Assembly: GCA_016630905.1 (NCBI GenBank)
Contig: WBMQ01000013.1
Span: 372,001-436,000, forward strand
Direction of reading: 5' to 3'
Source: Capillidium heterosporum
Lineage: Eukaryota; Entomophthoromycota; Entomophthoromycetes; Entomophthorales; Capillidiaceae
Length of the DNA stretch: 64,000 nt
In this document: positions 1 to 64,000 of the stretch, in pieces
Numbering within the stretch: position 1 is the stretch's first letter
Layout of the letters: each line of letters opens with the position of its first letter
Position numbers and translations under genes: made by a program
Notes under the pieces: generated by a model
Told to the model about the DNA's origin: nothing
Seen by the model: the letters and a program-made list of their open reading frames with translations, nothing else
The model's database searches: none

Positions 1-1
1 C

Positions 2-682
2 AAAGCCAGCTCCAACAGCAATGGGCGTAGCAAGGAGAAATCAATTATTGAAAGCAGCAAAGGTTTCCAGACCAGCAGGTACACCAAAAACACCTCTCGT
101 GCTCCTGAAGGACGTTGGCTTAAGAACGGGGAGACTAGTTCCAATGTAGCCCCTAATAGTCGTCATGAACCTAACTCTACCTTTGATGACTCTGGCAAGT
201 GGGAGCGTAGACGAAATGCTTCACCTACCAACAATGCTCAGCATTTTAGAGATATGAGAGACCGATCTCCAGTACGAGGTGCTCAAAGCAGTAAAGGCAA
301 TCGAAACGGTAAGGAAAAATACGAGCCATCCCATCGGTCCAGAGTTGAAGCCTCCGTTGAAGCACAAGCCAACACCAAAGTCCACTATACCATCGCCGGC
401 AGTCTCGCTCCAACCAGCGTCATAATCGGCAACATTCTAGATACGACTACCGAGAAGCAGCTCAAGGATTTTATGGACAAGGACTTTCAAGTCAAGTCGG
501 TTCATAAGCTCTACTACAAAGAAGAGGACAATCGATCCCAGCCCCGATTGGTGGAATCGCGCTTCGCCGAGATCGTATTTAAGGATAATGCCAACGCTAA
601 AAGTGCCATCGAAAAGTATAACAACGTCGATGCCGACGTCGGTCCACTGACCCTGGCCATTGTCAAGGATGGCAAAGAGTAG
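2..682 (+). CDS. 3' end of an RNA-recognition-motif protein (5' truncated by window edge)
   Basis: An open frame runs from the first bases of the window to TAG at 680-682 without an internal stop, so the gene starts outside the window. The visible 226 residues begin with a low-complexity Ser/Asn/Arg/Lys-rich segment, then carry one RRM-like fold near the C terminus: an RNP2-like strand (VIIGNI, from about 418) and a weaker RNP1-like strand (SRFAEIVF), ending in a short charged tail. RRM folds bind single-stranded RNA; the RS-poor but basic, disordered leader suggests an mRNA-handling or nuclear protein, but the exact orthologue is not recognised. The canonical RNP1 aromatic residues are only partly conserved, so binding could be non-canonical. 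Confidence 0.75.
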   Translation, partial: KASSNSNGRSKEKSIIESSKGFQTSRYTKNTSRAPEGRWLKNGETSSNVAPNSRHEPNSTFDDSGKWERRRNASPTNNAQHFRDMRDRSPVRGAQSSKGNRNGKEKYEPSHRSRVEASVEAQANTKVHYTIAGSLAPTSVIIGNILDTTTEKQLKDFMDKDFQVKSVHKLYYKEEDNRSQPRLVESRFAEIVFKDNANAKSAIEKYNNVDADVGPLTLAIVKDGKE

Positions 683-1883
683 TTTTACTTGCATTGCGTT
701 GTATTTTTAATTTTTTTATCGGTAATAAAATTTTAAGTATATGTTTAAGTGATCTTGTTTTAAGTACCACAATTGTATATAGCTATTAGAGTATAAATTA
801 AATGTATAAGATGTTTTAAGTTTGTTGAAATCAACTTTCTAAAGTATCTTCTAAACTCAGTATTAGCTGATGGAAAGCTTCAGTCTTAAAATTCCAAGAT
901 CAAGCGTTATTGTTATGTATAAGCTGTAGTGGAATCCTTTTAAGCAAATGTAGGTATATGAAGCCTTGCAGCTATCCCATATGAAAGTTATTCAGAGTTT
1001 AAATTGTATACAAAATTTAGCTTAAGGGTTCTCAACTTGAGGCCTGCAGATAAAATCCTAAGTTCATAGGTGTAAAAGACTGAAGATTGCTGATTTAATA
1101 GTACTCTACTTATATCAACAAAATATGTAGAAAAAGTAAATCTACAACGTTCAAAAACCCAAATAAGCCTATACGAGTTCACTTGTAAGAAGGTATCCAG
1201 ACTTTCAATCAAAGTAACGTCACTTTATCAGAGTACATGTAAAACTTGGCAACTTGCGGTCGAATTCCCAAGACCTTCCAAGTTAGGAATAATTAGCCAT
1301 ACTATGCTATTGAGCCAAGCTTTGAACTTCTCCAAAGGGTAATGGCCCGAAATACTTTCAAAGCTAATACACCTTTCAGGTTACATACTTGCATTCCGAA
1401 ATCTTTATGGAAGTTACTTTCAGGCTCAGACTTTACTATAAAATTTCTAGGCACCAATGTATCGGTAAAATCAATTGGAAATGTAGACCAATATCAAGTT
1501 AGAACCACTTCACGTTCCAACAAAAGGTTTGAAGTATAAAGTTTCACCGCAACTGAACCTTGTTATCCAACATCGATTGGTTTGCCTATAGCAGAAGACT
1601 AAGAATTAGCCTATAGGAATATTCTATTCAAACCAATATGGAAACTACGTAAATACAAACTTGACTAAATTGAGCTAAACTGAAACTTAATCCCATTTCG
1701 GTCTAAATTCGATGGCGATTCTTTCACCGAACAACTTTAAAACATTTGTCAAATCCAAACTATGCAAATAGTGGGGTTACTATAAATCCATCTCACTTGA
1801 AGCGATAGTATAAATACCCAAAGCAAGGGATCTAATCTTATCTAAAGAACTATAATTACAACAAACCCATACCAAAGCAAACT
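683..1883. other. intergenic, no gene recognised
   Basis: AT-rich, with stops in all frames and only short chance frames. It should hold the terminator of the RRM gene (an A/T-rich stretch with AATAAAA at about 723) and the promoter of the membrane-protein gene starting at 1884. No repeat or RNA gene was seen. Confidence 0.5.
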
Positions 1884-2574
1884 ATGGAAAACATGAATAC
1901 AGAAATGTAAGAAAATTCAATTTAAAACCCGAAATTCTAACTTTTACAATAGTGGACTCATCCAACCCACAGCCGAAAGCAAACCCCAGCAAACCAACAA
2001 CCCTCTCTACAAGGGAAACTTCAACCTATGGTGGCTAATCGGCAGCGTCCTATCAATTTGGTTTACAGCTGGACACGGCATCCCCAAATTTTGGGACAGC
2101 ATAACTCCCATGTTTGCCGTGCACTTAGTAAACGCTTGCCTTTTAAGTTGGATCTGTATCTGGAACTTGTTTCACTCACCTTCCCACGGCCCTTTATACA
2201 AGATGATCCATCGTATGTTAGGTCGCGCATCCTTGGTCTTTGGTATCCTATCAACCTTTTTAGGCTACCTGACAGTATGGTACGAGCGATTCCAAGGGAT
2301 AAATGTCTTTGCAATTGCTATATCAGTAGGTGGTACTATACAAGTAATAGCTCAGATTTTAGCAGTATATTACATCCGTAGGGGAAATGTTAGGGGCCAT
2401 ATCATATGGAACCATGCCGTCTTTTTTGGCGGATGTTTGATTCCTGCCATTATGAGGATTCCTACCTTGATCCAGATAGAGATTACGCCGTATTGGAATA
2501 CCTTCTCGTGGGCTATCCCAATTATCATTGGTGTGTTGGCAGCTAGAGCTGTACTCTACAAATCATGGTATTAG
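1884..2574 (+). CDS. six-pass membrane protein, DUF2306-like
   Basis: Two exons, 1884-1906 and 1953-2574, joined across a 46-nt intron (1907-1952) with a GTAAGA donor, a TCTAAC branch site and a TAG acceptor. The join gives 214 residues starting MENMNTEIGL. The second exon has no stop for a long way upstream of its internal Met at 2110 and lacks its own early ATG, which is why the small first exon is needed. Six hydrophobic segments are visible, beginning with LWWLIGSVLSIWF, and the loop motif HRMLGR plus a later HIIWNHAVFF segment resemble the predicted-membrane-protein family DUF2306 (conserved H-R-x-x-G and H-x-x-W). Function is unknown for the family; a haem or redox role has been guessed for related folds but cannot be shown here. 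Confidence 0.7.
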
Positions 2575-3693
2575 ATTGCGGATGAAATTTATATTTATTG
2601 GAGTTGTGGAATGTATAACATATTTTAATAAATTTTTATATTACGTATCTTTTTAACGTAAATACTAATGGATTTACTATAGTTTGAATGTTTAAGAGAC
2701 CTATACTTAGCTAACAATAGATCTTTGTATAAAAGCTTTTTATTACAATGTTGTGATCGGGTACGAAAAAATACGTCTTGACTAGATAGTTCTTAATTAG
2801 GTAAAGCATGTTTGCAAAAACTTTATAAACTTTTATATAGGAATAGCCTTTATCCCATCTAGCTAATTTCGAACAATAAACGAGATTTTGATAGTTTACT
2901 GGATTTTCCAGTCAAAATGTTTAGAATTTCAATTTCTTGCATATCCAACTTCATCTAATTTAAAGGCAGTAGTGAGTTAGGATATATTCATTTATCAATA
3001 ACTGTTAATTATTTAAGTTTAGATAGGATCAAGCCAACAAAGTTGATTAGAATACTAATCTTGAGCTGAGTTGGAGGTATAACTTTTTGAACATATAACT
3101 ACAAAATAATCCAGCATGTAAAGCGAACAGGAGACTGGGGGTGGAGATATCTCCAATAACATAAGAGTACAAACCTATGTAATAGTATCTAATTTAAATA
3201 GGATAAAGCTATAATAAACAAATTCCAAATATACAAATGCAAATTTATTAATACCATACAACTCATCTCAAAACAAATCCTCCATCTACCAACTTAAATG
3301 TAAATCAAATACCCATATAAAAATGTAAGTTTGCCAATCCACCTTATAGAACTCCATATCCTCAAAGAATTCCAAGGTTCTTAAATATTCAAACTGCTAT
3401 CCGACCTTCTACCTACCAAAATTACTTTACAATATAAAATATCCTATAATATAGAATATTCTATCGTATAAATAAATCTTTCTGTAGGTAATTTAAAAGG
3501 TTATGGATGGCTCGATCTAGGCTAGCCTTTTACCAACGACAAGTTATTGAGTTAACGAGCATCGGAAATCAATAGCCAAAATTTGAACAAAAAGTTGACA
3601 TAGAAAAACTTAAAGATACAAAAGATAAAGCCTCCTCACTTTAAATGTTAACGACATATCTATTTTTATAAACCCCCATTCCATCATAACACC
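2575..3693. other. convergent intergenic region
   Basis: Lies between the 3' ends of two converging genes. AT-rich with no sustained frame. AATAAA-like tracts near 2627 fit a terminator for the plus-strand gene. Nothing else recognised. Confidence 0.5.
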
Positions 3694-5984
3694 TTAAGGA
3701 CTGTACTCACCCTTCTTATATCTGATGAAATCCTTCAGGTTGACTTTGGCATTTTCAGCCAACTCCCTAACATCAGCAAACTTTCGTCGGTCGATCTTTC
3801 GAATCTAAAAGGCAAAAAAGTCAGTATATCCTCCTACAAATTAGAAACTTACCAAACCAGGCAACACCTTATTCGTACTCTCCAATACACCTAGCCAGTT
3901 ATTTTCCCTGAAATTTTTATCAAAGTCCTTCTCCTTATCGTTGTAGATCTCAAAGATGTAATCCAAGGCTACGATTCCAATTTCCAATCCAAACAAGTTG
4001 TCACTTTTAATTGAACTTAAGCAACTGACGAAGTCAACTAATTTCTGACCGACCTTGAAGTTAAATTCGAGGACATCAGGACGTTGAGCTAGGTAAGTCA
4101 AGACACCAACCGTCTCAACGACAATTCTAACATTGAGCTCGGAATTATCAGGGTTGGGATTGATGAGTCGTTGATTATCAGGTAGGAAGTTGAACAACAA
4201 AGTAATAAAATCGTCGTGGATGTTGAAGCTGTCAATTCCAAAAGTTCTAAAGAAGCTGAACAACAATGCTAACTGTCCCTTTAAATTCTCCAACCTTCCA
4301 CTTTGACCGAATACAGCTATGGAGTTCATGACGTTATCGGCATCCACACAAACTTTCCCTTTACTTTCATCATTCAAGCATGACTTCAGCAAATCTTTGG
4401 TCGTCAGGCCTTCCCACTTGTTCAACAAATTGTTGGCGGCCAAACCTGCTTTGATATGTAAACCTTCAACTAAGGACTTCACTTCCGTCAAGTTGGCATG
4501 GCAATCAGTTAGAGTATCGATGGGGTGAGCTAAACTTAGCTTGATGAGGTAGGGGAGTAACTGGTCGAAAGTCAAAGTTAAAGTCGATTGCAGTTGGTCG
4601 TCCAAGTGGGTAGGTTCGACGAGTTGATCCATGGCACCTAAAGCTTCAGTGGGGTCGTCCTCTTCTTCAAATATATCCTCCTCCTCTTCATCCTCTTGCT
4701 CGTCCTCTGGGTCGTTGTTGGTATCGTCATCCAACTCATCATTCAACAAGTTAGTAAGAACCTCCAGTATCAAATGTTGGTCCTGCAGCTGCAACTCTAG
4801 CTTCTCGATTTGTTCCGGCTTTAAATTAGGGTCCTGAGTTCCTATGTTCTATTCAAATCAAAGACGTATTAGTAAGGCAAGTGAAAAAAAGTACCTGGAT
4901 GGGAGTATTAACGATTTGCAAACTTTGATTGATCGAAGTTTCCAATGTGTTGAGATCGATAAAACTACTATTAATGACGTCGAGCGCTGAAGGATAGAAG
5001 TTAGGTTGGAACATAGGCAAGCGCATCACTTCCTCAACTTTAGCCAACTTGGCCTCCAATTCCTTATCGATTAATGACTTGAAGGTGACTAAAATTCCAA
5101 TGACCAATACCTTGATCTTGTTCCATCCCAAAATAAGAGAAGTATCGTTAGGAGTAAAGGATAGTATTTGGTTGAGTATAATTAGGTTCTCTACCTGTTC
5201 TCCCAAGAAATAGTCCATAAACAGGTCCAAGTTACTATCGCTCAAGGTCAAAAGACAATTGCAACTCACTTTAACCAAACTTAAAGACAACAAGTTGGAG
5301 TACTTTAACGTCAGCAGTAGTAAATTCAAAAACTTGGGTTGACAGACCTGTTGCAATAGTTTACTATTAACTTCGGAGATGGTCCACATAGCAACAATCA
5401 AATTCTCCAAATTCTGTTGTAAGCTTTTGTCTTGTTCCCCGTTAGAAGTAGTGTCAGTAGAGTTGACTTTGTGCATGAGAGCTGAGGTCAAGTTGTCGAT
5501 TATGGCATTAATAGGAACTAAAATCTTTTGCTGGAAGAGCTGATGGGCGATACCGCCGTTCTGTAGAGGTATTATGTTTCTATTTATATATAATAAATAA
5601 AGCTGGAAATTAAACAAATAGTTTACCTAATAGTACCTAAACATTCACTAGAAACTTCCAAATTATCATCGCTCAACAGACTTATCAACTTTGCCAACAA
5701 CCCTCGCTTGATCAACTTTATTAAGAGTTGTTCATCCTTGGTACAGAATAATGAAATAGTCGATAGGCCTATCAACCTGTCGTCCGCTTCCACACTATCT
5801 AACTTTATATAAAATAAAACATTGTTATTGTCTACATATAGAATTAAATAATTACCTTTGCTAAGACAGTTGTTATCTCAGCATCTTGGGTTTCTAATTC
5901 AGGGCTGGGGACAACTTTGGCCTGTTGCTTCTTCGAGTTGCCTTTCTTGTTAGTCTTGTTCCTCGGTAAGCTCTGTTTTCCCAT
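3694..5984 (-). CDS. SYO1: SYO1/HEATR3-type symportin, chaperone for 5S RNP ribosomal proteins
   Basis: Five minus-strand exons: 5984-5856, 5802-5627, 5579-4895, 4848-3853 and 3804-3694, giving 698 residues; introns are 47-53 nt with GT/AG ends and all junctions keep frame. The protein opens with a short basic, Lys/Arg-rich leader (MGKQSLPRNKTNKK), continues as helical ARM/HEAT-like repeats, has a strongly acidic loop at about residues 370-397, and ends with a conserved-looking tail (NLKDFIRYKK). This layout (basic start, repeats, acidic insert, FI-x-YK end) matches Syo1/HEATR3, which binds nascent Rpl5 and Rpl11 and brings them to the nucleus for 5S RNP assembly; length is close to known members (about 620-680). 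Assigned from architecture rather than alignment. Functionally it pairs with NOB1, another ribosome-biogenesis gene, 12 kb away, but that is probably coincidence. Confidence 0.8.
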
Positions 5985-8246
5985 CTTTGTTAGTGTTGGC
6001 AGGCTCTTATGAAGATAAAGAAATTCTTTGCACCTACTTTTGAGCTCGAGCTTGTAAAATTTTTTATTGAGGTTAACTTGTGCAAGCTTCCTATTGGCTT
6101 GGATTGGAATAATGTCTGGAAATTCGATGAAAGTTAAGGAATTTGGTATTCTTTAACAAACGATGGCTTTTCTTTGTCTACTTTGAATTGGATGTGAATT
6201 CGATTTCTAGGTGATATTGTAGGTCCATCTGATTCTCTTATCACTGCGATAGTTGTATTTTTACTGCTTTTCTGAACTTATTCTTACTATATGATAGAGT
6301 AGTGAGTTTTAACTTTTAAACAATGTATTTATATCTTTAGAGTCTCGATGGTGATTTAAAAGATGGAGTACGCAGATTCATTGATTTGATATGTGTATTA
6401 AATGCTGTTTCAAATGCAATTTTTTACTCATAGACGATATGAAATCCATCCATATGCTAAATCGAGATCTATATTTATATAACTAAGACTTTTACAAAAG
6501 ACAAACAAGAGATATTGCTAAAATTAGGAGCATTATCAATTCAAATATATGCGAATGTTTATACTTTAATCAAATTAAAGATATACAGCTTGTTGTTTTA
6601 ATAGCTCGACTACCAAGTTCGAAATACTAGACCAATATCTTTTTATTTTACAATTATGAAGCAGACTATACCAATAGGGAGCTGGATATGGAATTGTAAA
6701 GGTAGCGTTCATTTAGCTTTATATTAAAACATTTTTAATTTCCCATACAGCCAAGACTTGTGAACTTAGCAATCCTGAAGTACAAATTCCAATTAAATTG
6801 TGCAACCCCTATTGCTTGGCATTTTAGACTTTTCTAGATTTCGGATACTAACCTAAAATCTTTATAAACCTCCAAACGTAAGTCTTGTTTCTTTATTGTC
6901 TTTAGCATACTCTTCATAGCAATAGAATCAAATTAGTTGATATATTAACTTTTCATCCTTTTTTGTATCCTGATCAAAAGGATCAATCCCAAAACACTAA
7001 CCTTCTATATAGCAAAATGCCCAAAAGAATTGATGGGTAAAGCTAGACAATCCAACTCTAGCCAATAAAGAAGCATCATTTATGTAAGGTTATGTCTACA
7101 ATTCTACTTATTTAGATGCACATCTTCATAAACTTGGTAAGTATTTACTAAGGAGTATCGGGGGATTCTCAAGAGCTTATTAAGCATACGGGACAGGTTA
7201 GTTTAACTTGTCTCTCGTATCAATACCATAGCTACATTACTAATGAAAAGTAATTTTAGGTGACCTGAAAGTCAACTTGAGAATAGATCAGAAGTTCCAA
7301 ACTTTTCCAAAGTCAGCAGGAATGCTTGACGTCGCTTGAAAAGTTTAGCCATCATGACAATCCAAGTTCCCAAAGATTGGTAGTGTCGTCATAAGCAGAA
7401 AGAACAGGCTGAAAAAGAACTGCTAAGCATTACTAAAGATCCATCTACGTCCAGGAAGTGTAGTAAACCCAGCCGAACCTTCTTATTCTTGAGGTGACTT
7501 CGTTCCATACCATCTATACAAAAATATTTATAGCAATCCAAACCCATCCCAAAACTATAAATACTTTGAGTCTACTCTCCTTACTTTTTATGGAAAGGGT
7601 CAAATTTCCCAATTTAAATTATCCGCAAGTCCAAGTTCAAAAGTCTTAGCCAAGAAGCATTAATAAAAGTATTGCTAAATTTAGCACTCTGTTCGTTCTA
7701 TGATGTAAATTCTTCACCAATGCTGACATACAAACCCTCATCTATAAAAGAAGCTTGGGGATCCCAAAAGTTATAGCAGCTTCTTTACATCTCTCTTCAA
7801 CAAACTTCCAAAGTTTCTATATTCCCCTCCAAGTTCAAGTTCCAGTTTTTAACGACAAAAGTTGGATCCAAATTTAGTGTAAAGTTTAGTTTGTATAGGC
7901 AAATCCAGTAGCAACGTGGAAGTTAAAATCAATATAGGTCCGTGTAGTAAAAGGTGATAGAAGGGTATCGAATTAAGAATCTAGGAATTTCAAACGTTAG
8001 GCATCGCTCATTATCCATCTTTACTTTATAGGATTGGATCGAGTAATTTAATTTACATTTCACTCTGTTAAACTTCTGCAGCTCCAACCAAGTTAGCTCG
8101 ATTCCATACTTCAAGGCTAACATAAACCAACTTACTTAATCGACAGCAAGTAACTAAGCTCAACCCGCCTTTTTACCAAGTCAGCTAAGCGACTCAAAAG
8201 TTATACTTGTACATCCACCAACCAACTTAAATATTAAAAGTTTACC
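5985..8246. other. long intergenic region with possible dead promoter
   Basis: Divergent spacer between SYO1 and the metallopeptidase gene. No recognisable gene. A TATA-like CTATAAAAG lies near 7742-7752, followed by pyrimidine-rich sequence but no plausible ATG-led frame, so it may be a remnant. A 64-codon minus-strand frame at 7929-8123 has no family features and is not called. Confidence 0.4.
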
Positions 8247-9611
8247 ATGTTCAATCTAAAGACACTAAGTCTCCTGCTCCTAACCAACCAAATACTAGCG
8301 GCCAGCAAATGCTTCCAGCATCCCAAACCGTTCGAAAAGGGGTTCATGACCGAAGTTGACTGCAACTATGTCGAAGTCACCCCAGAACCAACAAAACAAA
8401 CCAAGAACAAGTTGGTGATCAGCAACACAATGAGCAACACAACAAGCAACATCGACTCCAGCGCCAACAACCCCAACATGTTCCAAATTGATTTGACCTG
8501 CCAAGCCAGTTCAGACATCTGCTCCAAAGTCAACACGACTTTCTATACCGCCGGTACTTACCTCAGCAACATCATCAAATTCAAGCAGCCAATTACCGTA
8601 CAAGCATCCTACTATAGCTTCTGCAGCGTCAACGGTGACTGCTCCAAAACCCAAATCACCTTAGGTCAAGCAGCAGCCGCCCGATCAGTAGCCCTCAAAG
8701 GGGATGATGGTGTTGAACGATTGTACCCCCAATCTCTAGTCAAGCAACTCAATCTCAACCCCAAACCTCGTATAACTAGCTACGATATAGTTGCCGAATT
8801 CAACTCTGACGCCAAATATTGGTTCGATGGTAATACACCCATAACTTCCAGTCAAGTCGATTTTTTACTAGTTGTATCCCATGAATTGGTACATGGTTTA
8901 GGTTTCGCTAGTGCTTACAACGACTACTTTAGCGACGGTGACCCGGTTGCTTTAACCCCTAACCCCGAGATTGGAAGGACAAGTAATGGTCAGATCGCGT
9001 TGACTGGGTTCTACGAAAACATCTTTGACAAGTTCATCAACGTCAACGTTAACGGTAAAACACAAGGGCTTAGCGATTATACGAAACAGTTCAACAGCCT
9101 AGCATCGACCCAAAAGTTTTATAAATCGACTTCCGATCTCTTTTCCAACTTCCAATCGACTTCTCAATACAACTTAGGCAAAAGTCTTTTATCAGCAGCT
9201 TCTACACCCAACTCTATGAACTTTGCTTTGAACAAGACGACTTTGACTTCTAAGGATGGCAACCTTGTATTAGAAACTTCATTGAAACCATTTGCAGTTG
9301 GGTCTTCGATATCCCATGTAGATTACAAGACCTATTCGGGTTCGGAAGATTTCTTGATGCGGTACGAGTTGGCACCTGGCAACACGTTGAAGTCAAATAT
9401 CCAGAAGTTAGGGAATTGGGGTTCTGAACCCTATGGACCAAGTTTAGTTGCTTGTTTGGAACGTATGGGTTATCCAACGAATTCCAACCCTAATCCTATT
9501 GTAAAGATCGAAAATGGTAATAACAATAGCTTTGCGCTGAGCAGTTTGAGGTTGGGATGGAGGTCAATGCTGGTGGGTGCTTTGGGTATATTAGTTACGT
9601 TGTTCAGTTAA
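8247..9611 (+). CDS. secreted, probably GPI-anchored HExxH metallopeptidase-like protein
   Basis: Single-exon 454-residue protein. It starts with a signal peptide (MFNLKTLSLLLLTNQILAAS) and ends with a polar spacer followed by a hydrophobic tail (MLVGALGILVTLFS), typical of a GPI-anchor signal. The zinc motif HELVHGLGF has H212, E213 and H216; the glycine at 219 fits the metzincin-like HExxHxxG turn, but the residue where a third His or Asp ligand is expected is Ser222, so the third ligand must come from elsewhere or be absent. Bacterial and fungal secreted proteins with HE-x-x-H-G/A-L-G-F share this signature. Likely located at the cell surface or wall, where it would cleave protein substrates. 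The start is the first ATG and directly precedes the signal peptide. Confidence 0.65.
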   Translation: MFNLKTLSLLLLTNQILAASKCFQHPKPFEKGFMTEVDCNYVEVTPEPTKQTKNKLVISNTMSNTTSNIDSSANNPNMFQIDLTCQASSDICSKVNTTFYTAGTYLSNIIKFKQPITVQASYYSFCSVNGDCSKTQITLGQAAAARSVALKGDDGVERLYPQSLVKQLNLNPKPRITSYDIVAEFNSDAKYWFDGNTPITSSQVDFLLVVSHELVHGLGFASAYNDYFSDGDPVALTPNPEIGRTSNGQIALTGFYENIFDKFINVNVNGKTQGLSDYTKQFNSLASTQKFYKSTSDLFSNFQSTSQYNLGKSLLSAASTPNSMNFALNKTTLTSKDGNLVLETSLKPFAVGSSISHVDYKTYSGSEDFLMRYELAPGNTLKSNIQKLGNWGSEPYGPSLVACLERMGYPTNSNPNPIVKIENGNNNSFALSSLRLGWRSMLVGALGILVTLFS

Positions 9612-11273
9612 ATTATTGCCTTGACATGTGCTTGATAAGTTCTAAATAAAATTTTTATTTTTTCGTGTTGTTTAATTATGCTATGAGGTTCTAAGAAAGG
9701 CTTCTTTCAAGCCCTTATAAAGTTCTTTTACTTTGGGAAAATAATTTTATAATAGTGTGGCGTACTAAAAGGTATATAGCTCCCTATTCAGTAGAAAGCA
9801 ATGCCTTTGATGGCTATCGTCAAATTCAAGTTAGCTTTTACTTTGGAATATGAAGTTTCACTTGGTACGATTACAACAGTAAAGTTTTAATACCACAAAT
9901 ACCTACTATTCCATCCAAGTTGACTCCTAAGTGTTTCATCATCTATATAGGTTGAGAATTTTATCTTACTATTTCTCCAAACTTCAAGTTTGCTATGATT
10001 TAGATTAGATCGATTCATCATTGAAAATGTAAAGCAGTGGCATTCCATATTGTAGATCATCTTACAATCTCACTAACAAATTTTAGCAACGTATACTAAA
10101 AAATGCCAACATTTTAAGGTATATCATGCACCTGTATGAGTGTTATAGAAGATGAAATGGCACTGATGCAAAGGAATCGGAATACGTCAATCAGTAATTG
10201 ATGTATTATAGTCAAGATCTCAACTGTTGGTTAGAGTAACTCGAAAAAGATGTTACTATCTCTTTTTGATTCCCTTATACCAGTCTCTTATAAATTCATA
10301 TATTAAATGAGGAGAGGCGTTCAAATCTTAACGATCACAGGCCACACTCGCTTCGTATAAAGCAGCTTTTTCTAGGACCTCAATAAGCTGGAATATAAAA
10401 GCATATTTTTAAAAAGTTTGTTAATGTCGTATTAGGTTCGAACATTTCTCCAAATAGTATATACAAATTGGAGTGGAGTAGGTTGCAGAAGGTGCTGGTA
10501 CTGTATCGAAAAATCTTGAAAATTGGAAATTGTATAGCGCCAAGTTAATCGGTACAGAATCCTAATGGATTTCAGAAATTACCAACCTAAAAATAAAACT
10601 CAAAAGCACGGAATATTAAACAATTTCAGAACTCTTTAATTTGTGAATAAAATTCACCTATCAAAATCTTTGGATAACTATTTGTTCACAAAGGTGCCCA
10701 TAATTTTATAGTGTAAATACATATAAACAAACTCTTCAAGTATCAAATACCCCTAATATTGTATATTCTAAATATAAAGGAAAAATCCTATAAACTTTCA
10801 AATCCTCATTCTTTTTTGCCTTTTTAAAAGTTATCCTACCACTAACAATTTCACATCAACTCGTCACGAATATTGAATAGAAATTAAACAAATCACTGAA
10901 AACTCATAATTATTTAGATATTTACCGCAGTACATACGATAAACGACTTTAACTCGATATTTTCGAGTCTAATAAGCAGTATCTGTCAAGTCTTGGCATT
11001 ACTTTTTCAGTTTCGAAATACAGCGTGTAAATTTGCTTCAAAATGATAGTACTTGGCAGCACTCTATTACCAAACTTGGATCAGTCGGATAGAGTGGGAC
11101 AGGTAATCCAAGTCAGCTTTCACCAATCCCAATATATTCAAAGATCTAAGTTCACCTAGGTTAGTTAGGTATTGAGTATAAGAAAAATTGTAGATTTCAA
11201 GGCATTTAAAGGTGCCTGCTCAAAGAATGTAACCTGGCTCTTTTACTTTTAATCTTCACTGATTTAGTAAAAC
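9612..11273. other. intergenic, no gene recognised
   Basis: AT-rich spacer between the metallopeptidase gene and the broken protease. The AAATAAAATTTTTATTTTTT tract just after 9640 is a plausible poly(A) region. No conserved frame, RNA or repeat was recognised. Confidence 0.45.
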
Positions 11274-12600
11274 ATGAAAACTAACACGCTTATCCTAATC
11301 ACAGCGATCTGTACCGTTCAAGTGCTAGCTTAAGCACACTTCTAAGACAAACTCCAAGCTAATAAAGTCAAACTCAAGTTCAAGTACCTGCGAATGGCCA
11401 ACATAGGGAGACTCCTATTCAGAAAGTGCAGTGTCGTATTATTCAACCCCATCACTACCCTATCAGTCTAGTGTAGTGACACTAGGTGATTTGTATTCCC
11501 AAAGTTTTTTGTTCTGGATCTCAAAACGATGTGTTTTCTCAAAAATCAATAATATAATCTTTTGTGTCAGGCTAAAAATTCAATATTCTTGCACTAACTC
11601 TAGGGTTTTAAAGTATTTGAATAAAGATTATATAAAACTCAAGTGATTAATTTGTATACTTGTAATAAATAGAAATACATCAAGCTGCAAAAATGTAAAC
11701 GTAACTTTTAATGACACATTTTGACTTAGATCTTAGAACATTTTGGCAAAATGATAGTCGAATTTGTGTCTTACAAAGATACAAAGCACAAAGTCTTGGG
11801 AAATAAAAATCACCCACTGTAGACCTAACCTATGTGCACTATCACCGCCACAACCTACTACTGCCATTTCTGCTAAAAAATTCTAGCAATAGTGAGGTCA
11901 AGCACATCACATTTTACCCCAACTTTGACCTCAAGACCAAAGCCAATGACCTCGCCATCTGGAAGCTGAAGGACCCTATCAGTAGTAGCATCAAAAATCT
12001 AATCTTGGACAGTAATACTATAGCCGATACACTTGAGCTCATTAAAGCCTTCGGTTGGTTCAATCCATAATAGATGGAAATAAGGGTAGGCAAATTAGAC
12101 ATCCTATTACCTCTGAACTAAGGTAAAGTTTTGGAAAATTACAAGTTCAAGGCGAACACGGCCTAGCAGCTCTGTATCAGCAACTGAAGCCGCTTCTATA
12201 CTTGTAGAGATGACCTGAGTGGCCCTTATTCAAATATCGGAATAATGCCACCTATATTTTCAGTATCAACTCGTCCAAGAACCTATATATTAATACCGAC
12301 TATATTATGGCCTAGACCAAGGTTTTTGCCTGCCAGAGTTAAATTCAGTCATTTCTCAATTGATCAGCATTCCCATTCCAATAAACTTTTATATTTGAAC
12401 TCAGCCTACTTTTTTCATGCATCATTTCGAAGCTGTAGGCAGGTTTGGATCAGCGACATCACCTACTGTGAGAATTCCTATATATCAGCCAGACTTACAG
12501 TATTGCGCGAATCCAACTTAGATTTGATGGTAGGGTATTTAAAGAGACAGTTTGAAGTGAACAATTGCCTGTCGAATGAATCGTCCTTACTTACCTAAGC
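11274..12600 (+). pseudogene. degraded trypsin-like (S1) serine protease
   Basis: An ATG at 11274 begins a clean 19-residue signal-peptide-like stretch (MKTNTLILITAICTVQVLA) that hits TAA at 11331. Pieces in changing frames follow. Around 11940-11975 the sequence encodes NDLAIWKLKDPI, which resembles the catalytic-Asp block of chymotrypsin-fold proteases (D-I-A-L-x-x-L-x-x-P), followed by a GWF block like the usual GWG. Near 12195 CRDDLSGPY resembles the C-x-G-D-S-G-G-P block around the catalytic Ser, with key positions changed. A convincing His block (AAHC) was not found. Many stops and frame changes remain, so this is a dead gene. Secretion was the ancestral state. It neighbours another secreted protease gene, as expected for a protease-rich fungus. 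Confidence 0.65.
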
Positions 12601-15149
12601 TTGTAGAAAGCCTGTTCAACAGGATATCAAAGTTGATGTACTGAAGGTTAAGTAATTATAGTTTTTGTAAAGCTTTCAGTAAGTTTATAGCTCAAGGCTG
12701 AAATTTCAACAGCATATTGTTCAAAAATAAATTTAACTCAGTTTATTAGATAAATATAACCTAAAACTTCAATTGGGATTCCTATCACTACTCAAGGAAA
12801 GATAGTCCACTTGCCAGTACTCGCTGATTATTTTACAAGTTTAAAATTGATGTAACTTAGGCTATCTTAAAAAGAAAATTGAAAAAACATCAGCCTTAAC
12901 CTATTTAGCGACAAATAGTAAGTTGGAATTGAATATTTATTGGGTTTTTAGGCTATTGATTAGCCGGTATATAGAAAGTAATCAATTTTAACGCAATATA
13001 TATTTTTAGATAGATCAGGTATAAAGTCTGCTTCATATTGTACTTTAAACTTGCAACCATTATATTGCTATATATGATTTTGCATTAAAGAAATCAAAAT
13101 GTTGAATAATAATATAAAATTTATTTTATAAGTATTGAAGAATGCAAGATAAAATATCATATATGGTTATCAAGAACGAACAGTAAACACTATGATAGAT
13201 TATGTTTTAGTAATCTACACTGAAATTTAATTCTTACACAAAGTAAATCAGTACGATAATGTTATAAGCATATTAAATAACAAAGCTAAATAGTAACTTA
13301 TAATATAATCATATGCTGCTCCTATTTTATAAAGTAATATTACATAAAGATGTCAAAGCCGTAAAAAATTCAAGCTGAGTTAAAGTAAAATGAAACTTTG
13401 GAATAGTTATATAAAAATATTGAATATTCTTACAATTTCTAATCAATTCTTATCCAGCACTGTACCTGTCCTACGCCCTACAGTTGGATACAAAAAGTCT
13501 TACAATCCAAACCTTGGCAGTTCATATATCTGGTTTTTGTACTGTATATAAAATTATGCCTACGAACCATCTCAATTTTCTTGTTTACTTTTACCTGATC
13601 GTTCATATTGAAAAGTATCATGGGGCCGCAGGTTGGAACTGTAGTGTCAACATGTTAAATTTGCCTACTATATAATTCAAGATTGCCGTCAAATTAATTC
13701 AACGCCACTGAGGAAAGGCAGTTCAAAGCAAATAAATGTTTTGCTAAATATAATAGTGGCCAATACGCTCAATAACTAAAGTTTGATTGGTATTTTCAGA
13801 CTTGAGGTCCTTAAATTTCGCCAAGGTGTGAGATGGACACTATAACAGTCACATTTAAGAACCTTCTGCGAAAGCAGGATTCATTTAATAAGTGGGCTAA
13901 ATGTAGTATCCAATAGGCTCAATATATTCTAAACATAAAGGAGTGATAACAAGCTTGTATATAATATCTTTAATTGAAATTTATGAATGTTCACTGTGAT
14001 GCGTAGTTTCAGTTATAAAATGGTATGATACAATCGACTATTTAATTAGCAGCATTATTAACATATCTTTTAGGATACTTCTGTTTTAGTGTTTTAAAAG
14101 CCGCAATCATATACGTATCAACTGTCCATTTTGGAAAATATACACATCAGGAATGTTAGCCAAGTTGATGGGAAATGTAATTTTTTCCAAAGACCGAGAC
14201 CTGTTTCCAAGTGTTGGGAATGAAGGCTTAGTAAAAGTACATTTATGTGTGCAGCTTAAATGCTACCTAAAGCGTTTATTCAAAATATACAATTCGATGT
14301 TTCAGAGGTACAAATTCCTATGCGTATCTCTTATATACATTAGAAATCACATATATATTGATAATAGTTGTGGAAGTAGCCTGATATGGCACCAAGGAAA
14401 TAAATGATGTCGCTTAATTAATTATAACTAATCTGCCCTATCTATTGATTCGGCACCATATGTAGTTGCTTTCACAAGTGGTATCGACCTACACTATATT
14501 TCCACGGTAAACAATTGGTAGAGCTAAAGCCCGAAATAATCTTCAAGTACAGTCTCCAATGCTTAGCAGATGTTGGCTTTGAGTATGGCCACATATCTAA
14601 AGGCTGTGTCCCAATTTGGAACTATACATCGAAAAGTATTTTCTCAATCTATTTTATCTATTTCAGCTTTTACTTTAACAAAAATGTACGTGCCTTAAAA
14701 CGACCACCTATCCCTTATCATTTCTCGATGTTCTAGATGCCTATGTCTTGCCAGCTTTACGAATTTTTGCATTTTCAAGCGGATATTTTGATAACGGTTA
14801 AAAACATCCTGATTGTGCTTCAACATCTAAGACAGTATCGGCTAGAAATTAACCATTGGCAAGTGCAAAATCCATTTTACAATCTACAGCTATTGGAGCA
14901 AACCTAAATACCAAATCACAAAATTTTGGCTGCCTACCATTAGCCAAACCTACATCTATACACCACCAATTTCAGTATACACTGAAATAGTATCTTGTTT
15001 CAACTCATATATATTCTTAACCTGAGTTTAGAAACTTCCAAACTATTTCCCAATGTGCTACCTTACTCTGCCTAACCTTGGCTTCTACTATATATGAAAG
15101 TTTTTAGTATAGCTACATAGAGCTTTCATAATATCATGTTTTGAAAAAG
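12601..15149. other. intergenic, fragments of unknown origin
   Basis: Contains several short open stretches (13484-13675, 14153-14407, 14515-14736) without recognisable domains, adequate starts or intron signals. They could be relics of older coding sequence. The end of the region is the upstream sequence of the micropeptide gene at 15213. Confidence 0.35.
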
Positions 15150-15212
15150 CATATAAAATAGCCTCACAAGTAACTTCAACTTATTCAAACATCTACATTG
15201 AAAATTTCAAAT

Positions 15213-15278
15213 ATGGGACCAACCTTCATCACTATCATCAAAGCTGCCAAAGCCGCTAAGGGAAAGACCTCCACTTAA
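15213..15278 (+). CDS. 21-residue cationic amphipathic micropeptide (GP-peptide family, MGP subfamily)
   Basis: Encodes 21 residues beginning MGPTFITIIKAAKAAKGK and ending in Ser/Thr. Too small for normal gene finders, but it matches at least a dozen other loci in this window in sequence and layout. A TATA-like ATATAAAA lies at 15151-15158, about 60 bp before the ATG, and TGTAAATA lies at 15313-15320, 35 nt after the stop. Residues 5-20 alternate hydrophobics and lysines with helical periodicity, and there is no signal peptide. Function unknown; membrane interaction is inferred from composition only. This is the most isolated copy of the family in the window. Confidence 0.7.
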   Translation: MGPTFITIIKAAKAAKGKTST

Positions 15279-15329
15279 ACAAGATAAGAGTACGATCCTC
15301 TTAGGGAACACTTGTAAATACATATCATT

Positions 15330-18300
15330 TTTGAACTGAACACCATCCGAGTATACCGTTAGTACAGATGCTGCTAAGCTGTAAAGCTTATATACATCAT
15401 TTCATTTAAATAAACATACTTTAACATACTATATTTTATATTACGTTCGAATATGATGAAATTTCAATTATATATCTAATGCTATTTTAGCTATAGCCTT
15501 GATTTAGGTCAAGTATTTTTGTATATAACTTTCGAATATCATCAAACGTTGGCATTGGCTACTATAACCTTGTTTCGTTAATCTTATCAACTTCCTTAGT
15601 TCTTGTTGCCTCTCATCGCCAATATTTCTTTTTTGACAACCTGTATAATGGCTTATCTATCTATATAACTGGAAAGTTGATAATAATATACGTCTATCTA
15701 ATGGTAAGATCAATTGTAAAAGAGTTTACCTATAAGCTGTAGCTACAGTTGATGGGGTACGAAGTGGACTTTTAGGCCAAGATGGAGGAGATTCTATAAA
15801 AAATAGATCCTAAACTTGCACTATGAGTGTCTTATTTATACTGGAATGGAAAAGTGTTGATAATAGGGTGGTTATTTAAGTATATTTTAAAGTAAAGCTA
15901 CTGATACAGCTGTCCAAACTAGCTTTTTGGATGAAAAGGTGCTGATTTTACTATATTAAAGATGAAGATACTATATCCTCTCATAAATTAGCAACTGATG
16001 TCTAGTCAGCATATAAATAATACTTTACTTTCTCAACTTAATTCAAATATATTGAATAAATCCCCATCATAGTAGAAACTTATCGTATGAATATCCAATA
16101 GGAATAGTTGATGTGCATTTAAGGATAGTGACTCGACGATAATAGCATTTGGACTGTATTAAAATGATATACATTTATATTTTTATTAGACTGTAGAGTT
16201 TATATTAAGTAGCTTCCTATATTTTCCAGCATCTAGGTAAAACTAGTGATATCTAAATTGGTTGAGATGTAAATATTTTAAAGTACTTGCTTTAGACTTC
16301 AAAAATATACCTTATAATCAAATAAATTACTGATTTCAATAAATTTAAGTAGTTCTACAATATTAAAAATGGCAATTTTGAATATATTTGACGTAATTAC
16401 TAAATGATTTAAACCCTAAATTTACAAAGTTTATCAAATTTAATCCTTTCATTCTAGTCCAACAATGAAGAATGGGAGCTCAACTAGCAAGCGAGAAAAA
16501 GGTGCCGAAATGGAAAGCAAAAGTGGATGACGATAGGTCAAAAGATAGGCATCCAACTTTACAATTGAAAGTAAGTTGTATTCAAATAGTCAAAGACAAA
16601 CTTGTAGGGCAAATTACCAGCCATAAAATTTACTTTATAACCTTACAATTGTAGATGTTTGCAGCAAAATTCGAGCGAGGAAAACAAATAATCAACCAAT
16701 TTATCAAATGAGGGGCATAATTAGCTCAAATTTTCCTATATTATTGAAAAAAGCACTCGTTCTCTATTACTAAAGGTAAAGTTTTTTATGGTAGCTAAAG
16801 TTGGTAAGTTGGCACAGGTACATGAAGTTGTAGCTCATAAATAAATGTTCAAACTCAATACTGACCTAACTTGGGATATTTATGACACCAAAGATAATAA
16901 ATCTAGAGCATGGGACCCCAACTCGATAAAAACTATCGCTCCAAAGCCATCAAAAGTATCAACAAGTAGTCTAGATCATATGAAATTGAGCTAGAAACTG
17001 AGGATCCCAAGTTTTTACTGTATAAAAGACATATAATAAAGTTTATCAATAGTTATTCTATATTGGATAGTTACGACTTAATCAAATTTTAAGCGAAACC
17101 TTTCCCAACTTCCAAGTTGAAAAGAATGCTATCTTCAACTTCTTGATTATCAACCTCAACATCTCGATCCACAAATTGAATTCCAAATTCAAGCTGATCG
17201 ATAATTCGAATATAGGTCGAAAGGTATTAGATTTCTTCAAGTTTCCCATATTAACCGACCTAGGCTTCATGATCAACTACATCTTTATCGATCAAACCGA
17301 CTTCAGCATCCACACGTGAGCCATCTACCGTTGAAATCTAATAAACATAACTCAAGTCAATACTAAACCGATGTCTACTCACATTATGATGGTCATCATA
17401 TCCTTTACAAATATTCTTATATAAAACTACAAACCCTTGTTATTATCAATAGGTATAAAGAATAGAGACGGATTATTGTCACTTATCTCCATCGACTTGG
17501 GCGTAAGCAATTACAAAACTTTGTCATACAGACTTTGGATACTATAGATCGCAACAAATCGATGCAAAAGTTCTACTCGGTACTGGCTAATCTACTCTAG
17601 CTTGAGAGCAAAGAGATCAAAGCAGTTATCATGGAACGCGAGTACAGATATGTCAGGTTATCATTAAGCAACAATAAATTTTACCAATCTACCACTTCTG
17701 GAAGTTTGTGACTCCTATTATTAAATATAAGACTTTTGAAGCTAGTGAGAGCCTAAAGCCACAGATCCAAGAGGTTTGTTAAGCTCTATCGTCTAACCAT
17801 TTGGAACATTCAGTCCTGTATGCCAGTGACACTCTATTCAAATGCCTGATCAAAGGAGTAGATCAAGAAAAGCGATTAAAAATTTAGAATAGGGCTGAGC
17901 TATATCATATTTTTCAAGTTTCTTTTATAAATGGGGAAAGGCGTAGGCAATTTGTAGGTAAGCTACTCTATGGTTGATTATGGACGTCAACAAAAGTTGC
18001 CTATGTTTGTGTTTTTGTCTTATTTTGGATAGATTAATGAATTTAAATAGTTATCTGTACCATCAGCTTATTTTTATGTAAATAAAGGGTATATATTCCA
18101 GGTTTTATTGGTAAAGCTATACTGAGCTTTATTCGTTTAGAGAATTGCACAAGTGTTTAATAATAGTATTGGTAGAGGAACAAAGCGTACCGACAATGGA
18201 ATTTAATTATAGAAATGATCGATGAAGGTAACTACATTGTCTTGGTTCAATTCAAATTCATCTAACCAAGTGCTAGCTATTTCTACTATACCGCCAAGAA

Positions 18301-18523
18301 AGTGACTTGATACCACCCACCAAATACTCTTTCAACTTCAAGTTGAACATTTTCATCAGCTTCTTGGAGGTTCCCAACTAAAAATTACCAATGGAATGAA
18401 AATTTTATCAGCTACCATTGGTCCAAACTTTTTCAAGAACAAAGTTTTGAATTCTCTACATCCACCTAATTTCAAGCAAAAAGTTGAACTTTGACCTTCT
18501 CCCATAGAACCAACTTCAAAGCA
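15330..18523. other. intergenic with coding-like relics upstream of NOB1
   Basis: Mostly stop-rich. On the plus strand about 17095-17320 one frame stays open for roughly 75 codons (it includes FFKFPILTDLGFMINYIFID) with no start, and later stretches up to about 17900 keep coding-like composition in shifting frames; the family was not recognised. A frame at 16472-16654 and a short one just before NOB1 are likewise unassigned. Probably decayed genes. Confidence 0.35.
16910..16969 (+). CDS. possible 19-residue MGP micropeptide, doubtful
   Basis: ATG GGA CCC opens a 19-codon frame reading MGPQLDKNYRSKAIKSINK. It shares the MGP start, length and a Lys-rich end with the family, but the hydrophobic core is missing and no clear TATATAAA box or TGTAAATA element is placed as in the other copies. 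It may be a decayed copy or chance. Confidence 0.2.
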   Translation: MGPQLDKNYRSKAIKSINK

Positions 18524-20063
18524 ATGTACGAATACCTAGTCATAGATTCGGGCGCCTTGATAAAGAACAAGCTTCCCACCTTTGAACACCAAGCCAAACG
18601 GTTCGTAACTTGCAGTGCTGTCATATCTGAGATAAAAGATCCCATCTCAAGACAGAACTTAAAGCTATTACCTTTCGACTTAGAAGTGAGAGAACCTAGC
18701 GAAGATGCTATAAAAACCGGTACATCCTTTGCTTCAAATAATTTTTAAAATTCCCTAGTAACCAAATTTGCAAAGAAGACAGGAGATTTAGCTGTACTCT
18801 CTATTATCGATGTAAAAGTTTTGGCCCTTGCCTACATGGTCGAAAAGGAAGTTATGGGTACCATTGAACATATACCTATTGAGCCTAACCAAGTAAAAAA
18901 ATGCAAAAGCACATCTATTAATACTGATTTAGGCCAAGTCCTTTAACGGTAAAGTGACAGACGGTAGAGTCGTTTTGCCAGTCGAACGTAAGAATACCAA
19001 TAAAACTCCAAAATTCGAGGAGATAGATGCTTTCAATGAGGTGGATGAGTTAACTGAAAAGCTAGATGGTTTAGAAGTGGAAGAAAGTGCTTTAGATATG
19101 ACTCGAGAAGCCGAGCTGGGAGAAATAGATCTGGTTGAAGAAGAAGAGGAATTAGAAGAAATGATAGACAATATAGATACCAAAATTGAAGAGCCAGCTG
19201 GTATTAATTTAGAAGAAATAAAGTAGAAGAAATAAAGTAGAAGAAAATATAGACGATGTAGACGAGGGCCAAGATGATGGGGAACTCGATGACGGTAAAT
19301 CTTTATCTAATTAGTCTATACTTATATTTTTATTTCAAATAGACGAAGGTTGGATTACCCCATCGAACTTGAAAGCTAAGCAGTTGGAAAGTCAAAAGTC
19401 AGCCAAGCCGTTAAATATAAGAGAGTACAAAGTCAGCTGTGTCACTACTGATTTCGCCATGCAGGTAAATCTACAATTTTTCATTTAATTTATTCCTATC
19501 CCTTTCCCTTTTATTATTTTAGTCGGTACTCCTGCAGATGAACCTGGGGGTAACATCGATCGATGGGCTCAGCATAACTACCATTAGGAGTTGGGTCATG
19601 CGCTGTCACGCCTGCTACAAGTAAATCCAAATGCTAAGCCAATCACTAATTTTTATTTCGCAATAGGGTATCGCCTGACCTCAACCTTCAATTCTGCAAC
19701 AGCTGTGGCGGCCCCACTTTAAACCGAGTCTCTTGCTCCATCGACACTTCCGGTGAGGTGACTTATTATCTCAAAGCCAACTTTAGATACAATTTACGGG
19801 GTACCAAGTACACCATACCCACATTCAAAGGTGGGCACCAGAACAAAGACATAATTCTAGCAGCAGACCAGGAGATCTATATGAAGAAGGTCAACTATTA
19901 CAACCGTAGGAAGGAGAAGGATTTGCTAGATCCTGATTATCTACCTAATTTGGTGGTGGGGAAGCAAAATGCCCATGTAAGTAAACCGAAGGTTGGATAT
20001 GGTAGGAAAAACCCAAATGAAAGTAAAAAGAGGACTGGTAAGAAAAAGCGTAGTCCACTTTAG
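18524..20063 (+). CDS. NOB1: NOB1, 20S pre-rRNA endonuclease (PIN domain plus zinc ribbon)
   Basis: Seven exons, 18524-18719, 18759-18892, 18933-19200, 19241-19294, 19343-19464, 19523-19620 and 19667-20063, give 422 residues in a continuous frame (human about 412, yeast 459). The PIN domain starts at once (YLVIDSGALIKN) and shows the expected acids D8, E36, D75 and D83 (KKTGDLAVLS). An acidic low-complexity linker precedes DEGWITPSN. The zinc ribbon has C286, C289, C301 and C304 (CHAC and CNSCGGPT), followed by a basic tail with GRKNPNESKKR. Nob1 cuts 20S pre-rRNA at site D to make the 18S 3' end in late cytoplasmic 40S maturation. An in-frame TTG upstream extends the frame 11 codons, but ATG at 18524 fits the family start. 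Introns are 39-58 nt. Confidence 0.95.
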
Positions 20064-20845
20064 GTTGGATTGAAATAAACTTTATTTTTTGATATTGCTT
20101 TGTGTATTTTGGAGAGTTGAGGGTTGATATACTTTTAGGTTTTGAAGTTGACATTATGAGTAGGTTTTGGATGGAGAGTACTGTATATTTTACTTTTAAC
20201 CCATTCTATTTCCTCCATCTACCTTTTTAACTCCTTTGTTATCGATAAGCATATGCGTTACTATATTTTTCAACTTCAATGCTATAGGATCAAAAGAATT
20301 TTATAGTTTAACTAATAGCGCTGTATTCTTTACATCTTTTGAGTCCTCAGTAAAGTCAATTTATCTCTACTTAGACCTTTTTCTATTCTTACCAGGCTGA
20401 TCTTAATATTGATTTAAATACCTTTGTGTTTTTGCGACTTGGATGTACATTGATACTAGGCACCAATTTATCAGATCAAGGTATCTTCTCAAACGTAGGC
20501 TACCCTTTTTTCCGGCTACCTACCCCATCTTCCTTAGTAGATCCAAACCTTGTTAGCCTTCCACTTTTTTGATATATCTATATTTAATCTACAATTTCTT
20601 AAGCTGTAGCTTCCCAATTTACAGCCTTTTCGCAGATGCAACAGTTACTTGTTTTATAGAACCCTCAAAACACATTTTATATACTATATAGTTCAACTTT
20701 ATGTCTATTCAAAAATACTACTGAATGAAAAGTATAGTGATGTAAATTTATTAAATTATATGTATATAGGCACTATAGCTCAACAGCACATGCTCTAATG
20801 GAATATTTGGATTTGTATGATTTGAATATAATAGGTATTTAACAG
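20064..20845. other. NOB1 3' flank, no gene recognised
   Basis: Starts with an AATAAACTTTATTTTT-like poly(A) region just after the NOB1 stop. No sustained frame. It ends at the 3' element of the minus-strand micropeptide gene at 20886. Confidence 0.45.
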
Positions 20846-20885
20846 TATTTACAAGTCTCCTTTAAAGAAATATAACTTGGCATAA

Positions 20886-20951
20886 TTAGGAGATGGATGA
20901 AATCTTTTTGGCCTTGGCGACCTTTATAATCTTGATGAAAGTTGGTCCCAT
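20886..20951 (-). CDS. 21-residue cationic micropeptide (GP-peptide family, MGP subfamily)
   Basis: Minus-strand gene encoding 21 residues starting MGPTFIKIIKVAKAKKI and ending SSIS. Its TATATAAG box is at 21008-21015 (57 bp upstream) and TGTAAATA is at 20846-20853, 32 nt past the stop. It aligns over its first 16 residues with the copies at 15213, 40946 and 43110. No signal peptide; hydrophobic residues at 5, 6, 8, 9 and 11 against lysines at 7, 10, 13, 15 and 16 make one helix face apolar. Function unknown. Confidence 0.72.
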   Translation of the reverse strand: MGPTFIKIIKVAKAKKISSIS

Positions 20952-21019
20952 AGTAATAGTTTAGAGTAGATGTTTGTGTAGGTTGAAGCTATCGACGTGA
21001 AGCTATCCTTATATACCAT

Positions 21020-24000
21020 TTCAAAATATGAGCAAATTACCACCAAGGATTTGAATAGCTGAGATGTGGATTTTACAATATAACGAGAAAAAATTGGTTG
21101 AAATATGGAGGCAGGTTGTATAAGCTTTTGAGGACTTGGAAATGTAGCTTATGTGGGCATATGGAGATTAGAAGGATGCTAATTATAGAGTGTTCTAAAA
21201 CTGATAGTGTATGAAAAGGTTTTATTGTCGATAAATAATCAAGAAATTTGGGTCCCACTACAGGTATTTACCAGTAGCCTTAATAATATTCAAGCTGTAG
21301 AATTTTACAATCACTTGCTACATCCAAAGATTGTAAATTATTAAGTGTTATATGACCAAGTAAATGTCTTTAGAAATTGATTTCATATTCATCAAGTCAA
21401 GGAAACACGATATAGGTATTCTAAAGGATAAGGGAAGGCAGGTGTAAGACTCAATGGTTCTGAAATGTTAATTCATAATTTAAGTAAATTTACTAAGCTT
21501 TAATCTCCTTAAACAAGCATCAGTCTTGGAAACGCATTCTTAGCCTCATCTATTTAACTAACATTGTATATACCAATATTTTTAAATAAGTAATCAGTAT
21601 CTGATAAGGTAATAATATTTCAACATCCGTAGAGTAGCACTATCCTATCAAGCATCTATTATTAATGAGATATATTAAACTGGTTATAGAAGACCATATA
21701 TAGGCGAAACAGCCTACCTGCAAATTAAAATTTTATTAAAATGATATATATGAGCTTGAACTACTCCTTTAGATTACTAATTTACCAAGTGTATCCGGCA
21801 TTAAATTCGGCCTACATGTTAAAACGAACTCAGTTTACATGTACAGAAGCTTCTCAAATGTAGCTGCTGTAAATTCCTACCACTTAACAAAGTTTAGAGA
21901 TATCGGTTTAAATTAAAAACTATAATATCAAGAAAAATTATAAAAATCGGATGTAGTGGCTTTTGCTATATTTAGAAATATACTTGTTTGGATTCCAACT
22001 ACCTTTCCCAAACAGTAACAATTTTAATTTGGCATCCATCTAGACTTTAGACAATAAAATAAAACTCAACAGGTTGTCGCTATAATTACAGCCTGCCAAA
22101 CCAAACTGTAAGAACGAGACTGCTGTATATAAATCATCAAGGAGTTTTGGATGTAATGAATGCATATTTATAATGAACTGCGTAAACCAAGTAACTGAGA
22201 AATCGAGGTGTTTGAATACAACACCTACAGTTAATTAAAACCAGATTGTTGGCCTAATCGTTCGTATATAAATATATACGCCATGATCAGACAACGGTGG
22301 TGCTGGCATCATTTCATGGCCTTGAGTTTGTAAAGTACTAATGATTTGGAAAATACTGTCTTTTCATTGGCTGCAGTAATATTTTGACCTTGAGTAAGAA
22401 AAGGTTGCCTGACCAAACTATATATTATAGACATCGATAGGATTAGGCTATCCTTAGTTAAATTCATTGAATCGTTTGAGAATAATAAGAATTCTCTTTG
22501 AGCAAATTTAAGATGAACTAACTTTGCAAATAGCATCATACAATTATACTACGACGCTCATCTTATTCAAACTAAGCTATTCTTATTACATATGCTTTTG
22601 CTAACGAATCGTATATCTCATTTAAATGTATTATCGCTACAATCTACTTATAGTCACCTTGAATATTTTCAAATACTTTATTTCAATATTTGTACTCATC
22701 TACCTTTACTATATTATCTTATATTCCAATACTTTTATTTAAAATTTCAGAATTGAATCTACATATCATATACAGCCACTATCTGCTTTTCATTCAACGT
22801 AGATAGAAGATGCGTGCTTACAATAAATTTTATATCGTACGTATATAGCTGGGTATAGTATAAATAATACCTTGAGGCCGTTTTAACAGTTGAGGCTTTG
22901 AAGCATATATAAAATAAATATACATTTCTTTTATCTTTAAGCAAGTCTATAAAACAAGCTCATTGAAAGTATAATACCTTTATTGCGCACCTGAATGTTT
23001 TAATATATTAGAAAATGATAGTTTACCTTTTCCTAATTGCTATAAAAGTAGATAAATGACTTTGATGAGTTCAATCATTGTACTTGAAGGGTGTCAATAA
23101 TAGATGTGAAGACGATATTAATTAATAATATGGAAATCAGATGCATTTTTGTAAATTATCAGTTTTGTAGCTTCCTATAATACTTTTGATTATATAGCTC
23201 TGTAAGCAATGTACAGTAATAATATATAAAGCTGTGAAACTAAACAATACTATAAATTGTCGCACTTGAAAAAAGTACTATAACTGCTTTACATCTAAGT
23301 AAACCTAGACTTTTAACCTATTTAGTAAACTACAATAGGTTGAGTTTGAATTTGCTACTCTTTGGGTTATCGATTGACAATGAGCAAAGTCCTGGAAACC
23401 AATCAGCTTATAGATTAGATATATGCTAATTATAGTAAGAGGATGTTTAAGTATAGTGCATGCCTAGAAATAGTAGCGATCATAGAGAAATGATTTTTTA
23501 AACAGAGCCATGGAATTGATGTGTACTCTATTGTATTTACTCATCAGTTTTTGGAAGGTTGATTCAAAAATGATACCTTACAGTACAACCACCGACTTGT
23601 AAAGGCCATTTTGTAAGCAATTAAATCAAACTAACCGACTATGCCTTTTAATTTTATAAATTCTTTCATGTGAAGCATACTATTTTTGCCTCCATAAGTT
23701 GAGTCTTACTGTATTCCCTTTGGTAGATTTGATTAGCTTGGTTGAAATTGATCCAAAGATATCGATAGTTACGGTGGTAATTTAAATTGACTTGATTTTA
23801 TATATGATATAAAAGACATTTAGGTTCAATAGGACAGATATTTATCCTATACCAAAATAGTGTAGTCGGTAGATAGCTTCAACAAGCATTTGGGAAAGGC
23901 TGTGGCTACTTGTAGTTTGAAGGGTCAGAAAGTTGGTAGTATTGAAAGAGAAAAGTACAGTTGAAGCTTCGTGTCCATAAGTATTTGGATGAAATACCTG

Positions 24001-24960
24001 TGTATATTTGTGGCTGTTATTTCGTCTTCAGCTTTTTAACAAAGCTCACATCAACTATTAAAGATTTCCAAGGTGTATTTATAGTATCATATCTCCTACA
24101 TCAGGATTTATTACAGTTATATATCGATACTACTTGTAGAGATACGAGCGAAGCTTGGAGTAGAATCCTATTCTAGATATCCATATTTCTAGAGTCCCAT
24201 ACAAGTTTTATCAGGCAAGTAATATGATAAAGGTTTCAGTAGGTTGTACTGTAGGGATGTTCCAAAACGTAAGAACTACAGTACGCTGCTAAACTATTAT
24301 TACTACTATTTCGATTCCAAAAAGCTCTGTACTCTATCCCATAATGCATTCGAAACTCTTTATATCGCGAAAACAACTCAATCGAGATATTTTAATTAAA
24401 GCTAAACATAGATAACTTCTTCACTTACCCCATAGATTAGAAACATACCAAAAATATCGGACATCCTATCTAGTATTTCAATTAAAGCGATCGTTCCATT
24501 TGTGCCCGGTATAAGTTACATTTGCACATCGGCAAAATTTCTCATCCATTTCGAATTAAAAGTTAGTAGGATTGGGACATCTATAGATCGTAATAATTGA
24601 ATCCAGTAAGTTCTATCGGATTTAACCAACATAATTTCATTTCGTCTTAATTCTATTTCCTTATTAGGGACATTTCTAGCCTGTAGTCGCTACTAAACTT
24701 TGCCAGCTTTTCATTTTACACTAATTAGCCTTTTTTGCAGTGTCATATTAGTTAGACATCATTATAGCTTTCTAGAATTAGACAGGTAACCATTGCACCA
24801 TATTCTCGCTACAACTCCAATCTGTCATTTCAAGATACATCTTCTATCGGAATGAACTTATCATTGCAGTGTATTCTTCATCAAAGCGTATTCTTCGTCA
24901 AAACACATACATAAGTTAAATTAGTTCCTTAATTAAAACGATCGGGTAAATCAATCGGGA
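21020..24960. other. gene desert
   Basis: Nearly 4 kb, stop-rich on both strands. Short frames at 22309-22539, 22759-22944 (minus) and 23961-24176 (plus) show no family features. No tRNA, terminal repeat or GP-type peptide was found by eye. Some could be very old relics. Confidence 0.4.
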
Positions 24961-24969
24961 GAATAGGGT

Positions 24970-24992
24970 GGGTAAAAGGTAGATATTTACCC
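24970..24992. promoter_or_regulatory. palindromic upstream element of micropeptide gene 25108
   Basis: GGGTAAA and its inverse TTTACCC are separated by 9 nt; the TATA box follows about 51 bp later at 25044-25051. The same pair with the same spacing recurs at 26420, and an imperfect one at 27912, so it is likely a bound activator or repressor site. Confidence 0.6.
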
Positions 24993-25107
24993 TATTAGCC
25001 AAAGGTAATTAGTTTAGCCCTAACCTTCTTTAAGGTGATTGAGTATATAAAGCTCGAGCCACGCCAAACAACGTGACTTATTGAATAAATACACAATCAG
25101 GTATCGC

Positions 25108-25170
25108 ATGACTGGACCATACTTAATTAGGCTCATCAAATCTACAAAAAGTACCAAGGACTCCTCTTAA
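25108..25170 (+). CDS. 20-residue micropeptide (GP-peptide family, MTGP subfamily)
   Basis: Encodes MTGPYLIRLIKSTKSTKDSS. TATATAAA is at 25044-25051, and TGTAAATA at 25205-25212, 35 nt after the stop. Compared codon by codon with the copy at 28054, seven codons differ silently (counting the stop) and only two change the residue (Tyr/Ala at 5, Ser/Gly at 15), a pattern expected from selection on the peptide. No signal peptide or processing site is apparent. Net charge is about +3. Function unknown; a membrane-active or signalling role is speculative. Confidence 0.78.
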   Translation: MTGPYLIRLIKSTKSTKDSS

Positions 25171-26419
25171 ACATCTTCAAGTAGAATCGGTTTAAGACAA
25201 AAGCTGTAAATACTTTCAACTAGTACATCCTAAAGCATATATATTCTTATATCTTACAATATAATCCCAACTTATTTAAATAGCTACTAGCTACCACAAA
25301 ATATATTAATAAACGCAGGCGCCTTTTTACATGTTGCTTTCATATATTTTTTAAGACGATATATTCTTATCCTAGTAGGATGCAGTAAATATAATTTACA
25401 TTGCTATGCTTTCCAACTTAGTAGTTATACTTTCAATATTTGTGTGCGATAATAAATGGAAATTTCGATACTGACGTATGTTGTTATGTAAAATATGTAA
25501 AAATTAATCTGCCTTTCTGTAACTTGATGAAGTTTGATCAATAGCTGTAACTTGCGAACCAAGTTCTATATAATTAGAATTCAGCCCGATTTGTACATAC
25601 ATCTCCAGTCGTCGGTTAGTAAATTTAACTTGTTCACTAAGAATTTACCCCTTCCCAACTCGGAAGCTTTCTAATTGCTTGACCTAGCTGTCAAGTACAT
25701 CTTGCCAAACTAAGGTAACTCCTCCAGCTCAACTACATTTTACTAACCAATGTGTAAAACTTAAATATTGGTTTCTACAATAGCATATAAACATCATAAC
25801 TTTAACTTTGCTATTAAAAGTTTGAAGGCACAAGTGGAGACAAAAACGATATTGTGAGAAATTTTTGCCCTGCCTCATAAAATTGCACAAAATCTTATAT
25901 TTCTAAGTTAATCCCAAAATATCACTTATTAAAAAGCTAAAAAAGACTGTTTTTAATAAATGGCAACATCACTAGAACTATAATTGACATTTATTCTCTT
26001 TGATCTATCCATCTAAAAATTGAACTTATAAAAGTTCAAAGAGTGCTAAATAAGGTAAATGACGCCTAATTTCCAAAGTCGGCAGGATTTAGGCATGACT
26101 AATCGTATTAACTTTGTAGCATTTTTGGCAAGTCAAGTTGAATTCAATATCCTATTAATAAATCGCTAAATAAGGGAAGCCAAGAGACAATTAAAGCAAT
26201 TGTTTGTTTTAATTTATACCTTACAAAGTATCACTTGTGCATTTAGCCAAATTTTATATTGCTAAATTTACCCGATATTGTTCATCCTGAAACTCTGGAC
26301 TAGAACCCAAATTCAACAAATCGGCACTACAAATTTCAATAAACAAATCCAAAACACTATATTTGATAGTATAGTTTTTTTGGTATCATGACGGTAGTAA
26401 AATCATCGGGAAAATAGGT

Positions 26420-26442
26420 GGGTAAAAATCTGGTATTTACCC
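26420..26442. promoter_or_regulatory. palindromic upstream element of micropeptide gene 26560
   Basis: GGGTAAA-N9-TTTACCC, same spacing as at 24970. TATATAAA follows at 26494-26501. Confidence 0.6.
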
Positions 26443-26559
26443 TAAACTTTCCAAAAAGAACTCTTTTCAATCCAATTTTTACAATTTAAAAGATATATAA
26501 AGCCAAACTCAAATCATTTATTTGATCATCATAAAGCAACTGCATCCTCAACTATCAAT

Positions 26560-26622
26560 ATGAGTGGACCGCCCTTAATCATACGCATCAAAGCGATCAA
26601 AGCCTCCAAGAACACTCCTTAA
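26560..26622 (+). CDS. 20-residue micropeptide (GP-peptide family, MSGPP variant)
   Basis: Encodes MSGPPLIIRIKAIKASKNTP, the middle gene of the tandem array. TATATAAA lies at 26494-26501. The 3' element is changed to CTTCCACATACC at the corresponding place, so TGTAAATA is not preserved. Its GPPLII-R/K-IKxIK core links the tandem array to the copies at 34859 and 45468. Thr/Ser at position 2 plus Gly-Pro is conserved while the C-terminal third varies. Confidence 0.75.
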   Translation: MSGPPLIIRIKAIKASKNTP

Positions 26623-27911
26623 ATGTCTTCAAGGTAGAACCCACTTTAACACAGGCCACTTCCACATACCTATACCATACTTTGTATTTATTTATTTACA
26701 TACCTTATTACGTAGTTCTTTCTAAGTTAAATAGCTAATCGCTGGAAAAATAATGTACTAATAAACGCTTATACCTACTTTTATATACTTTTTCTTTTAA
26801 AAATATTTCAATCATATGCTGCTGATGTGTTTAGATAAGAGATACACAATTTGTATCGCTGCCCTTACTAATTTAATATCTAGCTTTCTATATTTGGTAC
26901 ATTTTTTGTTACTACAGAGGTAAAGATCAATAGAAAGTTTCCATAAGTATATAAGTTAGGTTAAAAGCAATCTATTCTATTGTAATTTTAGGAAGCAATA
27001 GCAATAGCTACTATTTAGGTACTATATTTTATTCAACTAAAGACTTGATCTACTTTCAACTACTAATTTAAAGTGACGGATTTAACTTGTCTATTAACAA
27101 AGAATTAGCAGTACCCTCGCTACTTAATAATTGAATTCAAATCATATTTTCTTCTTATAGATTTTCCCTTCCTTATAGTAGATTAAAAATGTACGGACTA
27201 TTTTAATAACTAAAATGAATGAATATAAAACGGTGCTATTAATTTTGATTTATATGCTTTGGAAACCTTGTCAAATTTGATTATGGAGCTTTCCATAGGC
27301 CCAAGCAGTTAAAGCGCTGCTCATACCTTCAAATAGATTTCGAGTTGGACTTTCCAGGCTAAAATCTAAAAAATTGATAGGCTTGAAATCTATTAGAATG
27401 TTATTAACATTTGATGTATACAGCAAACGTATATATAATAAATAATTCTATCGTAATGGTAAGGTATCTATAAATTAATAAAGCGATACCAGACTACTAC
27501 CGAGCTTCCTTTTGATGCAGCCTATTTACCTTTATAATAAAAGTATTTGAAACTCCATACATCTAAACCAATCCTACAAGCATCACATATTAAAAGGCTA
27601 AAGAGGAATACTTTTAGGTCAATTGCGACACTACTTCAAATATTTTTGACGTATATCCCTTCAATTTAGACCATGTGACTTTACAATTTCCAAATAAGGC
27701 ACCTGTCGCTTAATCTCCTAATTCAGCAAAATTTTAGCATGCAAATCAAATTAGCTTTGTAGCATTTTAGGCAAGTCAAGTTGGATTTACCAACCTATAA
27801 AAAAGCATACAAATAAGGAAAGCCAAGAGACTGCTAAGCCACCTTCCTCTATTACCTTCAATAAAAATATAGGCTTCGTTACAGTAACGCTAAAGTATCG
27901 GTTGAACTGGT

Positions 27912-27932
27912 GGATAAACCTTATATTTACCC
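27912..27932. promoter_or_regulatory. palindromic upstream element of micropeptide gene 28054, imperfect left half
   Basis: Left half is GGATAAA instead of GGGTAAA, right half TTTACCC intact; TATATAAA is at 27986-27993. Position relative to TATA matches the two other array units. Confidence 0.5.
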
Positions 27933-28053
27933 TAAATTCCTAAACTGGACACTTTGCAATCATATTTGCTGGTAATTCGAATGCGTATATAAAGGACGAC
28001 TCAGGTCATTAGTCAACATCATCAAACAATAATATCATCTCTAAAGAACAAAA

Positions 28054-28116
28054 ATGACTGGACCAGCCTTAATCAGACTCATCAAATCAACCAAAGGCAC
28101 TAAGGACTCCTCGTAG
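28054..28116 (+). CDS. 20-residue micropeptide (GP-peptide family, MTGP subfamily)
   Basis: Encodes MTGPALIRLIKSTKGTKDSS with a TAG stop. It is the closest paralogue of 25108. TATATAAA is at 27986-27993. At the usual 3' position the element reads TGCAGATACC, a variant also used by 45468. Preserved reading frame and residues against many silent changes make this pair the strongest evidence that these tiny frames are translated. Confidence 0.78.
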   Translation: MTGPALIRLIKSTKGTKDSS

Positions 28117-28159
28117 ACCTATTTAGTGCAGATCAAAATTTAAAGTAGCAAACTTGCAG

Positions 28160-29402
28160 ATACCTTTACGTCTAGCGTACCCTTCACAAACATTTATCAC
28201 CATACCCTACTACCTAACCTTAATTATGTACATACTCACCTACTAGTTTTTAGTCACCAATAAACTTTCATATTTGATCTTCCTATACGTTGCTTTTATA
28301 TAAATAAATTTTCATTGTATAACAACTGTTATATTCAAATACAAAGTACGAAGCCAATTTACTGTCTTTTACAGTTGGTACATTTATAGTCATCATTAAA
28401 TAAAAATAAACAGAAAACTATCTATAATATAGCTTTGCAAAACATATTTAGTTATGCTTCAAAATTTAAATTTAGTCAATTAGGATTTAGCTCAGCTTCC
28501 ATGATCTACCTAAAAAGGACAAATATAGTTTTTTAGAGAGATTAGTAATACCTTTCAAGTTCAACATTAAGTTTAGCCCATACTTTAGTATTCACAATTT
28601 ATCCTTTTTACTAATAAGCTAATGAAGTATGAACTAAATGCCTTTTACTTTATATTTTGAACTAGAAAAAGTGCCAAATAAGGTCATAAAGTTTGCAAAT
28701 ACCTATTTAAAAATCCGTGCTGATATTTACTATAAGTTTCTATTGAGGAGATAGAAGGCCAAGTGTTGTCTTACCTTAAAATAAGTTTCTTATTTCTCAA
28801 GCTTGTAGATTTTAAAAGATATCTGTAGAAACAAAAAATTAATGCCATTACAAGTTTATCATACTAATAGGGTGTTTAAATGTGATATAAAGTTTAACAA
28901 AAGGATGACGGTACTAAATTTAGTTCAGACGTAGTTCGAAGGATCTAATATATATTCTATTAGGCTTAAATGTGGATATTTTTAAAGATATATTCTCCTC
29001 AACCAAATCTAAAAGTTGCTTTCCTAAGTGGAATTTACTAATTTAATAAAGTCTAGTCCAGCCATCCAAGTTCTCCGCGTCGTTATTGCTTGTCTTTGAA
29101 TATCAGATTTTGAGATGGATCTAGCTTCTATTATATTTTAAATCAAATTGGGAAAATTGCAGGCTAGTTAGCAAAAATATTAGATCAAGTCTGTAAAAGT
29201 GACAATTTTGATAAAGTAAAAATTGTGATCTAAAGTCAATTGTATATCATTCGCATTAAAATGAGTATGTACTAATAAAATAACTTGAACTCTATAATAT
29301 ATATTAATAATTAAATATTTTATTCACTATATATAAGAGTTACTTGAGTTCTTTCAAGCTTTATACTTTATTTTAAAATTCAACATTTGAATATCAATTT
29401 AA
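28160..29402. other. intergenic, partial further array unit
   Basis: Stop-rich. Around 28670-28720 GTGCCAAATAAGG and neighbouring sequence resemble the upstream parts of the array units, without a peptide gene after them. Otherwise nothing recognised up to the transposase relic. Confidence 0.35.
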
Positions 29403-30372
29403 ATGGCTACTATACATAAACTTCATGGCCTTAGAACCAAAACAACTGTGAAGTTTAGAAAGCAGATAGTTGACGACCATATTTTAAAGTTCAAAAGCGC
29501 CAGGGAAATTAATTCAGAATATAGAGTAGCTGATCGAACTGTCAGGAACATATTGGATTACTTTGGCGAGCAAAAGTACAATGTAAACTTAGAGGAGGAG
29601 CATGAAGAGTAAATATTAAGGATCACCATGACGATTTTTAAGGGATACTATCGATGACGAATATGAAGAAAATGTTCTAATTTTAGAAGACCTGGTGGAT
29701 AAGCTATTGTTAGAATTTGTAGACGACTTTCCACAGGAGAACTCTATTAATCTACCAGCAATATGCAACTATGTCAATAGTAAGCTATGTTTAACTCTAA
29801 AGCGAACTTCATCAACTGAAATGGACCAAAGATCTAGTAAAACTCAATATTATCGACTAAAGTACTGTGAAGATTTGCAACCCAATCGAATCAGCTATGT
29901 AGATAATTGTATTTTTGTAGATGAATCTTGTTTCCATGCTTGTATGGTTTTAGATAGAGCAAGGTTCAAAAAAAGGGAAAAAGGCACATATTCTAACTAA
30001 AATTAAACATGCTAAAAGTATCCCCATTATTTCTGCTATTAACTCAAAAGGCGTTGAGATACTAAAAGTATATATATATTTGCTAATTTTATTGAAAAGT
30101 CGGATCATAAGTATAATAGGCGAATGTTTGTGATTGTGGACAATGCTAAACTCCACAATAGTAAAAGTGTCCAAAAGCTTTTCAATTCAATCCGATTGAA
30201 ACAATGTTTAGTAAGCCTAAAAACTTGTTAGAAGCCTATGAAAGAGTAGAGATATGCCCAATCTAATTAAAGAAGCACAGAATACGATCAAGCCTAAAGA
30301 CTATAAAGACTGGGTAAGGCACTGCACAAAAAATATCATCAATTGTTTAAGAGTCGTCATTTTTAAGAACAA
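29403..30372 (+). pseudogene. Tc1/mariner (IS630-like) transposase relic
   Basis: Three pieces in three frames. 29403-29612 begins with ATG and encodes a helix-turn-helix-like segment (AREINSEYRVADRTVRNILD). 29695-30000 includes VDNCIFVDESCFHACMV, matching the first acidic (DE) catalytic strand. From 30122 FVIVDNAKLHNSKSVQKL matches the second D strand (DNAxxH). The order and motifs fit a DDE transposase of the Tc1/mariner-IS630 group that once moved by cut and paste. Frame shifts and stops show it is dead. Terminal inverted repeats could not be fixed by eye. Confidence 0.7.
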
Positions 30373-30669
30373 TTTTTCGTGCAAAATGGTTATTTTTTAA
30401 AGTCTTCATTCTGGCAGAACGATTTTCAGCATAGATTTAGAATAAGTTAAATGGGCTTAGAATTCTATCAATCTATTAATAAGGTGACAGATTGCAAATA
30501 TGTGAGTATATTTTTGCAGGTTTACTATGTTATATTATGTCATAGTTCGATATGTAAGTAACAAATATTATAAAACGACTATATAAAGCAATATGAAAGG
30601 CAATGTATAAATTGAATATACAAAACGAACTATTAAAAGATGCTTAAGCAAATCTAGTATAGTTTTAGT

Positions 30670-33245
30670 TTACTTAGAACTACCTTCAGTTTTACCATTT
30701 TTAGTCTTGCTACCTTTGCCTTTATACTCACTTTCAACTTTAGGACGCTTCATAGGCTTACTTTGCATAAATTCATTTTGGAAGGCTTCATCAAGCTCCT
30801 CTGTAATACGAACATTGGTATAACGACCTTTAGTGATTGCATAAGGTTCAGAAATGGGGTCTGTCAAGTATGGGGCATAGGCAATACAGTTCTCCAAATG
30901 GACTTCGAAATCACGTTCAAGTTCAGCTGCAATATAGGGTCGAATACTTGCACTGCAGGTATCAAACCTTTCAATTAATCTACTTAAATGGTTAGTATCT
31001 TCACAGACCAATTCGTCGCTTAAGAAATCACCAATCCAGCGAAGTGCAATATCTGTTGGAAGTAACATTTCTAAATTAACAAACTTTCTGATGGCCATTA
31101 GATACGAGCAAGGGAAATAGGTCTAAATTTGGTAGCAACAAGTACAATGTACTTTATCCTCTCTTAAATCAACAACATACTCTTGGCTATGAGGGTCCGA
31201 AACACCTTGAATACAGCATACCTTATCTTCTTGGTCGATATTCCACCGCTTATGGGCAGCCTTAAAGTGTTTTAGGATATCCAACTTGATAGGCTTTGAA
31301 AGTTTATCCTTCATCTCTTCGTAGAAGGAGACAGATAATTTTTTGACAATGTTGGTTACACTCTTTCGGCTGATACCATTAAATTTATCTATAATTGTTG
31401 GTAACTTGGACTAACTGGTCAATTGAAAGGCATCGTCCATTTCTGCTGGTCTTAGTATGCTTCTTAATAGCGTTGTTGATGGATTTTGAGGCTGAGGATG
31501 CATTCCACTCATGGCTGAATACAGACTTGGTGTAGCAGGAGGAAAGCTTTTTATCCTCGTCAAATATATTGCTAAATATTGTTAAACTCTCATTAAAACA
31601 GACAAGTATATTTTCCTTGATTGATTAGTAAACATATTTATCCTTAAGGTAAAAAGCCTTTTTGAATAATTGATTTTTTTGCTAAACTCACATCTTTTTA
31701 GCTGCTTTAGACATATTTGGGGTGTTGGATGCAGGGATATTTTTACTAGCATTAAGCAGATCACTTAGAACTAATAGTTTTCTACTCTCACCAAGGTTTA
31801 ATTGACTTGAGGTCGGTCCGAACATTGTTGAGTTTGTGCCACATACACAATGGGTGATTAACTTCGGGGAAAACATACTCAATTACATCACGAAATTGAC
31901 GGTCCCCATCGGTAAGAATCGTTTGTAATTTGACATTGGTTTTGAGCTCAGCTATATCTAAAAAGTTTTTTAGTAGCTTAAGCACTGTAATATAAGTCTC
32001 CTTCGACTCACCTGACAAGATGGCATAGACAATAGGTACCACATTTTTACCCTTGGTCCTAGCAGTCACATGAGAACAGGAAATCGACATTTCAAAATTT
32101 GATAGGTGCAGTCAATAGAAATTACATCCCAGATTCCGCCCAGAGCAAGTTTTTGTTTCTTGTTTGCCTAAAAAGCAACTGCGATCCCTTTCAAGTTGAA
32201 ATCGATACCCTTGTCATAATTTTAAAGTACTTTTGGTCATCAAGCAAATTACTAAAATTACATTTATCTCCTCAATGATAATATATCCCTTACCTTTAGC
32301 TTTTTTTTATAACAGAGGATTTTCTAACCATGTTTTGCTATATATATATTAAAGCCATATATACTGAAAATTAACTTTAACACTTTAGTACTAATTGCAT
32401 CACTGATAAATTCATCAACAATACGATCCCAAAAGTGTCCAGGAACAACCTGGTATGTATTCGAATTGGCCACCATGCGAATGTCCAAGATCTGAATCAT
32501 ATACAACAACATTTGATAAGTTGCGAGGTCGAATTTAAGTCTAAAATGTGCTTCACACCTGTTAGCAGGTCTAGTGCCAGTGTCACTGTGATTACTGTCA
32601 AGATCCTCACTAGATAGCTCCTCCAAATTCACCTCTTCGTATCTTTGATATTGGTTGCATCTAAAGTACAAGTACCCAGTTTTTTGTCCACCACTTTTTT
32701 AACTGTTTTGCTAGTTGAAAAATTCAATCCCTTTGATCATATTCATAAATCCAACTGTAATTAAAGCATGATCAACAGTCTTAAAAGTAGTGCCATTAGC
32801 AAATTTACTATACATTTAAATAATGAGCAAAGCTTATATATTAAAGGCATATTTCTATAATATCTGTAGTTAAATGATACTTGGTTAAAATATCAGACAC
32901 TTTAGGTAAGATAATTTTAGTTGGCTTCGAGTAGGCCATCTTCATTCCATCTTCTAGCAAGCTTGTTTCATCATCTCCTTCAAACCGTTTAAAAGAAAAA
33001 GCTGGCAAAGTTTTAGATTAATTGTTTAGTTCTTCTATGTCGACCTTTAATAACTGGAGTGAGTCTTTCAAAGTTACTTCAACTTTCATCTCAGGATTCA
33101 GCAGCGAATGCTTTGTAAGGCGGCATAGCTCTATAGGGAGTAAGAGCTTTGAGTATTCCAAATACGAATTGACAAGGGGTAGTGAGTTGGACATAACATT
33201 ATCATTAAACATCTTTGCTTGCTCTAATATCCTATAGGTGCTCAA
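30670..33245 (-). pseudogene. Mutator-like element (MULE) transposase relic with SWIM zinc finger
   Basis: Reading the minus strand from 33245 to 30670, broken frames carry in order: an unassigned N-terminal segment (33245-33018); a segment with YFRCNQ and RCEAHFRLK (32671-32324), like the FLYWCH/FAR1-type leader of MULE proteins; the MULE DDE region (32090-31788) with TILTDGDRQFRDVIEYVFP and NHPLCMWHKLNN; and a SWIM finger (31314-31070) reading CTCC, a stop at 31123-31125, then FPCSYLMAIRKF. A 142-codon C-terminal frame (31098-30670) remains open. Several stops and frame changes separate the parts, so it is inactive. Codon content looks like the host's. Confidence 0.75.
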
Positions 33246-33249
33246 TTAA

Positions 33250-34858
33250 TTTCTCCTTGAGTAGTATTGACTGGAATAAGCATTTTGAATAACTTTCTAT
33301 ATAAATATAACGCAGTTTTAGTATGCATTTTGAATTATATTCTATTTAAACTTTGAAAACTTCAATGAAAATGCTTTGAAAAGTAAAGTAGTTTCTTTGT
33401 ATGGAACCTCCAATTATCTTTGATTTCAAACAATAGCATAGGTATATATTCTAATTAGTTAGAATGAAGTAGATAATTTTTTGAATCTCTTTTTCTCTAT
33501 AACTAGTAAATAATAGATCGCTATCATATTTAAACCCATTATTAATTAATTGGCTATTATACTATAAAATACTAAAATAAATATACCTGATGTGCAAAAG
33601 CTAATAAATGTTGATTGCAGCCTGCTAATTCTATTTACAAATCAAGACTAATTATAGTTATATGCAAGTTATTTTCAATGTGCAAAATATTGTTCTTAAA
33701 AAATGAGTACTCTTGTTTAAAAGGAGGAAATGTCACTTTCGATAGCTAAATGATATTTATAATTCTAGTATTCTTTTTATTTTGATACATCTGGCTAGTT
33801 TAAACGCATTTATATATATAGCTATTGTCAAATAATATATACTTTGAATTTTTCATATAGTTTTGTATGCTCAAAGCTAAATTTTAAATTTGAATTGATA
33901 GCTTGGCCAATTTTATCAGCTAATTTTGCCATATTAGCTTTGCATTTTTAGTCAGTTTAATATAAAAATGCGATGGTAGATATTGATTTTATTAGCTTTT
34001 ATTATAATAGGTACGGTAGTAAATTGAATAGGGTTATATATTAAAATATAGCGATTGCTATGAATAAAAGGTCCGATAGATCTAAAGTAGGGGTGGATTG
34101 TTCCCATCGAGGCTAATATCTTTCAAAGGCGTCTAGAATTTCTTTGTACCTGTAGAGAAACTTTCAGAGGGATGCTGGGCTAAGCTTGAGATACGCCAAC
34201 ATAGTGGTGATTACATTAATAAAACTAAAGAAGCCTAAGGACATCACTTTGACAGCTGGTACTTTCGTCACAATTTGGACTCAGGGACGATGGTCGTGAA
34301 GAAATTAAGGAGTGTAACAATGTTCACTGTGATTCAGGGCTCTATTTCTGATTGATATTATAGTATAATTTACTTAAATCCTAATTATAAGTGATTCTAA
34401 TCTAGAACTAGTCTTATTTTGCTTCTAGGTTAATATAAGCTAATATTAATCTTAAGTTTAATTCTGGCTAATTCACAGTTTTACAGAGAGTCAGTACTAA
34501 AAGGTGTTGGAAAATGTGTGGTGATTATAGCACAAAGAGAAATCGAAAATTTTATTATGAAATAATCACTTGTCTAAAAGCTACAAGTCAGTGGGGTTTA
34601 TATAGGATAAGGGATAGAGGTAGGCAGAGGGATGGAGATACCAATAGCGAACGTATCCTTAAGAAAACAGCCTGTATTTACCATGGCTTGAAGGCATGTC
34701 AGTATAATACATTCGTGAAGCGTTACAACTCCCAAAATAATCAGTATTCACCGTGGGGATCGGTAGGATTGGTTCAAGTTGCGTCTACCTTGGAGGTTTT
34801 ACGTCTGTGCTAAAAATCTGCTTTCTTAGAGTTGATTCTTGTGCAATTGAAGCCTAAT
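33250..34858. other. intergenic, possible solo-LTR-like stretch
   Basis: Mostly stop-rich. A 99-codon frame at 34514-34813 has no domain. The stretch beginning TGTTGGAAAATG at 34506, with a TATATAGG box near 34600, looks superficially like a retrotransposon LTR, but no matching partner or target duplication was seen. Confidence 0.25.
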
Positions 34859-35002
34859 TCATTGCCGGGTCGAAAGGGCTTTGGAGTTAGAGTTCGGCCA
34901 GCTAGAAGGATTGCCAAGCTGGTTCTCTGGAGAAGCCTTCTGAAGTTTCGTTACAGCACCTTTGATTGATTTGATCTTTACTATTATGGGCGGTCCAACC
35001 AT
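34859..35002 (-). CDS. micropeptide-family member with C-terminal extension (47 residues)
   Basis: Minus-strand frame starting MVGPPIIVKIKSIKGAV, clearly matching MTGPPLIIKIKSIKGIKK at 45468 with silent changes (CCA/CCG, CCA/CCC, AAA/AAG, TCG/TCA) in the shared part. A TATATAAAG box lies at 35063-35071, about 61 bp upstream. After residue 15 the similarity ends and the frame runs another 32 residues of unrelated polar sequence. Position 2 is Val, not Thr/Ser/Gly. Most simply the original stop was lost through an indel; it could also be a longer isoform. Confidence 0.55.
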   Translation of the reverse strand: MVGPPIIVKIKSIKGAVTKLQKASPENQLGNPSSWPNSNSKALSTRQ

Positions 35003-35079
35003 TTTACACTTGAATATATAATTTGTTTTTTTACCAATATTTAGCCAATTTACCTACTCGAGCTTTATATAGGCGCTTC

Positions 35080-36481
35080 AACTATAGAAGAATGGTGGCT
35101 AAAACAATTTGGCTGAAATTTGGCATAAATACGCCCTAGTATCCACCTGATGCCCCCTACTATACCAAAATCTCCAGATTTGTCCAAAATCCCATTCAAA
35201 GAAGCTTAAATAATAGATATGGAATATAAAAGAAGAGCCATCGGTTTTTTAACTATTGAAGTTTAGCCTACTAAAGTATCCAAGGTGAAATAAGCCTTGT
35301 TAAGGAAATTTTCATTCGGCTGAATGGGAATTAATTTGGCTGAATTTGGTTGCGACATCTAATTTCTACTTTATCCCTCAATAAGTCCAATTTTTAATTC
35401 AAACTCGATTGATCACGCCTAAGTTTTGCTGAACTCCCTAAAGAAGCTAGCATAAATTTGAAGCTTTAAGCCTAAATTTGTGGGTAAATGTTGATTGCTA
35501 TAGAAATGTATAGAAATTGATACGAATTTATTTGAAAATAAAACCTATGCTAGGTTAATTTAATACCAATGCTTTCAATAGTATTTATTCTATGTGCTAA
35601 TAGGTAGGTTGACATTGTCTAGCACGAAAGTATTGTAAAATCTTCATATTTAGGCGTGCTTTAATAGTGTTCAAATGATTAGATTACTTCCTATCTTATT
35701 TTTTATAGATAAATAATTCTTCTAAAGTAAAAGAATAGTTCCTATATAAGATTCATAAAATACAGGATAGGAAAGAGCTTAAGTAAATTTATCATATATA
35801 AATACTTTGGTTGATCTATTTCTTTGTGGAAGGATGCCGAACTATACTACAAAACTTCTATAGTTTAAAAACAGTACATGTTTTTACTACCAATTATTGT
35901 AAGTTAAAGTAAAAACATCATCCTACCTTCACTACTTCAAGGTTCAAGTTTTTAATCGAGTTTTGAAGAGTATAAAGCAAATAAATTGAAAGGTATGAAA
36001 AGCTTACCGTAACTAAATAATACTGCTGAGGCATAAATTTATATTATGCTGGAGTCGAAGTGCCCTCAATGTGCGTTTCCTTTCTACTTGTTCAGTTGAG
36101 ATCATAGCTATTTTGGCTAATTTAATAAATGCTATACAAAGTAGAGCTAAATTCAAAATTCAAAACACTCACAAGTTTTTAGTAAATGTATACTACTGTA
36201 TTATGTGCTTTCTTCACCTATTACTTGGTAAATAACCATCTGCACCAAAGATATAAATATCTATTTTACTGAGTGTCGATCCTCATAAATTGACAGGGAT
36301 TTATCCATACATAGCTAACTATCTTGATAGGCTTATCAATCCATCATTTTGAATTAAATGTACACTTATTGCCTTGGTTGCGGATCCTAATAGATTATTA
36401 TATCGATTGGCAATGCTATAAATTATGCAGTGTAATTTCGTGGCGTTTGAAGGTTTTAATATGCATTCTTCCTTTCCAGCA
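35080..36481. other. intergenic, upstream region of micropeptide copy 34859
   Basis: No gene recognised. Frame 36324-36587 (plus) lacks domains and overlaps a minus-strand MTGP-type frame. Confidence 0.35.
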
Positions 36482-36568
36482 TCATATTTTCCAAGGCCAC
36501 TTCATTTTATATATCAAGCTACGATTCCCTTCTTTTGATAGGGTGAGTCTAAAAATTGGTCCAGTCAT
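36482..36568 (-). CDS. possible MTGP micropeptide, 28 residues, doubtful
   Basis: Minus-strand frame starting MTGPIFRLTLSKEGNRSLIY. The first eight residues match the family (MTGP-hydrophobic-hydrophobic-R-L), the rest does not, and the only TATA-like sequence is too close to the ATG (about 28 bp). Probably a decayed or frame-shifted copy. Confidence 0.3.
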   Translation of the reverse strand: MTGPIFRLTLSKEGNRSLIYKMKWPWKI

Positions 36569-36959
36569 CCTAGCTACAGATATGTAGCTGTCCATCTATA
36601 TACATTAAGTTCAAGACACAATCTCGGCTTCCAATATATCTGCTTAAACCAATAAATTGGCAAGGTAGTAGCTTATACTTATGTAGAAAGCTAAATCAAT
36701 GCCACACGACAGTCATATGAGGCTCCTCAGTACATATTTGTTACCAGTTTATGCAATGAAAATATTTTGGGTTTACCATATTGATAAAGCTGCTTTTTTA
36801 GACGTAGATAAGTCCACCTTCACCACCCTTGTTCCTGTATCCGAAATTTACTTGCAGGTTTGGTTGATGGAATTTGAGCAACAAATTTAGGACTTGTCAT
36901 AAAAGTTTAGCAAACTGTATTAATAAGATAACTTGAATGCTCTTATACTAATTGTAAGA

Positions 36960-37680
36960 TATAGGGAGGTGTCATAATGTGAGTATATAGCTCAATAAGT
37001 TGGAAAAGCAGAACCAATGCCTACCATTGCATTGGTAATATCAATCACCCAAAAGAAGTGAATCCTAAGAGTAGTTAGGAGAGTCAGGAGGTAGTAAGAG
37101 GTTTGGAAAGCGAAAATTTTGGATTATGTAGTAGCACTATACTGGTAAACTAAGATATTTACAAAGTATGAGAATTTATTCAAGGGCTAGGGATGAAATT
37201 GGACTGTTTGTAATAGCTAGGGATAGCAAGGAGGAACAAAACCAAGATCCTGGCTTTGGGTAGCGATCAAAGGATTTAAATACTCCTTTGGTATGTTGGT
37301 AGTGGCTATATTAAGAAAGTTTAAGCTTATCTGTCCTTATAACTATATTATATAGGTTGCCTAGGTTTAGGCTAAGTTAACCATAAAATCCAGTGATACT
37401 ATCAACTGCTACTAGTGGATTTACAGCTATTAGAACTTTAAAGTCAGGTAATATATTGCTGATAGCCAGAGTTCCTAGGTTATAATAAAAGTTAAGAGAA
37501 AATTTTTGAGCAGGATAAGCTTGTAGCCAAAAAGGCTACGAGTTGAGAAATTGGAAGATAGAAAGTTGGTAGAGGAAATGACACGAAGAAAATGATCAGA
37601 CCGATGTCCTAGTAATAGAGATTATGATGAATGAAGCTACTATAATAATGTAAAGAAATATTTCTAAATCAGCTATAGTT
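36960..37680 (-). repeat. diverged copy of the 38.8-39.5 kb locus
   Basis: Aligns in the same orientation with about 38760-39480: both contain, on the minus strand, SYYLLT followed by L-x-x-L-x-x-H-x-x-W and ITNA/VTNT, and both are preceded by an A/TTTAAAT TATA-like box and a similar 5' flank. This copy lacks the ATG and has no long frame, so it is a dead duplicate of the gene at 38406. Confidence 0.55.
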
Positions 37681-38405
37681 TTACTTAATAGTTAAAATTC
37701 AATTTTTATATCCCAGACTCATAAAATACAAGTTCGGCATCTATCCTTTAATATTGAGTCAGTCGCTTTCTAATTTAGCTAGCTTTTTTTGCTCAACCTC
37801 TACAGTATCTGAAGTTATTAATCCAGAAGATCTCCAAAAAATAAAATGTATGGTAGTATTTGAGATTAAGTAAAGTCTCACCACCTGTATCCAAAGTATT
37901 TACTACCAAAAATCAGCAGTCTATATGAGATACATCGTGAATTTAGTAGTAGATTAATTAATTATTAAATAAATATCCTCGATCATTTAATACTTTCTTC
38001 TTTAGATATAATATAGACCCACTATTTTCAGTACAACTTAGAGTCTAGAATTAGCATTCTTTTGAACCAGAGATTTGCACCAACTTGAACCGAGCCCTAT
38101 AACTCCATTGAACCGATGAATTTTACTATACTCCTCAGCTTCATGGCTACTACTGGAGTTTCCTTGTCAGCCCAATGCCTCTAGATAAAGCTTCAAATAC
38201 AAGCTTCATTCTTATATAGCTTTTTAGTCAACTTTTTAGTCTTTATGAAGTACTGGATACTGTTGCCTCCTGGCTAACCCCTGCTGAAATGTGTTCTTTG
38301 TGAACGCTTCTCAAAAAATATTAATTCTGCCTTTTCTATTTATAAAATTTTATACTTATAATATAGCACCATGATTAATTTGTTTCAATGGCACTTTTTT
38401 AAATT

Positions 38406-38888
38406 TTAAACAAGCTCCCTATTGTAAGGTCCAGGGAGGTATCGCTGGATCCAATCAATGATGGCATCATATTGGGAACTCATGACGTGGTAGGTCAGGA
38501 AAACGGAACTAAGGCCCACTACTGCATTGGTGACAAAGGCTTGAATTCTCCGGAGAGCAGGTCGGACAGCCAGGTGAAGGAGGTACAACATAAGGAGTGC
38601 CCATACAATGGTAGTCAAGTCCCAGTTCCAGGAGGGAACTAAAGAGACGGGTTGGGACTGGGAAGTGGAGTGGTGCTGAACTAAAGGGGGCCGGCTAGGT
38701 GGTGGTTGTGCAACCACCGGTGCTACAGTGTTAGGATCAAAAGTAGGGGTTTGTTGATAGATCAACGTTGGTTCAAAGGGGTAGACGGTATTAGTAACAT
38801 TAATTGCCCAAAGAAGATGAGATCCGAGGGTAGCGAGGATCGTCAAAAGGTAGTAGGAGGCTGGAAAGACGGAGAGACTAGGCTACAT
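38406..38888 (-). pseudogene. small Pro-rich membrane protein gene with stop at codon 2
   Basis: The minus-strand frame from 38888 is ATG-TAG followed by 158 open codons to 38406. After the stop it reads PSLSVFPASYYLLTILATLG, a signal-anchor-like hydrophobic segment, then a Pro/Ser/Thr-rich middle (VAQPPPSRPPLVQHH), two further hydrophobic segments (IVWALLMLYLLHLAV and VVGLSSVFLTYHVM) and a short polar tail. The block is visibly richer in G+C than its surroundings. No family was recognised. Either codon 2 recently mutated (CAG to TAG), the TAG is a splice acceptor of an upstream exon not seen here, or translation starts at the TTG at 38846. A diverged copy lies at 36960-37680. Confidence 0.5.
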
Positions 38889-39600
38889 AGTATTACTATG
38901 CTAAAAGTAAAAGTACGGGTAAAGGATAAGTTTATTTAGGGACAAAGGGCGAGATCAGGCTGCTGGGAACAGCTATGGCTAGGGACAGGGGGTGAGTAAC
39001 AGCTATTAAAAATAGCGAGATGGAACGTTGTCAAGATACTGGCTTTTGGTAGTCACCAAGGGGTTTAAATATCCTTTTGGTACCTTGGATGTAGTAAAGT
39101 TAGCGGGGTTGGATTCCCCTGCGGCAATCCACTACTCTATAGATTAATTGAGTGTTTACCAAGTTTATCCAAAAGGCCAGTCATTATCTTAACTACTACT
39201 GATGTGTTTTCCATTGTTGGAAGGTGTGGATCAGCTAGTATGCTACTAATCGTTGAAGTTCCCAGGTTATGGTCAAGTTTAAGAAAATAATAAAGATAAT
39301 CGAAATAATTGATATGTGGGGTGGATTCGTAACTTAGTTATGAATCGGGGAACAGAAAAAAAGAAATTGAAAATTAGTAAGAATTAGCAAGAGGAAGGGA
39401 ATCTAAGAAAAGAATAGGTCTATGACCTAATAATCGGGATTGTGATGACCAGGGTTGTTACACAAACTTTTGCTTAAGATATAGGTAAAGGTTAGAATGA
39501 AAATATCTAAATATGTATTTCCAAAGTATTTACTGATCTTTAAACGAATATATAAAGCTAGTTCCGCGCCTTTCAAGAATTCATATTTAAAATCCAATTA
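38889..39600. other. 5' flank of the 38.4-kb gene and promoter remnant of a micropeptide copy
   Basis: Contains the TATA-like ATATTTAAAC near 39070 on the minus strand (shared with the duplicate at about 37275) and, on the plus strand near 39553, an AATATATAAAGC box that serves the dead micropeptide copy at 39616. Confidence 0.4.
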
Positions 39601-39615
39601 TATCAATAACTATCA

Positions 39616-39685
39616 ATGTGATCACAGTGTTTGAAAACTCATCAAAGCAGCTAAAATCAAAAAAACTGATTTTTTAAAAAAGGCT
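39616..39685 (+). pseudogene. relic of a GP-family micropeptide gene
   Basis: ATG at 39616 lies about 60 bp after a TATATAAAG box, as in live copies, but the frame is broken. In the frame shifted by one base the sequence reads stop-KLIKAAKIKKTDF, matching the family core (compare FIKAAKEKKK at 40946). The Gly-Pro start is lost. An intact promoter with a dead frame shows that copies of this family die in place. Confidence 0.55.
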
Positions 39686-39689
39686 CATC

Positions 39690-40799
39690 CTCAATCCCTC
39701 AGTGCAGCATTATGATATTTACCTTCCTTACGGGTTGAACGATTTCGAATTTCTTATTACGATTACCACCTTTGATATATACGTCCTATATCTGCTATTC
39801 TTACAATAAAGGCACTATAAACCTTATACAATTTTCAAATGTAATGGTAATATTAATTATTTGAATAGCTCCCTTACGTTTAACCGGACTGATTACACTT
39901 ATATATCGAATATTTAGAAACCTTTCATTAATAATAGATATTGTAAATGGTTATATAGTTACTATCATCTAGAAATTCAAGTGAAATTATTATTTCTTTA
40001 CTAAAATACCATTTCACAATTCGAAACTAAAGCACACTTCAAATTAAAGTGGCACAAGTCCTTTGTAAACGTACATGAGATTTAGCAAGTAGTTTTTTAC
40101 TATATTGAACTTTATTGTCGAATTCCGCATAGCCAAATTTTACTTGTAAAGCTATCTGGTAAAATGATTCTTCCAATATATTTATATAGAATAGTGTAGA
40201 ATGAGAAGGCAGTTTATTGAACCGTTAGTAACTATTTAATGCCATTCTTTCTAATACCTATAAACAGACTAAGGCATCTTAAACATGATAATAATAGTAA
40301 ATTCAATTATATTATAGTTAAAACAAAATTTTGATAAGGTTATCTATAACTGTATAGTTTTCAATTTAAAAATGAGATATTAATATTAATGCTAACCTGC
40401 AACCATCTTTTATAAATTCAAAAATTAGCAAACTTTTAACCTAAAGTTCGATATATTATGTCAAAGTAAAGCATATAAATTATAAAGGAAACTAACTTAG
40501 CATATTGATGAAAGAAGCTAATACATCAAAGGGAAAACTAGCATTTCTGTATACTCCTTCATACAATACATATAGTATCCAAGCGTTAGAAGGTGTCTTT
40601 TAATAGTGTGAGTAGCGATTTATTGAATATTAAAAAGTTAAAGCAACCAGCACCATATCAGAGTAAAAGCAATATAAAATAAATCAATATATGAGAATTT
40701 ATCAATTATTTTAATATTGATGTATCAAGAATTGTATTAAATATACAAGATATTTAGAATAGTAATGATAAAAAATGTTTATTGGTCAATTTTTGGTTA
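39690..40799. other. intergenic, no gene recognised
   Basis: AT-rich, stop-rich sequence up to the outer end of the inverted repeat. Nothing recognised. Confidence 0.4.
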
Positions 40800-40945
40800 T
40801 CAAATAACCTAATATTTACATAGGTTCGTAGGAAAATCAATGAGATGTAGTAAGGGTTTTAGAGTATATATGTGGGAAGACTATTGAATTCTATTCTAGG
40901 ATATTTACAGGTAGCTCGCTTGAAACTAATCTTTTTGAAGTATAC

Positions 40946-41005
40946 TTAGACATTCTTCTTCTTCTCCTTGGCGGCCTTAATAAACTTGATGAAGGTGGGA
41001 CCCAT
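40946..41005 (-). CDS. 19-residue cationic micropeptide (MGP subfamily), left-arm copy
   Basis: Encodes MGPTFIKFIKAAKEKKKNV, net charge about +5. TATATAAG is at 41063-41070 and TGTAAATA at 40902-40909, 36 nt past the stop. Compared with the neighbouring unit at 43110, six codons differ silently and six conservatively (Ile/Leu, Phe/Leu, Ile/Val, Ala/Val, Asn/Ser, Val/Ala), while all lysines, the Glu and MGPTF stay. The hydrophobic residues fall on one side of a helix. No signal peptide. Function unknown. Confidence 0.78.
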   Translation of the reverse strand: MGPTFIKFIKAAKEKKKNV

Positions 41006-43109
41006 ATTGTAGCTGTTTGCTTGTTTGTTTATGTATATCAAGCTCATTGAAGTTAAGCTTGCCTTATATACCTGTCAAAATTTCTTAAATTTTAATAGAT
41101 GTTGTTATCGATTTGCGTAGTATATCATAGTTCCATAGCTACGGTTCATCTTAAGCTCCTTGATCCCAGGCAATGAAAACACTAAAGGTCGGTTGTTTTA
41201 GTGCTGGCGAAACAATTTTCATTTTGGCAAGGATAAGTCAATTTGCCTTGGGATTTGGTTCCTGTAGCGAAGACTGATTCAAAAGCTATTTTTAGTACTC
41301 CCAGCTGAGAAATTCGAAAATTTTGCTGGGAACCTGCCATAAAGGTGTTTAAAATGGCCTTCTATTCAAACTTGTTGAATTCAAGAATCTTCGCTATATT
41401 TTTATAAAGAGAGGTAAATAGATATTTGACAGGCTTCTGAAATTAGATCTGCGGACTTGATGCTTTATGATATAATAAGCAAGTCAAAGTCATTATAAGA
41501 TGTATCTAATAAGTTTACAGGGACGTCTTCCTGGATATACACATTCGTTGTGGTGGTAATGTTGATTTAAATCTTTGAAGTCCAGTAAAAGGATTTGTTA
41601 TAAAGCAAGTGTTTTATAAGCTTTACTACTATTCTGACTAACATTAAATGAGTCATTTTTGCATGTGTGTTTAAAATATAACTATTCTAACTTTAATCGA
41701 ATTCGTATAGTTTACAATACTGTGTTTATTCTGTTAAATTTTTATTGTAGTCTCTGAGTATAACCCTTTTCGATAAATGTCAAAGCTTTGTATCATTGCC
41801 ATTAGACTTGTGCAGTAGCAACATAGGCAATTGTCGTTCATATAAATAGTAAATTTCAGCTAGACCTTTATTACAATAGCAAATTGATAGCGTACTCCAT
41901 AGCTAGCTTCGAAATTTAAAATTTTACAACTTTCAGCTGACAGATGCATATAGTAAAGCTGAGTTGAAGTTGCTTTATAGTTTATAATTACTTTTAAATG
42001 TTGTTTATAAAGCATTCAAGTTTGTAAAAAGTAGCTAGGTACTTATCATTGTAATCAATCAACATTTATCTAACTAGAGTTAATGGGCCTATTAAATAGC
42101 AGCTCCTTCAAGGTGGGTAAAGTTGTGTCGAATACGATCTAATCTTTAAATTCTAAGGATTGATTAGGATAAAGCTATAATAAACTATTTTTAAGGCAAG
42201 TATATAGTGTATTCAAAATAAAATTGGCTTTTAGTAAGAATAGGCTATGTATATACCTTAATCGAATTAAAAGTTTAAAAAGTTCATTTCGAGTCAAATA
42301 TAAATATATTTATAACCTATTTAGACTATTACTAAGATTCTATGTATATGACATCCTTTTATTTAGCTAAATGACGAAAGTTTTTATTTAATTGATGGTA
42401 ATTCGAGCTCAAAACCAGTTACACATCTAAACAACAGGGATTTTCATTTAAATGTCGATTTTTGGGCGGACAATTGTTCAGCACATTTAGAAGAACGTTT
42501 ATTTCATTTAGGTAGCGATTATTGACATCCAATTGATCTTTGCTCTAAAGTTGAGCCAATATAATTAAATCTTAGAAAAGACAAAATATACTAATGAGAC
42601 AAGGGAATAACAAAACTGTATCCATCTAGTTCAGCTAGAAAATCCATACATTGTTTAAAGGTTAAAGGATGGCTTACAACACCACTAGTAGCAACTTCGT
42701 TATCTGTTCGAAACTAGCAACCAATACTACTTTATCATCATAATAATAAAAGTATATATAGTTACATATAGCCAGTTTGTATTTAATTTTAAATACAAAA
42801 TGATATACACTACACTAAACATAAAAGGGATAGGTGGTAATGGCAACAGTTAAATCGAATTGGTTTAACAAATATATCAACGTCGCTGGTAGAAAACGTT
42901 CACAATTTTTAAAGGATAAATGACGATATAATTAAATAGATTTATTGTTCAATATAAGAATATCGTAGTAGTGTAATATTTAGATAAGTATGTGGTTAAA
43001 ATTAATGGTATATAGTAGGGTGATTTAAATATATATATCGGAATACAATCGAATTCCATTCTATGGTATTTACAAGTTGCTTGCTTGAAGCTTGCTCTTT
43101 TAAAGGCAC

Positions 43110-43169
43110 TTAGGCACTTTTCTTCTTTTCCTTAGCGACTTTAACAAGCTTAAGGAAGGTTGGGCCCAT
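43110..43169 (-). CDS. 19-residue cationic micropeptide (MGP subfamily), left-arm copy 2
   Basis: Encodes MGPTFLKLVKVAKEKKKSA. TATATAAAG is at 43223-43231 and TGTAAATA at 43067-43074. Farther upstream it shares with the 40946 unit the blocks CTACGCA, GAAAACACTAAAGGTCGGTT and a GTTGAATTxxAAG block, so the two genes are tandem duplicates about 2.16 kb apart within the arm. Confidence 0.78.
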   Translation of the reverse strand: MGPTFLKLVKVAKEKKKSA

Positions 43170-44511
43170 ATTAATATTTTACGATGTAATTGTTTGTGAA
43201 TGTTGAATTCAAAGACGCTAGCCTTTATATACCTGCCAAAATTTATCGAAATTTACAGCTATTATTGCCTCAGTGCGTAGTATATTAAAATTTTATGGCT
43301 ACGGTCTATCTTAAACTCCTTGGTCTTTGATTATGAAAACACTAAAGGTCGGTTATTTTGATTCTGGTGAAATTGTGGGTATTTTTGGTAGGAATGGGCA
43401 AATTCTCCTTGGAATTTGGTTCTTGTAACGTGGACCAAAGTTCAGTTTATTTTTAGGATTTCCAGCCGAGAAATTTAAAAAGGTTCATTGGAAGCTTGCC
43501 ATAAAGATATTATAAAATGTACCCCTATTCGGACTTGTTGAATTTGAAGGGCCTTTCCTGTATTTTTGTCAAGATACTGAAACGATGCTTATCAAATTTC
43601 TTTAAGATGTACCTGCGGACTCAACACTTTGTGCTGAGCATAAACAAGACATATATAGTACCTGATACGCTCAGTAAACACATTAGTGCCTTGGAGCAGC
43701 GATAATTCTACTTTTTACGAAAAGTATTTCTACTATAACAGATATTTTCTTTGAATTGATAGTTGAAATTCAACCTGATATTTCATTTGGATCTTTAAAT
43801 ACATCTATTTTATAATGGCGATGTTATGTACAGCTATTCAACTGGACCGATAGTTGGAGAGGCAATACTGTTAAAATTGACCAACTTTTAATATTCAATA
43901 CATCTTATATATAAAATAGATACTTTATAGTTTACTTTCAAACAGCCATCAATTGCTATAGACTATTTAGTGATCTATGCTTAACTTGTACTTCAACTAT
44001 TGTTTCCTTGACAGACTGATGAAGGGTCTATTAAGGTTGTCGAGGCTATCATTTTCGAATACTGAGCAGTTATCAACTTATCAATTTCCTTTTATTAATT
44101 GACTATTCTAGAAAATAGTGAATGCAAAGTTAATTTTACAACCTAAAAATATCATGATTATGACTATACATAAACAAAAGCTTACAATATCCTTGAATAC
44201 GCAACATCAATTATAAATTTCCTTTTTCATACATGGCCAAATTTGCAGTTTACTTTGTTCCAACTTCTTTTGGCCTTCTCAACTAAATTTAGAAAGCTCC
44301 TTCCAAATTGTAGCAACAACTTCGCTTTGTCAATTTTTAATTCAGTATATATATAAACTACTTCAATTTACTATTGTGCAAAGCTTCTTAATAGAATACC
44401 ATTTACTTTAAATCCTTATGCAAAGAAGTTTTTGTGAGTGTAGGTTCACTACAAGTAAACAAGCTATATCAAATATTGATAAGATGATCAAGCTTCATTG
44501 TCTTAGCCATT

Positions 44512-47391
44512 ATAAGAAATTGATATCTTAAAGTACTAAGTGAATCTACATTAATATATATATATGTACGATAAATTACAAATTGTCGTATTTAAAGGTA
44601 TAAAATTATGTATAGTATAGTATAATGTTGTCGATCCGCATATCCTTTATAAACATTACATTAGTACAATAAAGGTAAATAGTATAAAAATAGCAGCACT
44701 TATTAATAACAATGGTATCTCAGTATCCTTCAATTTCATATTCTTTCTATAACCTATTTAAAATTTATGGTGACACCAGCTTATTACAAAAAGTTTTGCC
44801 ACAGAAATTGGCACAAGCTTTTAGATTATCTGTCAAACTCTAGAATTGTGTTCAGCATTTAGCTCCTTTAAAATTTTAAATGAAATCAAAATGATTTGTA
44901 TATAGTAATTTCTGATTTGAAGTGAAGCCTATACAAAAAGATATGTACGGGAACTATAAATATTGAGAAGAAAGGATACTTTTACCATCTAGCCAACAGA
45001 TTAATGTAATTTTCCATCAATTGATATTAGGAGTATAAATCGAGCCTCAATCGAATAGATATCATTTCTCAAGCACTGATTACTAATGCCGTTTCATAAA
45101 GCTACATTCATATAGCTTGATTTCTAAACTATATACATGCTAATATATAATTTTAGCAATCAATAAACTGTCATGTGGCAGAAACAATGAATATTTCATA
45201 GATAGGAAGTATAGGTACAAAATTAACAAAAGTAATTATGCAAATTCTATTCATTGTATCCAAATAACGATGGTATACAGTCAGGCCTATTTAAAAGATA
45301 AATAAAAACGCCATTTAAAATGTAGCCCAATGTTTAGGTTATTATAGTAAATATTTGTTGTAGATATTTAATAGTTCACTGTAATATACTAAAGTAGCAA
45401 GGTACAGGAAAATATACGTTCCAAGGGTAAATTAGACATAAGGTATCTGCAGGTCGCTTCCTGAAATTCAAGGTAATTTTTTGATACCTTTGATCGATTT
45501 GATTTTTATTATTAATGGTGGTCCAGTCATATTTATAGCTAAAGATATAACTACCTGTTTATAAAATTTGATGAAGTTGAAGCCGACAACTTAAATCTAG
45601 CGTTTATATATGCATCCGATCTATAATTTCTTTAACCTGCAATGCTTTGTACATGTTACCATGGATATATACCTACAATATATCATCTGTTCTCTCAAAA
45701 GTATATTATTATAGTTTAACAAAGGATAGGTTCAACAAAGGTAGTACTTTAACAAAGAAACTGATATACAAAGAAAGATATATTAATAAAGAAGGTGCTT
45801 TAGCAAATAACATAGCTTTAATTCGTAAGCTCAATATATATGAAGCTACAATTGCTTTTTTATGGCCCAAATTCGAAATACTAAATGGATTAATGGAGAT
45901 TGGTACGAATAAGGAAAGTTAACTAATAAGCTATGAAAATATATTAATCAAATGTTGTGAAAATACCAAATTTTTTACTAAAGTATTGTTGCTTTTGTAG
46001 TTTTCCATTGAAAAGGCCATACCTAAACTTTGACAGGTTGAGATGTATCCATAATAAATTCATCTAAGAACTTTAATACAAATTAACAAATTAGTTTACT
46101 TTAGTATTGTCATTATTCGATATATATTATTTGTATAACCATTTGAAATGCTATAATGTGTTGACAGAATATCAGTTTACCATCAGTACCTACAACAAAG
46201 AGTATTTGGTAGTTTAACAGGACGTCGTACCAAAATATAAAATAAATAGAAGCTGAAACTCCTCTAATTGTATTCATGTATTTAAAGCCTTTGGAATATT
46301 ATTAAGTGAATAGTACTCGCCATCAGTCAATTGGTATTATGATAGTCAATTTTATAAAATGAGATCATATAATTCTCCATAATATGACATCTAGTAATAT
46401 TAACTTGGTAGATGCCTTTTGAATATCAAAGTACAAAGGAAAACTAGTTTCTTAAATAGCTCAATATTACTAAATCTGATTAATAAAAACAAAAATGAAG
46501 TTCAACTCAACTTCCTTTCTAAAATATATCGATCCATCTCGGTTCAAAGTAGAGGGTTTTTCGATTGCTTATATTTGTAACGAGCTACATATCTATACCA
46601 GTTAGAACTTAGCTTCAACTTTTTGCAAGTTGATGTAAATTCCATCAGTTGTTTTTGAATTGACATCTACCAAATAGACCTACTTTAAAAGATTTTTATC
46701 AACTGTAAACTTAAATTTCAACTGTCAATTACTTTCAAAGCTATATTTCTGTGTATACATATTTATATTGGCATTGCAGATATTTTTCTATTTACATATA
46801 AGTATCTAATTTACTATTACCATACCACTTCTTTACCTATCGTATCGGTTAAGCAGCTATCTACATCAAAGCTTTTTATTAAATCTACTCCAAAATCACA
46901 CTTAAGCAAATAAAATGACAGAATACCATACAAGAGATCTAAAATATCCTACTAATGTGGAAAAAATGGAGTCGTGAGAATCCCTGGTTTAGAAAAATGG
47001 TAGTATTAAGAAAATATCTGTGATGGGAAACTGTACTTATAGAGAATCTGGTGATTGATCCAAGTGGCAAGTCAATAACTTATTACCAAGTCGAAAGAAC
47101 AATATAAAACTGTTAACAATACCCAAAATTTACAACTATATGGCTGGTACCAATAGCTACTAACGTTTTATTATCAATTTGACAATCTATTGAATATATA
47201 AATCGATATAGAATTCTTTTTAAATTGATGATAGCAGTATTAGCTATAAAAAGTATTTAATATTTCAGCTGCAGGAACATTGGTTTGATCTAAAGATATT
47301 ATGATAAGTCAACGTTGGGAAGATATTGAAATAGACTATATAGTTTATAAAGAAACTACTAGATCAATAAATTTAAAGCTTTTCTTTGACA
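44512..47391. other. spacer between the inverted-repeat arms
   Basis: 2.9 kb of unique AT-rich sequence. It holds one micropeptide gene (45468-45530, minus). A 91-codon frame at 45647-45922 has a TTG start and no domain, and overlaps that gene's promoter side. Nothing else recognised. Confidence 0.5.
45468..45530 (-). CDS. 20-residue micropeptide (MTGPP variant) in the inverted-repeat spacer
   Basis: Encodes MTGPPLIIKIKSIKGIKKLP, the best match to the extended copy at 34859 and to 26560. The TATATAAA-type box is at 45603-45610, about 73 bp before the ATG. The 3' element is TGCAGATA at 45444-45451, 17 nt past the stop, the same variant as at 28054. Alternating Ile/Lys residues give an amphipathic helix or strand. 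Function unknown. Confidence 0.72.
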   Translation of the reverse strand: MTGPPLIIKIKSIKGIKKLP

Positions 47392-48733
47392 AATGGCTAA
47401 GACAATGAAGCTTGATCATCTTATCAATATTTGATATAGCTTGTTTACTTGTAGTGAACCTACACTCACAAAAACTTCTTTGCATAAGGATTTAAAGTAA
47501 ATGGTATTCTATTAAGAAGCTTTGCACAATAGTAAATTGAAGTAGTTTATATATATACTGAATTAAAAATTGACAAAGCGAAGTTGTTGCTACAATTTGG
47601 AAGGAGCTTTCTAAATTTAGTTGAGAAGGCCAAAAGAAGTTGGAACAAAGTAAACTGCAAATTTGGCCATGTATGAAAAAGGAAATTTATAATTGATGTT
47701 GCGTATTCAAGGATATTGTAAGCTTTTGTTTATGTATAGTCATAATCATGATATTTTTAGGTTGTAAAATTAACTTTGCATTCACTATTTTCTAGAATAG
47801 TCAATTAATAAAAGGAAATTGATAAGTTGATAACTGCTCAGTATTCGAAAATGATAGCCTCGACAACCTTAATAGACCCTTCATCAGTCTGTCAAGGAAA
47901 CAATAGTTGAAGTACAAGTTAAGCATAGATCACTAAATAGTCTATAGCAATTGATGGCTGTTTGAAAGTAAACTATAAAGTATCTATTTTATATATAAGA
48001 TGTATTGAATATTAAAAGTTGGTCAATTTTAACAGTATTGCCTCTCCAACTATCGGTCCAGTTGAATAGCTGTACATAACATCGCCATTATAAAATAGAT
48101 GTATTTAAAGATCCAAATGAAATATCAGGTTGAATTTCAACTATCAATTCAAAGAAAATATCTGTTATAGTAGAAATACTTTTCGTAAAAAGTAGAATTA
48201 TCGCTGCTCCAAGGCACTAATGTGTTTACTGAGCGTATCAGGTACTATATATGTCTTGTTTATGCTCAGCACAAAGTGTTGAGTCCGCAGGTACATCTTA
48301 AAGAAATTTGATAAGCATCGTTTCAGTATCTTGACAAAAATACAGGAAAGGCCCTTCAAATTCAACAAGTCCGAATAGGGGTACATTTTATAATATCTTT
48401 ATGGCAAGCTTCCAATGAACCTTTTTAAATTTCTCGGCTGGAAATCCTAAAAATAAACTGAACTTTGGTCCACGTTACAAGAACCAAATTCCAAGGAGAA
48501 TTTGCCCATTCCTACCAAAAATACCCACAATTTCACCAGAATCAAAATAACCGACCTTTAGTGTTTTCATAATCAAAGACCAAGGAGTTTAAGATAGACC
48601 GTAGCCATAAAATTTTAATATACTACGCACTGAGGCAATAATAGCTGTAAATTTCGATAAATTTTGGCAGGTATATAAAGGCTAGCGTCTTTGAATTCAA
48701 CATTCACAAACAATTACATCGTAAAATATTAAT

Positions 48734-48793
48734 ATGGGCCCAACCTTCCTTAAGCTTGTTAAAGTCGCTAAGGAAAAGAAGAAAAGTGCCTAA
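48734..48793 (+). CDS. 19-residue micropeptide, right-arm copy identical to 43110
   Basis: Encodes the same MGPTFLKLVKVAKEKKKSA as the minus-strand gene at 43110-43169. TATA box at 48672-48680, TGTAAATA at 48829-48836. Duplicated as part of the inverted repeat with no difference seen. Confidence 0.77.
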   Translation: MGPTFLKLVKVAKEKKKSA

Positions 48794-50897
48794 GTGCCTT
48801 TAAAAGAGCAAGCTTCAAGCAAGCAACTTGTAAATACCATAGAATGGAATTCGATTGTATTCCGATATATATATTTAAATCACCCTACTATATACCATTA
48901 ATTTTAACCACATACTTATCTAAATATTACACTACTACGATATTCTTATATTGAACAATAAATCTATTTAATTATATCGTCATTTATCCTTTAAAAATTG
49001 TGAACGTTTTCTACCAGCGACGTTGATATATTTGTTAAACCAATTCGATTTAACTGTTGCCATTACCACCTATCCCTTTTATGTTTAGTGTAGTGTATAT
49101 CATTTTGTATTTAAAATTAAATACAAACTGGCTATATGTAACTATATATACTTTTATTATTATGATGATAAAGTAGTATTGGTTGCTAGTTTCGAACAGA
49201 TAACGAAGTTGCTACTAGTGGTGTTGTAAGCCATCCTTTAACCTTTAAACAATGTATGGATTTTCTAGCTGAACTAGATGGATACAGTTTTGTTATTCCC
49301 TTGTCTCATTAGTATATTTTGTCTTTTCTAAGATTTAATTATATTGGCTCAACTTTAGAGCAAAGATCAATTGGATGTCAATAATCGCTACCTAAATGAA
49401 ATAAACGTTCTTCTAAATGTGCTGAACAATTGTCCGCCCAAAAATCGACATTTAAATGAAAATCCCTGTTGTTTAGATGTGTAACTGGTTTTGAGCTCGA
49501 ATTACCATCAATTAAATAAAAACTTTCGTCATTTAGCTAAATAAAAGGATGTCATATACATAGAATCTTAGTAATAGTCTAAATAGGTTATAAATATATT
49601 TATATTTGACTCGAAATGAACTTTTTAAACTTTTAATTCGATTAAGGTATATACATAGCCTATTCTTACTAAAAGCCAATTTTATTTTGAATACACTATA
49701 TACTTGCCTTAAAAATAGTTTATTATAGCTTTATCCTAATCAATCCTTAGAATTTAAAGATTAGATCGTATTCGACACAACTTTACCCACCTTGAAGGAG
49801 CTGCTATTTAATAGGCCCATTAACTCTAGTTAGATAAATGTTGATTGATTACAATGATAAGTACCTAGCTACTTTTTACAAACTTGAATGCTTTATAAAC
49901 AACATTTAAAAGTAATTATAAACTATAAAGCAACTTCAACTCAGCTTTACTATATGCATCTGTCAGCTGAAAGTTGTAAAATTTTAAATTTCGAAGCTAG
50001 CTATGGAGTACGCTATCAATTTGCTATTGTAATAAAGGTCTAGCTGAAGTTTACTATTTATATGAACGACAATTGCCTATGTTGCTACTGCACAAGTCTA
50101 ATGGCAATGATACAAAGCTTTGACATTTATCGAAAAGGGTTATACTCAGAGACTACAATAAAAATTTAACAGAATAAACACAGTATTGTAAACTATACGA
50201 ATTCGATTAAAGTTAGAATAGTTATATTTTAAACACACATGCAAAAATGACTCATTTAATGTTAGTCAGAATAGTAGTAAAGCTTATAAAACACTTGCTT
50301 TATAACAAATCCTTTTACTGGACTTCAAAGATTTAAATCAACATTACCACCACAACGAATGTGTATATCCAGGAAGACGTCCCTGTAAACTTATTAGATA
50401 CATCCTATAATGACTTTGACTTGTTTATTATATCATAAAGCATCAAGTCCGCAGATCTAATTTCAGAAGCCTGTCAAATATCTATTTACTTCTCTTTATA
50501 AAAATATAGCGAAGATTCTTGAATTCAACAAGTTCGAATAGAAGGCCATTTTAAACACCTTTATGGCAGGTTCCCAGCAAAATTTTCGAATTTCTCAGCT
50601 GGGAGTACTAAAAATAGCTTTTGAATCAGTCTTCGCTACAGGAACCAAATCCCAAGGCAAATTGACTTATCCTTGCCAAAATGAAAATTGTTTCGCCAGC
50701 ACTAAAACAACCGACCTTTAGTGTTTTCATTGCCTGGGATCAAGGAGCTTAAGATGAACCGTAGCTATGGAACTATGATATACTACGCAAATCGATAACA
50801 ACATCTATTAAAATTTAAGAAATTTTGACAGGTATATAAGGCAAGCTTAACGTCAATGAGCTTGATATACATAAACAAACAAGCAAACAGCTACAAT

Positions 50898-50957
50898 ATG
50901 GGTCCCACCTTCATCAAGTTTATTAAGGCCGCCAAGGAGAAGAAGAAGAATGTCTAA
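50898..50957 (+). CDS. 19-residue micropeptide, right-arm copy identical in peptide to 40946
   Basis: Encodes the same 19 residues as 40946-41005. TATA box at 50833-50840, TGTAAATA at 50994-51001. The arms differ by a base in the 5' leader of this gene (left CATTGAAGTT, right CATTGACGTT read in the same direction), not in the peptide. Confidence 0.77.
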   Translation: MGPTFIKFIKAAKEKKKNV

Positions 50958-51563
50958 GTATACTTCAAAAAGATTAGTTTCAAGCGAGCTACCTGTAAAT
51001 ATCCTAGAATAGAATTCAATAGTCTTCCCACATATATACTCTAAAACCCTTACTACATCTCATTGATTTTCCTACGAACCTATGTAAATATTAGGTTATT
51101 TGAACGATACTATACCGAAAATAAATATCCTTAATTGTAATTATTGCTATCCTTTTTCAAAACGTTCTTTAAATATCTATATTTGCAACGCATACTACCC
51201 TAAGTAATCTTTTAAATCTGATACAACTCTTCATACCTTATATCAGTATTGATATAAGCCAGTTATGTATACTTTACTATACAGTTGTTGGAGCTTTAAA
51301 TTAATTATATATGAATATTAGATATATGGACGTAAACTATCTAGGAAACAAACTACAATATATACTCATATAATTTCTTCCTGTCGCATTTAAATATACT
51401 ATTGAAGCTCATAATAACTTATTGTAATCATAGTATGAATAAAATGTACAGATCATCATATATAATAAAATGTGGGAGCTGAAATATGTTTAATATTCGG
51501 TTAAAATAGGTAACAAAAGGTAGATTAAAATTAAATTTTACGATGAACACTACCCTAGGGAAC

Positions 51564-51620
51564 TTAGAAGTTTCGTTTCGCCTTGGCAATTTTGATGAGC
51601 CTGGTAAAAATCGGTCCCAT
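51564..51620 (-). CDS. 18-residue micropeptide (MGP subfamily)
   Basis: Encodes MGPIFTRLIKIAKAKRNF, minus strand, just outside the right arm. A TATATAA box is at 51682-51688, 62 bp upstream. No TGTAAATA is found at the usual place after the stop, where the sequence reads GTTCCCTAGGG. Shares MGPxF, (R/K)LIK and AKAK with the copy at 20886. Confidence 0.68.
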   Translation of the reverse strand: MGPIFTRLIKIAKAKRNF

Positions 51621-51699
51621 ATCGAAGTTATCTATGTAGTTATTATATATATATACTGAATTCAAAGCTATGGCCTTATTTTTATATACTCATTAAAAG

Positions 51700-53730
51700 G
51701 TATTTAGAACCTATAAAATCGAAATATATACAGTGTTGGATAAAGGCCGCACTTGGATCTCAACCTATAACTTTAGCCAGGGGAAAATAGACTCGCTACA
51801 GCAGCTTCAAAATTCCCAAATATGATTACAGACAACAAAAATAGTGTTTTTAAAAATAGTTTTTATAAAATATATCGAGGTTTCTACAGTCAAAAAATAG
51901 AAAGCTCGTCAAAAATCTTCATTTATGGAATTAAATCTTCTATTTGGAGATATCTGTAACTCGAGTTTTGCTAAAATTGACGAATATTCCAAGTAATGCT
52001 TTGTAAAGTGAGCTTCCAGCATCTGAAAAGTTTGCTTTGAGGGGTCGCAACTATGGATTAGAAACCGATGTACATACAAATTAGCTATTCGCTAACATAA
52101 TAAATCTACTTATTCTATAAATGGATCATTTGTAAATCTAGACCGTATTTTAGACTTTATATTAAAAGCTACAGCGTAATTTGCTTGCTCTTATCCTAAC
52201 ATCCTAACTATGAGAGTATTCATTTTCAAAAGCCTCCCTACCTCTGATATTACTTTTTTAAAATCGTTTTAAAGGTAGCAATGGTTGATCACTTTATAAT
52301 CTTTAGATAATGTGCATTTAAAGATTTATTTAGGATGCTAGTAGAACATATGAGTATATCTTTGAAATTGAGATGGAAGCAATCATGTTAACTTACATCA
52401 GATGATAGTTCAAATGTTGGAAGACGTATATTCAATTATGATAACTTGCTACCATTTCAAAACAAGTGCAACTATTTCAATGCAATCTCCTCAATTGCCC
52501 TTCACTTTCACAAACTGATATATTTACAAAAATATTTTAGATGAGACACAAATTGAATAACTGCAAAAACTTTAAATTTTTGTAGGGATATTCGAGCCAT
52601 AATGCCAGAACTATTTGAATTATTTTTAGCAAAATTTACGGACATCTCTAAACCCAAAAACTAGAAACTAAATGCTAATTTGGGATGCCGAAACTAGAAT
52701 AGTGAAGATAAGCTAGCCTCGCTTATAGAAGATGACTAAATGAACTGATCGAATTCGAAATGCTTTCATTGTGCCAAAAGGTAAAAAAAGTAACAAGGAT
52801 ATTAGATTGAATCGCAGTTATCTCGATGCTATATTCCTTGCTTAAATAGGGAAATACTGTTTACGAATCCTTTGTCATCGGTAATTCAAATGGATTCAAG
52901 TATAAATCTTCGAACTTGATGTATATAGACAGGCACTTATAGCTGGGACAACTAAAATAGCTAAATAAAATAAAATCCAATTTGCTGAACCCAGAAAGGA
53001 GGATGGCATTTCTCACCAGTTTAGTGAAAATGGAATTATATTTGAAATAGTAATACGTAAAACAGTATAAACTTTATTAGTTACTTTAAACAGATCCTAC
53101 CCTAAACCTCTACTTTCAGTCAAGTCATCGAACTTCTACCCCATCAAAATATTACATCAACACTAGAAACCTATCACAAACGTTCATTTATCTACATTTA
53201 AAAAATTTTAAAACTTTCAAGTCTTTACTACTTTATTATTCAACTTTTCTTCAGTATTATGTCCATTTTCTTTGACCACCATTAATAACTATTACCGTTA
53301 CCTTTACTTTGGAGATTTCCTTTGCCACTCTCCTTTTTTACTTTCTTGAGATTGTTCGATAAGTTATTTAAGGAATGAGATTGCTTGAGGTTTGTTGCTA
53401 CCTACCTTCTTTCTTAGCTAAAGCTCATAAGCATCGACTATCAAGTCTTACCCTTGAGTTACATTCACGTCGCTAGATTGTTAAACCATTTGTGAGGCAC
53501 TACGTATATACCATATGTATATAAGCCTCACTAAATTTTATTTATCAATAAAGGTCACAATTCTATATGGTAAATTTTCAGTACTAAATTACTAAAGACA
53601 ACATCAGAAGAAAGATATATATAAACACTTATTTAGTTTATTTTTGCTAATCTTTTGAACTTTTGCAGCAGATCAAAGCTATCTAGTAAGGTGTGGAGTA
53701 GTATACATATGAGCATTTAATTATACGTAA
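51700..53730. other. intergenic, no gene recognised
   Basis: Stop-rich. The first few hundred bases are the upstream region of the 51564 gene. Nothing else recognised. Confidence 0.4.
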
Positions 53731-53777
53731 AGCATCTACAAACTATTTCGCTTGGAGTTGGATTCATTTGAAGACGT

Positions 53778-53840
53778 TTAGATGGAGCTCTCGCTCTTTT
53801 TGACAAACTTGGTACAAACGATTATAGGCGGACCTGTCAT
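53778..53840 (-). CDS. 20-residue micropeptide (MTGPP variant with Cys)
   Basis: Encodes MTGPPIIVCTKFVKKSESSI on the minus strand. The TATATAG box is at 53902-53908, 62 bp upstream. TGTAGATG at 53733-53740, 38 nt after the stop, is a degraded form of the 3' element. It is the only copy with a cysteine, and its lysines are fewer; it may be drifting, but start, length and layout are kept. Confidence 0.62.
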   Translation of the reverse strand: MTGPPIIVCTKFVKKSESSI

Positions 53841-54783
53841 AGTGCCATTTAATGATCCATTTTATCAATAAAAATTCTAAATTAAGCTACCTAACCGGGC
53901 TCTATATACACGTCCAATGAGTGGAGTCTGAAGATTAAGTATTCAATCTTTGGGCTTTTGCTCCAAAAGTGCATCTATTATCCATTGAATATCTCTTGTA
54001 ACTTGACGTGGCCAATTCTCACAGGAAGTACGATTGAATGAAGGAGTTAATATTAAAAGGTGTCTAAACGGAAGATGCAATTTAGGCGAGGCCCTTTCAA
54101 CAGAAGGGGCAGGTGGAGATAACAGGTTTAAGTTCTAGTGAAACATGTGGAACTGGGATGAAAGTGTAAAAACTAAAGACGCTAAGTTATATCTAAAAAG
54201 AAACGACAGTATTGAAGTTAATTGAAAAGGGAAAATCCCTTGGCTAAATGAAGTAGAAACTAATGGACTAATTTAACAATTTCCCTTGGTAGATTTGCAA
54301 CTTTTTAGTTCAAACGGTCATCTTCATACTTTTGCCAAATTGTGAAGCAAGTTCAAATAGTATATCTGGATCTATAGGTAGAGTTTGCCAGGAGCTATTT
54401 AATGAGTGGTTGCTCTAACATTACTAGGAAAACCTTTACAAACCTGTTTGAAGCCCTAAAGAATGACAATATGCTCATTTACTACCAATAATTTCAATAG
54501 ATGATATTCTTTATTAGATTAGGTTGGTGTAGTATCTAAATCGAAAACAATTGCAGTATTTAAACATTTAAACAAATTTCCTTCCATACAAATATTGAAT
54601 AATAGTCTATCAAAACTCACGCTAAATTTATTGTAATAGTATCAAACATATTGTGGAAAATTCGACGATATTGGTTTTAATAGGTATTCGAACTAGATTC
54701 CATATTTAAAAGTATCAAAAGATAAGCCTTTATTGAAGTATTTGGGGCGAACTCATTTAGAAGGGACTTTGAAAGTATTTTTC

Positions 54784-54837
54784 TTAGTCCTTGGCTGCTT
54801 TGACAAACTTGATAAGTAAAATCATTTTGAGGATCAT
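54784..54837 (-). CDS. 17-residue micropeptide lacking the Gly-Pro start
   Basis: Encodes MILKMILLIKFVKAAKD; an internal Met at 54825 would give 13 residues. The core LIKFVKAAKD matches other copies, and the TATATAAAG box at 54884-54892 is well placed, but Gly-Pro is missing and no TGTAAATA follows. Either a divergent working copy or one on the way to loss. Confidence 0.45.
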   Translation of the reverse strand: MILKMILLIKFVKAAKD

Positions 54838-54899
54838 CAAAGTTGTTGTTTTGAATACTTTGAGTTGGAAAATGTAAACTCAGCTTTATATACTTTATT

Positions 54900-56925
54900 A
54901 AAACAAGCACATATTATAAACATCCACATTTACGTAGTATTGGATCAGAAGCCTTTACTTACATTTCAAACTATATCTTTATAAGAGCAGACTGCTTGTT
55001 TGTAAGATAGTAAAATATAAAGAATGCTTAGTTTACTGAAATGGCTCTAATGTTTCAAAGTATAGCTGGTAAGGGCAAAGGTAGGAAACTTTTTAACTAT
55101 ATATACTCAAGAAATTTGAATTTCTCATTTGTAGAACCTTTAGCTTACTATTCGACCGACTTTATATATATTCCAAAACTATACCTGCAATTGAAAACTT
55201 TTAATATCCGACATGTTTGCATCAAAAGAAACCAAAGTCAATTAAAGTTGACATATATAAGTTAGATATTAGCTAGCCAAGGAGAATCTCCCTTATTTGA
55301 ATAGGCTTAGATCATTTATAGATATAGGATTTTTACCGCCTAGTTCATTGAAAACTAATCTATAGTATATATATAACTTATAAAAGCATTTTAAACTTTT
55401 ATCTATTTACTTTTAGTAAATTATTCTACCCCTTCCATACTAAACTTCAAACTATATAGAATACCGGTAGGATATATATATTCTCTAAATCAAAGTTTTA
55501 TAAGATAATTATAGTATAAATAAACACTTAGTATATTTAAGGATTTTGATATAGATAACCCTGTTAGCCTATATCAAGTAATTATTGGTCATTATAAGTA
55601 CAGTACATAGCCATTATGACTTGCTATCACTTAAACACTGGAAAATACTCATGTATATACTATCTTTTTCATCGTCCCTATAACTTTTTAAGTTCATATA
55701 GCTGACATAAGTGCTTTAGCTAGGACTTCCAAGCAATCGTCCATGCACCTTGCCAAGATATTTGTAAGGCTCCTAAACTTTAATAGGAATATTTGAGCTG
55801 ACCATTGGTACAATCTATAAAACTTTTGTGACAAACTTAAAGGATGCTTTCCAATTTCCTGTTGTCAAGGCTTGACAGCAGATTTCCGGTACAGGAACTA
55901 GAATGACAAGGGCGAATTGGCTTGCATCTACAAATCATTTTGAAATTTGATCAGATCCAAAATGCGATTGTAATTCCAGTTGATGGTAAAGAAAGACCAA
56001 AGAGTTGAGTAGATTGTAGTTATAGTATTTATACCTTTGATTATGCAGATAGGCCATCTCCATCTTCCAAATTTACAACTTAACCACTCAGGATTAGTAA
56101 CTTTAGATTTTACCAAATTATATATCTTTGCCAAGCACTATTCTGAAGAGACAATTTCAGCTTTCAAATTATAATCTCTCATACTTGTAGTATTATCATA
56201 AGTAAATAAAAATTTCAACTATTATTATATTAACATAAAATAGCTATACTACTATATTGTGGTCCTAAAATATCAAAGTATATATAAATTAGAAACTAAT
56301 AATGACATGTGGTAGCTTTATTTGTAGCAAGTATATTGCCGAATATTTTAACTAATTTACTGTACATTTACTTTCAAAGCCAAAGTTCTGCCCAAAGTTC
56401 TGAAGCTTTCAAGGAAATTTTCAATATAAAAATGTAAAAACATTCTTAGCCTTCTACCATAATGTCAACAAACTTTAAGGTAAATTTGATATCATTACCG
56501 CAGTTTTTTAAGAATTTTAGGTTCAGGATCTTTAGCTGACTAGCAAAGTCAGTATTAGCCTTAAAAAGTTCAAAATAGCGTATATTCTTTGTTTTTGGGT
56601 ATCTAAATTCATTATACTAGATTGAGTACGCTACTTCAATTGACTATTTGAGCAATGAGAGGCACTACCCGCCCTTGCTTCTATTTTTTAAAATCTTGAC
56701 AGATACCAACGAATCCATCATTTTAGAATAAAGGAAAAGACTACAATGTGATATCGCCTTCTTTTCAGTAAATGAACCAAGCTGTATACCTGACACTCTT
56801 GTTATCAAAGCAGACAGAACTAGACATTCCAATATTTTATATATCAACTACATGATCTACAACTCCTCAGATTCTACATGCTCTCTAAATAACTGATTGG
56901 TCTTCAAAAATTACTTTTGGATAGT
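54900..56925. other. intergenic with remnant of a micropeptide upstream region
   Basis: About 55860-56010 resembles, in plus orientation, the far-upstream sequence of the inverted-repeat micropeptide genes (ACAGGAAC, CAAGG, AATTG-CTT blocks), but no peptide gene follows. A frame at 55041-55265 has no family match. Otherwise stop-rich. Confidence 0.35.
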
Positions 56926-56976
56926 ATATAAAAGATGTAGCTGCAACTAAAATTTCAAAATTTTAAACTATCTAAA

Positions 56977-57470
56977 ATGAGTCCCAAGCCTTATTTTTAT
57001 TTTTGCTTTAATATCACAGTGCTTGATAAGTAGTGGAAACCATCTCCAACTAGAACCGAAAACTACAAAAGCAAGGGCATCGATGTAATAACCCATCTCT
57101 CCTTTGACATAGTGGGCTTAAACACATATCTCATGTAGTTTGTGTTCATCATAACTAACTATATCAATCCAAGCTCAACTAACTTGCCTGGGAGCTCCAG
57201 TAATACATGTTTGTGGTGATTGGTTCGATCAGATATTCAATTTACTACTCAGAAAACGTCTCCTGGCACCAATAGGATTCTTGTACGGCCTACCTAGCCG
57301 ATAAAAGGCTTCGTGAATCACAGAATCTTGTTTATCCATATGTTAATGCCGAAGACAACGTACATTGAGATTCTTGAAAGCGCTTCACCAATATGGTAGT
57401 GAACTACGTCGTCAAGTTGGGTGAGCTGATTAGCTAAATCTATTAAAATTGCCTAACGGCTAAATCTCCT
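56977..57470 (+). pseudogene. decayed gene with intact-looking promoter, possibly PQ-loop/cystinosin-like
   Basis: A TATATAAAAG box at about 56926 is followed 50 bp later by ATG and 18 codons, then a stop. After that, coding-like fragments continue in two frames: NYKSKGIDVITHLSFDIVGL, which weakly recalls the N-x-K-x-K-S-x-x-G-L-S-F-D motif of PQ-loop transporters, and later NLVYPYVNAEDN and NMVVNYVVKLGELI. The family assignment is weak; the decayed coding nature is better supported. Confidence 0.3.
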
Positions 57471-57479
57471 TGTTTTCTA

Positions 57480-59017
57480 ATCTTTTTTAAACTGTTACTT
57501 ATTCTGAATTGAACGGGAGATATATCTGTCAAAATCAAATATATTTATATCGAAGCTTATCACCGATTTCCGACAGCTAGGAAGAGTTTACTAAGTTTGA
57601 ACAATATCGACAGCTTATCTAAATTGTTAAAAAATGATAGAACATCGATATGTTTATCGCAAAGCTGGAATGGTGATGAGTTAGTAGCCCTTTTAAAAGT
57701 AAATAAGTTGGTTTTAGGTTATATTGTGATGTTCAAAACAAAAATGTTGCTTTTTATCTAAAGTTAGTAACTTGGTTTTGCAAGCTTCTATCAAGAATTT
57801 TATTTGAGGGTGGGAATATAGAGAACAAATTCAATAAAAAATGTGAACAGAAAAAAGATATTTAAATCTGTAATATCTAAGTAAAGGATAGCTTTATCAA
57901 CAACTTGGAAATTGTTGAGTTTTAATCGCATTTAGTTCTATATCGCCAGTAGTTGGATTTACCAACCTTTATTTATAAATCTATTAAATTGGAGCATGGT
58001 TAATTTGGAGATCGACATTATTTTTAGCTCTTATAGTTCTATGTCTATACAAAAATAAAATACAAATAACCTACATAAACTTTGAATTTCAAGCCAAGAT
58101 AAAAACGTCAAATTATATTTGCTATTTACTTCAAAAAAGAAGTGGAAAATTTATTGTAGATAAACGGTCCCTAACCTAGGATCACGTCAAGTCCAAGACT
58201 ACTATTGCTCATTGATTTGTATCTCTTGAACTCTCCTTGTTGAGCTACAGATATAGGAAGATTGGATATCACTGCTGTAGAACAAAGTGGAAGCGTTCAA
58301 GTCCATTAGCTTTATATATAAGTTGAAATATCAATCAATAGTAAGTAGAAAGCTAATTTTAGACCTCTTTATTCGTTTGATCAATAATGCATTTTTCACG
58401 ATCCAATATTGAAGGGCTTTGTAGTAGGCCAGCCTGATCAATATTAAGCGCTACAGGCTATTACTATTCTGTTCAGATAAGCTTTATAGTTTCCATGATT
58501 AAACTTGGAAAATATTAGTAATTAATGTGAGCAGAATTGTATAAGACTTGCAGTGCTTGTTTAGGATCAAAGCAGTGTCTTTTGGGAATCATAAATTTTC
58601 GGCTTGCACAAGATTTATTTTTGGGCTCAAGTTCAAAATTTGTGTACAAACTCTCAAGCTCTAGTGGCTTGACTGTACAGCTGAGAAGCGATCCCTTCTT
58701 TCTTAAATGGGGAAAATTCCGCCAACTTCCTTTTTAGGCTCAGGTAACTTCAAATCTATCATCCAAAATATCTCCTTACATAGCTTTTAAGCGTCCAACT
58801 TACTAATAGGGAGAATCTGAAACCGATGGGGCAGATGATGCCAGTATACCAGCTGTTTGGAAAGTAAAGTGTCCCTTTAGCTATTGAAAGTTGGATAGGC
58901 AAACCGAATTGGTTTTGAGGATACAGCCAAGTTGAATGAGCTTTGAACGAATATACCCATATACACCTTACAACTAAATCGACACTGAGAGCTTATCAAT
59001 TTGGAAAAGAAACGGAG
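57480..59017. other. intergenic upstream of the transcription factor
   Basis: Stop-rich. The frame at 58537-58737 has no recognisable domain. Nothing else recognised. Confidence 0.4.
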
Positions 59018-60896
59018 ATGGGAGCTTGCGACAACTGCAAAATCAGCCGAACCAAATGCATCAAGTTAAATCTAGTTTGTGAGAGGTGCAGTCGACTTAG
59101 CTTAAGATGTACCTACATAAACTTTTCCAACCGAACCAGTTGTCTAAGTTGCTCCAAATGGAAGAAATCGTGTACCAAGACCAAGCCAACCTGTGGCCTA
59201 TGTGCGAAGAAAGGTTTGCAATGCGTATACCCAACTCCAATGACTAAATCTACACGAACGAAAGCGGTGACAACTCGTGCTACCTTGGATATCAACCAAA
59301 TGAGAAAGCTGCTGTGCATCTTACCTAAGCTGGATGTAGGTACTGCTATAATGGTGACAGAAAGTTCATCTACCAGCACGAGTAGTTCATTAAAGTTCTT
59401 CGACAAAGATGCTAACGCTTGGGTCTGGTACAACTTGGAGTCCACCTTTTCGACTAGCAACTTTATTGCATCCAACGACCTGTTAGATTTCTACGACCTG
59501 GGAGTGCGAAGGAACAATAAAAGTAAGTCGGATATGCTTTATAATGGAGGCTTATACCTTACCAAGGCGGTAATGAACCATCTAATCGATATATATTATT
59601 TCAATATTGGTACATATTATCCGATAGTTTCAAAGTCCTATCTAAATTATCTTTTATTGAAGTTTCCAACCTTGAATAGCACCTTACTACTTGTTTACTC
59701 CATCTGCTTGTTAGCTTCCATCAACTTCGAATCACTACCTTTAAGCAAAGTGCTCAAAGATGAGCTTTCTAGAAGAGTCATAACCACCTACAAGCGCTGT
59801 TATATGGTACCCAGCTTCCCCACTTTTCTCTCCAACATACTTTTGTCCTTAACCAATCGCATCGACTTTGACCACCCACTCCTACTGCCCCAGCGGTTCT
59901 ATAATTACCAAGCCATCCGGCTAGCTCACCTCCTTGGCTTACATCGGAGATGTCCGAAAGTCGATGACGTTGGCAACGAAATGTACCTGCGAAATTACTA
60001 CTTCCTCAGTCTAAACGACCTGGTTCTCAATAAACCAAAGTTCAGATATGAGGTTCGCTTGGACGACTACGCGGAGCTTCGTCCAATGACCTTCAACAAA
60101 TTAATCGATGTGGACTTACCCAAGTTTTTAGCTACAGCTCCCGACCTGGTGGTCAGCCATAACCAACCAGTGTACTTCTTCAAATACTATGTATTCTGCC
60201 TCCACCTGCTGCACTAAGATTTACGCGCTCAAGGCACGTGTCCTGGCCTCCAAAAGTGCCTGTTCCAAATCTGAGTTTGATTCGATTCAATCCCAATTCC
60301 TGACTGAAGCGACCGGTTTGGAGCTGGAGCTTTTCCAACAGGTCTACATCAGTCCCTTCACCTGTGGGCCTATGCCGTTGAGCTCTACCTTTTTGGAGGT
60401 ACCTATCGACCCCTGGCTGACTCCCCTTTTCGTGCACTACATACTCATGTCAATAGATACTTACGAAGCTTTTTTGGATGTGACTAACAAGGTAGATAGC
60501 ATCGTTAACTACGACTTTTCTGCCGATAAGATAGCTCTAAAGACGTTCCAGAGCCTGACTTGCTGAATTGAAATTTATCATCAGTATAACTATGATAGCT
60601 CGAGCCATATTACGCCACCAGATCCACTACATGAACTCGGACGTCTACCTCAAATGTGTTATAATACTCTCTCACATGAACTACCTCAACTCGGCCATTA
60701 GATGGCTACAGTTGTCAGGGAAAGAAGTTCCAGTTCTACAGATATTGCAAGGCTACAAGCAGGATTTGGTTGGCCTTCTACACAGGAATACCAACCGATG
60801 GCCATCGATCCACTCCATATTGAAGATTGTCTGTTAGGTTTATGTTTTTTAGGCTGGGATAAGTCGGTTAATAGTGGATTCAAAGTAAGTGGATAG
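59018..60896 (+). pseudogene. Zn(II)2Cys6 transcription factor with two tandem zinc clusters, frameshifted
   Basis: The first ATG (59018) directly precedes a perfect Zn2Cys6 cluster with Cys at 4, 7, 14, 21, 24 and 31 (CDNCKISRTKC). A second perfect cluster follows with Cys at 42, 45, 52, 59, 62 and 69 (CLSCSKWKKSC), same C-x2-C-x6-C-x6-C-x2-C-x6-C spacing. A fungal-specific transcription-factor middle domain follows (LLDFYDL, IDIYYFNIGTYYPIV, RLAHLLGLHRRC). The frame stops at 60217 after 399 residues, yet coding similarity continues one base out of frame to 60566, then out of frame again from about 60563 (AELKFIISITMIARAIL), and a last piece lies in a third frame (MAIDPLHIEDCLLGLCFLGWD). Nuclear DNA-binding role expected; now probably a recent pseudogene, or the sequence has base errors. 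Confidence 0.72.
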
Positions 60897-61095
60897 GTGG
60901 CAAATTTTCAAACGTGATTCTATAATCTTTGAAATGTGCTTTTGACGCTTTTTAGACGGAAACATTCAAGCAAATTTCTAATGATCTTTCAGTTTCTGCG
61001 ACTGTATATGCTGATATAATTTGATGTGTTTTGTAAAGGTTAATAAAATATTGGCAAAAATAAATCGCATTTATTAATTAATTATACACTCTACT
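60897..61095. other. short convergent spacer
   Basis: AT-rich spacer between the 3' ends of the transcription factor and the glucanase, with AATAAAA tracts on the plus strand near 61042. Confidence 0.4.
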
Positions 61096-62397
61096 TTAAA
61101 TCAATACTGACCTTGGTACACTCGAACATAATCTACAATGAAAGCTTGGGACCAAGTCTTGGATATCAACTTCAGGATCAAATTTACCACTGGGGAAGAA
61201 GGTGCCACCCACCGCTAAATTCAAAAGTATTAAAAAATCCTGGTCCCAGGGCTGGCCTGGATTAGTGTACGGGCTCGACTTGACGCTGGGACTCTTCCAA
61301 TCCCTTTTGGTATCTACGACATAGGTGAACTTGCCGTTGACGTAGAACTTGATGCTCTCAGGGGACCAATCTAACCCGTACACCATAAAGTCCTCGGCTA
61401 AATCCTGCTGCACGTACTGCAAGTTGGAGTACACGTTGTTAGGCCATTGACTACCGTAATGTAGAGCATGTCCAACTTCATCTGGTTTCTGACCTCGCGA
61501 TTCCATAATATCAAACTCACCACTCGCAGCCCACTGCCCGTATTTGTAGTCACTGGGCAGCATCCAGAACGCCGGCCACAAATAATTACCCTTGGGGATC
61601 TTGGCTTTCATTTCGAACCTACCGTACTTGAACTTGATCCCTTTGTCAGCTCGAGTATGGATGCGGGCCGAACGTACCGGCTTCCGGTTGGTGCAGGCAC
61701 CTCGAGAAACTGAATCGGCATCGGCGTTACACTTATCTTGAGGCGTCAAGGCGTAACCACCTGGTGTGTAGTGAGCTTGCAAGGTAAGTAGCCCATTCTC
61801 TACTTTGAGAACGTCAGGATGGGCTACATAACACTGAGCTTCGTCGTTACCTCCACCTAGGCAGTTGACTTCGTAGGACCATTTTTCTAAGTCTAAGCTG
61901 TTACCGTCGAATTCATCACTCCATACCAACTTGTAGTTTGCAGGTAGTGGTGGTGTAGATGCTGGCGCCGAGTATTGATTGACTTCTTGAAAAGTGGCAT
62001 TGTTTTTGAGATCTAGGTAGTTGGTTTCGAACCTATCATTCTTGGAACTGGGATTCATCTTTGAACACTTGGGATCCTCGTAGGTTTGGTAGTAGTCGGT
62101 ATCGGTTACAAACCCCGACCTCAAGTCGTGAGTGCAGCGATTTCCTTTGATAGCTAATTCCAGCTGTGTATCCTTACGGTTGCTACTGCGTAGGCTGGGA
62201 AGCTGTAACCGATGGTTCTTCAACCCTACCCCACTACCTCGCGATGGTACGTAGTTTTTGTAAGTAGCTGTACGAGTTGTGTTTGCCTTACTGCATTTTT
62301 TTAGTGATCTTTGGTTGAGGTGGTTGTTGGATCGACGTCTAGGCTGATAGAAACTTAGGATGGGCAACGCCAATGTCAACAGTAAGATGATACGCAT
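61096..62397 (-). CDS. secreted GH16 beta-1,3-glucanase-like enzyme, C-terminal frameshift
   Basis: A 433-residue frame with signal peptide MRIILLLTLALPILSFYQ, a basic then Asn/Ser/Pro-rich linker of about 140 residues, and a GH16 domain from YKLVWSDEFDGNSLDLEKW. The catalytic motif is GEFDIMESRG with E294 (nucleophile), D296 and E299 (acid/base). CLGGGNDEAQCY resembles the GNNEL region of laminarinases. After EVDIQ (about 61158) the frame leaves the family; one base off, the minus strand reads TWSQAFIVDYVRVYQGQY and stops at 61101, the canonical GH16 ending. So a single-base shift separates the last strand. The protein would act on beta-glucan outside the cell, in wall remodelling or nutrition. 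It may be a new pseudogene, a sequencing error, or a tolerated altered end. Confidence 0.85.
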   Translation of the reverse strand: MRIILLLTLALPILSFYQPRRRSNNHLNQRSLKKCSKANTTRTATYKNYVPSRGSGVGLKNHRLQLPSLRSSNRKDTQLELAIKGNRCTHDLRSGFVTDTDYYQTYEDPKCSKMNPSSKNDRFETNYLDLKNNATFQEVNQYSAPASTPPLPANYKLVWSDEFDGNSLDLEKWSYEVNCLGGGNDEAQCYVAHPDVLKVENGLLTLQAHYTPGGYALTPQDKCNADADSVSRGACTNRKPVRSARIHTRADKGIKFKYGRFEMKAKIPKGNYLWPAFWMLPSDYKYGQWAASGEFDIMESRGQKPDEVGHALHYGSQWPNNVYSNLQYVQQDLAEDFMVYGLDWSPESIKFYVNGKFTYVVDTKRDWKSPSVKSSPYTNPGQPWDQDFLILLNLAVGGTFFPSGKFDPEVDIQDLVPSFHCRLCSSVPRSVLI

Positions 62398-64000
62398 ATT
62401 CTGCTTTATAATGTTGATTTGATGAAGGTGTATGGTAGGTATGTCGGTTATGGAGGAAAAATATATAAGTATAAAATTTTTGAAGCCATACTTTTAAGTT
62501 GCAAGGTTCTTGATAAAGCAGTTTCATATAAATGAGTTGGTACGTTTGAACTTGCCATTTGTATTCAGTTTAAACTTGAAGTCTGTCTTGCATCGTTTTC
62601 AAATTAAAAGTTTTCAGAACTTTCTTGTAACTGCAAACTTGTTATGGACAGCTGTATATTAAAATACATGAAAGCCTAAAAGTATATATTGTATAAGTAA
62701 ATCATTGGATGTAAAGATTAGTCTGCATATAAAGTTCATAAAGTAAAAAACAGAGTCTAAAAATAGGATCAATAGAGTCAAGCCACCTGTTTCTAGAATT
62801 TCAAAGTTCGATAAGCTAGGCTGTAGGAAATATCTTCCCAGTTTGATTACTAATAGGCCTTCATATCTACAGACTAGTAGATCATTGTCCAGCAAGAACT
62901 GAAGTCCGTATCCCTATCTACCCAACGACTGAGGATAGACTGTTCGATATACCCTCTAAACTCAGTGGATAAAGAGAGCTAAAATATTTATTCGATCACA
63001 ATAGACGCTATAGTTAAAATAACAGCCTTGGCTTGGAAACTTATAAACACCTTCTAAAAGATAAACTTTTAATATAAAGATACCTATCATTACCTCTGTT
63101 CCGCCTGTATAGTTCGATTCCATCTGTTTTTGTTTGGAGAAATCGAAATATATAAATAAAAGTGGTGATAGGCATATTAGCCCAGAACCTTGCTCTAGTT
63201 TTCATCTAAATATATAGTGTATGGTTTAGAAATTAAAAGGAAATGTACATTTACTTTATTTAGAACATTTTTACTTTACCAAACGTCAACTTGGAAGTAC
63301 AAAGCAGATGTATTGAGACATTTTAATATGTTTTTAAATAATGCACTTATATCTATAATCTGTGCTTGATGACTATATTGTAACCAGAAGCAACTCAGCC
63401 TAGCCTTTCAGTAATATTGCTGCTTAATAGGCTTGTGTAGGTTTGTTGATCGCCTTTGCACAGTAATCTATTATATATTTCTCAGCCGACTAATTCAGCT
63501 TACAACTATGCTTTGATAGAAAACCATACTAATTACCAGTAACTAGTAAATGAAAATAGCCTCCCCTATATTTATACTAACTGTGCACTACGCTATATCA
63601 TACTTGTGTTTATAGCATCAAGTCTAACAATTAAGAAAGATCCACATCTCTGCTATCTAAGCTTAAGCCGGATAATAGTGAGCCGAAGTTTATCAAAGGC
63701 TTAAAGCCATTGTTGGGTTTATAACTTGCACCTATAAACTTCAAATAAGCAATATGCAGTATCCAATAAGCATAGCCTAAAATATAAACTTCCATTGATC
63801 CTATAGGGGACCGGTAAAAATTGATCCATGCAAAGCTTTATTTCACATGAACTCAATTAGCCAACCAAAGTGGGCATCAAATATTTTTAAGGCCATCGGT
63901 TCGCGCAGTTAAATCCTTAGTCAAAGATAGTTGAGGATAAAACCTTAAATTGGAGTACACAGAACCCAATTCCAATCCACCAACTTTATGCTCCAACCCG
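62398..64000. other. upstream of the glucanase, no gene recognised
   Basis: Contains the glucanase promoter (a TATATAAG-like A/T tract near 62460). Frames at 62339-62527 and 62659-62895 (minus) lack domains. The end of the window holds no recognisable gene. Confidence 0.4.

Follow-up and report, generated by a model that had tools for sequence, protein, structure and literature searches.

A probable, unannotated family of leaderless micropeptide genes of about 20 codons at one locus of Capillidium heterosporum

Introduction

Can frames of about 20 codons be stand-alone genes, and if so, what would their products do? This question is raised by a locus of the early-diverging fungus Capillidium heterosporum (GenBank assembly GCA_016630905.1, contig WBMQ01000013.1), within a stretch of 64,000 nucleotides (hereafter the window) that a sequence-only reading had proposed to harbor a leaderless, TATA-linked, cationic micropeptide gene family. 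Conserved short open reading frames (sORFs) of up to 80 codons, missed by annotation, were sought across 31 genomes in an earlier survey (PMC7394265), and none of the terms Conidiobolus, Zoopagomycota or zygomycete appears in its main text. The frames described here resemble those sORF sets in being no longer than 80 codons and in having been missed by annotation. Taken together, amino acid constraint, simulations, profile matching and codon usage give the proposal strong support at the level of sequence, and suggest that these frames, all at one locus, are probably a real gene family that has gone unannotated.

Results

Extent and signature of the family

A total of 14 related short frames lie between 15.2 and 54.8 kb of the window, 12 of which are distinct, with the other two copied by a 3.7-kb inverted repeat. 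An ATG-to-stop frame was present at all 14 coordinates of the sequence-only reading, where minus-strand copies had been given by their left end. The members are as follows.

15213..15278, plus strand: putative MGP-subfamily micropeptide gene MGPTFITIIKAAKAAKGKTST; CATATAA at -63, 3' motif at +100, no GT dinucleotide in the frame
20886..20951, minus strand: putative MGP-subfamily micropeptide gene MGPTFIKIIKVAKAKKISSIS; TATA at -64, 3' motif at +98
25108..25170, plus strand: putative MxGP-subfamily micropeptide gene MTGPYLIRLIKSTKSTKDSS; TATA at -64, 3' motif at +97
26560..26622, plus strand: putative MxGP-subfamily micropeptide gene MSGPPLIIRIKAIKASKNTP; TATA at -66, without 3' motif
28054..28116, plus strand: putative MxGP-subfamily micropeptide gene MTGPALIRLIKSTKGTKDSS; TATA at -68, 3' motif at +101
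34859..35002, minus strand: divergent MxGP copy of 47 open codons, starting MVGPPIIVKIKSIKG; TATA at -69, profile E 6.7e-23
40946..41005, minus strand: putative MGP-subfamily micropeptide gene MGPTFIKFIKAAKEKKKNV; TATA at -65, 3' motif at +96, upstream ATG at -42
43110..43169, minus strand: putative MGP-subfamily micropeptide gene MGPTFLKLVKVAKEKKKSA; TATA at -62, 3' motif at +95
45468..45530, minus strand: putative MxGP-subfamily micropeptide gene MTGPPLIIKIKSIKGIKKLP; TATA at -80, 3' motif at +79
48734..48793, plus strand: inverted-repeat duplicate of the copy starting at 43169; TATA box present
50898..50957, plus strand: inverted-repeat duplicate of the copy starting at 41005; TATA box present, two 1-base deletions in the frame on contig C27
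51564..51620, minus strand: putative MGP-subfamily micropeptide gene MGPIFTRLIKIAKAKRNF; TATA at -68, without 3' motif, no GT in the frame
53778..53840, minus strand: putative MxGP-subfamily micropeptide gene MTGPPIIVCTKFVKKSESSI; TATATAG at -68, two upstream ATGs, without 3' motif
54784..54837, minus strand: degenerate member without GP, MILKMILLIKFVKAAKD; TATA at -55, profile E 1.5e-21, one base missing on contig C27

The expected size of 17–21 residues and the M(x)GP start held for 12 of the 13 frames that had been rated good (18–21 residues, MGP or MxGP), but the 34859..35002 copy has 47 residues, with a C-terminal portion dissimilar to the other copies. The frame at 54784, anticipated as a weaker member, is indeed present with 17 residues, lacks the signature GP, and clusters with the MGP subfamily. 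Judged from these frame lengths, none of the copies has a signal peptide. Residues M, G, P, K and K are invariant in an alignment of 10 peptides (all distinct copies except those starting at 54837 and 35002), and a single split, with support of 100/99, separates the MGP and MxGP subfamilies.

Short M(x)GP frames near TATA boxes exceed chance: we counted 12 with a TATA box (10 without the duplicates) vs. a mean of 0.013 (maximum 1) in 300 first-order Markov simulations, and 13 irrespective of the box vs. a mean of 0.63 (maximum 4). A profile search matched the 14 window copies at E 9e-37 to 1.5e-21, 12 of the 14 having built the profile, while across eight 10-kb segments from beyond the cluster the best match was no better than E 1.8. 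A short M(x)GP frame at 16910, with neither TATATA upstream nor the lysine pattern, is probably a chance match.

Flanking elements

A TATATAA, CATATAA or TATATAG box is located at -55 to -80 in all 12 distinct copies, and both duplicates also have one; a similar box lies upstream of 65 of the 1394 ATGs (4.7%) between 12.5 and 58 kb, the family included. The boxes that had been placed 50–75 bp upstream are found at all 13 good copies, with one sitting farther out, at -80. Downstream, a TGTAAATA-type 3' element occurs at +79 to +101 in 9 of the 13 frames scanned and is missing in four, and an upstream ATG lies within 45 bp in 2 of the 12 copies. The copies occupy both strands and have promoter sequence outside the frame in common. 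Sliding pairwise identity (65 of 66 pairs, the pair 41005/43169 being excluded) reached 71% over the first codons and 64% in the bin of the TATA box, with 52–62% elsewhere, and its downstream end was not sharp. TTTACCC/GGGTAAA was rejected as a common upstream motif, with exact matches at -122 to -164 in just 3 of 12 copies; one more each is found, farther away, at 26560 and 35002.

Evidence that the frames are translated

The frames appear to be translated, judging from amino acid constraint and from a codon usage, in the proposed frame, that is that of ordinary genes. Pooled over 25 within-subfamily pairs, which are non-independent, pS was 0.594 vs. a pN of 0.223 (codons 2–14 only; the copy starting at 54837, which lacks GP, excluded), with pS exceeding pN in 23 of the pairs and pN not below pS in the other two. 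In five disjoint, hand-picked pairs, which include neither 51620 nor 54837, differences fell 9/10/29 by codon position (p = 3.6e-4). The codon log-likelihood (genes vs. intergenic) reached +31.6 over 221 codons, vs. -29.6 +/- 7.1 (maximum -4.7) in 5000 recodings. By frame, the score was +29.9 in frame 0, -17.4 and -0.4 in the other sense frames, -15.4, +9.1 and -12.3 in antisense (one frame weakly positive), and -10.8 to -32.0 in the flanks. Duplicates 48734 and 50898 were excluded from the selection and codon tests, and the copy starting at 35002 was trimmed to 20 codons in the log-likelihood test, 15 codons in a test of highly expressed codons and 21 residues in the family-moment test below. 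A bias toward highly expressed codons was not apparent, the score being below 0 vs. average gene usage (p 0.05), with a reference that reads as mitochondrial EF-Tu and is a poor yardstick.

Properties of the predicted peptides

Net charge is +2 to +6 in all 12 distinct peptides, and +3 to +5 in ten of them. A C-terminal CaaX is absent from all 12, and a single cysteine is found, in one of the 12. The amphipathic alpha-helix that had been proposed for them is not borne out: the hydrophobic moment at 100 degrees was 0.06–0.38, with no copy significantly above its own shuffles, and the family moment at that angle was no better than column permutations (p 0.38–0.53). It peaks instead near 120 degrees, K/R tending to recur every third residue (p 0.012–0.044, several angles tried; the copy starting at 54837, without GP, excluded). 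As the high 100-degree moment usual for membrane-active helices is absent, a membrane role would draw on charge and hydrophobicity.

Local duplication, decay and genome distribution

The relics that the sequence-only reading had reported were recovered, one of them weakly, and two of the genes lie in the left arm of the inverted repeat.

23712..23757, minus strand: relic with KLIKSTKGN legible and the signature start gone; E 0.0012, TATATAAA upstream
36550..36651, minus strand: possible relic, a 28-codon frame starting MTGPIFRL; E 0.07, weak
39533..39662, plus strand: relic with KLIKAAKIKK legible; E 8.6e-7, TATA box retained, start and frame decayed
40800..44511, plus strand: left arm of the 3.7-kb inverted repeat, with two putative micropeptide genes; 99.84% identity by BLAST
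47392..51103, minus strand: right arm of the 3.7-kb inverted repeat, by BLAST

Contig C27, which overlaps the window, carries three single-base deletions in 2 of the 4 copies there, for which assembly error is possible; its version of the 53778..53840 copy has a V to I change. Across the 29.5-Mb genome, a search of limited sensitivity, which missed known divergent copies, gave matches within the window and a single one elsewhere, on a contig that overlaps it. Whole-genome DNA queries recovered only the copies themselves and exact or near-exact duplicates, and none of the 70%-alike paralogues, which marks DNA search as insensitive here; the 47-residue copy as query found no relatives outside this genome. 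Since all matches are at this locus or on the overlapping contig, the micropeptide genes look less like a mobile element than like a cluster shaped by local birth and death. The genes around the cluster support a fungal origin and point to Entomophthoromycotina.

Discussion

The explanation of the whole that we favor, with less than even confidence, is that short RNA polymerase II mRNAs from a local family give rise to free cationic peptides that act on anionic membranes or surfaces. Duplicates would arise locally and then decay, for which the relics and the inverted repeat give computed support, and RNA polymerase II would transcribe each copy into an mRNA of very small size, in many cases with a polyadenylation or Pumilio-like signal shortly after the stop. 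Least certain is the action of the predicted free peptide, which has small N-terminal residues and GP followed by a hydrophobic stretch with basic residues spaced about three positions apart. It would bind to membranes or other surfaces that are anionic and serve as a short cationic effector, which may be released against competing cells without a signal peptide or may work at a membrane within the cell, with the paralogues as a source of sequence variety.

Alternatively, the peptides may remain intracellular and modulate a partner there (a mitochondrial import or membrane protein, a pump, a nucleic acid), as other microproteins do, the N-terminal hydrophobic-basic stretch being a docking or targeting motif. 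Frames this short leave no space for a signal peptide, which makes synthesis in the cytosol the default, and both the conservation of the exact positions of G, P, K and K and the ordinary codon usage agree with such intracellular regulators. A regulator of one conserved partner is usually low-copy, however, and a locus with 12 distinct copies and relics would be expected sooner of an arsenal or a recognition family, which leaves this a possible but rather unlikely reading. Less probable still are leaderless, pheromone-like peptides for cell-to-cell recognition or mating, with specificity supplied by paralogues. Fungal pheromone precursors show a similar copy pattern, and the short leaderless frames, their two subfamilies and the presence at a single locus of both near-identical and diverged copies are all in line with it, but none of the 12 distinct peptides ends in CaaX and a limited literature search yielded no lead. 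A search of the genome for the STE3 family matched nothing, as did its control, and so carries no information.

It is quite improbable that the short frames belong to longer spliced genes as their first exons, or regulate a gene downstream as leader frames. At least one local gene seems to bear introns (NOB1, split over frames at 18488–20063) and the frame of one copy runs on for 47 codons, but the intact copies starting at 15213 and 51620 have no GT between start and stop, only 20 stop-to-stop frames of at least 85 residues overlap 12.5–59 kb, and an informal view of the frames saw none shared downstream of the copies. The poorest account makes the conserved unit a non-coding RNA, or else a scattered piece of a mobile element with an incidental frame, which the shared promoter sequence and the use of both strands would allow, but codon usage is frame-specific and pN/pS low. 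A structured RNA was rejected, as RNAalifold gave no consensus pair and Rfam no match within the window, and a mobile element is unlikely given where the genome matches lie, within the limited sensitivity of that search.

Among known systems, staphylococcal phenol-soluble modulins are short, alpha-helical amphipathic peptides with hydrophobic-lysine sequences, encoded by several genes and served by a dedicated exporter. They are bacterial, N-formylated and secreted without a signal peptide, according to PMC7872022. The micropeptides are likewise short and without signal peptide; they differ in being eukaryotic, with a TATA box per gene, a GP start, basic residues at about every third position and no support for an amphipathic alpha-helix; the comparison is one of description. 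Candidalysin is cut by Kex2 from a larger secreted precursor, whereas the micropeptides have no precursor or leader, and their frames stop after 17–21 codons (one after 47). The two are alike as short fungal peptides, candidalysin having 31 residues (PMC12153327) and the candidalysin/Ece1 family of Candida spanning several species. Fungal a-factor-type lipopeptide pheromones likewise come from small leaderless precursors in several copies, and it is from these that the missing CaaX box and the single cysteine, in one of 12 distinct peptides, set the micropeptides apart. The Pri/Tal frames of Drosophila lie on one polycistronic transcript, whereas each of a dozen micropeptide frames is apparently its own gene. 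In PMC11475943, Pri/Tal microproteins are an example of very short translated frames (36 nucleotides), and a reference title there calls the gene polycistronic.

A bolder reading, which we regard as doubtful, is that these genes are a new class in early-diverging fungi, each with its own promoter, whose leaderless peptides, with a basic residue at every third position, form a diversified extracellular recognition or killing repertoire with an export route of its own. If the family is what it appears to be, self-promoted genes of some 20 codons that are under selection would come close to the smallest size of eukaryotic genes, and a family of such genes would turn over through duplication and decay at sizes that annotation usually leaves out. 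This suggests a layer of peptide genes that has been overlooked in fungal genomes, and gives concrete sequences with which to search for it. Should the peptides indeed act on other cells or on membranes, fungi would have in them a leaderless counterpart of the bacterial modulins.

Results

The window runs from base 372001 to base 436000 of contig C5, which is 1.37 Mb long, in a genome of 29.5 Mb and 44 contigs. ATG-to-stop frames were present at every coordinate named in the sequence-only reading, as established by translation and by reading upstream, and the length of 17-21 residues claimed there for 13 good frames held for 12 of them (18-21 residues), but not for that at 34859 (start 35002, minus strand), which runs to 47 codons. 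A fourteenth frame, at 54784 (start 54837), lacks the GP. Because 48734 and 50898 are repeat-arm duplicates of 43169 and 41005, the family comprises 12 distinct copies, named here by ATG start, which a tree divides into MGP and MxGP subfamilies by one strong split (support 100/99), most remaining forks being poorly supported.

Features of the micropeptide locus (window coordinates)
15213, 20951, 41005, 43169, 51620, 54837: MGP subfamily in the tree
25108, 26560, 28054, 35002, 45530, 53840: MxGP subfamily in the tree
18488-20063: NOB1 homologue with one micropeptide copy on each side; its PIN domain and its Zn ribbon fall in different frames
31788-32090, minus strand: fragment of a MULE transposase domain, within the cluster; element perhaps 29632-32698
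38406-38882, minus strand: stop-to-stop frame of 158 residues with membrane-like hydrophobic stretches and no Pfam match; candidate gene in the cluster
40800-44511 and 47392-51103: near-identical arms, 3.7 kb each, of an inverted repeat around a centre of 2.9 kb
59018-62397: Zn(2)Cys(6) regulator gene and GH16 beta-glucanase gene; right border of the cluster

Between 12.5 and 58 kb, 13 frames of 15-24 residues begin with M(x)GP, and 12 of these have a TATA box at -82 to -50, a count that takes in both duplicates. First-order Markov simulation (n = 300) gave means of 0.63 M(x)GP frames and 0.013 TATA-linked ones (maxima 4 and 1), well below the counts seen in this stretch. The remainder of the window and eight 10-kb control stretches (four flanking the cluster, four further away or on other contigs) contained one M(x)GP frame in total, without TATA. 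TATATAA is itself abundant in the region (75 per 45.5 kb, versus 3-11 for each 10-kb control stretch), a richness already covered by the 4.7% background rate at the TATA distance.

A nucleotide profile built from 12 copies recovered all 14 window copies (E 9e-37 to 1.5e-21), scores that for its own members follow by construction; independent of the building are its matches to relics (E 8.6e-7 and 0.0012, with a weak one at 0.07) and its best match in the eight 10-kb stretches outside the cluster, at only E 1.8. Two more weak window matches (E 0.57 and 1.3) were not counted as members.

The whole-genome scan suggested earlier was run for the MGP-class pattern, and returned eight places, with none for the reversed control pattern; seven lie in the window and one on contig C27. 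Five single-peptide genome searches gave 13 rows, representing 11 different places, all inside the window. Copies 53840 and 54837 were never recovered by these pattern and peptide searches combined, nor did whole-genome DNA queries recover paralogues 70% alike, and distant members may therefore exist elsewhere in the genome. C27 (23.7 kb) overlaps the window from 50076 on at 99.67% identity and covers four copies, among which one peptide has V replaced by I and the 51620 frame is identical. Its single-base deletions, two in the 50898 copy and one in the 54837 copy, are possibly assembly errors, as single-base gaps in small contigs often are.

All 12 distinct copies carry a TATATAA, CATATAA or TATATAG box at -55 to -80; the box proposed at 50-75 bp upstream is thus present throughout, although its range reaches -80. 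A purine occupies -3 in 10 of the 12, and an upstream ATG lies within 45 bp in two. On average, copies are most alike over their first codons (71% identity), followed by the bin with the TATA box (64%); the remaining bins from -300 to +300 show 52-62%, and there is no sharp downstream edge. Two intact copies have no GT from start to stop, so a standard GT-AG intron that begins within the frame cannot skip their stop. The motif TG[TC]A[AG]ATA, similar to Pumilio/Puf3 and UGUA polyadenylation elements, occurs at +79 to +101 in nine of 13 scanned frames (two of the nine are duplicates; the scan left out 35002). Separately, TTTACCC/GGGTAAA is found at -122 to -164 upstream of 25108, 26560 and 28054, in both orientations in two of the three, with one additional occurrence each at 26560 (-293) and 35002 (-486); it is absent within 500 bp of the other eight distinct copies, and is a possible site for a shared regulator.

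Three sequence results agree that the micropeptide frames look translated. Pooled pS was 0.594 versus a pN of 0.223 over 25 within-subfamily pairs, which are mutually non-independent, and pS exceeded pN in 23; five disjoint pairs showed 9, 10 and 29 differences at codon positions 1, 2 and 3 (p = 3.6e-4). Scored for eight gene segments from this genome against intergenic base composition, the frames reached +31.6 (221 codons), versus -29.6 +/- 7.1 when recoded synonymously (maximum among 5000 recodings, -4.7), their codon choice being nearer to the gene segments, and third-position GC was 0.52 versus 0.28 in the 50 bp upstream. This score depended on the reading frame: the proposed one gave +29.9, the remaining two on the sense strand -17.4 and -0.4, and the three antisense frames -15.4, +9.1 (the sole other positive value) and -12.3, with flanking segments at -10.8 to -32.0.

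Ten aligned peptides share an invariant M, G and P as well as two invariant lysines; counted after GP in an alignment of 11, every peptide has K at positions 7 and 10, and K or R occurs at position 13 in 9/11 and at position 4 or 5 in 9/11. All 12 peptides carry a net charge of +2 to +6. The amphipathic helix originally claimed did not survive: hydrophobic moments at 100 degrees (0.06-0.38) were in no copy significantly above its own shuffles (lowest p 0.275), and column permutation of 11 peptides gave p 0.38-0.53 over three lengths. At 120 degrees the same permutation was weakly significant (p 0.012-0.044, in trials of eleven angles at three lengths), which together argues for a basic residue at about every third position, and against a standard amphipathic alpha-helix. 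Voltage-sensor S4 segments have comparable spacing of basic residues, a likeness of spacing alone that implies no relationship.

Among the neighbours, NOB1 probably contains one or more introns, given its domains in separate frames, and the frames without Pfam match beside the MULE fragment may be part of the same decayed element as that fragment. Each inverted-repeat arm holds two internal 650-bp units, about 71% alike; the repeat may reflect a recent duplication or gene conversion, or else a feature of the assembly. Among named entries, those closest to GH16 belong to Neoconidiobolus thromboides (51% over 91%) and to Entomophthora muscae (56% over 84%). The best named match of CPA2 by score is from Conidiobolus coronatus (59%), by itself a weak pointer to affinity, as other fungi reach 52-60%; for both genes an entry with no species name scored higher still. 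Together, the GH16 and CPA2 homologies point to Entomophthoromycotina. Some 6-10 kb beyond the window's left edge (L012, 234-3662), a putative dihydroorotase frame adjoins a carbamoyl-phosphate synthase large-chain gene on the opposite strand. The assembly has two 5.8S rRNA loci, L018 on C33 (125.9 bits) and L019 on C39 (117.4 bits); they may be variants of the rDNA, or one may be a relic or come from a second organism.

Discussion

The predicted steps from promoter to peptide have good support at the level of sequence. Among the matches listed in an open-licence library, no title or opening of an abstract describes this family. As the peptides are hydrophobic, strongly basic, very short and leaderless, they would most likely work at an anionic surface, a membrane foremost, either inside the cell or, if released, against other cells. 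With so many diverged paralogues and relics gathered at a single locus, we lean towards an effector or recognition role over that of a single internal regulator.
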